Below, piece by piece: positions 1 to 64,000 of a DNA stretch of 64,000 nucleotides. Source of the stretch: Aureococcus anophagefferens. Its lineage: Eukaryota > Sar > Pelagophyceae > Pelagomonadales > Pelagomonadaceae. The notes under the pieces were generated by a model that made no database searches, was not told where the DNA came from, and saw only the letters and a program-made list of their open reading frames with translations. The position numbers and the translations under genes were made by a program. Every line of letters begins with the position of its first letter. Positions within the stretch are counted from its first letter, which is position 1. The stretch spans positions 634,396-698,395 of the forward strand of contig NW_008705579.1 in the NCBI RefSeq assembly GCF_000186865.1, given 5' to 3'.

Positions 1-124
1 TCTCGTGACACTCCCATCTATGGGCTAGCTTTTTGCCACTGCTCGTGCACTGCATTTAGCGATTCAAAAAAACCGGTGCAGCCATAGAGCGCCCGATGCC
101 CAGACAGCGTCGAGCGGTCCATCG

Positions 125-1177
125 ATGCGGGCGTGGACGCTGCTGAGCCTCGCGTGCGCCGCAGCGCTGGCGCCGCCGCAGGCTGCCCGCCGCCGCTCGT
201 CGAGGCTGCGCGCTGCCGCGCCCAACGACGACCCGGGCCCCAGCGACGCCGCCTTGCTCGACGTCGCGCTGTCGAGGCATCTCCACGCTGGCATCTGGGC
301 CGCGACCTTCGACGGCGGCGAGGAGAACCGCATCGCGCTCGACGCCGAGGGCCGCGCGTCGGCGGTGCGCGATCTCTACGCGGACGGCGGCGGCAGCGGC
401 CGCGGCGGCGCGCGGTCGGGGCTCTGGAGGATAGAGACGGTCGACGGCGAACCGACGGCGTGCGCCGTGACCGTCGTCCTGGGCAGGTACAGCCTGCAGG
501 CCGTCGCGGCGGCGAACTCGACGACGCTCCGGGGGACCGTGTTGGAGGGCGAGGTCGACGGCGACTTCGTCGGCCGCTTCGAGATGGCGCTCGCGAGCCC
601 CGCGGCGAACGCGTCCGCGATCGACGAGCGACTGGCCGCCGCGGAGGCGAAGCTCGCGCGGCGTCCGGCGCCGCCGCCGCGCTACACTCGCGCGGCCTTC
701 GCGGGCCGGCGCTGGCTGCTGGACGCGGTCTTCGAAAACGAGCCGGCGCAGTTCGTCCTCGATCTGCGAGAAAACGGCGAGTTCGTCGACACGGCGGAGC
801 GCGGGCGGCTCGGCGGCAACTGGGGCGTCTTCGACGACGGCGCCGCGCGGAAGGCGGCCGACGGCGCGGGCACGCACGTGTGGCTCTGGATCCGGCGGTC
901 CAAGTGTCGGGGCTACAACCTCCACGGCGACATGCGCCTCCACGGCAAGCCGTCCTACGGCGGCGGCGCCTCGCTCCAGCGCGAGCTCGCGGCGCGGTCC
1001 GGGGGAGACGCGCCCGCGCCGGACCGCGTCGCCGGCTTCGTCATCTACGGCGACATCCCCGACATGGAGTACTCGGCGCTCATCGGCACGTTCGAGCTGA
1101 CGCCGGCCGCGGCGCTGCCGCCGTCGCTCCTCGGGCGGCTCCCCATCCCGAGCGCCTGGGGGAGCTCCCTCACTTGA
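125..1177 (+). CDS. Putative plastid-targeted protein with two repeated beta-rich domains
   Basis: A 350-residue frame opens at the ATG at 125. Residues 1-16 form a hydrophobic signal peptide (ending ACAAALAPP), followed by an Arg/Ala-rich stretch; this resembles the bipartite presequence of heterokont plastid proteins, where ALAP or a similar motif marks the cleavage site. Two related segments follow, roughly residues 58-155 (starting near GIWAATFDGG) and 190-340 (starting near GRRWLLDAVFEN and containing GYNLHGDMRLHG and GFVIYGD). Both look like beta-strand-rich barrel modules. I do not recognise the family; a lipocalin-like stromal protein is possible but is inference. No intron is needed. 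The stop is followed at once by a short direct repeat. Codon use matches neighbouring genes. Confidence 0.7.
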   Translation: MRAWTLLSLACAAALAPPQAARRRSSRLRAAAPNDDPGPSDAALLDVALSRHLHAGIWAATFDGGEENRIALDAEGRASAVRDLYADGGGSGRGGARSGLWRIETVDGEPTACAVTVVLGRYSLQAVAAANSTTLRGTVLEGEVDGDFVGRFEMALASPAANASAIDERLAAAEAKLARRPAPPPRYTRAAFAGRRWLLDAVFENEPAQFVLDLRENGEFVDTAERGRLGGNWGVFDDGAARKAADGAGTHVWLWIRRSKCRGYNLHGDMRLHGKPSYGGGASLQRELAARSGGDAPAPDRVAGFVIYGDIPDMEYSALIGTFELTPAAALPPSLLGRLPIPSAWGSSLT

Positions 1178-1205
1178 ACGACGATGGGAAGCTCCCTCAC
1201 TTGAA
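1161..1205. repeat. Direct repeat across the end of the first gene
   Basis: The motif GGAGCTCCCTCACTTGAA (1161-1178) recurs almost exactly at 1187-1205. The first copy contains the stop codon TGA of the upstream gene (1175-1177). This looks like a small local duplication in the 3-prime untranslated region. Confidence 0.75.
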
Positions 1206-1281
1206 ATAAACATCAGCTTCTGAAACTCCCAGCACATAACTTGACGGAGCCATCCCGCCACTCGGCGTTCCCCGCCGCACT

Positions 1282-3395
1282 ATGGTGGGACCATTTCCGC
1301 GCCGCCGGGCCGTCGTGGCCTGCGCGCTCCTCGCGGCGCCGCGCCTCGCCGCGGCGCAGCGGGCGCGGCGGCTCCAGAAGGGCCCCAACGGCGGGAAGAA
1401 GCCGCCGCCCGGCGGCCCGCCGCCGGCCCACGACGACGGGTGGGAGGAGGACGGCGACGAGGACGAGGAGTGGGACGACGAGGAGTGGGACTGGGACGAC
1501 GAGGAGTGGGGGGACTGCGAGGATTGGGACGAGGGCTGCGAGGATTGGGACGAGGGCGAGGCCTACGGCTACGGCCACGGCGGCTACGGCTACGGCCACG
1601 GCGACGAGTGGCGGGACGAGGGCGAGGAGTGGCGCGGCGGCAAGGAGGGGAACCTCGAGGGCCATGAGTGGTGCCTCTGGGAGGTCACGGCGGAGTTCGT
1701 CAACTTCGGCGTCAACGGCGGCCGCTGCTTCGGCTGCTCCGGCATGGCCGACGAGGACGAGCTCGTGGCCCACTGCCGCGAGCTGTGCCTGAAGGACGCG
1801 GACTGCGTCGCCTTCGAGACCGCGCCGGACGGCGTCGATTTCTACGAATCCGAGTTCGAGGGGAAGCGCTACTACCTCGACGGCTTCGACCACAACGGCG
1901 TCAACTGCTGCCTCGAGCAGAGCAGGAAAAGGGTGCGAAATTCCCAACTTCAAAGGCTCCTATCTCGGCCGTTTTCCACTCGTTTCGGCTGATTTTTGGA
2001 CGAGCGATCATCTCTTGGAACGGCCTCGAAGCATGGATGCTTTTTCCGGAACGCGCGCGCGCGGAACACTCACGTTGAAGCGACGTTGAATCATCCTTTT
2101 CCTGCCCAGGCCTCGAGCACCACACGTCGTCCAACAAGGGCTCTCCAAATTCCTGGCAGAGGAGCGGCGACGTCGACGGCGACTGCCCCGCGGAGGTGTC
2201 GCTGTGGACGACGCGGGAGCTCGTCGAGGGCGAGGCCGAGTTCTGCGACCGCGACTACGGGCTGGATTTGGGCGTGTGCACGGCCTACGCGGAGTACGAC
2301 TTCGACGATTCCGAGGACGCGAACGTCGCCCGGAGGGACCTCTACCTCGAGCGGGGCTGCGCCGCGATCGTCGACGGGTTCTACTACTTCATCCTGGCGA
2401 TGTGTTTCCTCGCGGGCGCCCTCGTGACGTTCCTGGCCGCGGCCTGCTGGATTTTTGACGCCCTGCAGGACCAGGAGCGGAAGTCGCGGCTCCGGGCGGG
2501 CACGTGCGTCGTCGTCGTCGCGTCGGCGCTGGTCTGGTTCTTCGGCCTGCTGCCGGCGGTCTACTGGCTCCCTCCGGTCTACGAACTCTCCTACGCGGGC
2601 GCCGGCGTCGGGCTCGTCTTCGGCCTCGCGGCGCACGCGAAGCCCGTGAAAAAGCGCCTGCTGCCCCGGGTCGACGGCAAGACCTACTGCGTCTCGCCGG
2701 CGGGGGACGTGGCGCGGGTCGAGGCGGAGATGGTGCCGGCCATCGAGGCCGTGCCCATCGACCGGAGCCCCGTCGTCGTCGACGGCCGGCGCGAGCTCGA
2801 CGGCGCCCACGACGAGGAGAAGGAGGAGCGGTCGCCGGTCGCGCGGTCGCTCACGCCCTCCAAGGCCATCATGGCCGAGTCCCTCAAGTCGGTGCCGCGC
2901 GCCGGCGACGACGAGTACGACGTCTTCATCTCCCACTGCAAGAAGCTGCCGACGTCCGAGGACCGCGCGATCTGGCTCGCGGATCTGTTCGAGGGCGAGG
3001 GCCTCAAGGTCTTCTTCGACCGGAGCGACCTGCTGGAGATCAGCGAGGCGGCCCTGCGCGACGCCGTGCGCGCGTCGCGCGTCATCGTCACCGTCGTCGA
3101 CCCCGTGACCTTCGACAGCGTCTGGGTCGCGAACGAGAACGCCTGGGCCAAGGACCTCGGCAAGCCCATCGTCGCGTTCTACGACCGCGACCGCCACGCG
3201 TGGGACGAGATCAGCAAGTGGGTGCCCCTCCACCCGCACGTCTTCGCGCGCCAGGCCATCCCCTACACGAAGGACTACCGCACGGAGGCCAAGGACAAGC
3301 TCCTCCGCCAGGTCGACCTCGCGCGCCGCGACGCGACGGTCCGCGGCCACGCGGCGCTCAAGGGGCTCCACGCCGCGGGCTCCGCGACCTTCTAA
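1282..3395 (+). CDS. TIR-domain membrane receptor-like protein (two exons, introner-split)
   Basis: Exons 1282-1909 and 2110-3395 join in frame into 637 residues once the introner is removed. The order is: signal peptide (1-25); an Asp/Glu/Trp-rich tract with Gly-Tyr-His repeats (about 50-120); a Cys-rich extracellular segment resembling PAN/apple modules (about 128-212); three hydrophobic segments (about 296-326, 340-365 and 369-386); and a cytosolic TIR domain (about 477-620) opening with YDVFISH. The TIR motif SVWVANENAW keeps a Glu where plant and SARM1 TIR domains have their NADase glutamate. Known TIR domains act as signalling scaffolds or NAD-cleaving enzymes. By inference this is a surface receptor that signals through TIR. 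The ligand is unknown. Confidence 0.8.
1910..2109 (+). mobile_element. Introner A-type, acting as intron (GC-AG, phase 1)
   Basis: This 200-nt AT-richer insert lies between two copies of GCCTCGAG (1910-1917 and 2110-2117). The ends are CAGAGCAGGAAAAG and CTTTTCCTGCCCAG, an imperfect 14-bp inverted repeat. Splicing from the GC of the left duplication to the CAG of the right terminus restores the uninterrupted frame. It carries the core TTCGGCTGATTTTTGGACG shared by all introners in the window. Confidence 0.92.
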
Positions 3396-3439
3396 AGGCA
3401 CCTCGATCGAAGCGCTCGAGTCGGCCGTTACGCCGCGCG

Positions 3440-3493
3440 GGCCCGTCGTCGCCGCGCCCGGAGGACAGTCTCCCCCCGGGCGCCGCGAGTCAT
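3440..3493 (-). promoter_or_regulatory. Candidate SECIS element in the SelW-like 3-prime UTR
   Basis: On the minus strand an ATGA (3493-3490) is followed by a GC-rich hairpin whose arms TCGC...GCGCCCGG and CCGGGCGC...GCGA pair fully. It closes over a loop of about 14 nt (GGGGAGACTGTCCT), and GA dinucleotides follow the 3-prime arm. The ATGA quartet, a helix of about 12 bp and a large apical loop fit the general SECIS plan. The usual AA in the apical loop is not obvious, so this is a candidate only. Confidence 0.5.
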
Positions 3494-3518
3494 CTCGCCC
3501 GGCGCGGTGTTCCGCGGC

Positions 3519-3878
3519 CTACTTGAGCTTCTGGAGCGACTTCTTGATCTCCGGCACGGCGCGGTGGCCGTACTTGGAGAAGAGGTCCTTCTGACTGCCA
3601 GACCAGACCTGCGTCTTCGCGCCGTCGGTCGTCGCGTCGATGGTGACCTTGATGGGGTACGCGTCGACGCGGTTCGGCGACACGTCCGCGCCGGGGAACT
3701 CGTCGAGGATCGCCTGTTTGGCAGCAGAGAACTCCTGCTGCCCCCCGTCTCAGTTCTTGCAGTAGGTCACCAGGAAGCTCGGCGCCATCTTGCTCGACGA
3801 CGGCGACGACGACTCGCGGAGCACGTGGAGCGAGGCGGCGGTGGCGAAGGTCGACAGCAGCAAAGCGATCGGTTTCAT
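3519..3878 (-). CDS. SelW/Rdx-family selenoprotein with in-frame UGA
   Basis: Read from the ATG at 3878, a signal-peptide-like start (MKPIALLLSTFATAAS) leads to the motif TYCKN, then an in-frame TGA at 3750-3752, then 76 more sense codons to TAG at 3519-3521. The TGA sits exactly at the second position of a CxxU redox motif (C40, U43). The sequence after it (AAKQAILDEFPGADV, then PEIKKSLQKLK) matches the layout of selenoprotein W: redox loop, helix, DEFPG turn, strands, C-terminal helix. SelW proteins are thioredoxin-fold redox proteins. A stem-loop with SECIS features starts 25 nt after the stop. The product would be 119 residues. Reading the TGA as a stop would leave a 42-residue peptide ending just before the active site. 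Pelagophytes are known for large selenoproteomes. Confidence 0.8.
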
Positions 3879-4144
3879 GCAAGGCGTGCGCGCGACGAGC
3901 AGCGGCGGCGCGCGACGGTGCGGGCGTCGAGCGGGCGCGGAGCCTCGGAGCGCCGAGCGGCAGCTCGCCGCTAGGCTAGGAGAGGTTAACAGCTAGAGGG
4001 CCTACCCGGGGGGTTTGCGGCACCAGGCCTCGCGGCACTGGGACTCCAAGCCTAGCCGCGACCGCCGCACCGTCAGCCTCGCCACAGCGAGCTTGGCAGC
4101 CACCCTCGTCGTCGCGCGACACTGCACGCCACGCGTCGACGACG

Positions 4145-5521
4145 ATGGCGTCCGACGCCGACGAGCGCAGAAAAAAGTGGCGCTGCGACGTCGCCGCGTC
4201 GTCGATCTTCGCCGCGGGCCAGGGGTCGCCCGTGCCGTTCCTCATGGCGGCGCTGCCCCTCGCCGGCGCCGCGGCGACTTTGACCATATGCATCCCCGGC
4301 GAGCTGCGGCGCGTCGTGCTGCGGTCCTGCGCCATCTCCGCCGCGGCCTACGGCGCGACGCGCCACCTGCTGCCGGTCATCGGCGCCAAGGTGCCCGCGG
4401 CCAAGTACGGCTGCGACCTCCTGAAGCGGCCCGCGCGCGAGCCCATCGGTGCCGCGGACAAGACCGTGCCCGAGTCGCTGGGCCTCGTGAGCGGCGTCTG
4501 CTTCGTCCTCGCCCTCGTCGTCACGCAGAGCTTCCAGAAGGAGCAGTCGCCGGAGTACTCCGCCGCGATGCTCAGCGTCGTCTTCGCGGTGCTTCTGGGC
4601 TTCGCGGACGACGTGCTGGACCTCGAGTGGAAGTACAAGTACGTCCTGCCGCCGCTCATGTCGCTGCCGCTGCTGAGCGCCTACGGCGGCGGCACGACGG
4701 TCGCGCCGCCGCGGGTGCTGCGGGAGCTGCTCGTGCGCGGCGCGGACCTGAGCGCCGCGGGCGCGTTTCTCGACGCGGCGCTCTCGGCGCTCGGCGGCGG
4801 CGTCGACGCCGCGGGGCGGGGGCTCGTGGACCTCGGGCTGGCCTACAAGGTCTACATGGTGCTGCTCGCCGTCTTCTGCACGAACGCGATCAACATCTAC
4901 GCGGGCGTCAACGGGCTCGAGGCGGGCCAGACGTACGCGACGGGCGTCGCGATCTTGATCATGAGCGCCGTCGAGCTCGGGCGCGCCGTCGGCGACGACG
5001 GCGTCTTCGACGAGGCGGAGAACGCCATGGCGCGGCACCATCTGTTCTCCGTGACGCTCATGCTGCCGTTCTGCGCGACGACCCTGGCGCTGCTGAAGTC
5101 GAACTGGTTCCCCGCGGAGGTCTTCGTCGGCGACACGTTCACGAATTACGCGGGCATGACGCTGGCCGTCGTCGCCATCCTGGGGCACTTTCCCGTCATG
5201 CTCATGGCGTTGATGGTGCCGCAGCTGCTCAACTTTCTGATCAGCGTGCCGCAGCTCTTCAAGCTCCGGCCGTGCCCGAGGCACCGGCTCCCGACGTTCG
5301 ACGAGGCGACGGGCTACCTGCGCTTCTCGCGCGTCAACGACCGGGCGACGACGGTGCCCGACGGGGCGAACATCATGAACCTGACGCTCATCAACGCCGC
5401 GCTCCGCGCGTGCCGGGGTCTGACGGAGCCCGCGCTCGCGGCGCTCCTGCTCGCGCTCCAGGCCGCGACCTGCGCCGCGGCCGTCGCGCTCCGCTTCTGC
5501 CTCGTCGGCCGCGTCTACTGA
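4145..5521 (+). CDS. ALG7: UDP-GlcNAc:dolichyl-phosphate GlcNAc-1-phosphate transferase
   Basis: This 458-residue polytopic membrane protein catalyses the first committed step of N-glycan assembly: transfer of GlcNAc-1-P from UDP-GlcNAc to dolichyl phosphate at the ER membrane. The family signatures are clear: GFADDVLDLEWKYK near residue 153 (catalytic Asp pair), TNAINIYAGVNGLE near 246, GDTFTNYAGM near 328 and the HRLPTFD loop near 380. About ten hydrophobic helices are visible, as expected for eukaryotic DPAGT1/ALG7, and the length is close to normal. The ATG at 4145 is the first in frame that gives a compact N-terminus. It is a single-exon gene. The next gene (pyrophosphatase) converges with its stop 55 bp away. 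Confidence 0.95.
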   Translation: MASDADERRKKWRCDVAASSIFAAGQGSPVPFLMAALPLAGAAATLTICIPGELRRVVLRSCAISAAAYGATRHLLPVIGAKVPAAKYGCDLLKRPAREPIGAADKTVPESLGLVSGVCFVLALVVTQSFQKEQSPEYSAAMLSVVFAVLLGFADDVLDLEWKYKYVLPPLMSLPLLSAYGGGTTVAPPRVLRELLVRGADLSAAGAFLDAALSALGGGVDAAGRGLVDLGLAYKVYMVLLAVFCTNAINIYAGVNGLEAGQTYATGVAILIMSAVELGRAVGDDGVFDEAENAMARHHLFSVTLMLPFCATTLALLKSNWFPAEVFVGDTFTNYAGMTLAVVAILGHFPVMLMALMVPQLLNFLISVPQLFKLRPCPRHRLPTFDEATGYLRFSRVNDRATTVPDGANIMNLTLINAALRACRGLTEPALAALLLALQAATCAAAVALRFCLVGRVY

Positions 5522-5575
5522 CGGAATTTTGTTAAAACACGAGGGCGATAGAAAAGGGGAGGGGGGCTGGGCGCC

Positions 5576-6625
5576 TCACGCGCTCACGCGCGCGGGCAGC
5601 GCCGCGTCGTAGGCGACGGGCGCCTGGGAGAGCGTCTTCGTGATGGACGAGTCGCGGCGGAGGTGGCGGAGGTGCTCGTGGCCCGTGCCCGGGACGTGGA
5701 GGTCCTCGTGGCCCTTGCCCTCCTTGATGAGCTCGAGGTAGGACTCGTGCGTCTCGTGGATGACCTTGAGCGCGTAGGCCGCGGGCAGGCACCGCTCCTC
5801 GAAGGCGAACTTGTTCGGCGGCTTGCCGTCGGGGATCTTGTAGGTCCGGAACCACTCGCGGATGAGGCCGACGGTGCCCGGCAGGAGCCGCTCGACGTCG
5901 TCGACGTCGTTGAGCTCCGACGCCCAGCGGTCCTCGGCGTCGATGGCGACGACCTTCCAGTCCGTCTCGTCGTCGTCGATCATGGCCAGCACGCCCAGCA
6001 CCTTGACGGCGCGGATCTCGCCCGTGCGGACCTGGCGGAGGCCGATCTCGCAGACGTCGAGCGGGTCGTTGTCGCCCGGGTAGCCCGTGTCCGGCGACGT
6101 GTGGCGCGGGTCCTCCCAGGTCCGCGGGAAGCAGCCGTAGTTGAAGAAGATGTCGCCCTTCTTGAACTCGCGGAGCACGCCCTTCTTCGTGTCCTGCTTG
6201 ATCGGCGTGACGTGCTCGTTCGTCGCGACCTCGAACTTCTTGCGCGTGCACTTGGGGATCTCGCAGACGAAGTTGAAGGTCGGCGTGCTCGACTCCGGCG
6301 CGCCGTCCGCGGCGACGAGGGGCACGTCGTGCCAGAGGCTCAGCTCCTTCGTCGACCCGGACCGGCCCGCGGCGCGCGGCGCGTCCAGGACGTGGACGCG
6401 GTAGTCCGTCGTGTTCGCGGAGCCGCGCTCGAGCACGAGCGTGTTGAGCTCGTCGAGGCGCGCGTCGTGGGCCTCGGCCTTGCTCAGCCGCGGCGAGCCC
6501 GGCTCCTCGAGGGGCTCGGCGTCGCTACCGCGCCGGTCGCGCCGCCGCTGCTTGAGGAGCACCGCCAGGGACACGGCGACGGCCGCGGCGCTGATGGCCG
6601 TCGTGATGTGCTCGGCCTTGGGCAT
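5576..6625 (-). CDS. Soluble (family I) inorganic pyrophosphatase with N-terminal membrane anchor
   Basis: The 349-residue product hydrolyses pyrophosphate to two phosphates, pulling biosynthetic reactions forward. The family I signature DNDPLDVCEIG lies near residue 181 with the metal-binding aspartates intact. Other conserved stretches (FNFVCEIP, KGDIFFNYGCFPRTWEDP, VKVLGVLAMIDDDETDWK) follow the order seen in eukaryotic enzymes. Residues 7-24 form a hydrophobic segment followed by an Arg-rich patch, so the enzyme may be membrane-anchored or targeted to an organelle; cytosolic paralogues normally lack this. The ATG at 6625 begins the only long frame here. It is a single exon. Confidence 0.95.
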   Translation of the reverse strand: MPKAEHITTAISAAAVAVSLAVLLKQRRRDRRGSDAEPLEEPGSPRLSKAEAHDARLDELNTLVLERGSANTTDYRVHVLDAPRAAGRSGSTKELSLWHDVPLVAADGAPESSTPTFNFVCEIPKCTRKKFEVATNEHVTPIKQDTKKGVLREFKKGDIFFNYGCFPRTWEDPRHTSPDTGYPGDNDPLDVCEIGLRQVRTGEIRAVKVLGVLAMIDDDETDWKVVAIDAEDRWASELNDVDDVERLLPGTVGLIREWFRTYKIPDGKPPNKFAFEERCLPAAYALKVIHETHESYLELIKEGKGHEDLHVPGTGHEHLRHLRRDSSITKTLSQAPVAYDAALPARVSA

Positions 6626-7416
6626 GGTGGTGTGCTGCGACGCGCTGCGACGCGACGGGACTGAGGCTTCGGGAGGTTCAGCAGGCGCCCACGTCGCCTC
6701 TGTGAATTTTGCGAACCTTCAGATCATGCAAGAGCCGCCCGGGATAAATCCCGCGGTACCTCATGCCGGATTCTTCGATCGCGGGCCCGGCACCCACCCA
6801 CCCACCTCCTGGCCAATCAGGGACCTCCGTTTCGTTAGTTGCCTTCAAGTTGCCGCTCGCAAAATCGCCACAACGCGCGCGCGATTCCGCGCGCGCGCTC
6901 TCTCGTGTCGCGGAGCTGCGCGGTCCAATCTCCGCTTTGCGATGAGAACGGGCACCCGCGCCGCTCGACTCGCCGCGGCGAGAAGCGGCGCTTGCCCAGA
7001 GACGACGATAGCGGCGTGAAGACACGTCGCCGAGGCGCCGCGCGACCGTCAGCCGCGGCACCGCGGGTCATGACCGCGCGCGCGCGCGCGCGTTACAAGT
7101 ACCCATCAGTACACTGTAGATTTTCCAAACCAGGCCTCCGGACCCACCCACCCACCTCGCCATGAGGTTCGAATCTTTTGTCCGTGGGTGGCTCGTGGAT
7201 CATGTCCTGTATTATTATTGTGCAACCGTTTGGGGCAAAGGTTGAGTCTGCGCCGCGGCGGCCGCCGCTCGCGCGACGCTTCCGTCGACGTGAAGTAACA
7301 CGCGGCCGTCTCGACGCGACGCACAACCACAACAAGCCGGCACCCCGGCCGAATCGACGACCGTGGACTCGCGGTTCGCGTAAATTATTCGAGAGCGCCG
7401 CGGCGGGAAAATATGA
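6626..7416. other. Intergenic stretch without a supported gene
   Basis: About 790 bp lie between the start of the pyrophosphatase and the 3-prime end of a small minus-strand gene. It holds a 14-bp palindrome CGGGATAAATCCCG (6740-6753), a CCAAT box near 6810, two copies of a CCCACCCACCTC tract (near 6795 and 7147) and an alternating CG run (7075-7092). No open frame here shows protein-like composition. It probably contains the pyrophosphatase promoter. Confidence 0.5.
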
Positions 7417-7897
7417 CTACATGATGTTGCCCGTGTCGTCGTCGACGTCGTAGGGGTAGCTCGGGTAGTCGTCGACGCTCTCGGGCGCGTCGTCCTCCGG
7501 GACAGCCGTTGACCTACAAAGAAGAAGGACGTCGCGCGGCGCGAATCGTCTCGCGGCGTCGGACGCGGCGCGCGCGCGGATAGGAGCTACAGCAGTCCCA
7601 GTCGATGTCGGACGCGCAGAAGATCATCGAGAGGTACGAGGGCGCGGGCGACACGGGCGCGACGTTTTTCGGCGGGCTCTCGTCGAGGACCATGAACGAG
7701 CGTCGAATGTCGCGCCTGAGCTCGACGACGAGCGGATCGTCGCGGTGGTCTTCTTTGAGGTTCAGCGCCTTCAAATCCAGTTCGCCCAGGCCTTCGACGT
7801 CCGGCGAGACGGCCGCGAGACGGCGCGGCGCGTCGGGTTTCGCGCGAGGCGTCTGGTCGTCGGTTTTTTGCGTTTTTTTCAGCTCGCGATAGTACAT
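7417..7897 (-). CDS. Small hypothetical acidic protein (two exons)
   Basis: A proposed gene of 126 residues runs from the ATG at 7897: exon 7897-7614, intron 7613-7514 (100 nt, GT-AG), exon 7513-7417. The exon lengths sum to a multiple of three. The product begins MYYRELKKTQKTDDQTPRAK, has a helical middle (about residues 40-75) and ends in an acidic Tyr/Pro/Asp tail closing with DDDTGNIM. I recognise no domain. The splice sites were chosen because they join two stretches of protein-like sequence in frame; other junctions are possible. It is divergent from the EHD gene and shares its upstream region. Confidence 0.45.
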
Positions 7898-8231
7898 GAG
7901 TGCGCGGCCCCGGCGTCGTCGCGGTGCGGTCGACGACGAAGACGGACGAGGTGTGCAAATGACCAAAAGATGACCGCTGGCGCCGCGCGCCGACGTGAGA
8001 ACCGGTGTCTGGGCCTCTGTGGCAACAGACCTCGTTTGTGGCCGCAGCTCGATCGAGCGTCTCCACAGCCCGCCGCGCGCGCCGCCGAGCCGCGCCGCTC
8101 GCAGCCGCCGCCGCGCCCGAGCGTCGAGGCCGCCCCGACTCGTCCCGGACACCCGCGCGACGCGCCCGCCGCCGCGCCGCCGCTGCGCGAGCCACAAACA
8201 CACGGAAACAACCGCCGCGCCCGCGACGGCC
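7898..8231. promoter_or_regulatory. Divergent intergenic region upstream of the EHD gene
   Basis: This 334-bp region separates the proposed starts of a small minus-strand gene and the plus-strand EHD gene, so it probably drives both. It is GC-rich. I see no TATA box and no conserved site that I can name. Confidence 0.35.
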
Positions 8232-9584
8232 ATGGAGGAGCTCTTCTACGGCAAGAAGAAGGCGGAGAACATGCCGAGCACGCCGCCGCCGCCGAGCGCG
8301 TGCGACGCGGAGAAGAAGGACTACGTGCTCCGCGAGCTGTCCAAGGTCTACGCGTCGGTCTTCCGCCCCGTCGAGGAAGCCACAAAGTTCGACGTTTTTT
8401 ATTCGTCGCTCCTCAACGAGGCCGAGTTCCGGACGCCGCCCATGGTGCTGCTCATCGGCCCCTACAGCGTCGGCAAGACGACGTTCATCGAGTACCTGCT
8501 GGGCAAGAGCTTCCCCGGGGAAAGGGTGGGGCCGGAGCCGACGACGGACCGGTTCACGGCGGTCATGTACGGCGAGGACGAGCGCACGATCCCCGGCAAC
8601 GCGCTGACGGTGGCGCCGAACTCGCCGTTCCGCGCGCTCCAGCGCGAGGGCAACAACTTCCTGAGCCGCTTCGAGGGGTCCATGTGCACGAGCCCGCTCC
8701 TCGAGCACCTCACGCTCATCGACACGCCGGGCGTGCTCTCCGGCGAGAAGCAGCGCGTCGCGCGCAACTACGACTTCGACGTCGTCGTCCAGTGGTTCGC
8801 GGAGCGCGTGGATCTGATCATCCTGCTCTTCGACCCCTTCAAGCTCGACATCTCGGACGAGCTCATGTCGGTGATCAAGGGCTTCAAGGGCCACGAGGAC
8901 AAGGTCCGCGTCGTGCTCAACAAGGCCGACAGCGTGAGCCAGCAGCAGCTCATGCGCGTCTACGGCGCGCTCATGTGGTCCCTGGGCAAGGTGCTCAACA
9001 CGCCCGAGGTCTGCCGCGTCTACGTCGGGTCGTTCCACGACGAGGAGCTGCGGGACCCGGACACGGCGCCGCTCCTCGCCGCGGAGATGTCGGACCTGCT
9101 GGCGGACCTGCGGGACCTGCCGCACCAGTCGGCGATGCGCCGCGTCAACGAGCTCGTCAAGCGCGCGCGGCTGCTCAAGGCGCACGCGTACCTGCTCGAC
9201 CACCTCCGCGCGCAGATGCCGTCGGTCTACGGCTTCGACAAGAAGAAGAAGGAGCTTCTGGACACGATGCCGGCCCAGTTCCGCACGGTCTGCCGCGCGC
9301 GGGGCCTGAGCCCCGGCGACTTTCCCGACATCGGCAAGTTCACGACCGTCGCGCGCGAGATCGACTTCACGGAGTTCCCGAAGATCGCCGGCGGCCGCCT
9401 CCGCAAGGGCAAGGCCATGACAGACCTCGACCACGCGTTGAACGTCACGATCCCGGGCCTCATGGAGTTCCTCCCGCGCGGCAGGCGCGACGACGACCCG
9501 AAGCCCGAGGCCGAGCCCGTCGCAGACGCGGAGCCCGTCGCCGCGCCCGAGGCCGTCGTCCTCGAGACCGTCGCCAAGTCCTAG
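8232..9584 (+). CDS. EHD-type dynamin-like GTPase/ATPase (lacks EH domain)
   Basis: A 450-residue protein related to EHD membrane-remodelling ATPases, which tubulate endosomal membranes. The P-loop GPYSVGKTTFIEYLLG is at about residue 76, switch motif IDTPGVLSGEKQR at about 163 and NKAD at about 230. Conserved EHD text such as VFYSSLLNEAEF, FDPFKLDISDE and the helical segment after residue 290 is present. Classical EHDs end in a calcium-binding EH domain of about 100 residues. Here the chain ends with an acidic Glu/Pro/Ala tail instead, as in some protist EHDs. The start ATG (8232) sits in a CCATGG context. It is a single exon, and the 3-prime end lies 18 bp from the convergent neighbour. Confidence 0.9.
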   Translation: MEELFYGKKKAENMPSTPPPPSACDAEKKDYVLRELSKVYASVFRPVEEATKFDVFYSSLLNEAEFRTPPMVLLIGPYSVGKTTFIEYLLGKSFPGERVGPEPTTDRFTAVMYGEDERTIPGNALTVAPNSPFRALQREGNNFLSRFEGSMCTSPLLEHLTLIDTPGVLSGEKQRVARNYDFDVVVQWFAERVDLIILLFDPFKLDISDELMSVIKGFKGHEDKVRVVLNKADSVSQQQLMRVYGALMWSLGKVLNTPEVCRVYVGSFHDEELRDPDTAPLLAAEMSDLLADLRDLPHQSAMRRVNELVKRARLLKAHAYLLDHLRAQMPSVYGFDKKKKELLDTMPAQFRTVCRARGLSPGDFPDIGKFTTVAREIDFTEFPKIAGGRLRKGKAMTDLDHALNVTIPGLMEFLPRGRRDDDPKPEAEPVADAEPVAAPEAVVLETVAKS

Positions 9585-9602
9585 GATCATGCCCGTAACT
9601 TT

Positions 9603-10355
9603 TTACGCGCCGTCGACGTAGCGCGCGGACCGCTGGGCCTCGAAGACGAGGAGCGCGGCGAGCGCCGTGGCCACGTGCCACGCCGCGTGGAGCTGGAGCA
9701 CCGACTCCGGGTCGCAGAGCGACGCGAAGCCGTGGCGCGGCTGGTCGACGGACTGGCAGACGAAGGCGACGAGGAGCAGGCCGAGCGCCGCGGCGAAGCA
9801 CGCGCGCCCCCGCGCGTCGTAGCGGGCCGGCCGGCGCCAGGCGTCCGCGACGACGAAGGGCAGGAGCGACCCGACGAAGCCCAGGAGCTCGACGCGCTCG
9901 CAGGCCTCGTCCGCGTAGTAATGGTGGCAGAGCGGCCAGAGCGCGGCGCAGAGCGCCGCCTGCGCCGCGGCGAAGGCGCCGCCGCTCGCCGCGGCGCCGC
10001 CCGACCGCTCCCAGGTCTGGGCGACCTTGTGCAGCGAGAGGAAGGAGAGCACGGAGAACATGCCGAAGACGTCCAGCACGTGCCCGCCGTGGCAGCGGCA
10101 CGCGTGGTTCCACGTCGTGCCGCAGGCGTGGATCAGGTTCACGACGGCCGACGCGGCCTCGCGGCCGGGCGACGCCGCGAGCGACCCCGGCGGCGCGGCG
10201 GCCTTCTTTCGCGCGTCGACGACGGCGCGGCGCGCCATCCACAGGACGACGCCGAAGAAGAGCAAGTCGCTGGACGCGTTGCTCCGCTCGCGGAAGAGGG
10301 ATCCGGCGCCTACCAAGCATGACGGCGACGATTTCTCATTGTTGTCCCACCCCAA
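9603..10355 (-). CDS. CREST-like (alkaline ceramidase/PAQR-related) membrane protein, 5-prime end unsure
   Basis: About 250 codons encode a polytopic membrane protein with seven or so hydrophobic helices. The C-terminal part has CDPESVLQLHAAWHVATALA, which resembles the conserved Asp and His-x-x-x-His pattern of the CREST hydrolase superfamily (alkaline ceramidases, PAQR receptors, Per1). An internal HACRCHGGHVLDVFGMFSV segment would supply the other metal-site residues. By inference it is a lipid amidase or receptor in the endomembrane system. The first in-frame ATG is at 10238, but the hydrophobic helix just before it looks coding, so the true start probably lies upstream, perhaps behind an intron. 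The limits given are those of the open frame. Confidence 0.6.
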   Translation of the reverse strand: MGWDNNEKSSPSCLVGAGSLFRERSNASSDLLFFGVVLWMARRAVVDARKKAAAPPGSLAASPGREAASAVVNLIHACGTTWNHACRCHGGHVLDVFGMFSVLSFLSLHKVAQTWERSGGAAASGGAFAAAQAALCAALWPLCHHYYADEACERVELLGFVGSLLPFVVADAWRRPARYDARGRACFAAALGLLLVAFVCQSVDQPRHGFASLCDPESVLQLHAAWHVATALAALLVFEAQRSARYVDGA

Positions 10356-10625
10356 ATCTCTCGAAAATCGTCACGGCCACAGGACGCTGCCCGGCGCCGC
10401 GGTCGACCTCGCACCAGGGGCCCGGGTCGTCGGCTCTTATGGACGCCATGGTCGATGCAGCCCAGGACGTCGCGTTCCAAGCAGCGTCCATAATGTTCTC
10501 TTTCTTGGGAGGGGCAGTCTGATTGGCTGGTTCGGGCAGCGCAGTGCAAGGTGGCGTCAACGTCAGCTCGACGCACCGGTGACAAGATCTTGCTCGTCGC
10601 CTCGCGCGCCGTCGTCGTCGACCCG

Positions 10626-13439
10626 ATGGCGGCGGCCGTCGATGCCCTCGAGCAGCTCATCCGCGTCCTCGAGCACCTCTGCGATCCCACGCAACCGGGC
10701 TACCAGGAAGCGCAGGCCCAGCTCGAGGCCTGGCAGCGGCAGAACGCGTCGCAGCTCGCCTGCGGCCTCGCGCGCGTCTGGACCGTGCGGACGCTGGACC
10801 CGAGCACGCGGCAGCTCGCGGCGGTCATCGTCAAGAACCTGCTGGCCAAGGGCCTCGCCCTCGACGACGCGTCGCTCGCGGAGCTCCGCGGCCACGCGCG
10901 CGCCCGCGCCCGTTACATCGCGCGCGGAAGCCTTTTCGAGAGAGCTCGGTAGGTCACGGCGGCGCTCGGCGACCGCGACGTGCTCGTGCGCTCCGGGGCG
11001 GCGCTCGTCGCCTGCCGCGTCGCCGACGCCGCGGGGCTGGTGGCCGCGCTCGCGTCGGCCGACGAAGCCTTGGTCGACGGCGCGCTGCGCGCCGTCGAGT
11101 TCGCGGCCGAGGAGCGGCGCGTGGCCGCCGCGCCCCCGCTCGTGGACGCTCTGCGGCGCCTCTTCGCCCACGGCGACGGCGGCTGCCGCCGGCGCGCGCT
11201 GAGATGCGCCGCGCGCTGCGGCTGGCTCGACGGCGGCTCCGCGGCGCTCCGGGAGCTCAGCGGCCTCGCGGCGGATCCGCACGCGGGCGTGCGCGCCGAG
11301 GTGCTGGCCTGCGTCGCGGAGCTGCGGCGGCGCGGCGGCCTCGAGGCCGCGGAGCTCGGCGGCGTCGCGCAGTTCGCGCTCGGCGCGCTCCGCGACGACG
11401 ACGCGGCGGTCGCGACGGCGGCGTGCGAGGTGCTCCGCGACGTCGCGCGCGCGGCGCTCGAGGGCGACGGCCTCGCGCGGCAGCTGCTGGCCGCGTCGCT
11501 GCCCCAGCTCGTGCCGGCGCTGCTCCGGGCCATGCGGCGCACGGTGCAGGACGTCACGGACTTCAAGCGCGACGCGGCGCTCCTCCGCGTCGACGCCGTC
11601 GACCGCGCGCCGGCGCCCTTCCACGGCAATGGGCCGGGGTCCGACGACGACGACGCGACGGACGACGAGGCGCTCCTCGGCGGCGGCGACCCGAGCGGCG
11701 CGTGGTCGCTGCGGCGGTGCGCGGCGTCGACGTTGGACGCGGCGGCGAAGGCGACGGGCGGTGTGCTCCCCCGCCTCCTGCCGCTGGCGACGCGCGCCTT
11801 CGCGGGGGCGCTCGACGACGACGACGCGCGGGGCGGGCCCCGGGGCGGCGGCGCGCCGGCGACGGCGCCGCGGGGCGTCTGGGAGCGCGAGGCCGCCATC
11901 CTCGCGGTCGGCGCGGCGGCGGCGCCCGGCGACCCGGCGCTCCGCGGCGCGACCGGCCTCGTCGAGGCGCTGGTCGAGGCGTCGCGGGACCCGCGCTGCG
12001 CCCAGGTCCGCGAGATCGCCGCGTGGGCCCTGGGGCGGCTCGCGCCCGCGGTCCTCGACGACGCCTCGGACGACGCCGCGCGCGTCGTCGACGCGCTGCT
12101 GGGCGTCGTCGAGCGCGACGACCACAAGCGGTGCCTCGAGGCCGCCTGCTTCGCCCTGGCGTCGGTCTTGGACGCCGTCGGCGACGGCGCGGCGCTCCGG
12201 CGGCTCCCGCCGGGCCGGCTGGTCGCCGCGCTCGCCGCCGCGCTCGCGGCCTTCCGCGACCGGCGCCTCCTGGCGCTCTACGGCTGCCTGGGCACGCTCT
12301 TCTGGCACGCGGGCGACGGCGCGGACTTTGCGCCCCTCTTCCCGCCTTTCGCGGACCGCTTCGGGGCCTGCCGGCGGAGGGTCGACGCGCCGCACCTCGC
12401 GCTCCCGCTCCTCTACTGCACCAAGGGCCTCGCGCACGCCCTGGCGTCGGATCCCAAAAAGGCCGCGGCGGGACACGAGGCGACGTTCCTCTTCGGCGTG
12501 GCCGCCGCGTGCGTCGACTTCGCGGCCGCGGGCGTCCGGAGCGGCCGCGAGCACTTCTCGCTGCGCCACGACGACACCGACGCCGACGGCGGCGTGGGCG
12601 TCGCGGCGCTCGAGTGCCTCGGCGCCTGCGCGGGCGCTCTGGGCGAAAGCTTCGCGCCCGTGCTCGACGGCGCGTGCCCCGTGCTCGCCGCCGCTTTGAC
12701 GGCGCCCCACACGCACCCGACGCCCCACCTCTACGCCGCGGCCGCGACGGCGGCGACGTTTATCGGCGACTGCGCGCTGGCCTGCCTCCCGGAAGCGGCG
12801 CGGCCGCTAGCGACGCTCGCGCCGTCCGTCGCGGCGCTCGTCGCGCCGTGCTCGCAGCTCGACGCCGTCGCGCCGCCCGCCGTCGTCGGCGCCGCGCGGA
12901 CGGCGGCGCAGAACGCGCTCTGGGCCGTCGGCGAGCTCGCGCTGGCGTTGCCGGACGCGGCCTTACTGGAAGCGCTCGGCGGCTCCGGCGCCGCGCTCCT
13001 CGCCGCCGCGACGGACTTGGACGGGCCCGCCGCGCTCCGCGACCACGCGGCGCAGACGCTGGGCCGCTGCTGCTCGACGCCGACGCTGCGGCGGGGCTTC
13101 GGCGTCCTCGACGCGCGCGCGCTCGCCGCGTGGCTCTCGTCGCTCGCCGACTGTTCGCGCCCCGACGCGAACGAGCTCGCGCGGACGTTCCACGGAATCT
13201 GCGCTTTGGCCGCGGAGCACCCGCGGCTCTTCCTCGACGCCGACGCCGGCGTCGTGCCCCAGTTCCTCGCGGCGATGGCCTCCTGGCGCCGGACCCACGC
13301 GCCCGCGCCGCCGGCCCCGCTCGCGCTCGCGTTCAAGCGCATCCTCGCGGGCCTCGGCGTCGACCTCCGCGACCCGGCCCACCTCACCGGCCTCCGCTCC
13401 GCCGAAGACGCCACCTACCTTCGGGCGCTCTACGGGTGA
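10626..13439 (+). CDS. TNPO1: Transportin (karyopherin beta-2) nuclear import receptor
   Basis: Two exons encode a HEAT-repeat protein of roughly 920 residues. The first (from ATG 10626) has the importin N-terminal pattern ALEQLIRVLEHLCDP...QLAAVIVKNLL. The second (from 10953) continues VTAALGDRDVLVRS and runs to the stop at 13437-13439. Diagnostic transportin segments are DFKRDAALL followed by an acidic loop DDDDATDDEALL, then WSLRRCAASTLDAAAK and the C-terminal ELARTFHGICALAAEHP. Transportin carries PY-NLS cargoes such as RNA-binding proteins into the nucleus. The intron ends at TAG 10951-10952; its donor must be in phase 0, and the best choice is a GC dinucleotide near 10908, giving a ~45-nt intron. 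The exact donor is uncertain. Confidence 0.88.
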
Positions 13440-13724
13440 CTCGCCTAACCCGCTAGAGCCAACGTGTCTCTCTCCGCGGGCGGCCGGCCCGGGAACTCAG
13501 TAGTCCCGGGAAGTGGCCCCTGTAAGTCACAGAAGTAGTCATGTGCAGTAGGCACTTCAGTAGGCTCACAGGCCCCGGGTGCAAGTGCATCAGCAACGTC
13601 GGCTCAGTTCCCCACACAAAGAGGATTCCTCGCACGCGGCGCTGGACGACAGCAGCCCGGGTTGCAAGGACCGGTGCGGGCGCGGTCCGGCGCAGCATCG
13701 CGTTCGGTGCGCGGCGCGCCGCCC

Positions 13725-15094
13725 ATGGCGCCCGTGAAGCTCATCCTCCACTTCGACATCAATCAGACCTTGATCCTCGAGGACAAGGCCGGCGGCGACT
13801 CCTTCGAGGACGCGCTGAACCTCATCGTCTGCAAGAGCGCCTTCGTGCGCATCAAGGGCGGCGGGGGCAGTGCGCAGGAGGCGAAGGAGGCGACGAGCGT
13901 CGACCAGCTCGAGTGGATGAACGGCCACCCCATCGACGGCTCCGCGGTCGACCCCAACAAGGTCGTGTGCACCGGCTGGGACTGGCCGCCGGGCTGCGTG
14001 CCCTTCCACCGCGTCGCGCTCCTCAAGGGCGTCGGCCGCGCGTTCACGGAGAAGGGCAACCCGGGCCACCCGCTGCGGGGGGTCTACAAGCGGCTCCGCG
14101 AGGCGATGACGATCCCGGAGACGGACGAGCCGGTCGACGCTCGGCTCGCGACGGACTGCGGCAAATTCTGGCTCGTCGTGCCGTCGTTCTTCGAGATGCT
14201 CGCGGGGTTGGCCATGACCCTGCGCAACTTCTCCCTCGTCTTCCGGACCTACGGGTCCGAGGCGGCCAAGGTCGTCCGCGCGTTGAACGCGTTCGCGGAG
14301 GGCAAGCACCCCTTCGCGCGGGGCGTCCCGTCGCTCGCGTCGGACCCGGAGGACGCGTGGACGGGCCGCTACCAGGACGACGGCAAGTACACGCTCACAA
14401 GGACCGCCGGCGTGGCGACGACGGCGCTCGACGAGACCGCGGCCGTGAAGCGTTTGGAGGACCGCGACGCCGACGGGCCGTCGGCGCACGCGGTCGTCGA
14501 CGACTACGGGTGGTGGAAGAAGAACTACCACATGCCCGAGGCGGGCAAGCCGCTGTGGATCGACCTCGCGGACAAGCGGTGCCACCACGTCTTCTTCGAC
14601 GACAACATCCACAACAGCGACGCGGATTCCATCGTCGCCGTCCGGGCAGGAAAAGAGTGATTCAACGTCGCTTCAATATGAGTGTTCCGCGCGCGCGCGT
14701 TCTAGAAAAAGCATCCGTTCTTCGAGACTGTTCTGAGAGATGATCGCTCGTCCAAGAATTAGCCGAAACGAGTGGAAAACGACCGAGATAGGAGCCTTTG
14801 AATTTGGGAAATTCGCACTCTTTTCCTGCCCAGGTCGCCGTCCGCGTCCGCGACCGCGAGACGGCGCCCTTCACGCCCCTGAGCGGCTTCCGCGCGCTCC
14901 ACCTCCAGGGCGTCTTCCTCGTGCGCGTGCCCACCATGCTCGCGATCCTCGACGACACGTGGTTCCTCGCGCGTTTGCAAGACGCGGAGCAGAAGAAGGC
15001 GGACCTCCAGAAGGGCGGCCGCCTCGCGGTCATCTGCCGGGGGCGCCACTCGGCCCTCGACATCAAGGTCGACGCGACTAAAAAGCCACGCTGA
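13725..15094 (+). CDS. HAD-like hydrolase family protein (two exons, introner-split)
   Basis: Exons 13725-14633 and 14834-15094 give 389 residues in frame. The start LILHFDINQTLIL (about residues 5-17) is the HAD motif I, but the second Asp of DxDxT is replaced by Asn. FFDDN near residue 292 resembles motif IV. A large central region with WWKKNYHMP and TLRNFSLVFRTYG is typical of an uncharacterised HAD subgroup found in algae and oomycetes (from memory, not searched). With the acid/base Asp altered, phosphatase activity may be weak or absent. The ATG at 13725 lies in a GCCCATGG context; no upstream ATG is in frame. Confidence 0.75.
14634..14833 (+). mobile_element. Introner A-type, reverse orientation, acting as intron (GT-AG, phase 0)
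   Basis: A 200-nt insert is flanked by GTCGCCGT (14634-14641 and 14834-14841; the identity extends three bases further). The ends are CCGGGCAGGAAAAG and CTTTTCCTGCCCAG. The body is the reverse complement of the copy in the TIR gene, yet it still splices because both termini read CAG outward. Removal joins ATC to GTC GCC and keeps the frame. Confidence 0.92.
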
Positions 15095-15143
15095 CGTCGG
15101 GGGTGGACGGGGCTTCGTAAGTGGCTGAGAGTCGCGGCGTCCC

Positions 15144-15163
15144 GCATGTTGACGACAACATGC
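15144..15163. repeat. Perfect inverted repeat around an ATG
   Basis: GCATGTTG and CAACATGC pair perfectly over the loop ACGA. The first in-frame ATG of the LigB-like gene (15146) lies inside the stem, so the hairpin could affect which start codon is used. Confidence 0.7.
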
Positions 15164-16213
15164 ACTTTGAGAAGCGCGCTCTCCATCTCCGCTCTCCCGC
15201 ACCGCTGCTCGGCATCGTCGTCGATGAGGCGGCTCGTCGTCGCGTTGCTCGCGTTGCCGTCGCTCGCGTGGGTCGTCGCACCGATGAGGCGGCTCGCACC
15301 GTTGCTCGCGTTGCCGTCGCTCGCGTGGGCGAAGATCCTCGGCGCCGCCTTCCTTCCGCACGGCGACTTTGCATTCGACCCGTCGCTCGTGCGCTTCCAG
15401 AACGGCTCGTCGCAGCTCCACGACGCGGCGGTCGCCGTGGGCGCGCGCCTCGCGGCGCTCGAACCGGACATCATCCTCCTCTCGACGCCGCACGGCGAGA
15501 GCGCGGACGTGCCGTTCCTGTTCCTCGACGCGTCCGCCGCGCGCGCGAAGGCGACGATCGGCCTCGACCTCGACCGCGACTGCGCAAAGGGCTGCTACGA
15601 GGCGACGCTCCCCGTCGACGAGATCGCCATCGCCGCGAACGCCACGCGCGACGCGGTGTCGCGCCTGCGGGCCGACGGCCACCGCGTCGCCGCGCTGTCG
15701 GCCTTCGCGGACACGGAGCCCGCGCCGCTGCGGTGGGGCGAGCTCATTCCGCTGTCGTTTTTGAACGCCACGCTCAACGCCACGGCGCTCGTCGTCCTCG
15801 GCCAGCCCACGCGCCGCCAGACGGACGAGGTCGCCATGGTGCCCGAGCTCCTCGCGCTCGGCGCGGCGCTCTTCACGCACTTCGACGCACTCGAGGCGTC
15901 CGTGCTCGTCGTCGTGTCGGGCGACCTGGCGCACACGCACCTCGCGAGCGGGCCCTACGGCTACAGCGCCGCGGCCGCGCCCTTCGACGACGCGCTCGGC
16001 GCCTGGGCGCGGTCGCTCGCGGCCGCGCCGCTCCTCGACGACGCGACGGCGCTCGCCGACGACGCCAAGTCCTGCGGCTACACGGGAGCCGTCATGCTCC
16101 ACGGCCTCCTCAACGCGTCGGCCGCGACCTACGCGTCGCGGCTCTTCGCCGAAGCCGCTCCGACCTACTACGGCATGATGATCGCCGACTTCCTCCCCGC
16201 GGCGGCGCAGTAG
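15146..16213 (+). CDS. LigB-superfamily (extradiol dioxygenase-like) secreted protein
   Basis: The frame encodes 355 residues from ATG 15146, or 329 from ATG 15224, where a clear signal peptide begins. The body has the LigB fold pattern: AAFLPHGDFAFDP, an early STPHGES, and SGDLAHTHLASGPYGYS, with the histidines that bind Fe(II) in protocatechuate 4,5-dioxygenase and related MEMO1/AMMECR1-associated proteins. Several N-glycosylation sequons (NAT) fit a secretory protein. The substrate cannot be deduced. The signal peptide region is a tandem duplication of 20 residues. I prefer the 15224 start because the first ATG lies within a hairpin and the residues after it are not hydrophobic. Confidence 0.72.
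   Translation: MLTTTCTLRSALSISALPHRCSASSSMRRLVVALLALPSLAWVVAPMRRLAPLLALPSLAWAKILGAAFLPHGDFAFDPSLVRFQNGSSQLHDAAVAVGARLAALEPDIILLSTPHGESADVPFLFLDASAARAKATIGLDLDRDCAKGCYEATLPVDEIAIAANATRDAVSRLRADGHRVAALSAFADTEPAPLRWGELIPLSFLNATLNATALVVLGQPTRRQTDEVAMVPELLALGAALFTHFDALEASVLVVVSGDLAHTHLASGPYGYSAAAAPFDDALGAWARSLAAAPLLDDATALADDAKSCGYTGAVMLHGLLNASAATYASRLFAEAAPTYYGMMIADFLPAAAQ
15223..15330 (+). repeat. Tandem duplication of a signal-peptide segment (60-bp period)
   Basis: A unit starting GATGAGGCGGCTCG (15223) is repeated at 15283 with few changes, so the protein carries MRRLVVALLALPSLAW and MRRLAPLLALPSLAW in tandem. Both units contain an ATG and a full hydrophobic core. Confidence 0.85.
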
Positions 16214-16298
16214 GCACCTTTTTAGACATCAGACAGGGGGGGGAAGACGGGCGGGCGACTCAAACACACAAAGATCGGTGGTATGTGCACGCGGCGTG

Positions 16299-16455
16299 GC
16301 GCGTCGTAAAGTTTGGTCGCAGCGCGTCGATGATTGGGTTTTGCGCGTCGATGATTTGAGTATAGCGCGTTGAGGGGTTGCGTGTTGCGCGTCGGGGATG
16401 GGTTCACAGTGTTTCGTCGTTGCGCGTCCAGGGTTGAGTTGTGCGCGTCGATGAT
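16299..16455. repeat. Degenerate 21-23-nt spaced repeat between convergent gene ends
   Basis: The motif GCGCGTCGATGATT or close variants begin at 16299, 16322, 16343, 16365, 16387, 16422 and 16443. Spacing is 21-23 nt except for one 35-nt step. The block lies in the shared 3-prime region of the LigB-like gene and the Argonaute gene. The stretch 16214-16495 holds no other feature that I can see. Confidence 0.7.
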
Positions 16456-16495
16456 AGGCGCGGTGTCGTTCGTACCTAGGGCGCCGCGACGTGGC

Positions 16496-19400
16496 TCAGT
16501 AGAAGAAATAGCCCGGCACGTCGTTGATTCGCGTGAGCTCGTCGTCCGGCATGCCGGCGTTCTGCAGGCGTTGCAAACCTACGAAGGCGCGGCTCGTGTT
16601 GTCGTGGGGAGGAGGACCGCTTTCGCGCTGGGATGCTCGCGCGTGGCCGCGAGCTTCGCGATGTAGAGCGGAACCGGCTTCCGCACGGCGCAGTTCGCCT
16701 TGGGGTAGCCTGCGGGGGAATCGCGGTCGGACGCGCCGAGATACGGGACGCGGCGGCGAGCTCCAGGTGAGCGTGTAGAGCAGTTCTTGGAGATCGCGGC
16801 GGTCGAGACGGCTGTCGTCTCTGATGACGCGCACGTCCTGTAGCGTCGACGTGCCCTGGATGGAGCGGTGCGAGAGCATCAACCAATCGACAACGCCCGG
16901 CTGGACGATGGCCGAGTCAATGATGGTGCCCGGGCGCACATTTCTCGATTTCGAATTATCACAGTCTCCGACTTCCGTCGGACCCAGCCGCGTCTTCGAG
17001 TCTTTGCAGACCACGTACGTGATTTTTGGGAGTTTGTCGAGAGGACAACCGAGCTTGCCGAGGGCGTCCTCCAGATACGGCGGCTCCACTTCAAGGTTCT
17101 CTGAAGCGCCGAAGCCGCCGCGGAGGACGATGATTTTGAAGTCGAAGCAGCGCTCGGCGTGTCGGATCTGGGACGCGCCGTCGAACTTGGCCCGAGACCC
17201 ACGGTCAAGAGACGCGATTGGAGCCGCGCCGTCGGCGCGAGACCACGGCGGATCCGCGTAGCCCTCGAGGCGGCCGCCTTTGTAGATCGCGACCGACGCG
17301 GTCGGATTGGTGAAGTGAGCCAAGGACTCCCGAGTTCCATAGAACCACGCGGACGGCTGGGCTTCCTGGATGAGACGCACTGCCATCATTTGATCAGCAG
17401 ATTTTTCGAAGAGCTCGAGGAAGCCGTAGACTATTTCTCCGAAGGGCCGCGTGAGCGCGCTGGCGATGTCGGCTCCAGGCTCGACGGGGGCGTGCCGTTC
17501 GATGAATTCGTCGCAGAACTCTGTTTTTGCAGCGACCATCGACACGAAGCTCGACACGTTCTGGCAGAACGCGCCGCCGCCCTGCTCGACGTGGACGCTA
17601 ACGAGGAGCGTCTTCTCTTTGAGCAGCGGGTGGGCGGCAGACGATTCTGGCAGACGTTCTGGCGGGAACGCGCCGCCGCCCTGCAGGTTCGGCGCGGCGG
17701 GAAACGTGCGCTTGACGACGACGCCAAGCTTGCCGACGATATTGTTCGCGAGAGACGTGGCGAGCTTGGAAAGCTCCGCGGATCCCGCTCGCTGTTTCTG
17801 GATGGTCTCGATGCCGACGCAGCCCGTCATGACCTTGCCGCCGAAGGCCTTTTTCAGTCTATCGTAGGGCTTCGAAGGGGACATCGCCTTCGTCTTGTCC
17901 TTGATGATGATCGGCGTCACGTAGTCCGGCCGCGCACGCGCGCTCTTGGCCCCAAGGTCCCGCACAAAGTTTTCGATGTCACGAGGATTGATCATGTGGT
18001 AATCCCACTCCGGCCAGTACTTGAGACCGCGATCGCACAGCGATCGTCCAACAAGATCGAAGAATTCAGCGATTGCCTGGCGCGGGAGGAAGTGGCCGGT
18101 CACGTCGAGGACCAACCAGCGCTGCACATCGGCGTCAGTATTCTTGACGTCGAAGAACTCGTAGGCATTGTTTTGCGGGGGCAGGGCCTCGCCGTTGCGG
18201 ACGTGCGTCGACGCCTTGACGTACCAAGTCTGCGGGCGGCCGTCCGCGTCCCGCCTCACGCGGTCTTTGAAGGCAACGATCGGCGGGTCGAGCACGCGGC
18301 CGCGGACGGCGAGGGGCCGGGAGAGCGCGAGGCCGACGCTCGAGAGGAGGCTCTGGTCGTCGGCGCCGACGAGGCCCGCGTCGCCGAGGAGCCGGTTCGA
18401 CTCCGCGAGCTTGCACTTGGGGATCTTGCAGACGGCGGTGCGGAGGAGTTCCGCCTCGTTGGCCGAATGCTTCTGGTGCTCGACGAGCTGCAGGAGCTCC
18501 GGCGGGAAATGGATGCGCTTCCGCATCGCCTTGCCGTTCTCTTTCGCGACGTCGAACGTGGGGCGGCCGTTCTGGTCCAGGACGTCGGCGCCGTGCTCGT
18601 CGCGGCACCGGACGCGCACCGCGCCGCAGTCGACGGCGAGGAGCGGCAGCCACGGGTATTGCAGCTCGATGCCGTAGGCGATGCGGTAGTGCGCCGTCAC
18701 GGTCCGCGGCTTGCCGCCCTTGTCGAAGGATTCCGAGTCGGCCGTCGCGTAGGTGCCGCTCGGGTCGAAGAGCTTCCGCGCCAGCTGGATGATCTCCGGG
18801 GGCCCCGCCCAGCGCGACCCGCGGTTCACCTCGCAGAGCTTCTTCTTGAGGAGGTCGTGGAGCTTTTTGATCTCGTCCGGCACCAGCTTCTCGGGCCGGT
18901 TGCCGCGCAGGCCGAAGAGCCCGAGCATGAGCTCCGCGACGTTGACCGACTTGATGGTGAGGCGCGCCATCAGGTCGTAGTTGACGCAGAGGCCCGCGTC
19001 GAGCCGCGACGCCGTGAGCGCGACGCCGACGCGGAGCTCGCAGCCGAGCTCGACGAGCCGCCGCGCGAGCTCGTCGTCGACTCGGCCGTACTTGTTGAGG
19101 GGCTGGACCGCGCGGGCGCCGACGAACTCGCCGCCGCCGAGCGCGTGGAAGCCGCCGCGCTCGAACTGGGCCCGGAGCGCGATGTCGATCATCGCGAGGC
19201 CCGAGCCGCGCCCGAGGCCCGCCTCCTCGAGCCAGCCCTCGAGGGGCGCGGAGCTCAGTTCGCGCAATTCTACTCAGACTCGCCGGCCGCCGGGCGCCGG
19301 CGCCGCGACGACGAAGGACCCGGCGCGCCGGCCCGGCTCCGACGCCACGATGGAGCGGACGTCGACGCTCGAGAACAACTTGCTCTCCCCGTCGTAGAGC

Positions 19401-20008
19401 AGCGGCAGGCCGTGGTAGCGCTTGACGCGGTCGACGCCGTTGGCGTTCTTGCGCTTGCGCGCCTCGGGCACCTTGCGCCGCGCGCGCTGCGCCGCCGCGG
19501 CGACGCCGGACTCGTGCGCCGCGGTCGAGGGCGCCGTATCCGCCGCGACGGTCAAGGGCGCCGTGTTCGCCGCGGTCGAGGGCGTCGTATTCGCGTCTCC
19601 CAGGGCGATCGGCGCCGCCTGCGACGCCGCGGGCGCGGCCGAGCCCGCCGCCGCGGGCGCCACCGCGGACGCGGGGGGCGCGTTTTCTGCCCCGGCCTCG
19701 ACCACGGGCGGCGCGGTCTTCTCGCTGACGTTGCAGACGTGGTACGCGAAGATCATGGTGTCTGGAGCATGCGACACGAGGCGCCGGTGGTTCGTCGCGA
19801 CGACGATGCGCTTCTCGTTGCGCGTGTCATTGTGCTGACCCACTATTTCGCAAATATCCACATCCACAACGCCGTCGTCTGCGTCTCCTTGACCGCGGCC
19901 GCGCCCCCGGCCACCACCGCCGCGTCCGCGGCCACCACCGCGGCCCTGGAAGCCCCCGGGAGCTCCGTAGCCGCCTCGCTGCTGCCAATGATTCTGCGGT
20001 CCGCCCAT
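16496..20008 (-). CDS. AGO: Argonaute protein, catalytic residues apparently lost
   Basis: The protein is about 1,130 residues. It opens with an RGG-rich tail (about 10-40), then a linker and ArgoN-like text ending GLPLLYDGESKLFSS (near 200). A PAZ domain (about 425-520) contains HYRIAYGIELQYP and IHFPPELLQLV. A MID segment has PYDRLKKAFGG (near 710), and a PIWI domain runs to the end (RNVRPGTIIDSAI, LMLSHRSIQGTS). Splice model at the 3-prime end: exon to 16762, 52-nt GC-AG intron (16761-16710), exon 16709-16618, 56-nt GT-AG intron (16617-16562), exon 16561-16496. This restores PVPLYIAKLAATRE and the aromatic C-terminus GYFFY. The slicer residues look replaced: Asp to His in VSVHVEQ, Asp to Gly in VLRGGFG, His to Arg in QDVRVIR. 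An in-frame TGA (19274-19276) interrupts the frame. The start ATG is 20008. Confidence 0.88.
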
Positions 20009-20095
20009 GCTCTCACTGCGGATTCGGACGCGAGTGACGAACTGGCATTGACGGCAGCGTCGACCTCGCACGAGCGCCGCGAGATTACGGACCCC

Positions 20096-21332
20096 CTACC
20101 CCAGCGCCGCGACGAGCGCCCCCTCCGCGAGGGCCCAGGCGCCAGTGGCAGCCTTGTCGTCGTAGGCGAAGGCGGCGTTGTCGTTGAGCGCCTGCGCCGG
20201 GTTCGTGAAGCCGTGCTTCGCGCCGCCGTAGACGTGGGTCTCGTAGGGCACGCCCGCGGCCGCGAGCGCGGCGACGGCGCCGTCGAGGTCCGGGACGAAG
20301 GGGTCGTCGCTCCCCGACAGGATCAGCAGCGCGCAGGAAGGCGCGTCCCTCCGGCCCGCGGCCGCGGCCTCGACGACGGCCGCGTCGAAGACGCCGTGGA
20401 ACGACACGGCGGCTTTGAGGCCCTCGGGCGAGGCGGCGGCGAGCGCGGCGGCCGCGCGGCCGCCGAGGCACCAGCCGAGGCAGGCGCATTTCGAGCCGTC
20501 GACGGGCTCGAGGGCCCGGAGCGCCGTCACCGCGGCGACGGCGCGATCGAGCAGCACCGCGGGGTCCCGCAGCTCCGCGCGGGGCGCCGCGGCCCAGGCA
20601 CCGTCCCAGCCGTCGCCGTTGGCGTCTCCAAATAAATCCGCGACGAGCACGCAGCAGCCGCGCGCGGCCAGAACCTCCGCCTTCCAAGATAAGAACAGGT
20701 CTCTCGGCCCCGCGGCCGTGTGGAACAACACGACGCCCGGCAGCGCGCCCTTGCGCGCCTCGAGATCCGGCGACACGAAGACCTCGCCGTGCAGTGTCGC
20801 GCCGCCGGCCGACGCGTACGCCAGTCGCCGCGGTTCCTTCGGCGGCGGCAGTTTCGCGGCCGCCAGGTGGCTCTTGAGCCGCGGGTCCTCGAGCCACCTG
20901 GCGCGCAGCAGCGCGGCCCAGGCGTCGTCGCGCGCGCGCCGCGGGTCCGCCGCCGTGCCCGCGCCGCGGCCGGCGGCCTTCGCGATCGCCGACGCGGAGC
21001 CGGGCGCGTCGCCGAAGAACCGCGTCTCCGCCGACGGCGACGACGTCCATGAGCAGCGCGGCCGTGAGGAGGCCGAAGAGCCAGCCGCGCCACCACTCGG
21101 GCAGCATGGTCTCCCAGGACACGAGCAGGCCGTCGACGTGCGCGCGGGCGGCGGACGCGAGATGCGAGGAGGTCGAGGACACCCAGTCGACGCCGCGGGC
21201 GCCGACGCCGACGGAGAAGAGGGCGAGCGCGAGGAGGAAATGCGCCGCGAGCTGGGCGGCGAAGCCCTGGGCTAGCGAGGTGAGGTCGAGCTCGCGAAGC
21301 GAGAAGAGCTCACGCGTTTTTGCGGGGCCCAT
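20096..21332 (-). CDS. Dienelactone hydrolase-family protein with N-terminal membrane segments
   Basis: The C-terminal half has the dienelactone hydrolase catalytic triad: Cys in GWCLGGRAA, Asp in SGSDDPFVP and His in GGAKHGFTNP, within an alpha/beta-hydrolase frame that starts before RRLAYASAGGATLHGEVFV. The N-terminal part (ATG 21332) has two hydrophobic helices (FLLALALFSVGV and WLFGLLTAALLMDVV). The two parts are in different frames and meet at about 21020-21060. No normal-length intron fits cleanly, so a short intron or a one-base assembly error must join them. The hydrolase frame has no ATG of its own, which supports a single gene. The Argonaute start lies only 88 bp downstream on the same strand. 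Confidence 0.7.
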
Positions 21333-21396
21333 GCGCTTCCTCACTGCGGCAATGGAGTGAGCCAATGTTTGACGGCAACACCAACCCCGAGTTTGT

Positions 21397-22121
21397 TTAC
21401 ACGCCGCGCTCGAAGACGTCGGCCTCGGCCTTGAGCTTGACGCCCTTGAGGAAGCCCGTCGACGTGACGACGCCGCCGCGCTGGCGCCACCAGGTCTTCG
21501 CGAGGCGCTCGATCTGGACGTCCGCGACGGACGCGTCCGCGCTGCGGTACTTGCCCACGGACCGGCGGAAGGCGCGGACGATCTCGATGGTGTTCGTCGC
21601 CGCGGACGTCGAGTAGTCGAAGCGCCGCTCGGCGAAGTCCTCGAAGGACGACTCGAAGGACTCGCGCGCGTCCGCGACGTCGCGACTCAGGGGCTGCGGC
21701 CGCCCGACCTCGTAGACGACGCCCGCGAGCGCCGCGCAGACGGCCCAGGCGCCGACGTAGGACGCGGACCCCAGCGCGGCGACGAGCGCCGCCTGCGCCG
21801 CCGCGCCGAGCGCGCCGTAGACGGCCGCGGTCGCAAACCGCAGCTCCGGCGGCGGCTCCGCGGCGTAGCCGGCCGCCCGCTCCGCGAGGAACGTGCTGTT
21901 GCGCTCCAGGAGCACCTTGCCCAGGGCGTAGGACGTCTCGCGGCCGGGCCGGATCTGCGACTCGAGGCCGAGCGGCGCGAGGAGCCAGTCGGGGCCGAGG
22001 TAGAGCGACAGCCCGAGGAGACAGGCCGTCGACGCCGCGACGACCTCCGGCGGCAGGAGCGCCGCCGCGGGCTCCGCGAGGCTCGGGAAGGCGCGCGCGA
22101 CCTGTCGCCCTCGGATAGTTC
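21397..22121 (-). CDS. Putative plastid membrane protein, 5-prime end lost in assembly gap
   Basis: About 240 residues are readable from the gap edge to the stop at 21397. The start is missing. Two or three hydrophobic segments are present (ACLLGLSLYLGPDWLLAPLG, and the Ala-rich VYGALGAAAQAALVAALG). They are followed by a soluble tail with NTIEIVRAFRRSVGKYR and KTWWRQRGGVVTSTGFLKGV, which looks strongly conserved in character. Together with the adjacent FKBP gene, a plastid location is plausible but not shown. I do not recognise the family. It may be the next gene after the FKBP or part of a fusion; the gap hides the junction. Confidence 0.6.
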
Positions 22122-22171
22122 NNNNNNNNNNNNNNNNNNNNNNNNNNNNNNNNNNNNNNNNNNNNNNNNNN
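22122..22171. other. Assembly gap of 50 N
   Basis: Fifty consecutive N mark a scaffold join. It separates the end of the FKBP frame from the start of the plastid membrane protein frame, so neither boundary is known. The true size of the gap may differ from 50. Confidence 0.98.
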
Positions 22172-22733
22172 CTTCGGAGCAGCACGCGCGGCCCCGCGCG
22201 TCGCCGACGTCGACCTCGAGGCAGCGGAGCAGCTTGATCTCGTAGCGCAGCGTCTCGTCCGAGGGGATCCAGAGCCCCGAGAGCCCCGCCGCGCGCGTCT
22301 GCGCGATGGACAGGCCCCGGGGGTACGCGGAGTCCGGCGGCGCGACGACGAGGCCCCGCTCGCCCGCGCGCATGCGCGCGACGGCGATGTCCACCGCCGG
22401 CGTGACCGGCCCGTCGATGGTGGTCCGGGAGACGACGGACCCGACGCGGAACGCGCGGCCGTCCGGCGGGAGCCCGCGGAGCCGCACGGCGACGACGTCG
22501 CCCTTCGCGGGCACGGCGCCGCGGCCCTCGGAGACCGCGCGGTAGCGCACGCCCGACGGCAGCTCGACGACGCCGGCGCTGGCCTCGCTCGGCGCCGCTG
22601 CGGGCGGCGCTGCGGAGCCGACGGGCGCTGCGGTAGCTGCACGCGGCGCTGCGAAGGCGGCAGCGGGCGGCGCGGCCAAGGCGGCAGCGGACAGGCCTCG
22701 CACGAATGATCGCCTATCAATATCGAGCTGCAA
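22172..22733 (-). CDS. FKBP-type prolyl isomerase with Tat-like signal, 3-prime end in gap
   Basis: The frame encodes a twin-arginine signal-like start (DRRSFVRGLSAAALAAPPAAAFAA), then an FKBP domain. Landmarks are VELPSGVRYRAVSEGRG, AKGDVVAVRLRGLPPDGRAF, RMRAGERGLVVAPPDSAYP and WIPSDETLRYEIKLLRCLEVD. This layout fits thylakoid-lumen FKBPs of algae and plants, which assist folding or assembly of photosynthetic proteins. The frame opens at a TTG with no in-frame ATG, so a short upstream exon carrying a plastid presequence is likely. An out-of-frame ATG series occurs just upstream near 22770. The 3-prime end disappears into the N gap. Catalytic residues appear partly non-canonical, as is common in lumenal FKBPs. 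Confidence 0.72.
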
Positions 22734-22904
22734 TGCACGAGCGGGCGCACAGCATCGACACGCAGTGCATGAGTCGCATCATGCTAGCAAGCGGACAAGC
22801 GCGCGGCTGTGAAGCTTTGGCTTCGCTGAAATGCCACAAGCGCTTGATAATTAAGCACGGTGACGCGATGGTGCCGTTCGAGCTCGAACAAAGAAAGACC
22901 AGAG

Positions 22905-25898
22905 ATGGTGAAACTCATTAGCCTTCTCACCGTCGGCGCGCTGCTCGACGCGACGCGCGCGGTCGACATCGATGCCATGCGCCGCGACCTCGTGGCAGCC
23001 GTCGACGCCGGCGCCGTCAAGAACACGACGGAGTGCCACGCGCGGCTGCTGACCTACGAGTACTCGTTGACCCTCCTCCCCGCGCGCGCGCCGCTCCTGG
23101 AGGCCTTCGACGCCCTGGAGCTCGAGGCGGCGTGCGGCGTGCCGCGGCCCGCACGCCGGCGCGCCGGCGTTCCCGCCCCACTCGCCCGCGCCGGACGGCG
23201 CGGTCTTCGTCGCCGTCGACGGCGCCGACGGCGGCGCGGGCACGGCCGCGGACCCCTTCGCGACGGCCGCGCGGGCCCTGGCCGCGACGCGCGCGGGCTG
23301 GCGCGCCGAAGGCCATCGTCTTCCGCGGCGGCGTCCACTTCCTCGGGGCCACGCTCGAGCTCGACGGCCGCGACTCCGGTCTCACGCTGTCGAACTACGA
23401 GAACGAGGCCGCGTGGCTCAGCGGCGGCGTGCCGCTCGCGACGACCTGGGCGCGCGCGGCGAACGCCACCTACGAGACGCGCATCGACGAGACCTTCCCC
23501 TACCGCGGCACGATCCTGGGTTTGAACGTCGTCGAGCCGCACCGGCGCTTCGTGCGGGCGCGGTACCCGAACGGCGGCGGCTCCGTCGGCGTCGAGACGC
23601 GGTCCGGCGTGGGTCAGGTCAAGTCGTCCGACATTTTGAGCTACGGCGCGCCGCCCGTCGTGCCGCCGGCGGCCCAGGTCTACGTCGCGGATCCCGCCTA
23701 CGCCGCGTCCGCGTCGGAGCACTTCAACGCGTACGCGTCGGGCCGATGCGCCTTCGCCGGCGACCCGCTCTGCCCCTGCGGCGCCTGGCGCGACACGGAC
23801 GGCGACGGCAACTGGGTCTCCGAGAGCTACTGGTGCAGCAACGTCTCCGGCGGCGGCTGGGCGGAGATGGACAGGGGCGACGGGTTCTGGAACGGGCCCG
23901 TGCTCCCGACGAACGTCACGCTCCGGGGCGGCAGCGACCTCGCGGCCCGCGCGGCGACCTGGTCCCCCAAGGCCCGGGGCGAGGCCGTGGTGACGGCCTG
24001 GCGCGCCCAGGGCTGGTTCGTCGACATGTTCCGCGTCGACGACGTCGTCGCCGACGGCGACGGCGGCGCGACGCTGACGTGGAGCTACGGCGGCTTCCAG
24101 GGCGGGCGCGGCTGGCAGGTCGACGGGAAGAAGGGGATCATCGACCCGCTGCCGCCGTTCTACGTCGAGAACGTGCGCGAGGAGCTCGACGAGGCCGACG
24201 AGTGGCACTTCGACAACGACACGAAGATTCTGTCCTACGCGCACAACGGCACGGGCCCGCCGCCGGAGGACTGGCAGTTCGTCGCGCCGGACCTCGCGAC
24301 GCTCATTTCTGTCGTCGGCACGAAGGAAAAACCCGTCGAGGACGTCACGATCCGCGGCCTCGGCTTCCGCGACGCGTCGATCACGTACATGGACGCGTGG
24401 GGCGTGCCGTCCTGGGCAGGAAACAAAAATATTCGACACGACTTCAATATGCACGGTTTTGAATTTTTTGTCGCCGTCTAGAAAGAACCCGCCGAAAGAA
24501 AACGATCCGTCCAAAAATCAGCCGAAACGACTTCGATTTGACCGAGATAGAGAAGTTTTTGCTGGACGGGGCGTTCCACTGGTCGTTTCCGGCACAGGTG
24601 CCGTCGGGCGGCGACTGGGCGTTGCACCGCGGCGGCGCCGTCTTCCTGGAGCACACGGCGCGCGTCACCGTGGAACAGAGCAAGTTCGAGCGCGTCGACG
24701 GCAACGCGCTGATGGTCAGCGGCCGGAACCGGAACGCGACGATCGCCGACAACGAGTTCGCGTGGATCGGCGACTGCGCCGTCGCGGCGCGGGGCCGCGC
24801 GGAAAGCAAATCTTCAATCCGACTTCAATGTGCGCGCAATTGAACGGATTGCACCGGACTCTTTGACTGTGCTTCGAGAACTCAGTGGTTGATTTCCACA
24901 CAGGCGTGGGGCCGCGCCGACGACGGCGACGGCAGTGCGCTCGACGTCCCCCTGCGCACGACGCTCCTGCGCAACTACGCCCACGAGCTCGGCATCTTCG
25001 AGCTCCAGAGCGCCATGTTCTTCCCTGTGTGGTCGCATACGCTCACATCGAAGTCGGGTCGAAGATTTGAGTTCCACGCAGGTACTTCCAGGCGAAGGCC
25101 GCGCTCACGACGATCTCCTCGAACGTCTTCTTCAACGGGCCGCGGTCCGCGATCAACTTCAACGACGGCTTCGGCGGCGGCAATGTGGTGGATCGCAACG
25201 CCATCTGGAACGTCTGCCGCCAGTCCGGCGACCACGGGCCGATCAACTCCTGGGACCGCCAGGCGTACCGCACGCCGCTCCGCGACCCGAGCGGCGGCTG
25301 GGCGCCGCTGCCGACGGTCATCTCGCGCAACGCGATCATCGCCAACTACGGCGGCTCCCAGGGCGTCGACAACGACGACGGCTCGTCGTGGTACGACATC
25401 TTCGACAACTTTTTCTACGGCGAGGGCCTCAAGAACGACTACGGGGGTCACGACTCGTCGTACCACGGCAACGTGAACGTCGTCCACCCCTACGACGGCC
25501 AGAACTGCATCAACGTCTGGGCCTTCGACGCTTCCGCGCCGGGCCCCTGCGTCGGCGGGCCGGAGACGGCCGAGCCGTGCTCCCACGCGCACCTCTTCCA
25601 CGACAACATCTGCGTGCTGCTCACGGACGTGGCCCAGGGCTACGGCACGCAGCAGCAGGTCGCCTGCGCGGCGAAAGACGGGACCTTCAACCCGAAGGCC
25701 CCGGACCAGATGGCGAAGATGCGCGACAACCGCTACTACACGGCCAACGGCTCCGCGTTCCTCAAGTGCCCGGACAAGACGGAGCTCGCGAGCCTCGCGT
25801 TCCTCCAGAGCGGCGGCGTCGAGCTCGGCTCCACGGAGGGCACGATCCCCGACGACGCGACCATCGTGGCCTGGGGGCGCGCCGCGCTCGGCTTCTGA
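22905..25898 (+). CDS. Secreted right-handed beta-helix protein with three introners
   Basis: The protein is about 870 residues, starting with a signal peptide (MVKLISLLTVGALLDATRA). The segment DGAVFVAVDGADGGAGTAADPF is the usual opening of pectate-lyase-like parallel beta-helix proteins. Later coils include HRGGAVFLEHTARVTVEQS and RNATIADNEFAWIG, and the Asp/Tyr-rich WYDIFDNFFYGEGLKNDYGG segment suggests a polysaccharide-active or surface protein. Introns at 24404-24597, 24787-24903 and 25017-25081 are introners; exons 24598-24786, 24904-25016 and 25082-25898 join in frame. In the first 400 bp the frame shifts twice (near 23135 and 23300) without usable splice sites, which looks like one-base sequence errors. 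Its substrate is unknown. Confidence 0.75.
24404..24597 (+). mobile_element. Introner C-type acting as intron (GT-AG, phase 0)
   Basis: A 194-nt insert is flanked by perfect GTGCCGTC copies (24404-24411 and 24598-24605). The left end CTGGGCAGGAAAC resembles the A-type terminus; the right end GTTTCCGGCACAG resembles a different terminus. It shares the body type of the copy at 30180-30372 and carries the common core CGTCCAAAAATCAGCCGAA. Confidence 0.9.
24787..24903 (+). mobile_element. Introner B-type, internally deleted (GC-AG, phase 0)
   Basis: A 117-nt insert is flanked by GCGCGGGG (24787-24794) and GCGTGGGG (24904-24911). It keeps the B-type left body (AAATCTTCAATCCGACTTCAA) and right end (GGTTGATTTCCACACAG) but has lost about 95 nt of the middle, including the core. 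Splicing still joins GTC GCG to GCG TGG in frame. Confidence 0.85.
25017..25081 (+). mobile_element. Introner B-type, extreme internal deletion (GT-AG, phase 2)
   Basis: Only 65 nt remain, flanked by GTTCTTCC (25017-25024) and GTACTTCC (25082-25089). The outer left end CTGTGTGG and the right segment GAAGTCGGGTCGAAGATTTG...CCACGCAG are recognisable as B-type in reverse orientation. Removal gives GCC ATG TAC TTC, in frame with both exons. Confidence 0.8.
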
Positions 25899-25966
25899 GG
25901 CCGTCCGCGCGCGGGCAAGGGTAATTTTGACTTCAAGTTGACACAGCGCGAGTGTAGAGAGAGAGC

Positions 25967-26468
25967 ATGATGCGCTTCTCCTTGCTCTCGCTCTGCGCGC
26001 TGCGCCCGGCGCGCGGCTTCGCGGCGGCAGCGCTGCGGCGGCCGCGCGCGGCGCCGCGCGTCGCGCGCTTCTCCGTGAGCGGCGCCGTCTGGGAGGCGCG
26101 CGGCGCGTCGGCGCCGGTCGTCGAACTCTTCACGAAAGAGGGCTGCACGCTCTGCGACGAGGCCAAGGCCGTGCTCGCGTCCTGCCGCGACGACGCGGAC
26201 CACGCGCTCACGGCCGTCGACATCACGGACCCGGACAAGAAGCGGTGGCTGGCCAAGTACAAGCGCGGGCCCGGCGCCGGCGGGTCGTCGCGCGCGACCG
26301 CCTTCGCGCGCGCGCAGGTACGACATCCCGGTCCTGCACGTCGACGGGCAGTACTGGACGAAGCACCGCGTCACGGCCGAGGAGGCCGTCGCCGCCATCG
26401 GCGAGGCCGCCGCGGGCGACTTCGCGCCGCGCCGCGGCCAGCCCGACGCGTCCCGCGCGGAGGTCTAG
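25967..26468 (+). CDS. Glutaredoxin-like protein (two exons, GC-AG intron)
   Basis: Exons 25967-26262 and 26318-26468 give 148 residues; the 55-nt intron uses a GC donor. Residues 1-40 are an Ala/Arg-rich targeting presequence. The core VVELFTKEGCTLCDEAKAVL has a CxxC redox motif, and the second exon supplies YDIPVLHVDGQYWTKHRVTAEEAV, matching the small glutaredoxin-like family (DUF836) where IPVL and KHR are conserved. The likely role is thiol-disulfide exchange in a plastid or mitochondrion. Without splicing, the frame after residue 98 degenerates into low-complexity Arg/Pro text, which supports the intron. The last 38 nt of coding sequence are duplicated 80 bp downstream. Confidence 0.82.
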
Positions 26469-26545
26469 CGCTAGTCCGCGCGCGCTCGACTTCTTCCGGG
26501 GCACCCTCGCGCCGCGGCCGGCCCGGCGCGTCCCGCGCGGAGGTC
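26428..26545. repeat. Direct repeat of 38 nt, 80 bp apart
   Basis: The segment 26428-26465, the last coding part of the glutaredoxin-like gene, recurs at 26508-26545 with two or three changes. It spans CGCGCCGCGGCC to GCGGAGGTC. The stop TAG follows only the first copy; the second copy is followed by AGTAAG. Confidence 0.8.
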
Positions 26546-26606
26546 AGTAAGCCGGGCATTCCTCGAGGTCGCCTCGCGGGCGCCGCCCGGGGAGGTTACC
26601 GCGGGC

Positions 26607-28022
26607 CTAGGCCGTCTTGCAGACGCAGGCGCCGGTGCCGTCGACGGCGAAGCACGTCGGCCCGCAGCCCGCGGCCTTGGTCACGGGCGCGAGCCTGGCC
26701 GCGGGCGGCGTCGCCGCGGCGAGGTTCGACCACGCGGCGGCCCACGTCGCGTTCGATACGTTGGGCTCCGTCGCGCGGACGCTCAGCACGTCGGCCCAGG
26801 CGAGCTCGATCTCGAGGGCCGCCGTCGGCGGCAGCGGCGTCGCGAGCGTCGACGCGTTCGACACGGTGCCGTCGAGGATCCGGTTCGACGAGTTGAAGAG
26901 CGCGGTCTCGTAGCCGATGGAGAAGAACTGCTCCTCGCGGCCCGTGTTCAGGCCCAGGGACCAGACGAGGGGCCAGCCGCGGGCCGCGCACCAGGACCGG
27001 AGCTCGTCGCCCGCGTCCGTGCCGAAGAGGCTCGGGAACGACGCGATCGCGAAGCGCACGGACGTCGCGAGCGGCAGCGTCATGGCCGGCATGGCCTCCC
27101 AGTAGTGGATGAGCTCGGGCCCGGCGATGGGCGCGCTCCAGGGCTCGGCGAGGAGCCGGAAGGTCCGCGCGAGCTTCGCCGCGACGACTTCGGCCGTCGC
27201 GTTCGGCCCGGCCCAGTACCGCGCGTTCGGGAGGAAGAGGTGCGAGAAGTGGTCGAGCGTGCCGAGGGAGAAGTCGTAGGCGCCGCAGTCGTGGGGGTAG
27301 GGGTGCCAGTCGCCGACGGCGCCGTGGGCCGGCGACGCGTCGGTGTGGTTGCAGAGCGCGGTCCACTCTCCCGTGTCGATGGCGGAAACGAGCAGCCCCG
27401 GCCGCACGGCCTCGGGCTCCAGGACGAGCGTCAGGTTCCCGTAGAGCGGCGAGCAGGCGTCGGAGCGGACGGCGTTGAAGAGCGCGTAGGACCCGCGCTC
27501 GTCGGCCTCCGCGAGGGACGCGGGCATGCCGCGCGTGGCGAACGGCTTCAGGCCGTACGCGCCGACCTCGACGTCGTCCTGGATGGCGAACCAGTGGCTG
27601 AAGGAGTGGCTCGCGTTCGACGGCGCGAAGGAGCCGTTGTGGCGCAGGCGGTTCGCCCACTGGTCGTCGAGGTCCTCCGTGAGCTCCGCGTCCTCCATCG
27701 ACGTCGACCACGAGCTCCCGGGCGCGTCCGGCCCGCCGCCGGCGGGGATGCCCGTGCAGATCTCCGCCGCGCCCATCTCGCCGACGAGCGTACCGAGCAG
27801 GGACGCCGCGCTCTCGCCGGCGAAGGCCGGGCAGCAGGCGGCGAGCGCGGCGCGGAAGGCGCCGGAGTCGAGCACGGCGAGCAGCTCGGGCTCCGCCGCC
27901 GCGGACGCCGCCTTCGCCGACGCCTGGACCTCGGCGAAGCGCGCCACCTGGAAGTCGGACATCTTCGCCGAGGCGAGAGGGACAATCACGGCGAGCATGC
28001 GCATCATCGGGGGGGCTGCCAT
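26607..28022 (-). CDS. Secreted hypothetical protein with many sequons
   Basis: The 471-residue frame starts at ATG 28022 with a hydrophobic leader (about residues 5-20). It carries at least eight possible N-glycosylation sites (for example NGSF, NASH, NLTL, NHTD, NATA) and at least a dozen cysteines, the last ones in a C-terminal CGPTCFAVDGTGACVCKTA motif. This strongly suggests a secreted or wall-associated protein folded in the ER. The middle contains AGPNATAEVVAAKLARTFRLL and PELIHYWEAMPAMTLPLATS, which look well structured. I recognise no domain. It is a single exon, tandem with the next gene upstream on the same strand, 151 bp apart. Confidence 0.75.
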   Translation of the reverse strand: MAAPPMMRMLAVIVPLASAKMSDFQVARFAEVQASAKAASAAAEPELLAVLDSGAFRAALAACCPAFAGESAASLLGTLVGEMGAAEICTGIPAGGGPDAPGSSWSTSMEDAELTEDLDDQWANRLRHNGSFAPSNASHSFSHWFAIQDDVEVGAYGLKPFATRGMPASLAEADERGSYALFNAVRSDACSPLYGNLTLVLEPEAVRPGLLVSAIDTGEWTALCNHTDASPAHGAVGDWHPYPHDCGAYDFSLGTLDHFSHLFLPNARYWAGPNATAEVVAAKLARTFRLLAEPWSAPIAGPELIHYWEAMPAMTLPLATSVRFAIASFPSLFGTDAGDELRSWCAARGWPLVWSLGLNTGREEQFFSIGYETALFNSSNRILDGTVSNASTLATPLPPTAALEIELAWADVLSVRATEPNVSNATWAAAWSNLAAATPPAARLAPVTKAAGCGPTCFAVDGTGACVCKTA

Positions 28023-28173
28023 CCTGCTTTTCGGCGATTGTTTGACGGCTCCTTGGAGTCTCCTTGGACTTCAAGGGGGCCGCAGACGGCGCCGCGCGCC
28101 GACTACTCAAAACTCGCCACGGGAACGGGGGCATTATCGCTTCGCCGCTAGGTAGCATGCGCGCACAGACGCC

Positions 28174-31100
28174 TCACTTATGCTCGCCGAAGCGCCGCTT
28201 GTGGTGGGGCTGCTCGTCGACGCGGCCCGTCATGAGCTTGTCGAAGACGCGGTCGCGGAGCGCCCTGCTCGGCACGAGCGGGTGGGGCAGCTCCGCGCGC
28301 GCCTTCGCGGGCGACACGGCGGGCGGCCGCGGGCGGTCGAGGTGCCACTTGCGCGGCGCCTTGGGCGCCTCGTGGCCCCACATCTCCTCGGCGACGGAGC
28401 GGTGCACGAGGAGCCGGTCGCGCTGCTCCTTCTCGATGAGCTCGTCGATCTCGGCCGCGGGCAGCGCGACGGGCGGCGGCCGCTGCGAGTCGTCCGCCTG
28501 CCGCGTGACCACCGCGCGCCGCCCGAGGCGGTCGTCGCCCTCGGCGTCCCACTCGTGGAGGCGGATCGGGTCCTTGGCCGCGCGGATCGCGCCGAGGATG
28601 TGGTTCGCGACGCCGTGGGGCGACGCGGCGGCGACGAGCGCCGCGTCGTCGTTGCTCCGGTCCCGGGGCGTGTGCAGCTCCTTGCGGCGCCGCCGCCGCG
28701 TCGCCGCGTCCGCGGCCTCCTCCTCCTCCGAGTCGCCCTCGTCGTCGTCCTCCGCCTCCTCCGCCGCCTCCATCGCGGCCTCGAGCTCCGCGGGCTTCTG
28801 GACGCAGAGGTAGTGGATGCGGCGCCAGCAGCGCGTCGCGTCGGCGTTGAGCGGGCCCGTGCGCTCGATGGACGCGAGCTGGGGCTTGAGGTAGCCGAGC
28901 TCGCGGCCGATGCGGCTGTCCCGGAGCTCGAGCGCCAGGTTCGACGCGCGCGCGACCGCGACGGCCGCGCGGAGCGTCGACATGACCCACGGCACGACGC
29001 GCGCGAGGGACCCGTCGACGTGGCAGGTCTCGTCGAGGGCCTTCATGGCCACGACGAGGCTCTCGGGCACGTCCGCGGCGCCGAGGTTCGCCATGCCCTT
29101 GGACGTCGCGCGGCGCGCGATCGCGGCGACGGCCTCGGCCGCGGACCGCGCGAGCTGCTCCTTCATGATCTTGGATTTTTTCATGAGCTCGTCGCCCTCG
29201 TTGATGTGCTCCTCCTCCTCGGCGGAGACGGACGTCGCGTTCGTCGCCGAGCCGACGGAGCCGCCGTCGAAGAAGGACCCGCCGTCGTCGCGCGCGAGCG
29301 AGTCGCCGTCGCGCGACCTGTGCCGAATTCAAATATTCAACCCGACGTCATTGTGAGCGTACGCGACGGTGTCGACGCGACCTCTTTGGCTCTGCGTCGA
29401 GAACTCGACGAGAGCAACCGATTCGTCCAAAAATCAGCCGAATCGACTTCGATTTGACGGAGCTCGAGAGGTTTGAAGTTTGGTCAGGACACCCAAATCA
29501 GTGGTTGAATTCGGCACAGCCCGCGACGAGTCGGGCGTCGTGTACGACGTGCCCGACGCGCCGGCCACGGTCCCGAAGGGCGTCGACGAGGCCCCCGTCG
29601 CCGCCGTCAGGGGCCCGCCGCCGCTCTTGGTCGAGTCGAGCGTGCCCACGGACCGCACGCTCCCCTGCGACGCCGCGTCCGCGTCCTCCTCCGCGGTGAG
29701 CAGCCGGCTCATGGACGCGCGGAGCCTGTCGCGCGCGGCGTCCGCCGCCGCCTCCGTCGCGTGCGCCGCGTCGGAGTCGTCGAAGATCGTCGCGGGGCCC
29801 CGGAGCGCCGACGACGCCGCGCGGAGGAACCTGACGTGCGCGGCCGCCGCCGCCGCGTTCTCGTCGCCCGGCGGGCCCTTGACCGACGCGAGGCGCGCGA
29901 CCTGGAGGAACGCGGCCATGGCGCCCTCGGGGTCCTCGTGCTTCGTGCCGCTGTAGTCGACGGCGAGGCGCACGACGGCCCGGACGCCGCGGATCGCCGC
30001 CATCGACGCGACGAACTGCGGCGCCTGGTCCGCGACGTCCAGATTCGGCGGCGGCTGGTGGTGGTGGTTGAGGTAGGTCGCGAGCTCCGCCCGCAGCTTG
30101 CGCTTCACGACCCGCAGGCCGCCGTCGCCCTTGGTGTCCTCGGCGCTCGACTTCGTCGCGCGCGTCCGCGCGCGGTCGCCTGGGCGGGACACAAACATAC
30201 GCAACACGACTTCACGTATTCGCACGGTTGTGACATGTTTTTTTCACCGTAGAGAGACACCGCCGAGAGAAAACGATCCGTCCAAACATCAGCCGAAGCG
30301 ACTTCGATGTGACCGAGATAGAGAGGTGTGAAGTTTTCGCCGGACGGGGTCGTTTCCGGCGCGGGCGGTCGCGCTCGCGGCGGCGGCCCTCGGCGTCGAG
30401 CGCGCGCAGGAAGCCCGACACGGACGCGGCCTCGTGGGTGAAGCGCCCCCAGGCGCCCGGGGGCGTGGCCCAGCGGTCCGCGCGCCGCCGCAGGCTCGCC
30501 TCGTCGTCGTCGTCGTCGTCGTCGCTCGCCGGGGGCTTGACGGCGCCGACCTCGGGCGGCGGGCTCGGCCGCGGCCGCACGCGGAGGCCGACGAGGCTGA
30601 CGACGCCGCCCTCGTTGCGGATGCCGCTCGTGTGGTCCACGCCCGTCTTGAAGATCGCCGCGCCCGCCGAGCCCAGCAGCGCGTGCGCCGCGTGGTCTCC
30701 CGGGTCGACGTCGTACCAGAAGCGCGCGCCGTCGCAGGACACGGCGCGCACGACGCCCCCGAAGGACCGGGGCTCGGCGTCCGGGCCCGGCGGGAAGAGG
30801 CGCACGCGGCCGTTCGCCGCGTCGACGGAGCCGCAGAGCCGCGGCGCCTGGACGACGACGAGGCGGTCGCCCTTGGCGACCGCGACGTCCTCGGCGACGC
30901 CGACGGCGTTCGGCGGCGCCTCGGCGATGGACGACGCGGCGAGCGCCGCCGGGTCGTCGGCCGGGGCGCAGTAGAAGACCTCGGACGGCGCGACCTTGAC
31001 GAGGCGCGGCACGAAGCGCTCGGGCCGCACGTCCGTCTCGTCCTCCGACTCCGTCGGCGTCACGGAGTAGTCGTCGTCGTCGTCGTGTGCGACGGCGACG

Positions 31101-31702
31101 ACGGGCGCGGGCACGGCGAAGACGAGGCCGCAGCGCTTCGCGGCGAACTCGTGCAACAGCGCGGACCGCGTCGACAGCACCACGGCGCCGTGCTCGGGGA
31201 AGTCGGCGTCGCCCCGGAGCGCCGCGATCCGCTCCTTCGGCAGGGAGCACGCGACGCCCTGGCAGCTCCAGAGCCGCTCGCCGCGGTGCAGGCCGTCGTC
31301 GAGCTCGCTGACGAAGCACATGGACGTCTTCGCCTGCTCCAGGGTCACCGCGGCCTCGTAGATGCGTCCGCGCGCGGCCGTGCGGTCGCCGGGGTTCGCC
31401 AAGCCCGCGAGCTTCCGCGCGTGGCGCTCGCCGACGTCCTCGAGGGCCGACGCGAGGCGCGTGCCCTCCTGGGCGTGCGTCAGCGCGAGCTCCGCGTCGT
31501 CGATGGCGTGGCCCTCCGCCTTCGGACGACTGCGCGCCGTCAGGGGCAGCTCGTCGCGCGCCGAACCCGGAGGCTGCCCCTGGCTCGCGGAGGCGTGGCC
31601 CGGGGCCGGCCGCCCGCCGCCGGCGACCGCGCGGAGATCGAGGCGCCGCGGCGCCATCGCGAGGCTCGGCAACGACGGCGTCGTCGTCGAGGCATCGGCC
31701 AT
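28174..31702 (-). CDS. Large hypothetical protein, 1,041 residues, three exons split by introners
   Basis: Exons 31702-30373, 30179-29528 and 29317-28174 total 3,126 nt and read through without a stop when two introners are removed. The N-terminal part has CFVSELDDGLHRGERLWSC followed by beta-rich text. The middle has acidic runs and PERFVPRLVKVAPSEVFYC, possibly a small barrel domain. The C-terminal half is helical with coiled-coil-like stretches (EHINEGDELMKKSKIMKEQLARSA) and a Glu/Asp-rich segment before RRRRRKELHTP. No family is recognised; a nuclear or cytoskeletal scaffold is possible from composition alone. The ATG at 31702 is 152 bp from the divergent ClpB-type gene. Confidence 0.78.
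29318..29527 (-). mobile_element. Introner B-type acting as intron (GT-AG, phase 2)
   Basis: A 210-nt insert is flanked by GTCGCGGG and GTCGCGCG on the minus strand. The inverted termini CTGTGCCGAATTC and GAATTCGGCACAG pair perfectly and extend by two bases. Splicing gives GAC TCG TCG CGC GAC, in frame on both sides. Both ends are of the CTGTGCCGAATTC type. Confidence 0.92.
30180..30372 (-). mobile_element. Introner C-type acting as intron (GC-AG, phase 1)
   Basis: A 193-nt insert is flanked by perfect GCGACCGC copies. The ends are CCGCGCCGGAAAC and GTGTCCCGCCCAG. Its body matches the 24404-24597 copy in reverse orientation, including the run around GAGAGAAAACGATCCGTCC. Splicing joins GAG C to GC GAC CGC in frame. 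Confidence 0.9.
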
Positions 31703-31854
31703 GCTGCCAACGCGCGGCCCGAACTTGCAGCGGGTTGCCCTTGTCAGCCAAAGTTTGCGAACGCCCGCGTGGACAATTCGCGGCGCCTGGCCGACGAGTT
31801 TCTCGTCGCCGCGCGCGCCTGCAGCGCCGCAGCCTCCGCTGCGCGAGGCTCGCC
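31703..31854. promoter_or_regulatory. 152-bp divergent promoter region
   Basis: This stretch separates the ATGs of the 1,041-residue protein (minus) and the ClpB-type gene (plus), so it must hold both promoters. It contains CCAAAGTTTGCG (31748-31759). Its reverse complement resembles motifs in two other divergent regions (46817-46830 and 50119-50132). Confidence 0.45.
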
Positions 31855-34557
31855 ATGGTCGCGCGCGCGCTGCTGGCCGTCGCCGCCGCGCTGGCGCTCG
31901 CGGCGCCGGCCGCCGCGCAGAAGCGCAACCTCATGCTCACGCCCAAGACCCTCGAGGTCATCGAGCACGCGCGCGACCTCGCGAAGCAGCGGCGGCACAC
32001 GCAGCTCGAGACGCACCACGTCGCCAGCGCGCTCTTCAGCGACCCGAACACCTTCGCGTCCAAGGTCCTCAAGAAGGCCGGCGGCGACGCGGCCATCGCG
32101 AATTCGGAGATCCGCGCGCAGCTGCGCAAGGTCGCGTCGAAGGCGAAGCCGCGGACCGACGACGACGGCGAGCTGCAGAACTCGCGGGCGCTGGACAAGG
32201 CGCTCAAGGCCGTCTTCGACGAGAAGAAGGCCCACGGCGACGGGTCCTCGGACGGCGGCAAGGGCACCGTCGCGCACCTGCTGTGCGTCCTTTTGGAGGA
32301 GCCGCCGCTGAAGACGGCGCTCGCCAAGTCGGGCGCGACGCTCGAGGCCGTGCGCGACACGGCGCGCGCCGCGGCCAGGGAGTCCTACGAGGCCAAGAGC
32401 GAGGAGGTCCACGACACCTTCGACGCGCTGACGCAGTTCGCCGTCGATCTCGTCGCGAAAGCCGAGCTCGGCAAGATCGACCCCGTCGTCGGCCGCGACG
32501 ACGAGATCCGGCGCTGCGTCCAGGTGCTGTCGCGCCGCAAGAAGAACAACCCCGTGCTCGTCGGCCCGCCGGGCGTCGGGAAGACGGCCATCGTCGAGGG
32601 CCTCGCCGCGCGGATCCTCGAGGGCGACGTGCCCGAGGGTCTGCGGAATTCGCGGGTCTGGGCGCTGGACCTGGGCCTGCTGATGGCCGGCGCGTCCGCG
32701 CGCGGCGCCTTCGAGGCGCGGCTCAAGGCCGTCATCACGGAGCTCGAGCGCGACAAGAACCAGATTCTATTCATCGACGAGATCCACATGTTGATCGGCG
32801 CCGGGCAGACGAACGGGGCCATGGACGCGGCGAACCTCCTGAAGCCGGCGCTCGCGCGCGGCGATCTGAAGTGCATCGGCGCGACGACGGACGCCGAGTA
32901 CATGAAGCACGTCGAGAAGGACCCGGCCTTCGAGCGGCGGCTCCAGAAGGTCGCCGTGCCCGAGCCGACGGTCGACCAGACCGTGTCTATACTCCGAGGC
33001 ATCCAGGACAAGTACGAGCTCCACCACGGCGTGCGCATCCTGGACGAGGCCCTCGTCGCCGCGGCGAAGCTCGCGGACCGCTACGTGCCGGCGAAGTACA
33101 ACCCCGACAAGGCCATCGACCTCGTCGACGAGGCCTGCGCGCGCCGCCGCGTCGAGCTCGACAGCCGCCCGGCGTTCCTCGACGCGCTCGAGCGGCGCGT
33201 CAACGAGCTCTCGGGCGAGCTCGAGGCGCTGGAGCGCGAGGCGAAGCTGCAGGCGTCGGGCTTCCTCCAGACCTATTTCCGGAGCGAGACCCAGGCCGAC
33301 GCGGACGCGGCGCTCGCCAAGAAGCTCGACGCGGTCCGCGCGCGCCACGCCAAGGCCTTCGCCGCGCGGTCCACCGCGCGGTCCGCCTGGCGCAGCGAGA
33401 AGGCCCACTACGACGAGCTGCGCGCGGTCAACGCGGAGATCGAGGACGTGGAGCGCGACGCCGCCCAGTACGCGCGGAAGAACCGGCACGCGGACGCCGC
33501 GGAGCTCCGCGAGTCGCTCGCGCCGCTGAAGCGGCGCCGCGAGAACGCCGTGGTCGCGGCCCAGCGGGCCGCGAGCAACGCGACCTACTCGGCGACGGAC
33601 GTCGTCTCGGAGCAGGATCTCGCGGACGTCGTGTCCCAGGCGACGGGCATCCCCGCGACGCGGCTCACGGCCGACGAGTCCGCGAAGCTGCTCGCGCTGA
33701 GCGAGCGCCTCGCGCGGCGCGTCGTCGGCCAGCGGGCCGCGACGGACGCCGTCGCGGACACGGTGCTGCGGAGCCGCGCGGGCCTGGCGGGCGCGTCGCG
33801 GCCGCGCGGCGCGTTCCTCTTCCTCGGGCCGACGGGCGTCGGCAAGACGGAGACGGCCAAGGCGCTCGCCGAGGAGCTCTTCGACGACGCGACGGCGCTC
33901 GTGCGCCTCGACATGTCCGAGTACGCGGAGAAGCACGCCGTGAGCCGCCTCGTCGGCGCGCCGCCGGGCTACGTCGGCCACGACGACGGCGGCCAGCTCA
34001 CGGAGGCCGTGCGCAAGCGGCCCTACTCCGTCGTGCTCCTCGACGAGGCGGAGAAGGCGCACCGCGACGTCTTCGACACGTTCCTCCAGGTCCTCGACGA
34101 CGGCCGGCTCACGGACTCCAAGGGCACGACCGTCGACTTCACGCACACCTACGTGATCATGACGGGCAACGCGCCGCTCAACCGGGTCAAGGACGTCTTC
34201 CGGCCCGAGTTCCTGAACCGGCTCGACCGCGTCGTCGGCTTCGAGCCCCTCGCGCGGCCCGCGCTCGAGGCCATCGCCGCGAACCACGTCCGCGACCTCG
34301 CGGCGCTCGCGCGCGACGAGCACGGCGTCGACCTCGCCGTCGCGCCCGCGGCGGCGGCGGCCATCGTCGACGCGAACGCCGGCGACGTCGGCGTCTACGG
34401 CGCGCGGCCGCTCCGCCGCTACGTGGACCAGGTCGTCGCCACGGACCTCGCGAAGCTCATCCTGGGCAAGGGCGTCCCGCCGAGCAAGCGCGTCGTCCTC
34501 GACGTCCGGAGCGGCGACCTCGGCTTCTACCCGGCGGCGCCCGAGGGCGAGCTCTGA
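31855..34557 (+). CDS. CLPB: ClpB/Hsp104-type AAA+ disaggregase with signal peptide
   Basis: The 900-residue protein has the full ClpB plan: N-domain with LETHHVASALF, NBD1 (Walker A GPPGVGKT near 238, Walker B LFIDEIHML near 305), a coiled-coil middle domain (about 430-560), and NBD2 (GPTGVGKTE near 658, VVLLDEAEKAH near 728, FLNRLDRVVGF). These machines thread aggregated proteins through a central pore. The first pore loop, KYRG in bacterial ClpB, reads SARG here, so its Tyr is lost; the second, PPGYVG, is intact. Residues 1-21 form a clean signal peptide with no evident transit peptide, so it probably enters the secretory system. ATG 31855 begins that signal peptide. The gene is single-exon. 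Confidence 0.94.
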   Translation: MVARALLAVAAALALAAPAAAQKRNLMLTPKTLEVIEHARDLAKQRRHTQLETHHVASALFSDPNTFASKVLKKAGGDAAIANSEIRAQLRKVASKAKPRTDDDGELQNSRALDKALKAVFDEKKAHGDGSSDGGKGTVAHLLCVLLEEPPLKTALAKSGATLEAVRDTARAAARESYEAKSEEVHDTFDALTQFAVDLVAKAELGKIDPVVGRDDEIRRCVQVLSRRKKNNPVLVGPPGVGKTAIVEGLAARILEGDVPEGLRNSRVWALDLGLLMAGASARGAFEARLKAVITELERDKNQILFIDEIHMLIGAGQTNGAMDAANLLKPALARGDLKCIGATTDAEYMKHVEKDPAFERRLQKVAVPEPTVDQTVSILRGIQDKYELHHGVRILDEALVAAAKLADRYVPAKYNPDKAIDLVDEACARRRVELDSRPAFLDALERRVNELSGELEALEREAKLQASGFLQTYFRSETQADADAALAKKLDAVRARHAKAFAARSTARSAWRSEKAHYDELRAVNAEIEDVERDAAQYARKNRHADAAELRESLAPLKRRRENAVVAAQRAASNATYSATDVVSEQDLADVVSQATGIPATRLTADESAKLLALSERLARRVVGQRAATDAVADTVLRSRAGLAGASRPRGAFLFLGPTGVGKTETAKALAEELFDDATALVRLDMSEYAEKHAVSRLVGAPPGYVGHDDGGQLTEAVRKRPYSVVLLDEAEKAHRDVFDTFLQVLDDGRLTDSKGTTVDFTHTYVIMTGNAPLNRVKDVFRPEFLNRLDRVVGFEPLARPALEAIAANHVRDLAALARDEHGVDLAVAPAAAAAIVDANAGDVGVYGARPLRRYVDQVVATDLAKLILGKGVPPSKRVVLDVRSGDLGFYPAAPEGEL

Positions 34558-34627
34558 AAATCCGGACGAGTTTTGTTGTAAACTAGCAGATCGCCACTGA
34601 ACGGGTTTTTCTATCCGACGCGCGCGT

Positions 34628-35365
34628 TCAAAAGTCCTCGAGGAGGAAGAGCGCCGTGAGCGCGGCGACGAAGACCGTGCAGAAGGTCGCGGGCGTCGCG
34701 CGGCAGAAGGCGGCGAGCGTCGACTCCGGCGCCGTGTCGCGCGCCATCTTCGCGACGCGGCCGTCCGCGGCGGCGCGCGTCGCCTCGGCGTCGGCGAGTG
34801 CCGCGGCCGCAGCCCCCAACGGCGGAGCGACGACGGCGTCGCCCGCGGCCGCCGCCGACGACGACGCCGCGAGCGCGACCTCGTCGATCTCGAAGAACGC
34901 GCGCACGGCTCGTAGCTCGAAGAGGCTGCCGCCCGTCGCGTTCTTCGAGGTCACGAGCTGCTCGCAGAGCCGCGCGAGCAGGTCGACGCGCTGCGCGGCG
35001 AAGGGCGAAGTCGGCGACGTCTCGTAGTAGTTGCCCGCGAGGCCCTGGCCCGTGAGCAAGGCGCTGTGCGCGGGGAACGCGTCGAGGCGCGCGCCCGCGG
35101 CGGCCGCGGCGGGCCGCAGCGCGTCCCAGAACTTCTTGACCTCGGAGAAGCGGCGGTGGAGCTCCCAGGACCCGCCGCCCGTCTTGACGTCGAAGACGTA
35201 GTAGAGGTTCGTGCCGGGATAGAGCACGAAGCCGCCGGGCTGGTCCCGCTTCTCGACGCAGCGCGAGATGGTCACGAGGATCGCCGGCGCGCCGGCGGAC
35301 CGCGGCGTCGGCGGCTGGACGTTCTGCTTGCGCGGCGGGCTCGACGGCGGCGTCTGCGGCGCCAT
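34628..35365 (-). CDS. PX-domain protein with C-terminal membrane tail
   Basis: From the ATG at 35365 the product is 245 residues. A phox-homology (PX) domain spans about residues 25-150, with YYVFDVKTGGGSWELHRRFSEVKKFWDAL (quoted in parts: ELHRRFSEVKKFW is the signature basic helix start). PX domains bind phosphoinositides, usually PI3P on endosomes. An Ala-rich linker follows, and the chain ends in a hydrophobic segment TFCTVFVAALTALFLLEDF, which looks like a tail anchor. The open frame extends upstream to a GTG at 35425, but the ATG is the more likely start. By inference it acts in endosomal sorting or membrane tethering. Confidence 0.82.
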   Translation of the reverse strand: MAPQTPPSSPPRKQNVQPPTPRSAGAPAILVTISRCVEKRDQPGGFVLYPGTNLYYVFDVKTGGGSWELHRRFSEVKKFWDALRPAAAAAGARLDAFPAHSALLTGQGLAGNYYETSPTSPFAAQRVDLLARLCEQLVTSKNATGGSLFELRAVRAFFEIDEVALAASSSAAAAGDAVVAPPLGAAAAALADAEATRAAADGRVAKMARDTAPESTLAAFCRATPATFCTVFVAALTALFLLEDF

Positions 35366-35537
35366 GGCCCACCGACGCTGCCACCGGTGGCCGACGCTCG
35401 TCGACGGAGGCTTGGCTGGCGGCACCTCGAAGTGTTGAAGGTCAACATGCCGTTTTCAATCACGCAGCGCAGGCTGCCTCTGCTCGCTCGGATCCGAAGC
35501 CGAGTCTGGCGTCTGGCAGTGCAATTCACAAGGCGGC

Positions 35538-36140
35538 ATGGCTGCGATCGTCGAGCAGGTGACCGTCACGAAGCTGGTCGACATCCCGGCCTTCGCCTTT
35601 TATGATGGCACGGGCATCCCCATGATCGACGAGGCCATGGCGGCCTTCGACGGCGCGCCGCTGCCCGATGACCTGCCGGCGCAGATGCTCGACCATTGCG
35701 CCGACAACATGCAACGGCTCGGCACGGAGCGGGAGCTGAAAGAGTTCCTGACCACGGGCAGGTCGAACCGGCGACCCATGTGCTACGCGCGCATGGTCAT
35801 CCCGGCCGGGAGGATGTTCGGCATCCACCGCCACCCGAACGTCGAGATCATCCACATCGTGAGAGGCTGCCTCGTCGAGGACCGGCTCAAGGGCAGGGCG
35901 ACCTTCTTCGGCCCCTTCGCCGAGGGCAAGGCGGCCGAGTACGGCCTCGACCTCGCGGACGAGACGCCCGACGACCTTGTCACGAAGCGCTGGGGCCCGG
36001 GCGAGGCCCTCGGCGCGAACCTCTCGAACGAGATCGGCTCCGTGCACCGGAGCTACTGCGCCGCGGACCAGGGCTGCGAGCTCTTCGTGCTCTGGGGCGG
36101 CTGCCGCGCGTCCGTCGCGAAGCCGCCGACGTACATATGA
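35538..36140 (+). CDS. Cupin-like protein
   Basis: A single-exon frame of 200 residues. The segment RMVIPAGRMFGIHRHPNVEIIHIVRGCLVED resembles a cupin motif 1 (histidines spaced in HRHPNVEIIHIV with a following Gly). LFVLWGGCRASV near the end could be the last strand of the barrel. Cupins bind a metal through such histidines and act as dioxygenases, isomerases or storage folds. The substrate cannot be told. The N-terminal 60 residues have no recognisable motif and no targeting signal. Its ATG (35538) is 172 bp from the divergent PX gene start. Confidence 0.65.
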   Translation: MAAIVEQVTVTKLVDIPAFAFYDGTGIPMIDEAMAAFDGAPLPDDLPAQMLDHCADNMQRLGTERELKEFLTTGRSNRRPMCYARMVIPAGRMFGIHRHPNVEIIHIVRGCLVEDRLKGRATFFGPFAEGKAAEYGLDLADETPDDLVTKRWGPGEALGANLSNEIGSVHRSYCAADQGCELFVLWGGCRASVAKPPTYI

Positions 36141-36223
36141 GCGGCCCGTCCTAAGCGGCGCCCCGCCGTCCTCTTAATAAGGAAACAAGGTCCGCTTACG
36201 CCCGACGGGGGCGGGAAGCGCGC

Positions 36224-37080
36224 TCAGTCGTAGTACTTGGCGTTCTTCTTGCGCGTCTTGCGCGGCTTGGGCGCGCAGCACGTCTTGTAGAAGATCGCGA
36301 TCACCGCGAAGAGGAAGAGGAGCGTGGGCGAGACGGCGACGGCGGCGAAGACGTAGGAGCCGAGCTGGAAGGAGCCGATGTGGAACTGGTGGACGGACTC
36401 GGGGATGTAGTTCGCCGCGAGGATGCCGCCCTTGGGGAGCTCGTGGAGCAGGAGGTGGAAGCCGTGCTCGTGGTGCTTCGACTCTCCGGGCAGCCGCTCC
36501 TCGGAGGACGTGCCGTCCGGGTAGATGGTCACGCTGTACTTCTTGCCGTCGCGGTGCACCGTGCCCGTCACCTGGGTGCCCAGCTCCCACTTGCGCCAGA
36601 GGTGCTTGCCGAAGTAGCCGTGGAAGTACGCCGACGCCCGCTTGTACGCGGACGCCTCCGCGTACAAATCCAGGTGGTGGCCGCCGTTGAGCGCCGCGTC
36701 GTAGCGCGCCCGCGCCTTGCGGTTGCTCAGCACCTCGAAGGCCTGGTACTGGCGCACGAAGTTGGCCTTGGCGTAGTGCTTGTCGAACGCCGTCATGTCC
36801 TTGTGCGGGTGGTAGCGGAGCGAGTTGATCAGATAGGCCTGCTTGATCTCGTCGAAGGTCGAGTCCTTGGCCTTGCCCAGGCCCATCTCGTCGTAGTGGC
36901 TGAAGGACCTACGGTGGCACGCGGATGGTCGCGCGCCGCGCGCGGCGGCGTCCCGCACCCGTCGGAGGTCTGGGACCAGTCGAAGCCCGTGTCCTCGGCG
37001 TACTTCTTCGTCTTCTTCTCCTTGGACCGCACGTCGGCCACCGCCGCGCACGGCAGCAGCAGCGCGAGGGCCCAGCGCAT
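36224..37080 (-). CDS. J-domain-like ER membrane protein with altered HPD motif (two exons)
   Basis: Exons 37080-36959 and 36908-36224 (50-nt GT-AG intron) give 268 residues. Residues 1-16 are a signal peptide. The J-like region DEIKQAYLINSLRYHPHKDM aligns with J-domain helix II and the HPD loop, but the invariant Asp is His (HPH). FEVLSNRKARARYDAAL matches the end of the domain. A beta-rich middle and one transmembrane helix (VFAAVAVSPTLLFLFAVIAIFY) follow, then a basic cytosolic tail. Authentic DnaJ proteins need HPD to stimulate Hsp70, so this one may not do so, or the motif may be shifted. Likely location: ER membrane with a lumenal J-like domain. Confidence 0.8.
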
Positions 37081-37262
37081 CTTTCGACGACGAGAGCGCG
37101 CAGCGAAACGAACGAGCGGGCAGCCGCGGAGCCAGGCGCTGTGGGGCGCTTGGTCGACGGTGCGGCAACAACACGTTTCCACGGTGCCGTCGAGTGTGAG
37201 GATGGCGCAGCGAGCACTTTGCGAGCTGCTGCCGTGCGCGCTCTGACCTCTTCGTGAAGACC
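37081..37262. promoter_or_regulatory. 182-bp divergent promoter region
   Basis: It lies between the ATGs of the J-like gene (minus) and PIGM (plus). Two genes of the ER membrane system thus share one control region. I see no named motif in it. Confidence 0.4.
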
Positions 37263-38719
37263 ATGGCCGACGATCCCGGCGCCGCCGAGGCGCGCCTCGC
37301 CATCGTGCGCTTCGGCGTCATCTGCCTGAAACACATGCGGCGCGTCGCCCTCGGCGCGCGCCTCGCGCTCATCGCACTGGGCCTCGCCGTCGACGCCCTG
37401 CGGCCGCTGGGCCTGCGCTACACGGACGTCGACTACGACGTGCTGCGCGACGGCGCCGCGGCCATGGTCGCCGGCGCCGCCGGCGGGCCCTACGCGCGCG
37501 CGACGTTCCGCTACAGTCCTTTGCTCGCGCTGCCGCTCGTCGGCGACGTCGCCGCCGCGGGCCTGCCCGTGGGCAAGGTCGTCTTCGCCCTCGCCGACGT
37601 CGCGCTCGGCGCGCGCGTCGAGGCGCTGCTCCGCGCGCGGGGCCTCTCGGCGAACCGCGCGGCGGCGCTCGCGGCCGCGGGCTGGTATCTGAACCCCGTC
37701 GCGCTCAACCTGTGCACGCGCGGCAGCGGCGACGCGGCCGTCGCGGCGCTCGTCGCGGGCGCCCTCGTCGCCGCGGCGGCCCCGGGGCTCCGCGGCGCGG
37801 CGGCCGCGGGCGCGGGGCTCGGCCTCGCGGCGCACGCGCGGCTCTACCCCGTCGTTCACGCGCCGGCGTTCGCGCTCGCCTTTTTGCGACGCGACGGCGT
37901 GACTCGCGCGCTCGCCTTTGGCGGCGCCTTCGCCGCCGCGGCCGCCGCGCCGACGGCCCTCGCCTATTTCTGCTACGGATCGACCTACGTCGACAACGCG
38001 CTGGCCTACCACGTGACGCGCCTCGACCACCGCCACAACCTCGCGGCCTTCTGGCTGCCCATCTACGCCGTCGAGGGCCTCCCGGGCGGCTCGCGCTTCA
38101 AGCCGCTCCTGCGGCGCGCGCTCGCCGTCGGGCCCTTCCTCGCGCACGGCGCGCTCCAGGCGGCGGCGGTCAGGGCAGGACAAGAGAGCGAAATTCCAAA
38201 CTTCGAAGGCTCCTTTCTCGGCCGTTTTCCACTCGTTTCGGCTGATTTTTGGACGAGCGATCATCTCTCGGAGCGGTCTCGAAGCGTGCATGCGTTTTCC
38301 GGAACGCGCGCGCGCGGAACACTCACGTTGAAGCGACGTTGAATCTCTCTTGTCCTGCCCAGGCGGCGGTCGTCGGACTGCGCCGCGACCTCGCGGCGAC
38401 GGTCTTCGCGCAGACGCTCCTCTTCGTGGCGGCGAACAAGGTCTGCACGGCGCAGTACTTCTGCTGGTGGCTGCCCTTCGCCGTCGTCGTCGCCGGGCCG
38501 GGCCTCGTCCACGCGCGCCACGGCGCCGCGAAGCGGCGGACCGTCGCGCGCGCGCTCGGCTCCTGGGCCGCGGCGCTCGCGGCCTGGCTGGCCGTCGCGT
38601 TCCGCTTGGAGTTCGCCGGCGACGCGGCCCACGGCCCGCTCTGGGCCCTGGGCCTCGGCTTCCTCGGTGCCAACGCGGGGCTCCTCGCCGCGGTCCTCGA
38701 CGCGGGCGGCGTGTCCTAA
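37263..38719 (+). CDS. PIGM: GPI mannosyltransferase I (two exons, introner-split)
   Basis: Exons 37263-38162 and 38363-38719 give 418 residues. The enzyme adds the first mannose, from dolichol-phosphate-mannose, to the GPI precursor in the ER. The family DxD motif lies in LRYTDVDYDVLRDGA (near residue 52), followed by PYARATFRYSPLLALPL. LAAHARLYPVVHAP, YHVTRLDHRHNLAAFW and the C-terminal TAQYFCWWLPFAVVVAG are hallmark PIG-M segments. About ten hydrophobic helices are visible. The introner falls between Ala codons in phase 0, and the protein reads through as GALQAAAVVGLRRD. ATG 37263 is preceded by an in-frame GTG that I did not use. Confidence 0.93.
38163..38362 (+). mobile_element. Introner A-type acting as intron (GC-AG, phase 0)
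   Basis: A 200-nt insert is flanked by perfect GCGGCGGT copies (38163-38170 and 38363-38370). The ends are CAGGGCAGGACAAG and CTTGTCCTGCCCAG; the A-to-C change in one end is matched by the compensating change in the other, so the terminal pairing is kept. Removal restores the PIGM frame. Confidence 0.93.
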
Positions 38720-38737
38720 CTCGGGCGTTGTACGACA

Positions 38738-39553
38738 CTACCGCTTCCACTTAGAGCGCGCCGAGCCCTCGCGCTCCGCGGCGAGGCGCCGCGACTCCTT
38801 CGCCTTCCCCTCGGACGTGCGCCAGTCCGCGCGGCGGTGCGTGAAGACGACGAGGCTCCACCGCTCGCCGGACGTGACGTCGCCGACCGCGTGGGCCACG
38901 TCCGCGTCGTGCGCCGCCGCGCCGCCCAGCCCGCGCGGCGCGGCGACGACGGCGCCGTCGGCGAGGAGCAGCAGGTCGCCGCCCGCGTAGCCGTCCTCCG
39001 CGGAGAGGTTGACGCTGATCGACGCGTCGCAGCCGTCGCAGTGGAAGCCGAGCCGCGGCCGGCTCGACGGGCTGTACTTGCGCACGAAGGCCGTCGCGTC
39101 CTCGGGCGTCGCGCCCAGGATCGCCGCCGCGGCGCCGAGGAGCCGGTCCCGCGCGTCGCGGCCCAGGAGCTCGCCGAGCGACGGGACGTCGACCTGGTGC
39201 GCGGGCGCGCCGTCGACGGAGTCGATCTCCGTGCTCGCGGCGCCCGTCGCCGCGGACAGCATGTGCTTCGCGCCCCAGGTCCGGAGGCTGGCCGCCTCCG
39301 CCTCGGAGAGGACGCCGTCGACGAACGCTGTGGCGCCTTGTCGAAGGAGCGCTTTCTCGGCGCGCGCGAGGTCCTCCGGCCGCAGCGGCAGCGACTTGAG
39401 GAGATGCCGCGCGTCGACGTTTTCGATGCTTCCGCGCAGCACCTTGTTCACGTTCTTCGGCGTCTGCGATTCGACGAGCGCGAAGAGCGGGTGCGGGCGC
39501 AGTGCGAGCGCGCTGGCTAGTAGTGGGAGCAGGAGGAGTCGTCGTACGCGCAT
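38738..39553 (-). CDS. 2-oxoglutarate/Fe(II) oxygenase, prolyl-hydroxylase-like, secretory
   Basis: From ATG 39553 the product is about 271 residues with a signal peptide (MRVRRLLLLPLLASALA). The catalytic site is readable: HCD in LGFHCDGCDASISVNLS (near residue 170) is the HxD pair, the distal His lies in DVAHAVGDVTSGERWSLVVF, and the Arg of GERWSL would bind 2-oxoglutarate. This is the pattern of prolyl 4-hydroxylase-type enzymes, which modify wall or ER proteins. The frame is open upstream to a non-ATG start at 39751, but that part overlaps the divergent gene. Its 3-prime end is 18 bp from the PIGM stop. Confidence 0.8.
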   Translation of the reverse strand: MRVRRLLLLPLLASALALRPHPLFALVESQTPKNVNKVLRGSIENVDARHLLKSLPLRPEDLARAEKALLRQGATAFVDGVLSEAEAASLRTWGAKHMLSAATGAASTEIDSVDGAPAHQVDVPSLGELLGRDARDRLLGAAAAILGATPEDATAFVRKYSPSSRPRLGFHCDGCDASISVNLSAEDGYAGGDLLLLADGAVVAAPRGLGGAAAHDADVAHAVGDVTSGERWSLVVFTHRRADWRTSEGKAKESRRLAAEREGSARSKWKR

Positions 39554-39703
39554 GTTTGGTGCGTGATCGCGCGACTCGTTCTGGAGCGTTTTGGATGAGT
39601 TTATGCGTTCGCGGAGCAACAAACGCGCCCTACAAAGGGCAAAAGAACAGGCCCATTGCAAAATCCTTGTGGCAAAGGCTGATCGAGCAGCGGCCGATCG
39701 GCG
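39554..39703. promoter_or_regulatory. 150-bp divergent promoter region
   Basis: It separates the ATGs of the oxygenase (minus) and the TPR-methyltransferase (plus). It is AT-richer than its flanks. No known element stands out. Confidence 0.4.
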
Positions 39704-41178
39704 ATGGCCGCCGCCGTCGCCGTCCCAGTCGACGCCCTGGGCAGCGCCCACGGCACAGTCGGCGCCCTGGCGGCGCCCGCAGCAACGCCGCTCAACACCC
39801 TAACAACACCCGCAGCACCGCCGCTCAACACCCTAACAACGCCCACAACACAGTCGACGTCGTCCCTGTCGACGCCCGCGGCGCTCTTCGCCGAGGCCGC
39901 GGCGCTGCGCGGCGACCGCGAGGCCTGCCTCGTCAAATGCCGGGTCCTCAACGACCGGTACCCGGCGCACGCGCGCGCCTGGGCGCTGCGGTCGACGCTC
40001 GAGCTCGACGCCGCGACGGCCCTGGGCTTCGCCGAGCGCGCCGCGGCGCTCAAGCCGGAGCTCCCGGACGCGGGAAAAGCGCTGCGGCTCGCGCTCACGC
40101 GCCGCGCCCGCGGTGTCGGCGGCGCGGCGGAGCGGGCCGCGCTCCTGGAGCGCGCCGCGCGCCTGCGCCCCGCGGACGCCGAGGCCTGGTTTCGCCTCGG
40201 CCGCTGCCACCGCGAGGCCAAGGACGCGGCCCGCGCCGCGGCCGCGTACCGCGAGGCCGCGGCGCTCGACCCGGACCACGAGCGCGCGACGTTCTGGCTC
40301 GCGGCCTGCGAGGGCCGCGCCGTCGCCGGGCCGCCGCTGGACCACGTGCGCCGCCTCTACGACGGCTACGCGGACCGCTACGACGACCACCTCACGTCGG
40401 CGCTCGGGAGCCGCGCGCCGCGGCTCGCGGCCGAGGCGCTCGCGCGCGCGTTATCGGACGGCCCGGCGGCGCGCGTCTTCGACCTGGGCTGCGGCACGGG
40501 CCTCTCGGGCCTCGCGCTCCGGGCCGCGGGCGTCGTCGGCGGGGACCTGTTCGGCGTGGACCTCAGCGAGGCCATGTGCGCGAAGGCGCGCGAGACGGGC
40601 GCGTACGCGTCCGTTCAAGCCGGCGAGCTCCGCGCGTTTTCCCGCGTCTCTTCGGACTTTTTCCCGCGGGGCTCGATGACGAAGAATTCGTCGGGCGGAC
40701 TGACATCGCGGCGCCGCAGCGATGCGGCGCCGCCCCTGATGACAACTCGACAATTCATATAGACTTCACCTTCCGCCGAGAGCTCGACGACGGTTCTTCG
40801 GGCGTTCCGAGCGTCCGGGGAGCGCCCCGACCCCCCCGCCGCGCAGGCGCGGCGCTCGAGGCGAGCGGCGGCGGCTACGACGCGTTGTGCAGCAGCGACA
40901 CGCTGCCCTACTTCGGCGACCTCGCGCCGTTCTTCGCCGCGGCCTTCGCGGCGGCGAACGCGGGCTGCGTGCTCGGCCTCACGCTCGAGGACACGCTCCC
41001 GGGCGCGGCCGCCGACTACCACGTCGCGCTGAGCGGCCGCTGCCGCCACGCGCCCGGGTACGCGACGTCCGCCGCCGAGGCCGCGGGCTGGGCGACCGTC
41101 GCCGCGACGTCGGCGACGCTCCGGCGCAACGCCGGCGCGGACGTCGCGGGCACGGTCTACGTGTTTCGTAAGCCCTAG
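39704..41178 (+). CDS. TPR-containing SAM-dependent methyltransferase (two exons)
   Basis: Exons 39704-40631 and 40847-41178 give 419 residues. The N-terminus carries a short imperfect repeat (PLNTLTTP twice). TPR-like helices cover about residues 60-205 (for example EAWFRLGRCHREAKDAARAAAAYREAAALDPDHE). A class I methyltransferase follows, with motif I VFDLGCGTGLSGLAL near 262, GVDLSEAM and LCSSDTLPYFGDL. The substrate is not evident; similar TPR-methyltransferases modify proteins or small molecules. The 215-nt intron (40632-40846) uses a GC donor and an AG acceptor; splicing gives GELRAALEASGGGYD, which matches the expected family pattern. Without splicing the frame stops in the intron at a TAG near 40760. 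Confidence 0.8.
39787..39842 (+). repeat. Short 33-nt tandem repeat in coding sequence
   Basis: The unit around CCGCTCAACACCCTAACAAC occurs at about 39787 and again 33 nt later. It encodes PLNTLTTP twice in the N-terminus of the TPR-methyltransferase. Confidence 0.65.
40708..40733 (+). repeat. Perfect 11-bp hairpin inside the 215-nt intron
   Basis: GCGGCGCCGCA and TGCGGCGCCGC form a perfect 11-bp stem over the loop GCGA. It lies in the middle of the intron 40632-40846 and would bring the splice sites closer together in the RNA. Confidence 0.75.
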
Positions 41179-41501
41179 TTGTGTGCGCTGGAGAAGATCG
41201 ACGTCGGCGCCCGCGTCCGCGCCTCGGGCTCGCCCGCGCCTCAGGCTCGCCCGCGCCTCAGGCTCCGCCGATCGGAAAGCCGTCTCCTTACATACAGGCT
41301 TACTAGCCTGAGTTCTACTACGCCCCTTGGAAGTACCTGAGGCCTACCTATGCCTCTCCCTCTCCCTCGGCGAGTCCCCGTCCGCGAGGTCTCCGGCGAG
41401 GCGCGGCCGCGCCTCGCTCGCCGGTGCGCGCCTCGCGCCGCGGCCGCCGACGAACCGGCCCACATCCACCTCGCGCGCGCGCGCTCCGCGGCCTCCGCGT
41501 G
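41179..41501. other. Convergent intergenic region with a 17-bp tandem repeat
   Basis: This 323-bp stretch lies between the 3-prime ends of the TPR-methyltransferase and the ABHD gene. It holds about three units of CGCCCGCGCCTCAGGCT (41214-41264). The rest is GC-rich and shows no gene. Confidence 0.6.
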
Positions 41502-42957
41502 TTAGCCGACCCTCGCCTCGCGCGCCGCCCCCGAGCCGACGGCGGCGAGGATGGCCGCGTTGCACGCTTCCGGGTTCTCGAGGTGGATCTGGTGGCCCGC
41601 GTCCGGCACGAGCACGAGCTCCGCGCCGAGGTCGGCGACCGCGCGCTCCGTGAGGCCGTTGAGCATCCAGTCGCGCTCGCCGTAGAGCACGGTCGTCGGC
41701 GGGAGCGACGGCGCGCGCGGGTCGTCGACGAGCGCGCGGCGCGCGTAGATGCCCCGCAGCGCGTCGTCGCGGTCCGCGGGCTTGAACAACGTCGTCAGCA
41801 CCCACTCGCTGCTCCCCGGCAGGGCGTTGATGTTGTAGAGGTAGTCGGCGAAGGCGTCGGGCACGTCGCCCGCCCGGCGGTACAAATGCTTGACGACGGG
41901 CCGCGCGCGCCGGCTCTGGTCGCCCAGGAGCCGGATGAGCCTGTGCCGAATTCAACCACTGGTTTGGGGGGTCCTGACCAAACTTGAGAATTCTCTAGCT
42001 CGGTCAAATCGAAGTCGATTCGGCTGATTTTTGGACAAATCGATTGCTCTCATCGAGTTCTCGAAGCCAAGCCGAAGAGTCCGGCGCAATCCGTTCAATT
42101 ACGCGCACATTGAAGTCGGGTTGAAGATTTGATTTCCACGCAGGGATGAGCGATTGGGGCGTGACGTGATAGTCCCACAACGCCACGAGCGGCCGCCCGA
42201 ACGAGAAGCACGCGTAGCGCGGCCGCGCCGCGGCGGCGAGCGCCGCTTCTAAAGCGTCGTCGTCCAGCCCCTCCGGGTGGCGCGGCACGCCCGCTGGCGA
42301 CACGAGGACGAGTTTGTCGACGGCGCCGGGGTGGCGCAGCGCGTAGTGCGCGGCCAGGAAGCCGCCGACGGAGTGGGCGACGAGCGTGAACGGCGCGCCC
42401 GCCGGCAGCACGCGCCGCCGCCAGGCCTCGAGCGAGTCCGTGAACCAGGCGACGGCGCCGTCGGCGACGTCGTCGTCGCCCGACGTCTCCGCGCGCGCGA
42501 GCGGCGTCGGCCGCGCCGCGCGCGCGAGCGGCGTCGGCCGCGCGGGGAACCCGCCCGGCCGGTCGCTGCAGCCCTGGCCGAGCCAGTCGAAGGCGAGGAC
42601 GCGGCGCCGCGCGTCGACGGCTAGAGTCTCCAGGTTCCGGAAGAAGACGCCCTTGCCCGCGCCGAAGCCGTGAGCGACGACGATCGGCGACGCCGTCTCG
42701 ACGCGCGGCGGGTCGACCGCGACCGTCGAGATCTTCACGGGGTGCGGGATCTGCGGGATGACGATCTCGGGCGCGAGCCGGTCGACGCGCGCCTTCGTCG
42801 TCGATTTGATGAGGAGCTCCTCCTCCGCCGCGAGCGCCTTGGCCAGGCGCGTCTGCTGCGTCGTCTGCGCGAAGAAGGTCGGCAGGAGGCTCCGGGGGAA
42901 GCGGCGCTCCCGGGGCGTCGCGGACGCGGCGAAGCGGCGGACGATCATGCGTCGCAT
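41502..42957 (-). CDS. Alpha/beta hydrolase of the ABHD4/ABHD5 (CGI-58) type (two exons)
   Basis: Exons 42957-42152 and 41940-41502 give 414 residues. IVVAHGFGAGKGVFFRNLE is the oxyanion region, LAFDWLGQGCSDRP is a standard ABHD strand, and VAHSVGGFLAAHYALRHP (near residue 190) holds the nucleophile Ser. YGERDWM and GHQIHLENPEA in exon 2 supply the acid and the His. The spliced junction reads YHVTPQSLIRLLGDQSRRARP, matching the conserved ABHD5 text. CGI-58 itself lacks the Ser; because this protein has it, an active lysophospholipase or N-acyl-phospholipid lipase such as ABHD4 is more likely. An Arg-rich N-terminus may target it to mitochondria. ATG 42957 is the first in frame. Confidence 0.9.
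41941..42151 (-). mobile_element. Introner B-type with two different ends (GC-AG, phase 2)
   Basis: A 211-nt insert is flanked by perfect GCTCATCC copies. On the minus strand it begins CTGCGTGGAAATC and ends GAATTCGGCACAG, so its two termini come from different terminus types and do not pair well. Splicing restores CAA TCG CTC ATC CGG in the ABHD frame. Confidence 0.92.
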
Positions 42958-43157
42958 GGGTGCTTCGGGTCCGAATCTCAAAGCTTAATCGTCCTCCATC
43001 GATTGGTTCCGAGGCGCGAGCAGATCTCAACCAGCTTTTTGAGGTTTGTTGTGGCAATTTGGACGGCGCGACGAGCTGCTGCGAGGAGCAGCCGCGCGCG
43101 GCCTCGAGCGCCGCGGCTAGATCACGCGCGCGCGAGCTGTAAAAAAAACAGCAGCAG
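42958..43157. promoter_or_regulatory. 200-bp divergent promoter region
   Basis: It lies between the ATGs of the ABHD hydrolase (minus) and the SLC6 symporter (plus). An inverted CCAAT box (ATTGG near 43004) is present. Confidence 0.4.
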
Positions 43158-45100
43158 ATGGACTACATGCCCGACCCCAGCGCGCCGTCGCCGCCGCCGC
43201 CGCGGCAGCAGTCGCCGCGGTCCGACGCGACCTTGACCGGCGCCACGCCGCCGCCGAAGCGGTCCAAGTGGAACTCGCGCACGGAGTTCCTGCTCGCCAC
43301 GGTCGGCAATTGTGTCGGCGTCGGCAACGTCTGGCGCTTCCCGTACCTGTGCTACCGCAACGGCGGCGGCTCGTTCCTCGTGCCCTACTTCCTCGCGCTC
43401 CTCCTGCTGGGCATGCCGCTCTTCCTCCTCGAGCTCGCGCTGGGCCAGCGCTTCGAACTGGGCGCGACGCACGCCTACGGCAAGCTGCACCGGCGGTTCC
43501 GGGGCGTCGGCGCCGCGGGCACCTTGATGGCCTACGTGTGCCTCTGGTACTACAACGTCATCCTCGCGTGGACCGTGGTCTACGCGGCGCACAGCCTGCG
43601 GCCGCGAGTGCCCTGGGGCGCGGACGGCGTCGACGCGGAGCGCTTCTGGGAGGCGCAGGTGCTCCACGAGTCGTCGGGCTTCGACGACTTCGGCGAGCGC
43701 GGGCCCGCGTCCGCGGCGCTCTTCTTCGCGCTCGTCCTCTCCTGGACGTGCCTGTTCCTCGCGACGCGGCACGGCGTCCACAGCGCGGGCAAGGTCGCGT
43801 ACGTCGCCGCGACGGCGCCCTACGGCATCCTCGTGTTGCTGGTGATCCGCGGGCTGACGCTCCGGGGCGCGGCCGAGGGCCTGAAATTCTACGTGAGGCC
43901 CGACGCGCGGAAGCTCGCGACGCCGCGGCCCTGGCTCGACGCGGCGAACCAGATCGTCTATAGCCTGGGCGTGGGCACGGGCCAGATGATCGCCTTCGGG
44001 AGCTACAACCCGGCCGACGAGGACGTCGTCGCGGACTCGCTCGCCATCGCCGGGGCAGGAAAAGAGTGCGACATTCCCAAGGCGCATCTCTCGGCCGTTT
44101 TCCGCTCGTTTCGGCTGATTTTCGGACGAGCGATCATCTCTCGGAGCGGTCTCGAAGCGTGGGTGCTTTTTCCGGAACGCGCGCGCGCGGACCACTCGCG
44201 TTGAAGCGAACTTGAATCACTCTTTACCCTGCCCAGGCCATCGCGGCGTTGAACTCGTGCACGTCGCTCTTCGCGGGCGTCGCGGTCTTCGCCATGCTCG
44301 GCCACAAGGCGCGGCGCGACGGCGCGGACGTCGGGGACGTCGTGGCGAGCGGCGAGGGCCTGGCCTTCGTCGCCTACCCCGACGGCTTATCTTCGTTGCC
44401 CGCCGCGGGGCTGTGGTCGTTCCTCTTCTTCGTCATGCTCTTCGCGCTGTGCCTGGATTCGGGCATGGCCATGCTCGAGTGCTGGACGACGATGCTGCGC
44501 GACTTCGGCGTCTTCTCCCACGACGCCGAGGAGCGGTGGACGGTGCTGGGACGGCGGCCGCGGAGCCAGGACGTGGTCGTCGGCGGCTCGTGTCTCTTCG
44601 GCTTCTGCGGAAGCCTGCTCTTCATCACGCGGCCGGGCATCTACTGGTTCGCGCTCGTGGACCGCTACGTCATGTGGGGCGTCTTCCTCGTCGCCGCCGT
44701 CGAGTGCTGCGGCGTCGCGCACGTCTACGGCGCGCGGCGCTTCGCGGACGACGTCCGGAAGGCGACGGGCCGGGCGGTGCCGCGCTTCTTCCTCTTCGCC
44801 TGGAGCTGGGGCACGCCGGCCTTCTGCGTCCTCCTCGCGGGCGCGTCGTTCCAGAGCGCCTTCGCGGACTCGACCTACGAGGGCGCGCGGTCGACGGCGA
44901 GCGCCAAGGCCATCGGGTTCCTGCTCATGGTCGGGCCCGCGTGCCTGATGGCCGGCGGCGCCTTCGAGCGGCCGTCGCCGTCCTACTGCGCCGTCGAGAA
45001 GCCCGCCGCGAGCGTCGAGCTCACGGCCGTCGCGGCCGCGTCGCCGACGAAGGGGGGCGGGCGGCTCGCGCGCGCGGCGTCGGGCGCCGAGTTCGTGTAA
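43158..45100 (+). CDS. SLC6-type sodium-dependent symporter (two exons, introner-split)
   Basis: Exons 43158-44042 and 44237-45100 give 582 residues. The family signature is strong: NCVGVGNVWRFPYLCYRNGG in TM1 (near residue 50), with the residues that bind sodium and substrate in LeuT-fold transporters. Twelve hydrophobic helices can be followed, including QIVYSLGVGTGQMIAFGSYN (TM6) and LDSGMAMLECWTTML (TM8). These carriers import amino acids or related amines with sodium. A proline-rich cytosolic N-terminus precedes TM1. The introner falls just before TM7 in phase 0, and the protein reads DSLAIAALNSCTSLF. The substrate cannot be assigned by eye. Confidence 0.93.
44043..44236 (+). mobile_element. 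Introner A-type acting as intron (GC-AG, phase 0)
   Basis: A 194-nt insert is flanked by perfect GCCATCGC copies (44043-44050 and 44237-44244). The ends are CGGGGCAGGAAAAG and CTTTACCCTGCCCAG. It lacks a few bases near the left side compared with other A-type copies (AAGGCGCATCTCTCGG). The frame is restored exactly. Confidence 0.93.
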
Positions 45101-45203
45101 TTTGTTTGAGGTTGAGAGTGCACTAGTGCATGACGATGGGCTGCTCATAGGGTTCCAGGGCTGCGATTCGGCCTGCGACGGCCGACGCCGCGCTGCCGAC
45201 GAG

Positions 45204-46058
45204 ATGACGGCCGCGTACCTGCTGCTGCTGCCGCTCCACGTCGCGGCGACCTGCACCGAGCCGGTCGAGACCTGGCTCCTGCACCACCGGCGGAGCGGCT
45301 CGACGAGCCTGCGCAACTGGCTGGCGAACCTCAGCGGCCCGAAGCGCTGGTTCTCGCTCCAGGTGTCGCCGCGCTACTTCAACGACACGGCGTCGGTGAC
45401 GCCCGCCTGCTGGGACCTGGGTGCGCGCTACCGCGCGCTGGGGCGGCCGGCGCCGCGCGCCGCGGCGACGGTCACGCACCTCCGGGAGCCCCTGGCGCGC
45501 GTCGCGTCGGAGTTCGCCTACCGCGGCCCCGCCGGCGACGCCGCCGAGGCCTGGCGCGCCTGGCTCTCGCCCGCGGCGCGCTGGTCGCGCGACGGCCTCT
45601 ACGGCCCGCCGGGCGGCCCGCGGGCGCGCTGGGCGCCCGTCGACGACTACTACGTGCGGAGCCTCGCGCCGCGGGGCTGCGAAGGCGCCTGCGCCCCGGG
45701 CCCCGCCTTCGGCCGCATGGGCACGCTCGGCTGCGAGGTGGCTTGGCCGCCGCCGCGCCTCGGCGACGGCGACCTCCGGCGCGCGATGGACGCCGTCGAG
45801 GGCCACGTCGACGCCGTCGTCGTCGCGGAGCTCTCCGGCGACCCGGCGCTCCACGCCTGGCTCCTCGAGGACGTCCTCGGGGGCTGCGTCCGGCCCGAGG
45901 CGCCGCGGCGGCCGCCGAGCATGAACGCGCGCAAGGCGCGCTTCGCGGCGCCGCCGGCCGCGGTCCTCCCGGAGCTGCGGCGGCGCAACGCGCTGGACCT
46001 CGCGCTCTACGCCTGGGCGCGGAACCGCACGGCACATCTCATAAACAAAAGTCGCTAG
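45204..46058 (+). CDS. Secretory-pathway sulfotransferase-like protein
   Basis: From ATG 45204 the product is 284 residues with a short signal peptide (LLLLPLHVAAT). HHRRSGSTSLRNWLANL (near residue 27) resembles the 5-prime-phosphosulfate-binding loop, and THLREPLARVASEFAY (near 92) is the 3-prime-phosphate motif RxPxxRxxS of PAPS-dependent carbohydrate sulfotransferases. The enzyme would sulfate a glycan or protein in the Golgi lumen. The C-terminus lacks a membrane anchor, so it may be soluble. Its stop codon TAG shares the palindrome CTAG with the stop of the convergent gene. Confidence 0.75.
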   Translation: MTAAYLLLLPLHVAATCTEPVETWLLHHRRSGSTSLRNWLANLSGPKRWFSLQVSPRYFNDTASVTPACWDLGARYRALGRPAPRAAATVTHLREPLARVASEFAYRGPAGDAAEAWRAWLSPAARWSRDGLYGPPGGPRARWAPVDDYYVRSLAPRGCEGACAPGPAFGRMGTLGCEVAWPPPRLGDGDLRRAMDAVEGHVDAVVVAELSGDPALHAWLLEDVLGGCVRPEAPRRPPSMNARKARFAAPPAAVLPELRRRNALDLALYAWARNRTAHLINKSR

Positions 46059-46741
46059 CAGTTCGTCGCGGAGCGGTCGTGGCAGAGGTTCGCGATGACG
46101 TGCGTGTACTCGCCGACGTCGACGCCGAGCTCCGCGGCGACGTGGTGGAGCGCCGTGGCGAAGAAGTGGATGTTCTTCGGGAAGATGGACGCGTTCTGCA
46201 TGCGGAGCACGGCCGTGCAGCAGAGCTTGCCGTCCTCGAGGAAGAGGTACAGCTCCCGGCAGCACTTCGTCTGGCCCTGGTCGCGCCAGTCGACGGCCTT
46301 GGAGCCCTCGGTCGCGAAGGGGATCGGGATCGTCGCGCGCTTCGAGTTGCCGTGGGTCTTAAGGCAGTCGATGGCGTTGGCGAGCTTCTCCGGCATGCCG
46401 TCGCGGTAGTCGCCCTGCGCGCCGCCGCGCTCCGGCGTCCGGTACTTGGCGACGTCCTCGTCGGTGACGGCGTGGCCCATGTTCCACTTCGTGTAGAACT
46501 CGAGCGCGTCCCGCGGGAACAATTCCGTCTCGACGAGCGCGGCCCCGGGCGACGACAGGTCCTCGATGACGGCCATGTAGTTGTGGACCGTGTAGTCGCC
46601 GCCGGCCTTCGTGAGCTCGCGGATGTCGGCGTAGAGGTCCTTCGCCGTCGCGTGGCGCGGCAGCAGGTGCTGCATGGGGCTGTAGACCATGGTGCGGCGG
46701 CCGGCGGCGCGGACGGTCGAGCTGAGAGCGGTGCGGAGCAT
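46055..46741 (-). CDS. Thymidylate-synthase-fold protein, short at the C-terminus
   Basis: From ATG 46741 the frame gives 228 residues with an amphipathic, mitochondrial-like N-terminus (MLRTALSSTVRAAGRR). The second half follows the thymidylate synthase / dCMP hydroxymethylase pattern: TKCCRELYLFLEDGKLCC where the catalytic Cys lies, then LRMQNASIFPKNIHFFATALHHVAAELGVDVGEYTH, matching the RSxDxxLGxPFNI and GDxH segments. The usual last 60-80 residues, which complete the folate and nucleotide sites, are absent. It may therefore be a divergent enzyme with another pyrimidine or folate-like substrate. Its stop overlaps the stop of the convergent sulfotransferase gene. Confidence 0.6.
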   Translation of the reverse strand: MLRTALSSTVRAAGRRTMVYSPMQHLLPRHATAKDLYADIRELTKAGGDYTVHNYMAVIEDLSSPGAALVETELFPRDALEFYTKWNMGHAVTDEDVAKYRTPERGGAQGDYRDGMPEKLANAIDCLKTHGNSKRATIPIPFATEGSKAVDWRDQGQTKCCRELYLFLEDGKLCCTAVLRMQNASIFPKNIHFFATALHHVAAELGVDVGEYTHVIANLCHDRSATNC

Positions 46742-46887
46742 CGAGCTGCCACAAGTCGCCGAATCGTCAACGCTAAAATCGTCTTTAATTGAAGGCAAAA
46801 GAGGAGCAACAACAACCGCGAAACTTTTGGTCACGAAAGCCCGCTCGTTCACAAGCTTCTCGAAGTCACGCCGCTGCCGCCGCCCAG
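46742..46887. promoter_or_regulatory. 146-bp divergent promoter region
   Basis: It separates the ATGs of the thymidylate-synthase-like gene (minus) and the GNAT gene (plus). It is AT-rich for this genome and contains CGCGAAACTTTTGG (46817-46830), a motif shared with other divergent regions. Confidence 0.45.
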
Positions 46888-47778
46888 ATGACGAAAACGA
46901 CGCTCATCCGCACGTTCCGCTGCGTCGCCAAGTCCCACGCCGTCGCCTGCTGGCGCATGATCAAGGGCGCGCGCACCCGCGTCGTGCGCAAGCCGCTGGC
47001 GCCGCGCGCCGCCCAGGCCCTGGCCCGCTGCGGCGGCGCCGCGCGCGTGCCGGGCCTCGACTACGACGGCGCCGACGCCGCCCCGGCGGCGCTCGCGCCG
47101 CGCGCCGCGGCCGGCGTCGGGCCCGCGACGGCCTGCGGGACGCTCGCGGCGCGCGCGGCGCTGCGGGCGCTCGCGACGCCCGCGCCCAAGGCCCGCGCGT
47201 CCGCGCCCGGCGCGCCGGCCAAGGCGGCGCGCGCGGGCGCGCGCGTCCGCGCCGCCCCCACGCGCCTCGACCTCTGCACGGGCCGGCCCGACGGCGCCTG
47301 GCGCGACCCGTCCGCGAAGAAGGCCGTGACCTTCACGTACGTGGGTCGCGGCGACGCCTTCGCCAACAAGCACGGCGACGCCTTCGCGGCCCTCTACTGC
47401 TCCATGCTCCCGCGCATCCCGAGCTGGCACGTGCGCGACGTCGTCGCGGAGCGCCTCGCCGGCGGCTTCTACGCGCTCGACGAGGCCGGCGCCGTCGTCG
47501 GGGGCCTCGTCTTCCGCCGCGCGGCCGCGGACTGCTTCGAGGTCTCCTTCCTCTGCGTCGCGTCGTCCCACGGCGGCGTCGGCGTCGGCTCGACGCTCGT
47601 CGACAAGCTCGCGGCCCTCGCGCGGCGCCGCCGCGTCGCGCGCGTCGTCACGCACGCGGACGAGGACGCGGTCTCCTTCTGGGCCGAGCACGGCTTCGCC
47701 AAGGCCCCCGTGCCCAAGAAGCTCGACAAGTGGATCAACCACTACTCGGCCTCGACCTTCATGGCCCTCGCGCCCTAG
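46888..47778 (+). CDS. GNAT-family N-acetyltransferase
   Basis: The 296-residue product has a basic Ala-rich N-terminal half (about 1-130) and a C-terminal GNAT domain. VSFLCVASSHGGVGVGSTLVDKLAALARRR holds the acetyl-CoA-binding motif (Q/RxxGxG/A, here SHGGVGVG), and VVTHADEDAVSFWAEHGF is the following strand-helix with the usual Phe/Trp-Gly. The arrangement is closest to GCN5/PCAF-like domains. The target may be histone tails or another protein; that is inference. The N-terminal Arg/Ala tract could be an organelle presequence or a nucleic-acid-binding tail. ATG 46888 is in frame with an earlier non-ATG start that I rejected. Confidence 0.78.
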   Translation: MTKTTLIRTFRCVAKSHAVACWRMIKGARTRVVRKPLAPRAAQALARCGGAARVPGLDYDGADAAPAALAPRAAAGVGPATACGTLAARAALRALATPAPKARASAPGAPAKAARAGARVRAAPTRLDLCTGRPDGAWRDPSAKKAVTFTYVGRGDAFANKHGDAFAALYCSMLPRIPSWHVRDVVAERLAGGFYALDEAGAVVGGLVFRRAAADCFEVSFLCVASSHGGVGVGSTLVDKLAALARRRRVARVVTHADEDAVSFWAEHGFAKAPVPKKLDKWINHYSASTFMALAP

Positions 47779-47801
47779 GGTGCGCCGCGTAAGGTCCGCC
47801 C

Positions 47802-50015
47802 CTAGTTGAGGAAGCCCCGGCCGAAGCCCGCGCCCAAAGCGCGCGCCTTCTTCCGCGCGGCCTTGGCCTGGGACGCGAGGGCCTCGGCGTCCCCGGAGAT
47901 GTCGAAGTCACCGTCCTCGAGCAGCTCCATGGCGTCGCCGGCGGGCGCCGGCGGCGGCGCGTCGCGGTTCACGCGGAGGTGGCCAAAGGGCACCGTCGCG
48001 CGCGACTCCGGCGCTTTGGGCGCGTCGGGGAACTTGGCGCGCTCGGCCTCCTCGATGAGGTTCTTCGCCCGCACGTACTCGGCGCACTCCTCCAGGGACG
48101 GCTCGCCGTGGGTCCGCGCGCGCTTCGCGAGCTCCGCGGCGCGGACCTTCGCCGCGGCGCGGATCTTCTCCGGGTCGTCGTCGGGCCAGGGCTTGCGCCG
48201 CACGGGCTCGTCGGTGTCGCAGGACGTGCAGACCAGGTCCGCGCGGAGGCGCTCGAGGTGCGTCAGGGGCTTCTTCGGCGGCGGCGCGGGGCCGTCGTCG
48301 ATGCGCGACAGGTCCTCGACGACGGGCCTGCGTGGACATCAAATCTTCGAGCCGACTTCACTGTGCGCGTAATCGACGGCTTCGACGCAATCTCTTTGGC
48401 TGTGCTTCGAAAACGCGACGAGAGCCATCGATTCGTCCAAAAATCAGCCGAATCGACGTCGATGTGATCGAGAACGAGAGGTTTGACGTTTGGTGGGGAC
48501 CCCCCGAACCAGCGGTCGATTTCCACGCGGCGACGGGCTCGTCCAAGTCCGCGGGGTCGACGTCCCGCCGACTCGTGTCGACGAAGTTCGGCGGCGGCGG
48601 CACGTCCAGCGCGCTGGCCTTGGCGATCCAGGACGCGGCCCAGAACGTCTTCTTGCGCCGCCTCGCGTCCGCGACGTCGTAGTCGACCTGGGCAGCAAAA
48701 GGATGATTCAACGTCGCTTCAACGTGAGTGTTCCGCGCGCGCGCGTTCCGGGAGAAGCATCCACGCTTCGAGGCCGTTCCAAGAGATGATCGCTCGTCCA
48801 AAAATCAGCCGAAACGAGTGAAAAATGGCCGAGATCGAAGCCTTTGAAGTTGGGAATTTCGCTCTCTTTTGCTGCCCTGTAGTCGGCCAGCTTGTCGAGC
48901 ACGAAGAACTTCTGCAGCTTCTCCCGCCACTCGAGCCACGTGCGCTGCTCCGCGTACTCGCCGTCGCGGCTCAGCGTGAAGCGGTCCGGCCCGTCGTCGC
49001 CGTCGGCGGCCTTGGGCTTCTTGCGCGCGACCCGGGCCTCGGCGATGACAAAGGACCCGCCCGGCGTGAGCGACCGGCGGATCTTCGAGAGCGCGGCCTC
49101 GAGGAGGTCCCAGGGCACGTGCTTGAGGCTGTCCACCGCGAAGGCGCCGTCGAAGGTGCCGCCCTCGCCCTCGCCGAAGAACGACGCCTCGAAGAACTCC
49201 TGCTCGCGGAACTCGCACTTGAAGCCGACCTTGCGTTGTTCCGCGCGCGCCGCCGCGAGGCCGCACATGCCCGCGGAGCCGTCGACGCCGACGAAGTCGA
49301 TGCCCACGCGGCTCCGCGCGAGCTCGACGGCGTCGCGGCCGCCGCCGCTGCCGAGCTCCAGGATGCGCAGGCCGTTGTGCGCGCGGCCCGCGGCCATCTT
49401 CGCGACCGCGGACTCGCGCTTCATCTTGTGGTCCCGCAAACTCCGAAACAAGAGCTCCGCCGGCGGGCTCAGGTCCTTCAGGGGGTCCTCGACCTCGGGC
49501 GGCGGGTCCGCCTCCCATTTCAGCGCCAGCGAGTTGAAGTGGGCCAGGGTCCGCGAGATCGCCACCGCCGCCGGGATTTTGGGGCCCCGGGGCCGCCGCC
49601 AGGCGATGTCCTGGTTCACCTTGATCTGCTCCTTCTTCGCGCGCTCGGCCCAGTACTCGCCCTGGTGGTCCGGCACCTCCATGACGAACTCGACGAGCTT
49701 CTCGCTCACCCAGCCGTGCACCGGCGAGATGATCAGCAGCCGGAGCGTCCCCGCGGAGTTGAGCGCGCGGTGCACGGCGACGACGTCGCTCATCGGCGCC
49801 AGCGTCTTGACGATGCGCGACTTGAGCTCCTGGTGCGTGCGCACGATGGCCCCCTTGACGACGCGCTCGGGGATCTTGCACACCGCCGGCACCTTGAAGG
49901 CCACGGGCATGGCCGCGATGACGGCGCGCTCCTGGCCCGCCTCCTCGGCCTGCGCCCGCCGCGCCGCCTCGAAGACGGCGCCGTTGAAGTCCACGGGCTG
50001 GAGGCCGCCCGCCAT
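47802..50015 (-). CDS. Methyltransferase-domain protein, 600 residues, three exons split by introners
   Basis: Exons 50015-48888, 48687-48539 and 48327-47802 total 1,803 nt in one frame. Residues 1-200 are an unrecognised alpha/beta region (KVPAVCKIPERVVKG, then LLIISPVHGWVSEKLVEF). A class I SAM methyltransferase follows: LRILELGSGGGRDAVELA near 217, FVGVDGSAGMCGLAA, and LTPGGSFVIAEARV. The C-terminal 200 residues are basic and helical, with a single CTSCDTDEP motif and EEAERAKFPDAPKAPE. The substrate is unknown. The middle exon is only 149 nt and lies between two introners of different subfamilies. The ATG at 50015 is 247 bp from the divergent IPT gene. Confidence 0.85.
48328..48538 (-). 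mobile_element. Introner B-type acting as intron (GC-AG, phase 2)
   Basis: A 211-nt insert is flanked by perfect GCCCGTCG copies on the minus strand. The ends are CCGCGTGGAAATC and GATGTCCACGCAG. It is in reverse orientation relative to the copy at 53463-53673. Splicing restores GAC GAG CCC GTC GTC GAG in frame. Confidence 0.92.
48688..48887 (-). mobile_element. Introner A-type with one-base target-site mismatch (GC-AG, phase 0)
   Basis: A 200-nt insert is flanked by GCCGACTA (left) and GTCGACTA (right) on the minus strand. The ends CAGGGCAGCAAAAG and CTTTTGCTGCCCAG both carry the same G-to-C change, so they still pair. The left duplication has GC where the right has GT, which places the change exactly at the 5-prime splice site. 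Confidence 0.92.
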
Positions 50016-50262
50016 GGCGTCGACACACGCCGCCGGAGAAAGACGACTTCGATGGTGGAGCGTGTGGAGAGCGCCGAGGCGGGCTGCTGCAACTTACTAC
50101 AAGATCATCGTGCAAGATCGCGAAACTTTGGGCAGCAAGGGCGGCCTCCGCCGCGCGTGGTTAGGATCTCGACATCGCTTGTCGTCCCATTGCTCCAGCC
50201 GTTCGCGCTCGCCCGCGCCTGCGCCGCCCCCGGATTTGCGTCCACACACAGGGGCCGACCAC
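50016..50262. promoter_or_regulatory. 247-bp divergent promoter region
   Basis: It lies between the ATGs of the methyltransferase fusion (minus) and the IPT protein (plus). It contains CGCGAAACTTTGGG (50119-50132), close to motifs at 46817 and, on the other strand, 31748. Confidence 0.45.
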
Positions 50263-51185
50263 ATGATGCTGCGCACGCTGGTCGGCTGCCTCCTGCTCCG
50301 GGGCGGGGCAGCGCAGACGGGCGCGGACACGCTGGACCTGGGCGACACGGTCGTGTCGACGGCGGAGAAGACGCGCGAGATCACGGGCGTGAGTCCGACC
50401 AGGGGCTCGAGCAACGGCGGCACGCGCATCCACGTCGAGGGCGCGGGCTTCGCGACGGAGTTCTTCGCGGGCAGCAACGCCGTCTACATCGGCAGCGACG
50501 CCGAGGGCTGGGCGCCCTGCGACGTCGTCGAGGGCGCCTGCACCGTGGACTGCGGCGGCGACAAGAAGATCGTCTGCGACACGGGCCCCTGGGTCGCCGA
50601 CGAGGACTCGGGCTGGTTGGATGTTTGGGTCGTCGTCGAGGACACGATCTCGACGTACGATATAATAAAAGAGAGCGCCTACGCGTACAAGGCCTCGACG
50701 GACGCGGACGTCCCCCAGTTGACGGGCGTCGAGCCGCGGCACCTGGGCGCCGGCGACGTCCTGGGCCTGCGGGGCCGGGCCTTTGGGGCATTTGTCTCGG
50801 ACTACCGCGTGATCTACGTCGGCGCGGGCCGGCCGCCGCAGGGCGGCAACGTCGTCAACGGCTTCGACGCGGCGCGCACGACGCAGGCGCTCTGCCGCGC
50901 CGACGACCTCAACCTCGCCGTGAACGCGGACACGGGAAACGTCGACGGCGCGTCGCTGCCCATCATGGTCGAGGACGCGGTCATCGGCCACAACTCGCCC
51001 GTCGCCGACGGTGCGCGAATCACCGCGCGTGCGGCCGCCTCGCCGCGCGGCGGCCGGGCGACTGCGCCGTCCGCCTCCTCGACGACGCGGTGCCCCCGCC
51101 GCCGCGGTCCTGGGCCGAGGAGATCGGCCCGCGCCTCGACGCCAAGGGCGAGGTCGCCCGGCCGCCGACGCCCGAACCCCAGTAA
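50263..51185 (+). CDS. Secreted IPT/TIG-domain protein
   Basis: The product is about 300 residues with a signal peptide (MMLRTLVGCLLLRGGAAQ). ITGVSPTRGSSNGGTRIHVEGAGF is a textbook IPT/TIG (immunoglobulin-like) domain start, followed by cysteine-paired strands and a second, less regular unit beginning LTGVEPRHLGAGDVLGLRGRAF. Such domains occur in surface receptors and adhesion proteins. Near 51048 the frame appears to shift by one base: the sequence after it (GDCAVRLLDDAVPPPPRSW to PEPQ, stop 51183-51185) is protein-like only in another frame, and no AG acceptor is available. I attribute this to a sequence error. Otherwise the frame runs on into low-complexity text. Confidence 0.68.
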
Positions 51186-51203
51186 GACGAGCAGCAACAG
51201 AGG

Positions 51204-52857
51204 TTACACAAGCGCGCCGCGCGGCGGCGTCGGCATGCGGACGCCGGTGCCCTTCGGCGCCGACGGCCGCGCGGGCGCGCGGAGCGGCGACGCCGGCGCG
51301 CGCGGCGCCGGCGGCGCGCGCGGCGCCGGCGGCTCCCTCGCCGTCATCTCGACGGCGGCCTTGGGGAAGCCGCGCTGCGGCGCCGGCTCGGTCCGCTCCC
51401 GCGTCCTCGCCAGGAACGGCCGCCAGATCATGAAGTTGATGAAGCCGGAGAGCGCGAGCCAGACGGCCTGCGTGAGGATGAGCCAGGGCTCCGTGCCGCC
51501 GCTGTGCACGTAGCCGTCGAGGCGGAAGATGATGCCGTAGACCCAGACGAGCACGAAGGTCTCCGTGACGAGGAGCGCGCGGAAGCACAGCTCGTGGTGC
51601 TTCTTGAACTCGGCGGCCACGCGGCCGCTCGGCGTCGCGACGCGCGTCAGCGACCGGTGGAGCGACGCGTTGAGCGACCGGACGACGACGACGACGGACA
51701 CCTGCGTCGCAGCGTCGATCCATGGGCGACGGTTTCGAAGCTCTCGAGCGCTCGACGAGCGACGACGGCGCGTCCGAACGTCGGCCGAAACGACGCGACC
51801 GAGCCGCGTCGAACGATTCGCGCGCGCGGGCGGACGCCTGCGCGAGGAGCACGTAGAGGTAGAGCGGCCCGTAGAAGGCGAAGACCCAGTGGCCCGTGAG
51901 CCAGCACGTGCCGTCGGCCGTCGGGCCCATGGCGCCCGCCGCGTGGGCCGCGACGCAGGACGCGAGCGCGGACGTCCAGACGAACAAATGGTACCTGGGC
52001 AGGAAAAGAGAGCGAAATTCCCAATTTCAAAGGCTCCTTTCTCGGCCGATTTCCACTCGTTTTGGCTGATTTTTGGACGAGCGATCATCTCTCGGAGCGA
52101 TCTCGAAGCGTGGATGCTTTTTCTAGAACGCGCGCGCGAAACACTCACATTGAAGCGACTTTGAATCACCCTTTTCCTGCCCTGCGTGGTACGTTGTCAG
52201 ATAGCGCCGCGCGAGCGTCAGCCGGTTCTTCCGCCCCACGGTCAGCGGCCGCACCATGGTCAGCACGAGGTGCAGGCCGTAGATCGTCGACCAGGAGATC
52301 GTCGCGAGTCCGAAGAACTGGCCGAACCACGCGGAGACGTAGCAGAGCGGCCCCGGGCTGTTCGACGGCCGGATGCCCGTCACCGTCAGGAACGACGACG
52401 CGAAGAATTTCAGGGCGAAGCCGAAGTCGCAGAGGGACGTGCACTGCATGATGTGCATGAGCGGCTGGTAGCGCAGCTCGTCGGGGGACGTGTGCACGCG
52501 GTACATGATGTAGCCCGACCCGCCCATGCTCGCGAGGCCGCCGACGCCGTAGATGAGCGTCACGCACCAGAGGAAGGCGGTGCCGACGATGCGCCGCGAC
52601 ATGACGAGAAAGAACCAGGGCACGACCGTGTAGGCGACGACGAGCGCGAGGAACTCGCGCTGGCGCACGGAGTAGCGCAGCAACGGCGCGCGGCGCTCCA
52701 AATAGGGCAGCATCAGCACGACGTCGCTCAGCGTGGAGAAGGACGCCTCCCGCTTCGGGCGAAAGATGGACTCGCGCACGCGTCGCCACCGCCGCTTCTT
52801 CGGCTCCTCCTTGGCCTCCTCGACGCCATCGTCGACTGCCCGACTCGACGACGCCAT
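51204..52857 (-). CDS. cAMP-receptor-like seven-helix GPCR (three exons)
   Basis: Exons 52857-52193, 51994-51838 and 51701-51204 give 439 residues. Seven hydrophobic helices can be counted. CYVSAWFGQFFGLATISWSTIYGLHLVL is a typical helix 3 region of the Dictyostelium cAMP-receptor-like class, with a paired Cys in CWLTGHWVFAFYGPLYLYVL. TFVLVWVYGIIFRLDGYV and WLALSGFINFMIW are helices 6 and 7. The cytosolic tail is Pro/Ala-rich. Such receptors signal through heterotrimeric G proteins; the ligand is unknown. The first intron is an introner, and the second (136 nt) is a likely GC-rich introner relic. Without the second splice the helices after 5 fall out of frame. Confidence 0.85.
51702..51837 (-). 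mobile_element. Probable GC-rich introner relic acting as intron (GC-AG, phase 0)
   Basis: A 136-nt intron starts GCGTCCGC and is followed by an exon starting GTGTCCGT, six of eight bases matching in the expected target-duplication positions. Inside is TCGTTTCGGCCGACGTTCGG, aligning with the A-type core TCGTTTCGGCTGATTTTTGG, followed by text matching the A-type in its GAGCG...TCGAGAGCTTCG layout. Termini are no longer recognisable except for CGCAG. It looks like an old copy drifting toward genome GC content. Confidence 0.6.
51995..52192 (-). mobile_element. Introner A-type, reverse orientation (GT-AG, phase 2)
   Basis: A 198-nt insert is flanked by GTACCACG and GTACCATT on the minus strand; the last two bases differ. 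The ends are CAGGGCAGGAAAAG and CTTTTCCTGCCCAG. Splicing joins ACA AC to G TAC CAT TTG in the GPCR frame. Confidence 0.92.
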
Positions 52858-53021
52858 GGCTGCCCGACTTCACACACGCGTTGAGGTCTTGCACTACAAC
52901 TGAAGATTTTCTGCGATTATTGGCCGCCACTCATGAGCCACTCGATCCGAGGCGACTTCTCCGAGCACGAAGCCGACGAGGACACGCCGACGAGGCACGC
53001 CGACTCGCAAAGCCACATTTC
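52858..53021. promoter_or_regulatory. 164-bp divergent promoter region
   Basis: It lies between the ATGs of the GPCR (minus) and the SDR (plus). An ATTGG (inverted CCAAT) occurs near 52918. Confidence 0.4.
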
Positions 53022-54096
53022 ATGTCCGCCATGTCCAAGACCATCCTCGTCACCGGCGGGAACAGCGGCATCGGCGCGGCGCTCTGCAAGCTCCTCGCCA
53101 CGGAGCACGGCTGCCGCGTGCTCCTCGGCGCGCGGTCGCCGGAGAAGGGCGAGAAGGCCAAGGCCGACATCGTGGCGAAGTACCCCGACGCGAAGATCGA
53201 CGTCGTGGCCATCGACGTCGCGTCCGACAGCTCCGTCGCCGCGGCGGCGGCAGCGGTGAAGGCCATGGGCGTCACGTTGTACGCGTTGGTCAACAACGCG
53301 GGCCTCGGCCTCGCGCAGGCGGACGACGACGCGCACAACACGGCGGCGGTCATGAACGTCAACTACGCGGGCCCGAAGCGCGTCACGGACGCCTTCGTCC
53401 CGTTGATCCAACCCGACGGCGGCCGCGTCGTCAACGTCTCGTCCGGCGCCGCGTCCGCGTGGGTCAAGGGCTGTGTTGAAATCAAATCTTCAAGCCGACT
53501 TCAACGTGCGCATATGCGAAAGTTCCGACGCAAGCTCTTCGGCTGTGCTTCGAGAACTCGGCGAGAGCAATCGATCCGTCCAAAAATCAGCCGAATCGAC
53601 TTCGATGTGACCGAGCTAGAGAGGTTTGAAGTTTTTGCTGGACGGGGCGTTCCACTGGTTGATTTCCACACAGGTCAAGGGCCAGGACGCGGCCACCAAG
53701 AAGCTCTACTCGACGCCGGGCCTCACGCAGGCCCAGCTCGACGCCTCCGTGGCCAAGGAGGTCGCCGCGGGCAACGTCGGCTGGGGCGACGGCTACGGCA
53801 TCTCGAAGGCGGCGCTGACGGCGCTGACCCTCGTCCAGGCCGCGGCGCACCCGACGCTCGTCGTCGTCTCGCTGAGCCCGGGCTTCATCATGACGCCCAT
53901 GACCGTGGGCTACGGCGCCAAGCTCTCGCCCGAGGAGGGCTGCAAGTCCTCGATCAAGTGCCTCTTCGGCGACGTCGTCTCGGGCCTCTACTACGGCAGC
54001 GACGGCCTCCGCTCGCCCATGACCGTGAGCCGCGACCCGGGCACGCCGGAGTACGCGGGCGAGGACGACCCGGACCCGGCCAAGTACAACAAGTAA
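53022..54096 (+). CDS. Short-chain dehydrogenase/reductase, carbonyl-reductase-like (two exons)
   Basis: Exons 53022-53462 and 53674-54096 give 287 residues. ILVTGGNSGIGAALCKLLA (near residue 10) is the NADP-binding TGxxxGIG motif, LVNNAGLG the structural NNAG, NVSSGAASA holds the catalytic Ser, and YGISKAALTAL (near 189) the YxxxK pair. The pattern and length fit cytosolic carbonyl reductases, which reduce quinones and ketones. No targeting signal is visible. A second in-frame ATG at 53031 is an alternative start. The introner lies in phase 0 between Trp and Val codons (SAWVKGQDAATKK). The stop is 3 bp from the stop of the convergent SDR. Confidence 0.92.
53463..53673 (+). mobile_element. 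Introner B-type acting as intron (GT-AG, phase 0)
   Basis: A 211-nt insert is flanked by perfect GTCAAGGG copies (53463-53470 and 53674-53681). The ends are CTGTGTTGAAATC and GATTTCCACACAG. It carries the core CGTCCAAAAATCAGCCGAA near 53578. Splicing restores the SDR frame. Confidence 0.93.
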
Positions 54097-54099
54097 GCG

Positions 54100-55430
54100 T
54101 CACTTCGTGCCCGCGTACGTGTCGCGGCACGCGCGCACGAGGGACCGGCCGACGCCGAGGTCCACGAGGACCCGGTCCGTCGCGGCCCAGAGCGCGCGCC
54201 GTGCGCCGGGTCCAGCGTGGGGGCGTCGCCGGCGACCTCGTCGTCGCCGCGCACGGCGGCGGCCTGCGCGTCCGCGTCCGCGACGCCCGCGGCGACGGCC
54301 CGGAGCGGCCGCGCCTTCGCCGCGAGCGCCGTCGGGTCGGTCCCCGCCGTCACCCAGGACGCGGGCATCCACAGGTCGCCGCTCTCCGCCTCCGCGTCGA
54401 AGCACGCCCGCAGCAGGGGCACGACGCCGTGGCTCGCAGGCTGCGCTCGGGCGAGCGGAAACGCGAAGGGCAGGAGCAGCGGCAGCGGGTTCCACCAGGG
54501 AAAGCTCGCGAGGAACGTCGCGCCGAGGTTCGTCTTCACGAGGCCCGGCTCCGCCGACAGGCTCTTGATCTTGCCGTGGTCGCCGAGGCGGCGGTGCAGC
54601 TCCATCGCGAAGACGGCCTGCGACAGCTTCGCCTGGCCGTAGCGCGCGAAGCGGCCGCCCGGCGCGTCGCCGCCGAGCGCGCCCGGCGGCGACCGGCCGA
54701 GGTAGCGCTCGGGGTCGTAGGCGCCGTTGTTTTTGTTGTTGCGCTGGCCGCTGTGGTGCTGGACGACGCGCGCCTCGCCGCGCGCGGCCGCGGCGACCTT
54801 GAGGCTCGGGAGGAGGAGCTTCGTGAGCAGGACGAGCGCCAAGACGGAGACCTGCGCCGTCGCGTCGTAGCCGTCCCGGCTCCGCACGTCCGCGCCGGAG
54901 AACAGGCCCGCGTTGCAGGCGAGCACGTCGACGCCGCCGGGCGCGAGCGCCGCGACGTCGCCCGCGGCCGCCTTGACGCTCTCGAGCGAGAGGAACTCGG
55001 CGTCGACGGCGTGCACCGCGGTCGCGCCGCCGACGCTCTCGGAGAGCTCGTCGAGGCGGTCCCAGGCGAGCGCGGACCGCGGCGAGTCGCGATTCACGCA
55101 GATGAGCAGGGCGGCTTTTTTGAGCACCGCCGCGCGCGCGACCTGGAGGCCCAGGCCGCTGGTCGCGCCGGTGACGCAGACGCACTTGCCTTCCAGCGAC
55201 GGCAGCGAGTCGAGCACCGCCGCGAAGACGCCGGCGCCGTCGTCGGGGTCGTCCCCGCGCGGGTCCGTCACGCCCGGCGCGACCTCCGGCGCGAGCGCCG
55301 CGTAGAGGGGCACGAGCGCGAGGAGCGACGCGCCGGCGAGTTGCAGCGCCTTCGACCGGCACCGCAGGCACGCCGCGGCGGCGGCGACGGCCGCGGCGCC
55401 GTAGACGCGCGGCGTCGTGAGCACGGGCAT
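54100..55430 (-). CDS. Membrane-anchored short-chain dehydrogenase (retinol-dehydrogenase-like)
   Basis: About 440 residues from ATG 55430. An N-terminal hydrophobic region (two short helices in residues 8-55) anchors the protein. KCVCVTGATSGLGLQVARAA (near 86) is the cofactor motif, LACNAGLF the NNAG equivalent, and RYGQAKLSQAVFA (near 264) the YxxxK motif. SAEPGLVKTNLGA follows as in RDH/WWOX-like SDRs and protochlorophyllide reductase relatives. The last 35 residues (ALWAATDRVLVDLGVGRSL to the stop at 54100) are in another frame. The switch occurs near 54190-54200 with no splice sites, so a missing base in a GC run is likely. Confidence 0.82.
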
Positions 55431-55569
55431 GGCGGCGCCGAAGGGCTGCCCCGCGCCGAAGGGCTGGCCGAACGGCCGCTCCCGAACGCCGAGAGGCTGT
55501 CTGAGGCGAGCCGAGAAATTGACAGAGTCTGGAGCACTGCGAGCACGCGAAACCCCGAGGCCCGCAACG
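55431..55569. promoter_or_regulatory. 139-bp divergent promoter region
   Basis: It separates the ATGs of the anchored SDR (minus) and the CbbX-type AAA gene (plus). A partial internal repeat (GCCGAAGGGCTG at about 55437 and 55455) is visible. Confidence 0.4.
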
Positions 55570-57108
55570 ATGAAGACCTACAACATCGAAAACGAGCACA
55601 ACATAACAACCACCGTCGTGAAGATCGACAACGACCTCGACACGGACGACGCCATGGCCCTCGTGAGCTTCTTCGTCTTCATGTTCGCCCTCATCCTGCT
55701 GGGCCTGCTCATCTACTACGGGTCGAGCCTGAAACTCTGGTGGCGCCAGTCGGTCGTCTTCCCCATCCGGCGCCTCTGCTGCGAGAAGGAGCGGAAGCGG
55801 CTCTGGCGCCTCCACAAGGACGCGGTGATCCGCGCGGACCGCGCGCTCGCGGGGGCGCGCGAGAGCGACCCGTCGCTCCTCGAGGAGGCGCCGTCGTCCG
55901 AGGACCCCCTGGAGCGCGCCCTCGACTCGCTCGTGGGCCTCGAGCCGCTCAAGGAGGAGATCCGCGCGCTGCGGCGCACGCTCGTCGTCGAGCAGCAGCG
56001 GCGGAACGTGCTGAATCTGGGCGGCGACGGCAAGAAGCGCAAGGCCGCGCGCGTGTCCGCGCCCCACATGGTCTTCCGGGGCTCGCCGGGCACGGGCAAG
56101 ACCCACGCCGCGCGCCTCATCTCCCAGCTCCTCAAGGAGCTCGGCTACGTCCACGGCGACATCGTCGAGGTGCAGCGCGCCGACTTGGTCGCGGGCTACG
56201 TGGGCCAGACGGCGCTCAAGACGCGCGCGGTCATCAACCGCGCCAAGGGCGGCGTCCTCTTCGTCGACGAGGCCTACGCGCTGACGCCGGGCACGTCCGC
56301 GGCGGCCGGCCGCGACTTCGGGGCGGAAGCGGTGCAGGAATTGATGCGCGACCTCACGTCCGGCGACCCCGTCGTCATACTGGCGGGCTACCCCCGGGAG
56401 ATGGAGCGTTTTCTGAACGTGAACCCGGGCCTGAGCCGCCGCTTCCAGGTGCGCTTCACCTTTGCGGACTACTCGATCCAGCAGCTCGCGGCCATCTTCG
56501 TGAAGATCGCGGACCGCAACGGCTTCCGCCTCGGCCGCGACTGCTCCGCGGCGCACCTCGAGCACGTGCTCTCGACGCACTTCCCGGAGAGTTTGTGCCG
56601 CAAGTGGAACGGCGGCCTGCCCGAGGGCCTCTTCCGCCGCGCGCAGGACGCGCTCGCGAAGCGGCTCAACGTGCTCACGATGTCGGCCGAGGCCGCGCTC
56701 ACGCTCACGTCCGCGGACGTCGTCGCGGGGGTGAAGATCCTCGCGGCGACGCTCGGCGGCGACGACATGGCCCGTCCGCGGGCGCCGCGCCGCGCGCCGC
56801 GCGTCGCGCCGCCGGGCGCGCCCGTGGCGATGCCGCGGCCGCCCGCGCCGCGCGCCGCGGCGCCGGACGACGACGACGACATGTACGAGGACGACGAGGA
56901 GGCGCCGGCGCCGGACCTCTCGGCGGCGCTGGAGACGGAGAACCCGCTCCACGCCATCCTCCAGAGCCTCGGCGCGGACGGGCTGCCCTTCGACAAGCTC
57001 AAGAACGTGCCCGCGCGCCTCGACCGCCTCGAGCGGAGCCTCAACGGCCTCATCCTCGCGAACCAGGCCCAGGTCAACCCCTGGGCCGCGCCCGCGCCCG
57101 CGCCCTAG
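55570..57108 (+). CDS. CbbX/SpoVK-type AAA ATPase with transmembrane anchor
   Basis: The product is 512 residues. A single hydrophobic helix (LVSFFVFMFALILLGLLIYYG, within residues 28-52) anchors it. The ATPase domain follows: LVGLEPLKEEIRALRRTL, Walker A RGSPGTGKTHAA (near 174), VGQTALKTR, Walker B VLFVDEAYALTPG (near 233), and sensor/arginine region NPGLSRRFQVRFTF. This is the CbxX/CfqX family, whose best-known member is the Rubisco activase CbbX of red-lineage plastids. The anchor and absence of a plastid presequence argue for another role here. The C-terminus has a Pro/Asp-rich linker and a short helical tail. ATG 55570 gives a compact N-terminus. Confidence 0.88.
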   Translation: MKTYNIENEHNITTTVVKIDNDLDTDDAMALVSFFVFMFALILLGLLIYYGSSLKLWWRQSVVFPIRRLCCEKERKRLWRLHKDAVIRADRALAGARESDPSLLEEAPSSEDPLERALDSLVGLEPLKEEIRALRRTLVVEQQRRNVLNLGGDGKKRKAARVSAPHMVFRGSPGTGKTHAARLISQLLKELGYVHGDIVEVQRADLVAGYVGQTALKTRAVINRAKGGVLFVDEAYALTPGTSAAAGRDFGAEAVQELMRDLTSGDPVVILAGYPREMERFLNVNPGLSRRFQVRFTFADYSIQQLAAIFVKIADRNGFRLGRDCSAAHLEHVLSTHFPESLCRKWNGGLPEGLFRRAQDALAKRLNVLTMSAEAALTLTSADVVAGVKILAATLGGDDMARPRAPRRAPRVAPPGAPVAMPRPPAPRAAAPDDDDDMYEDDEEAPAPDLSAALETENPLHAILQSLGADGLPFDKLKNVPARLDRLERSLNGLILANQAQVNPWAAPAPAP

Positions 57109-57134
57109 ACGGAAAAGACCGCGCTTTTACAAAC

Positions 57135-57721
57135 CTAGACGGACGCCTGGTCGGACCCGACGGGCGGGATCGCCGGCGGCGTGTACTTTTCGCCCGGCGC
57201 GTCGAAGATCGACGTGTCCTTGCAGTAGACGACGGCCATGAGGATGCCGCTGGAGATCGTGAGGATGCCGCAGGACAGGCCCAAGGCGTTCGAGTGGCTC
57301 GAGTCGAGGCCGAACTGTAAAAAACCGACGAAGACGAGGAAGACGGCCTTCGTCACGGGCTTGTACATGAAGCCGAAGTTCGCGCGGTAGACGGCGTCGA
57401 CGTAGGCGATGGGCTTGGGCAGGAAGGACATGGCCTCGAAGACGAAGAGCATGACGGCGAAGAGGAAGACGTAGAGCGCGACGAAGATCGCGTCGGTGTC
57501 CGACTCGCTCGACTCGTTCGACAGCGAGTCGATGGCCGTCGCGCACATGAAGACGCAGAGGCCGATGTTGGCGACGCGGAACATCTGCGCGCGGGCGACG
57601 CGTGGGCGGGCGGGGCGTCGCGGCGCGTCGCGCGGCGCGGACGCACCAGGGGCACATGCTTGGCGACGGCCGGGCTGCACCGGCCCGTCTGCGCCTGGGA
57701 CTGGGCCTGGTCGCCCTCCAT
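57135..57721 (-). CDS. COPI-associated-like four-helix membrane protein (two exons)
   Basis: Exons 57721-57647 and 57584-57135 with a 62-nt GT-AG intron give 174 residues. Exon 1 is a short Gln-rich cytosolic leader (MEGDQAQSQAQTGRCSPAVA). Exon 2 has four hydrophobic helices: MFRVANIGLCVFMCATAIDS, FVALYVFLFAVMLFVFEAMS, VFLVFVGFLQFG and ILTISSGILMAVVYC. This layout matches the COPI-associated / TVP15-like Golgi protein family. A cytosolic tail ends in a Pro-rich segment. The role would be in Golgi vesicle trafficking, by homology only. Both splice sites are in phase 0. The gene converges with the AAA gene, stops 27 bp apart. Confidence 0.75.
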
Positions 57722-57917
57722 CGCCGGCGGCGGCGGCGCGGCGAGAGCGCGACGGCGGCGCGCGGCGAGAGAGCCTCTCGCGCACACCAGGCGGCGGCGG
57801 CGTCGATGGCGTCGAAGGCGAGGTGGCCAGTGGTCCGAGGCGAATATTGCCACAATTTCCTTTTTTTAACAATTGGCGCAGCGCCCTCCGGCGGGCACGT
57901 CGACACGAGCTCCCACT

Positions 57918-58394
57918 TCACAAACACACGTGGGTCGCGTCGACCTTGCACTCGTCGCCGAGAGCATCGAGCGCGCCGATGACGGACGCGACGTCGCCGT
58001 CGAGGACGCGCACCGTGCACGCCTTCTCGTCCGCCGCGCCGAGCTTCGCCAGCACCTTGGACGACTTGCACGCCGCCGTCGCGCGCCGCTTGAGCGCGCG
58101 CGGTTCCGTCGACGTCAGCTTCGTGCCCATCGTGTAGTCGCCCGCGCCCATGCGCTGCAGGTTCTTGCCGTTCTGGCTGTACGTGATCTCGTTCGCTCGT
58201 ACGGCGCCCGCGAGTATATCGCCGACGTCCGCCGGCGCCGCGGTCGGCGACGCGCAGAGCACGAGTGCGACCGCGGACGACAGCGCACGCGCAAACGGCG
58301 TGCGGGATGGCAGCGGCGTCGGCTGTGGTCTCGTGTGCGGCGCGAGCGCAGCGCACGAAGCGACGGCGAAGACGAGCCGCCAGACGCGAAGCAT
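57918..58394 (-). CDS. Probable thylakoid-lumen protein of unknown function
   Basis: The 158-residue frame from ATG 58394 begins with a signal peptide (VWRLVFAVASCAALAPH). A Pro/Ser/Arg-rich transit-like stretch and a second hydrophobic segment ending in ASPTAAPADVGD, like a lumenal processing site, follow. This tripartite layout is typical of lumen proteins in plastids of red-algal origin. The mature part has YSQNGKNLQRMGAGDYTMG and RALKRRATAACKSSK, with four cysteines in all, two at the end. I recall similar short proteins in diatom plastids but cannot name a family. It is divergent from the cyclic-nucleotide-binding channel. Confidence 0.68.
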   Translation of the reverse strand: MLRVWRLVFAVASCAALAPHTRPQPTPLPSRTPFARALSSAVALVLCASPTAAPADVGDILAGAVRANEITYSQNGKNLQRMGAGDYTMGTKLTSTEPRALKRRATAACKSSKVLAKLGAADEKACTVRVLDGDVASVIGALDALGDECKVDATHVCL

Positions 58395-58576
58395 GCTCGT
58401 CGCAGAGGAGCTGGTCGCGGATCACGCGTGCGCGCAATCTAGAGATTAGACACGTCGCAGCGTCGCGCGCGTCGAGACAACAAGATCGCACAGCCCTCGG
58501 AAGAGCGCGGGCCGAGAGGGCAAGCATACAAAGTTGAGCGGAAACATCCACATCCACGCGCAGCCCCGACCTGCCG
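58395..58576. promoter_or_regulatory. 182-bp divergent promoter region
   Basis: It lies between the ATGs of the lumen protein (minus) and the channel gene (plus). It contains ACAAAGTTGAGCG near 58527, a weaker form of the CGCRAACTTT motif seen in other divergent regions. Confidence 0.35.
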
Positions 58577-61576
58577 ATGGAGCTCCGACCCAAGGACCCG
58601 GGCGCGGCCCGGAGCCCGACGAACCCGTCGTCCGAGCCGGCGTCGCCCGAGTACCCGCCCAGCGCGCGGTCGTCGCTGCTGCGCTCCGTGAGCGCCTACC
58701 TGCCCAAGTCGGCGCGCACGCCGTCGCCGACGGACCAGGCGGGCCCGGCGAAGCGGCGGAGCGAGCCCGGCCTGCGGTCGTCGCAGTCGGAGCGGGGCCT
58801 GCTGTCCGCCGTGCCGGAGCGCCTGCGGCCGCGGCGCTCCTTCTCGCCGCCGGAGGCCGGTCCGAGCCCCCGGGGCAGCCTCGAGTTTTCCGACGCGGAC
58901 CGCGCGGGCCCCCGCCGCGGCCCGAGCTTCCGGCCCAAGCACATCGTCACGTCGGACCTCGTCACGGAGGACATGGTCGCGGCGCCGAGGGCCTTCAGCC
59001 CGCGCTTCCTCCAGCGCCAGGGGTCCGCGCGGCGCGACGACGACTCGCCCCATTTGTCGCCGCCGCGGTCGCCGTACCGGCGGTCCTTCACGACGCCCGG
59101 CGGCAAGCTCTTCAAGCGCGCGTCCTGGGGCTCCGACTCGGGCGCGTCCATCGTCCACGAGCTCGCGGGCCGCCTCGAGCGCCTCGAGCGCCAGGGCAGC
59201 GGCCGCCGGAGCCTCGCGGACGCCGCGGAGTCGCCCGGCACGCCGTCGCTCGCGGACGACGACTTCGAGACGGGCCTCGACTCCGTCGACGACTTCGCGT
59301 CGGCGCGGGGCGCCGACGACGCGAGCCTCGGCGGCGCGCTCGAGGGCGCGTCGCCCGGGGGCTTCGCGCGGTCCGCGGGGGTGCCGCTGGAGAAGCAGAT
59401 GGACCTCCTGCGGCGCGAGGCCAAGGTCAACGAGTGGCAGCGGCGCCTCGAACAGCAGGAGGCGGACCTCTGCGCGTTCCGGCAGAACCAGCAGGCCGCC
59501 GAGGCGAACCGCCGCTACTCGCGCCTCGCGTCCGCGTTGACGTTCGGCGCGCTGCCCGAATCGCCCGGCGCGAAGCCGCCGTCGCCGAAGGCGCCCAAAA
59601 AGGACGCGGGCGACGAGGCGCCGGGCCGCCACGCGCCGGGCGACGGGCTGTCCGGGCTCCTGGCGACACTCGTCTTCGACCCCCAGGGCTCCGACTGGTT
59701 CATGGTCCTCGCGACGGTGCTCCTCGTCTTCGCGATCGCGGGCGCCGCGGAGGCGCCGCTCGTCTGGGGCTTCCGCGAGGCCCCGGCGGGCGCCTGGCGC
59801 GCGACAGTCATCTTCGCCGACGTCCTCTTCCTCGTCAACATCGCGCTGGGCCCGCTCAAGGCCTACGTCGACAAGCACACCTTGCTCCTCGTCCGCGACG
59901 TCCGCCGCACGGGCAAGAGGTACGCGCGGACCTGGCTCCTCTGCGACGCGCTCGCCGCCGTGCCCCTCGCGGCGACGCTGGGCACGCCCTACGTGTTCCT
60001 GCGCTTGTTCCGCGCGGGCGTCGTATTCCAGTACTCGTGGATCTTCCACTACGTGGACCGGACGACGGCGTCGTCGGCCGCGACGTTCCGCCTCTTCCGC
60101 CTCTTCGTCTTCTACGTCTTTCTGGGCCACCTGCTGAGCTGCTGCTACTGGCGCATCGCGACGAGCGCGGACGGCGGCCGCTACGGGGGCGCGGAGTGGT
60201 GGACCGTGTCCGAGGAGATGGAAGCGGCCGCGCTCGGCCACCGCTGGCTCTTCGCGACGACGAAGTCGCTGACGCTGCTCCTGGGCGAGGACACGGCGCC
60301 GGGCACGGCCGTCGAGTGCGGCTTCGTCTGCGCGACGATCTCGCTCGGCGTCTTCGGGCTGTCGGTCGTCATCGGCCAGGTGACGCTCGTCGCGTCCGAT
60401 CTGGACGCCATCGGGCGGAAGAAGACGGAGCAGGTCGACGCCGTGCTGCTCTATTTACGGTATCGCGGCGTGCCGGGCGACGTGTCCAAGGAGATCGTGC
60501 GCTTCATCGAGTACATGTGGAACAGCGGCCAGGCGGAGCACGAGACCGCGGGCCTCGAGACGCTGCCCGATTCCTTGAAGCTCCGCCTCGACCTCGCGCT
60601 CAAGCAGCAGTTGATCCGCAAGGTGCCCCTCTTCGAGGACCTGCCGCCGACGGGCGTCGTCGCCGTCGTCCGGGCGCTGCAGTCGCTCGTGGTGATCCCG
60701 GGCGAGGTCATCGTCCACGAGGGCCACGAGGGCCACGAGATGTTCTTCATCGGGTCCGGCTCCGTGCGCGTCTACAAGCGCCGCGAGGACGGGTCGGACA
60801 TCGAGCTCGCGCAGCTCCACGCCGGGTCGTTCTTCGGCGAGATGGCCCTGCTCGAGGCCCAGCTCCGCATGGCGTCGATCGCGGCGCTCACGTTCTGCGA
60901 CCTCTTCGTGCTGAGCGCGTCGGACTACGAGGACATCTCCCAGTCGAACTCGAGCCTCCGGGACGCGCTCCACGCGTTCGCGCGGAAGCGGCGCGACTCG
61001 AACGCGGACAAGCTCCAGGCGCTCGGCACGGCGCCCGCGGAGGGCGACGGCGGCGACGAGACGCGCGTCTTGGTCGACGACGCCGACGCGGAGCAGGACG
61101 CGCTGCGCCACCAGCTCGTCAAGCGCGTGCCCATCTTCGAGGGCGTCCCGCCGAGCGCCGTGCTGTCGATCGTCAACGCGCTCCAGGCCCTCGTCGTCGC
61201 GCCCGGCGAGCTCATCGTCAGGGAGGGCAACGACGGCGGCGAGATGTTCCTCATCGCCAAGGGCTCCGTGCGCATCTTCAAGGAGCGGTCCGCGGACCAC
61301 TTCGACGACGACGGCCTGAGCGCGGGCGTCGTCGAGATCGCGCGGCTGAACGCGGGCTCCTTCTTCGGCGAGAAGGCCCTGCTCGAGGAGAAGGCGCGGC
61401 GCAACGCGTCCGTGGCCGCCGTGACGGACTGCCACGTCTACGTGCTCTCGAAGACGGACTACGACCGCATCGCGTCGCTCAACAGCACGATGCGCCGCGC
61501 GGGCCTCGAGAAGAAGGCCCGGGCCCTCGGGAGCCGGGCCCCGCACCACGTCGCGCCGACGGTGCACCTCCGCTGA
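58577..61576 (+). CDS. Ion channel with tandem cyclic-nucleotide-binding domains
   Basis: The 999-residue protein has a long Ser/Arg/Pro-rich cytosolic N-terminus (about 1-350), six hydrophobic helices (about 372-612) and two cNMP-binding domains in tandem (about 685-800 and 845-968). Both cNBDs have the phosphate-binding cassette (GSFFGEMALLEAQLRMAS and GSFFGEKALLEEKARRNAS); the Arg that binds cyclic nucleotide phosphate is present in both. The pore region WLFATTKSLTLLLGEDTAPG occupies the filter position but lacks the TVGYGD of potassium channels and the usual CNG residues. The closest architecture is the CNG/HCN/EAG group, which normally has a single cNBD. The stop is 7 bp from that of the convergent gene. 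Confidence 0.88.
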   Translation: MELRPKDPGAARSPTNPSSEPASPEYPPSARSSLLRSVSAYLPKSARTPSPTDQAGPAKRRSEPGLRSSQSERGLLSAVPERLRPRRSFSPPEAGPSPRGSLEFSDADRAGPRRGPSFRPKHIVTSDLVTEDMVAAPRAFSPRFLQRQGSARRDDDSPHLSPPRSPYRRSFTTPGGKLFKRASWGSDSGASIVHELAGRLERLERQGSGRRSLADAAESPGTPSLADDDFETGLDSVDDFASARGADDASLGGALEGASPGGFARSAGVPLEKQMDLLRREAKVNEWQRRLEQQEADLCAFRQNQQAAEANRRYSRLASALTFGALPESPGAKPPSPKAPKKDAGDEAPGRHAPGDGLSGLLATLVFDPQGSDWFMVLATVLLVFAIAGAAEAPLVWGFREAPAGAWRATVIFADVLFLVNIALGPLKAYVDKHTLLLVRDVRRTGKRYARTWLLCDALAAVPLAATLGTPYVFLRLFRAGVVFQYSWIFHYVDRTTASSAATFRLFRLFVFYVFLGHLLSCCYWRIATSADGGRYGGAEWWTVSEEMEAAALGHRWLFATTKSLTLLLGEDTAPGTAVECGFVCATISLGVFGLSVVIGQVTLVASDLDAIGRKKTEQVDAVLLYLRYRGVPGDVSKEIVRFIEYMWNSGQAEHETAGLETLPDSLKLRLDLALKQQLIRKVPLFEDLPPTGVVAVVRALQSLVVIPGEVIVHEGHEGHEMFFIGSGSVRVYKRREDGSDIELAQLHAGSFFGEMALLEAQLRMASIAALTFCDLFVLSASDYEDISQSNSSLRDALHAFARKRRDSNADKLQALGTAPAEGDGGDETRVLVDDADAEQDALRHQLVKRVPIFEGVPPSAVLSIVNALQALVVAPGELIVREGNDGGEMFLIAKGSVRIFKERSADHFDDDGLSAGVVEIARLNAGSFFGEKALLEEKARRNASVAAVTDCHVYVLSKTDYDRIASLNSTMRRAGLEKKARALGSRAPHHVAPTVHLR

Positions 61577-61582
61577 TAAGAT

Positions 61583-62614
61583 CTAGGCGCGGCGCGCCCG
61601 GGCGACGAGCAGCGCCGCGGCGAGGCCCAGCGCGGCCGCGGCCGCGACGAGCGCGGGCTCGCGCGGCGCCGCCTTGGCGCGGCCGCCCTTGGCGGCCTTG
61701 GCGGTGACCTTGCTCTTGTGGCGCTTCTTCGCGGGCTTCTTCGCCTTGTCGCCGTTGGGCTTGAAGGGGAAGTCGCGGCCCTCGATCTGCTGGAGCCGGG
61801 CCTCGTCGATGGGCCGCCGGTGCCAGAGGAACTTCTTGCAGCCGTGGAGCTTCAGCGCGCCGTCGTAGAGCTGGTAGAGCGCCGTGCCCATGGTCACCTC
61901 GTGCAGGCTGTCGATGTCGTCGTCGGGGCGCAGCAGCCCGTCGGCGACGAGGGCGCCCCGCGCGGGGCCGTCCACGAAGAACGCGTTGAAGAGCGTCGTC
62001 TCCGCGAGGTGGTAGCCGTGCTTCTTCGCGAGCTCCACCAGCGCCGCGAGCGACGAGCCCTCGCGCGCGGCGTCGGCCCGCGGCTGGATGTAGACGATGT
62101 CGTGGGGCATGGTCGGGTTGAACTCGACGACGTAGACGCGCGACCCGTAGCCGCTTTCCAACAGGTCCTTGAAGATCCAGTAGTCGCAGCCGTCGACGTC
62201 GACGGACACGAGGTCCACGCCCAGGGGCACGGACTTGGCGTGCTTGCGCAGCAGGCTCTCGACGCTGCGCGACGCGTCGACGCAGGACACGAAGGCCTCG
62301 ATGGCCACGTTGCCCAGCGGCGCGTGCAGCTCCCGGAGCTTCGCGCACCGCTCCGCGTCGGCCTCGAGCAGCGCGCCGCGCCAGCCGCCGGCCGTGAGGA
62401 GCGTGTGCGTGTTCGACAGGTGCACGCCGTCCCAGGCGCCGACGTCGACGCACCAGCGCGTCTTCGGCCGCTGGCGCTTGTCGAGGCACGCGAAGATGGC
62501 GGCGATGACGCCGTCCTCGCCGTTCTGCGACGTCTCGTCCCGGGCGAACTGGATCAGGCCGTCGCGCCGGCGCAGCGACCGCGTCGGCGCGCTGCGGATC
62601 TCGGCCGCGGCCAT
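61583..62614 (-). CDS. FkbM-type methyltransferase-like protein with C-terminal anchor
   Basis: From ATG 62614 the product is 343 residues. TSQNGEDGVIAAIFACL, WCVDVGAWDGVHLSNTHTLL and GGWRGALLEADAERC are the opening motifs of the FkbM/Methyltransf_21 family; LVSVDVDGCDYWIFKDLL continues the pattern. The core binds SAM and methylates glycans or small molecules. After about residue 285 the chain is Lys-rich and ends with a hydrophobic segment (LVAAAAALGLAAALLVARARRA), which could anchor it in a membrane. The frame is open upstream to a TTG at 62719, with no earlier ATG. Confidence 0.82.
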   Translation of the reverse strand: MAAAEIRSAPTRSLRRRDGLIQFARDETSQNGEDGVIAAIFACLDKRQRPKTRWCVDVGAWDGVHLSNTHTLLTAGGWRGALLEADAERCAKLRELHAPLGNVAIEAFVSCVDASRSVESLLRKHAKSVPLGVDLVSVDVDGCDYWIFKDLLESGYGSRVYVVEFNPTMPHDIVYIQPRADAAREGSSLAALVELAKKHGYHLAETTLFNAFFVDGPARGALVADGLLRPDDDIDSLHEVTMGTALYQLYDGALKLHGCKKFLWHRRPIDEARLQQIEGRDFPFKPNGDKAKKPAKKRHKSKVTAKAAKGGRAKAAPREPALVAAAAALGLAAALLVARARRA

Positions 62615-62740
62615 TGCGCTGGCGGCGTTCGCGGCGTGCTGCGTGCTGCGGGAGAGGATGACCGCCGCGCTGGTGCAGTCGCCGTCGATTGTTTCTGCCA
62701 CTCGTTCAGCGATGTTCAAGACATGTTCAAGTTGAAGAAC

Positions 62741-64000
62741 TTACGGCGCCGCGGCGAGGTCGTCCCGGGGCGTGGCGCAGTGGTCCCGGAGGCCCTTGTC
62801 CGAGTGGGCGAACGTGCTCAGGTTGTACTCGCGCTGGAAGAGCTCGTCGAAGAACGTCGAGAGCCGCGCCTCGTGGACTTGGCGCGTCTCCGGCTCGACG
62901 CAGCGCGGGAAGGACGCGTCGAGGAAGCGCGGCGACCGGCGGTAGGCCGCGAGGGACCGGCGGCAGAGCGCGTAGTCGCCGAGCGCGCCGCCCTGGAACC
63001 ACACCGCGCGGTCGACGGGGAAGAGCAGGAAGAACAAGGGGAACATCTTCAGGAACCAGACGAAGAAGTTCAGGCCCTCCGAGATGCCGATCTCGTACCA
63101 GAGCTGCGCGCCGCCGTCGTCGATCGTGTCCCAGAGCACGTGGAAGAGCACGTAGGCGATGCAGAGCCCGTGGACGCCGAAGAGGACGACGAGCAGCCGA
63201 TCGCCCGCGGACTTGAAGCGGCGCAGCTTCCGCGTCCGCTCCACGACCGCGCGCGCGGCGCCCGGCGTCGTCACGTCCAGGTCCCCCGCGAGGAGCGGCG
63301 CGTAGAAGCAGGGGCAGATGACGAGCTGGCGGATCAGGACCGCGTACAAGATCGTGAACGCGTACTTGATCGTATAGAGCGCCACCCGGCTCGTCGAGTC
63401 GGGCTCGCCCCGCTCGTACTCGTCGACGTCCATGACCTGGGCAGGAAAAGAGTGCGAAATTCCCAACTTTGGAGGCTCATATCTCGGTCGTTTTCCACTC
63501 GTTTCGGCTAATTTTTTGACGAGCGATCATCTCTCGGAGCGCTCTCGACGCGTGGACGTTTTTTCCCGGAACGATTGCGCGCGGAACACTCGTGTTGAAG
63601 CGATCTTGAATCACCCTTTTCCTGCCCTGGACCATGACGTGCCGCGACGCGATCCGGATCGTAAAATCCGTCCACAGAAAGTTGAAGGCCACGGAGCAGA
63701 CGAAGACGACCAGCCGCTCCTTCCGCGAGAACGGGTGGAGCGCGTGCGCGTAGAAGATGGACACCGTCGGGTGGAACTGGCAGCAGAACGCGCGCCAGTT
63801 CGACAGCCAGGTGCCGTCCGTGTTCGGGAAGCCGAAGCAGCACGGGATTGGCATGCCCCGCATCAAGAGCCGCACCGTGTCGCGGTTCCCGGGCAGCGTG
63901 AGGAAGAGCGTCTCGAGCACGCGGCGCGCGTGGTCCGACTCGGCGCGGCGCCGCGGCGACGGCGGCGGCGCGGGCTCCGGCGGCGGCGCGGGGGGCTTCG
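62741..64000 (-). CDS. Multi-pass membrane protein, 5-prime end beyond the window
   Basis: Two exons are visible: from the window edge to 63639, and 63436-62741. At least six hydrophobic segments occur, for example RLVVFVCSVAFNFLWTDFT, IKYAFTILYAVLIRQLV and LLVVLFGVHGLCIAYVLFHV. Upstream, a Pro-rich stretch precedes LETLFLTLPGNRDTVRLLM and a Cys-containing IPCCFGFPNTDGTWL. The text HPFSRKERLVVF is reminiscent of large stramenopile polycystin-like or transporter proteins, but I cannot assign a family. The stop codon TAA is at 62741-62743. The start codon lies past position 64000, so length and N-terminal domains are unknown. Confidence 0.75.
63437..63638 (-). mobile_element. Introner A-type, reverse orientation (GT-AG, phase 0)
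   Basis: A 202-nt insert is flanked by GTCATGGT and GTCATGGA on the minus strand. The left end has one extra C before CAGGGCAGGAAAAG; the right end is CTTTTCCTGCCCAG. Splicing joins CGG CAC to GTC ATG GAC in frame with both exons. Confidence 0.9.

Follow-up and report, generated by a model that had tools for sequence, protein, structure and literature searches.

Introner elements of Aureococcus anophagefferens, in which one splice site derives from the target duplication, were reportedly described by Huff, Zilberman and Roy in Nature in 2016; as far as protein comparison tells, the elements analyzed here come from the same host species. hAT transposons and their miniature derivatives are characterized by an 8-bp duplication, ends of the form YARNG and the target signature nTnnnnAn. 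High use of GC-AG introns was already known in A. anophagefferens, where they account for 39.6% of introns (PMC3033335). The available text on Aureococcus introners gives a length near 210 bp (PMC9481584) and says that they insert either way round and co-opt their splice sites (PMC10228655). The elements studied here, which are about 185–203 bp long, agree with this; by our window we mean the whole 64-kb stretch of DNA under study. The introners in the window are very probably those published for this species, and their existence here is therefore very probably not new.

The first-pass annotation had listed fifteen inserts plus one relic, noted 8-bp repeats flanking the inserts and read them as introners that non-autonomous DNA transposons had produced. 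We consider this reading highly likely, as it appears to fit every test run on the sequence. Searches with nhmmer profiles for families A, B and C returned 15 window matches at E<=1e-3, exactly the fifteen listed, against 13 profile matches in 200 kb of spaced genome samples. With the filters off, the relic was the sole added place in the window with E<0.05. All 15 inserts read through once removed, confirming that each lies exactly where the frame needs an intron. At three mismatches or fewer the core was found 13 times in the window and not at all in each of 100 shuffles; as had been claimed, it is common to the full-length copies (13/13 within two mismatches, 7/13 exact). The inverted ends and 8-bp repeats were borne out as well. 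Duplications of 6/8 to 8/8 were present in 15/15 inserts and were perfect in 9/15, with 5/15 at 7/8 and one, at 51995, at 6/8; the insert at 63437 reaches 7/8 only with a one-base shift. Over 14 positions compared, the inverted ends were alike at 12–14 in 7/15 inserts and at 7–11 in the other 8. Target duplications together with inverted ends are found in the DNA-based kind of introner.

Family A is represented by seven inserts. The core is antisense at 1910..2109 on the plus strand (element 1918–2109, donor GC, acceptor CAG, duplication GCCTCGAG, 8/8) and at 38163..38362 (plus strand, donor GC, 8/8), within a gene for the mannosyltransferase PIG-M. The core is likewise antisense at 44043..44236 (plus strand, donor GC, 8/8), in a sodium:neurotransmitter symporter gene, and at 48688..48887 (minus strand, donor GC, 7/8), in a methyltransferase gene. 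It is sense at 14634..14833 (plus strand, element 14642–14833, donor GT, duplication GTCGCCGT, 8/8), 51995..52192 (minus strand, donor GT, 6/8) and 63437..63638 (minus strand, donor GT, 7/8 after the shift). The B inserts include two internally deleted copies without the core, both on the plus strand with 7/8 duplications: 24787..24903 (117 nt, donor GC) and 25017..25081 (down to 65 nt, donor GT). The copy at 29318..29527 (minus strand, element 29318–29519, donor GT, 7/8) has CTGTGCCGAATTC at both ends, and the one at 41941..42151 (minus strand, donor GC, 8/8), in an alpha/beta hydrolase gene, has two different end types. The remaining B inserts lie at 48328..48538 (minus strand, donor GC, 8/8), in the methyltransferase gene that also holds the 48688 insert, and at 53463..53673 (plus strand, donor GT, 8/8), in a short-chain dehydrogenase gene. 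Family C comprises 24404..24597 (plus strand, element 24412–24597, donor GT, duplication GTGCCGTC, 8/8) and 30180..30372 (minus strand, donor GC, duplication GCGGTCGC, 8/8), the latter in one gene with the 29318 insert. The relic, originally given without coordinates, was placed at 51702..51837 on the minus strand, in the gene of the 51995 insert. This putative decayed introner of 136 nt and 71% GC has donor GC, acceptor CAG and octamers GCGTCCGC/GTGTCCGT (6/8), and was recognized from its weak similarity to the profiles (A, E 0.0046), its GC content and a frame shift accounted for by removal.

Pfam domains span three of the window introner junctions. At the PIG-M junction, Aureococcus JL722, Pelagomonas and two further relatives continue across without added residues, while two records both named Aureococcus (P0003 and P0004; 2/6 homologues compared) are garbled or missing there. 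Protein alignment reached 97–98% to two records, one of them named A. anophagefferens, in support of the species. For the frame analysis, 70 copies were considered and 16 dropped (13 with a duplication below 7/8, 2 short, 1 at an edge), so that the remaining 54 favor well-preserved copies. With flank frames called by a seeded codon model, removal restored the reading frame in 49/54. Consistent flank frames were missing in the other five, including 29318 and 48688, both of which read through in the separate window test. Among copies with a length not divisible by three, 42/46 were restored by removal and 0/46 were readable unremoved. Genome-wide, the core occurs 3,790 times at two mismatches or fewer; together with the profile matches, this amounts to near-identical introns in many unrelated genes. 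A mostly intergenic distribution without duplications, which the first-pass annotation had named as a refutation, is contradicted by the 54-copy sample and by the family-A duplication counts given below.

Of the three-way split into families, A held as a clear group, but C is a B-like mosaic with 2 full copies in the window and grades into B. A and B are alike beyond the core too: much the greater part of the interior of B copies aligns to the A profile (approximately model positions 20–167), the longest identical run being 20 bases, at the core. The claim that A ends in CTGGGCAGGAAAAG on both sides failed; opposite the acceptor, the terminus reads CAG, CGG or CCG. The core is the best conserved part of the element. 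Its role as a splicing signal is not supported, since in neither family does it keep one direction with respect to the gene (10 sense and 14 antisense copies in A, 9 sense and 13 antisense in B). A chromosome-wide strand bias of the core, suggested by an apparent plus-only run, was ruled out by exact minus-strand matches in L017 and L020.

On the coding strand, GY opens the duplication in 48/49 frame-resolved copies, vs 13/49 at the other end, and CAG stands at the acceptor-side end in 48/49. One splice site is thus co-opted from the duplication: the GC or GT donor would consist of duplicated exon bases and the CAG acceptor of the element's own end. Donors were GC in 32/48, near the genomic GC:GT proportion (p 0.18), so the Aureococcus spliceosome seems nearly indifferent between the two. 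In the mechanism that we propose, a non-autonomous DNA transposon of ~185–203 bp would insert into an exon and make an 8-bp target duplication. Where GY opens the octamer on the coding strand, the leading copy would become the 5' splice site and an inverted end of the element would supply CAG as the 3' splice site; taking the insert out would give back the exon exactly. The anatomy, the duplication, the regained frame and the splice-site rule are seen in the sequence itself, and we infer both splicing in RNA and mobilization by a transposase in trans. Old copies would then shrink and drift in GC content, turning into ordinary-looking introns.

The two main families differ in how their ends are used. 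Family A appears to be one-way genome-wide, with an acceptor at one end only: strict matches comprised 499 with CAG..CAG, 2 two-way copies with CTG..CAG and 0 with CAG..CTG. The two-way copies lie at C13:1294372 and C21:630683. Family B, on the other hand, has an acceptor at both ends and would be used either way round, consistent with its 9 core-sense and 13 core-antisense copies. At the upstream, non-acceptor end, B copies carry CTG in 16/22, whereas A copies carry CAG in 15/24 and have lost the A at position 2 in 9/24. Terminal position 2 was off the majority at 1/46 acceptor ends vs 15/46 other ends (p 1.6e-4; L032 and 63437, each with one end set one base off, were counted as departures). 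The two ends of one copy co-vary, yet position 2 was alike in 0/26 A copies, and this asymmetry followed the gene, not the core, in 24/24 frame-resolved A copies. On trees, strand use is clustered in A and not in B. Family A needed 1 change when every column was used and 3 with end columns out, vs 8.2 in shuffles; family B needed 9 and 8, vs 7.2–7.4. Strand was set by ends and duplication for the frame-unresolved A copies L026 and 48688, and the minus strand of the latter is independently backed by the window read-through. With end columns out, the three changes had a bootstrap range of 2–5, so that one single switch in A is not established. One base splits two A lineages 10/10 vs 16/16 in the sample, but among 61 core-antisense A copies listed from the whole genome at least 4 carry the other lineage's base, so it is not fixed.

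A B element would accordingly serve in whichever direction it lands, while an A element would have A (or G or C) rather than T at position 2 of its non-acceptor end and so be spliceable from one strand only. Two A lineages run in opposite core directions, with rare switches between them, possibly by inversion between the inverted ends or through a two-way intermediate. As an explanation, we offer, speculatively and as unlikely to hold in full, that position 2 is a point of conflict between a transposase preferring A, as in hAT-like CAGGG, and a spliceosome needing T for a CAG acceptor. Family A would have settled it asymmetrically, one end each, against a homogenizing process that keeps the rest of the ends alike; the coding strand would have changed over on few occasions, conceivably a single one, through inversion between the ends. 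Insertion would be restricted by a factor of hundreds to transcribed coding DNA, which would leave the family making introns almost exclusively. It is possible, though we doubt it, that the asymmetry serves splicing itself, with CAGG downstream of the donor aiding U1 or similar, and is unrelated to any transposase. Its orientation by gene rather than core in all 24 resolved A copies is as that explanation predicts, but the sister family B manages with CTG at this end in 16/22 copies, and A at position 2 is gone in 9/24 A copies.

Genome-wide, family-A duplications had G first in both copies in 610 cases and non-G first in both in 0 (mixed pairs left out), so unspliceable family-A copies appear to be nearly absent. 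Such a count is extreme for selection alone and could reflect, instead of targeting to spliceable exons or survival there alone, a transposase cutting only at targets that begin with G; position 3 of the duplication is likewise G-rich (28/49 vs a background of 36%, p 0.003). We regard this as improbable, since the preference shows on one side only (13/49 copies have GY at the other end), in B it tracks the gene strand and not the element direction, and even under such a rule ~39% non-coding copies would be expected by arithmetic from a genome estimated to be three-quarters coding, where at most 5/54 were seen. The near-exclusive use of spliceable sense positions would also be expected of a splicing-linked, RNA-based spread, as proposed for fungal introner-like elements, in which an intron RNA, once excised, enters another transcript by reverse splicing and is then copied into DNA again. 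However, every copy has its own 8-bp target duplication, which reverse splicing does not make. It would instead bring along the donor gene's first eight bases, and the first bases of a source intron were kept in none of the well-preserved copies sampled; B copies in both orientations and inverted repeats at both ends make this route still harder to credit, and we consider it very improbable. That the inserts are ordinary repeats or assembly artefacts lying in genes by chance is scarcely conceivable given thousands of dispersed copies with distinct duplications and exact frame restoration.

For the transposon reading that we prefer, we looked for a source of transposase. Six-frame searches of the genome with PF05699 (hAT), PF18758 and PF10551 gave no match, with controls matched in the MULE search only (3/14) and silent in the other two. 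Each search for element ends running on into foreign sequence returned 1 match, on a par with the reversed-pattern control, and the A-end candidate at C1:1867680 turned out to be a diverged introner among the family-A matches rather than an autonomous element. IMG/VR and the prokaryote genomes each hold a single exact match to the core. At viral and prokaryotic core places the B and C profiles scored 9.7–13.3 bits (E 0.0047–0.067 over 25 loci), and given these weak scores we read such carriers as chance. A shortened A-end pattern occurred in 23 viral contigs, and the A profile matched none of them at E<=1.

In the literature searched beyond Huff 2016, we found no description of sister families of a single genome that contrast cleanly as one-way and two-way. 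This contrast separates the demands of transposition on element ends from those of splicing, and the one-way branch may illustrate how a mobile element becomes adapted to being an intron. The 610-to-0 count measures how rarely family A persists where unspliceable and is relevant to the question of what shapes intron gain, insertion sites or removal through selection.

Compared with hAT elements, the 8-bp duplication is shared and the non-acceptor A end CAGGG fits YARNG; overall, the ends depart from YARNG, with CTG at the A acceptor end and both B ends and CAG at one A end (15/24), and nTnnnnAn is not matched, A occupying duplication position 7 in 7/49 (background 14%). Amoebophrya introners (PMC7789003) are likewise repeated introns with inverted and direct repeats, but their splice sites are non-canonical and diverse and their direct repeats measure 3–5 nt, against GC/GT-AG and 8 bp here. 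Closer are the introners of Gozashti 2022 (PMC9860276), which share duplications, inverted ends, a carried acceptor, a donor co-opted from the duplication, gene enrichment and several families per genome. There, opposite-orientation copies are allowed for and GC donors range from 0 to 50% per family, vs 32/48 here; the available text makes no mention of one-way and two-way sister families. To what the papers citing Huff 2016 say of the Aureococcus introners in the available text, our analysis adds the one-way A branch, the position-2 asymmetry, heritable strand use and the 610-to-0 count.

The first-pass annotation had claimed fifteen inserts in the window (G000:C19:634396-698395 of the 49.05-Mb, 86-contig genome), and profiles built from its copies recovered all of them, with no other window match at E<=1e-3. 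The elements measure 57-203 bp, each with an 8-bp duplication that is perfect in 9 of the 15. The accompanying claim that they sit where the frame needs an intron was borne out: removal left an open frame through the junction in 15/15 cases, and unremoved inserts introduced an in-frame stop (13/15) or shifted the frame (the remaining two). Pfam alignments spanned the junction in 3 of 8 window proteins scanned: PIG-M (PF05007), an alpha/beta hydrolase (PF00561) and an SNF symporter (PF00209). The spliced PIG-M protein, whose gene carries the A introner at 38163, aligned at 97-98% to two records, one being Aureococcus anophagefferens JL722_6711, which assigns the genome to this species or to a strain very near it. 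Four of six aligned homologues (P0001, JL722 P0002, P0005 and Pelagomonas P0012) had no added residues across this junction; P0003 is garbled there and P0004 is without the region. The source of P0001 at the junction may be a transcript or an empty genomic site. Three introners of decreasing length (194, 117 and 65 nt, in order) lie in a right-handed beta-helix-like protein gene at 24404-25081, with intervening exons of 189 and 113 bp. An assembly gap of 50 N occupies 22122-22171.

The same behavior was found in a genome sample that combined the window with 20 spaced 10-kb stretches and with 30 loci on contig C1 surrounding the exact core matches listed first there. It yielded 70 copies in 354,570 bases, 54 of them kept after 16 were dropped. 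Under a codon model trained on the spaced stretches, with GC of 0.71, 0.58 and 0.90 at the three codon positions, removal restored the frame in 49/54 copies. Among copies of informative length, 42/46 were restored by removal and none of the 46 was readable unremoved; at insert-free random positions one frame was kept in 4,392 of 6,000. The coding-strand octamer began with GY in 48 of the 49 frame-restored copies (genomic GC+GT, 16.9%) and the acceptor end was CAG in 48/49, the single exception being a locus (L032) whose boundary was set one base off; GY stood at the opposite end in 13/49. Sampled donors were GC in 32 and GT in 16 copies, a ratio not different from genomic GC:GT (p 0.18); the window's own 15 inserts divide into 8 GC and 7 GT. 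Phases 0, 1 and 2 accounted for 25, 11 and 13 of the 49 introns. The spaced stretches held 13 copies per 200 kb and the window, with 15 in 64 kb, was denser (p 0.001). Copies look clustered; one sampled locus (L040:5931-8560) has four introners inside 2.7 kb, and several other 10-kb stretches have zero.

Of the three subfamilies proposed in the annotation, A and B stood. Their consensus sequences share 52% identity over 191 columns, with an identical 20-base run at the core that 0/10,000 shuffles reached. C, with only 2 full copies in the window, was not retained as a separate family: its 3' part is common to the B element at 53471 and its left end to A, making it a B-like mosaic by shared parts. 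The B copy at 41941-42143 has two unlike end types, CTGTGCCGAATTC and CTGCGTGGAAATC, which suggests recombination between end types.

The two families differ in how their ends would serve splicing. In 24 A copies the end away from the acceptor was CAG (15), CGG (7) or other (2), and never CTG in either core direction; in B it was CTG in 16 of 22 sampled copies. Strict genome-wide patterns for A gave 499 CAG..CAG, 0 CAG..CTG and 2 CTG..CAG, the last pattern being palindromic, so that each of its 2 places was seen on both strands. The 100 CAG..CAG copies at the head of the listing comprise 39 with a sense core and 61 with an antisense core. On the A tree from all columns (26 rows) strand use needs 1 change (support 69/79), and without end columns 3 (bootstrap range 2-5), against 8.2 in shuffles, where equally low counts arose in 0 to 1 of 500; a single clade of core-antisense A copies was not rejected (p-AU 0.54). 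B trees (23 rows) need 9 and 8 changes versus 7.2-7.4 in shuffles. Judged by these change counts against shuffles, strand use is heritable in A but not B. In the sample, one base tells both A lineages apart without exception; it is not fixed genome-wide, the other base occurring in at least 4 of the 61 listed core-antisense copies.

The two inverted ends of one copy co-vary. A ends agree at position 9 in 25/26 copies (13.1 expected) and at position 11 in 23/26 (15.9 expected), and agreement between B ends at positions 6, 7, 8, 11 and 12 was matched or exceeded in just 0-2 of 2,000 shuffles. At position 2, A ends agree in 0/26; 1/46 acceptor ends depart from the majority there versus 15/46 other ends (p 1.6e-4), as would be expected if splicing guarded the acceptor end only.

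The annotation had also reported one relic, which we could place. With filters off the profiles matched one extra place, 51728-51803, in a minus-strand gene whose coding frame shifts there; removing 51702-51837 (minus strand; donor GC and acceptor CAG, with GCGTCCGC and GTGTCCGT as octamers) explains the shift. Its GC content is 71% versus 51-55% in four other inserts measured. Together with the 117-nt and 65-nt copies, the relic suggests a path of introner decay into plain intron.

Genome-wide, family-A duplications began with G at both copies in 610 cases and with non-G at both in 0, a count confined to G/G and non-G/non-G pairs, whose pattern is laxer at the right end than the strict one giving 499. 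If duplications in non-coding sequence are unbiased, non-coding A copies would make up less than about 0.8%, and, with an estimated coding fraction of about three quarters, A would exceed uniform insertion in its preference several hundred-fold. Some of the 610-to-0 bias could come from a G-specific target rule; in B the GY side goes with the gene and not the element, and therefore a rule bound to one element end is insufficient.

Searches for a mobilizer gave nothing above control, either for three transposase families in six frames (PF05699, PF18758 and PF10551; positive controls responded in the MULE search only) or for element ends enclosing a foreign interior. Both the 8-bp duplication and the CAGGG terminus resemble those of hAT elements. 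Two hAT features were tested, the YARNG ends and the nTnnnnAn target signature, and neither held for these elements; we therefore do not file the elements under hAT. Their identity as introners holds, and their class as products of non-autonomous DNA transposons is supported. The mechanism published for Aureococcus introners by Huff in 2016 is reportedly the same as here. In the literature searched, a scope outside which Huff 2016 fell, we found no prior description of the one-way/two-way contrast or the 610-to-0 count, which are additions of the present analysis.
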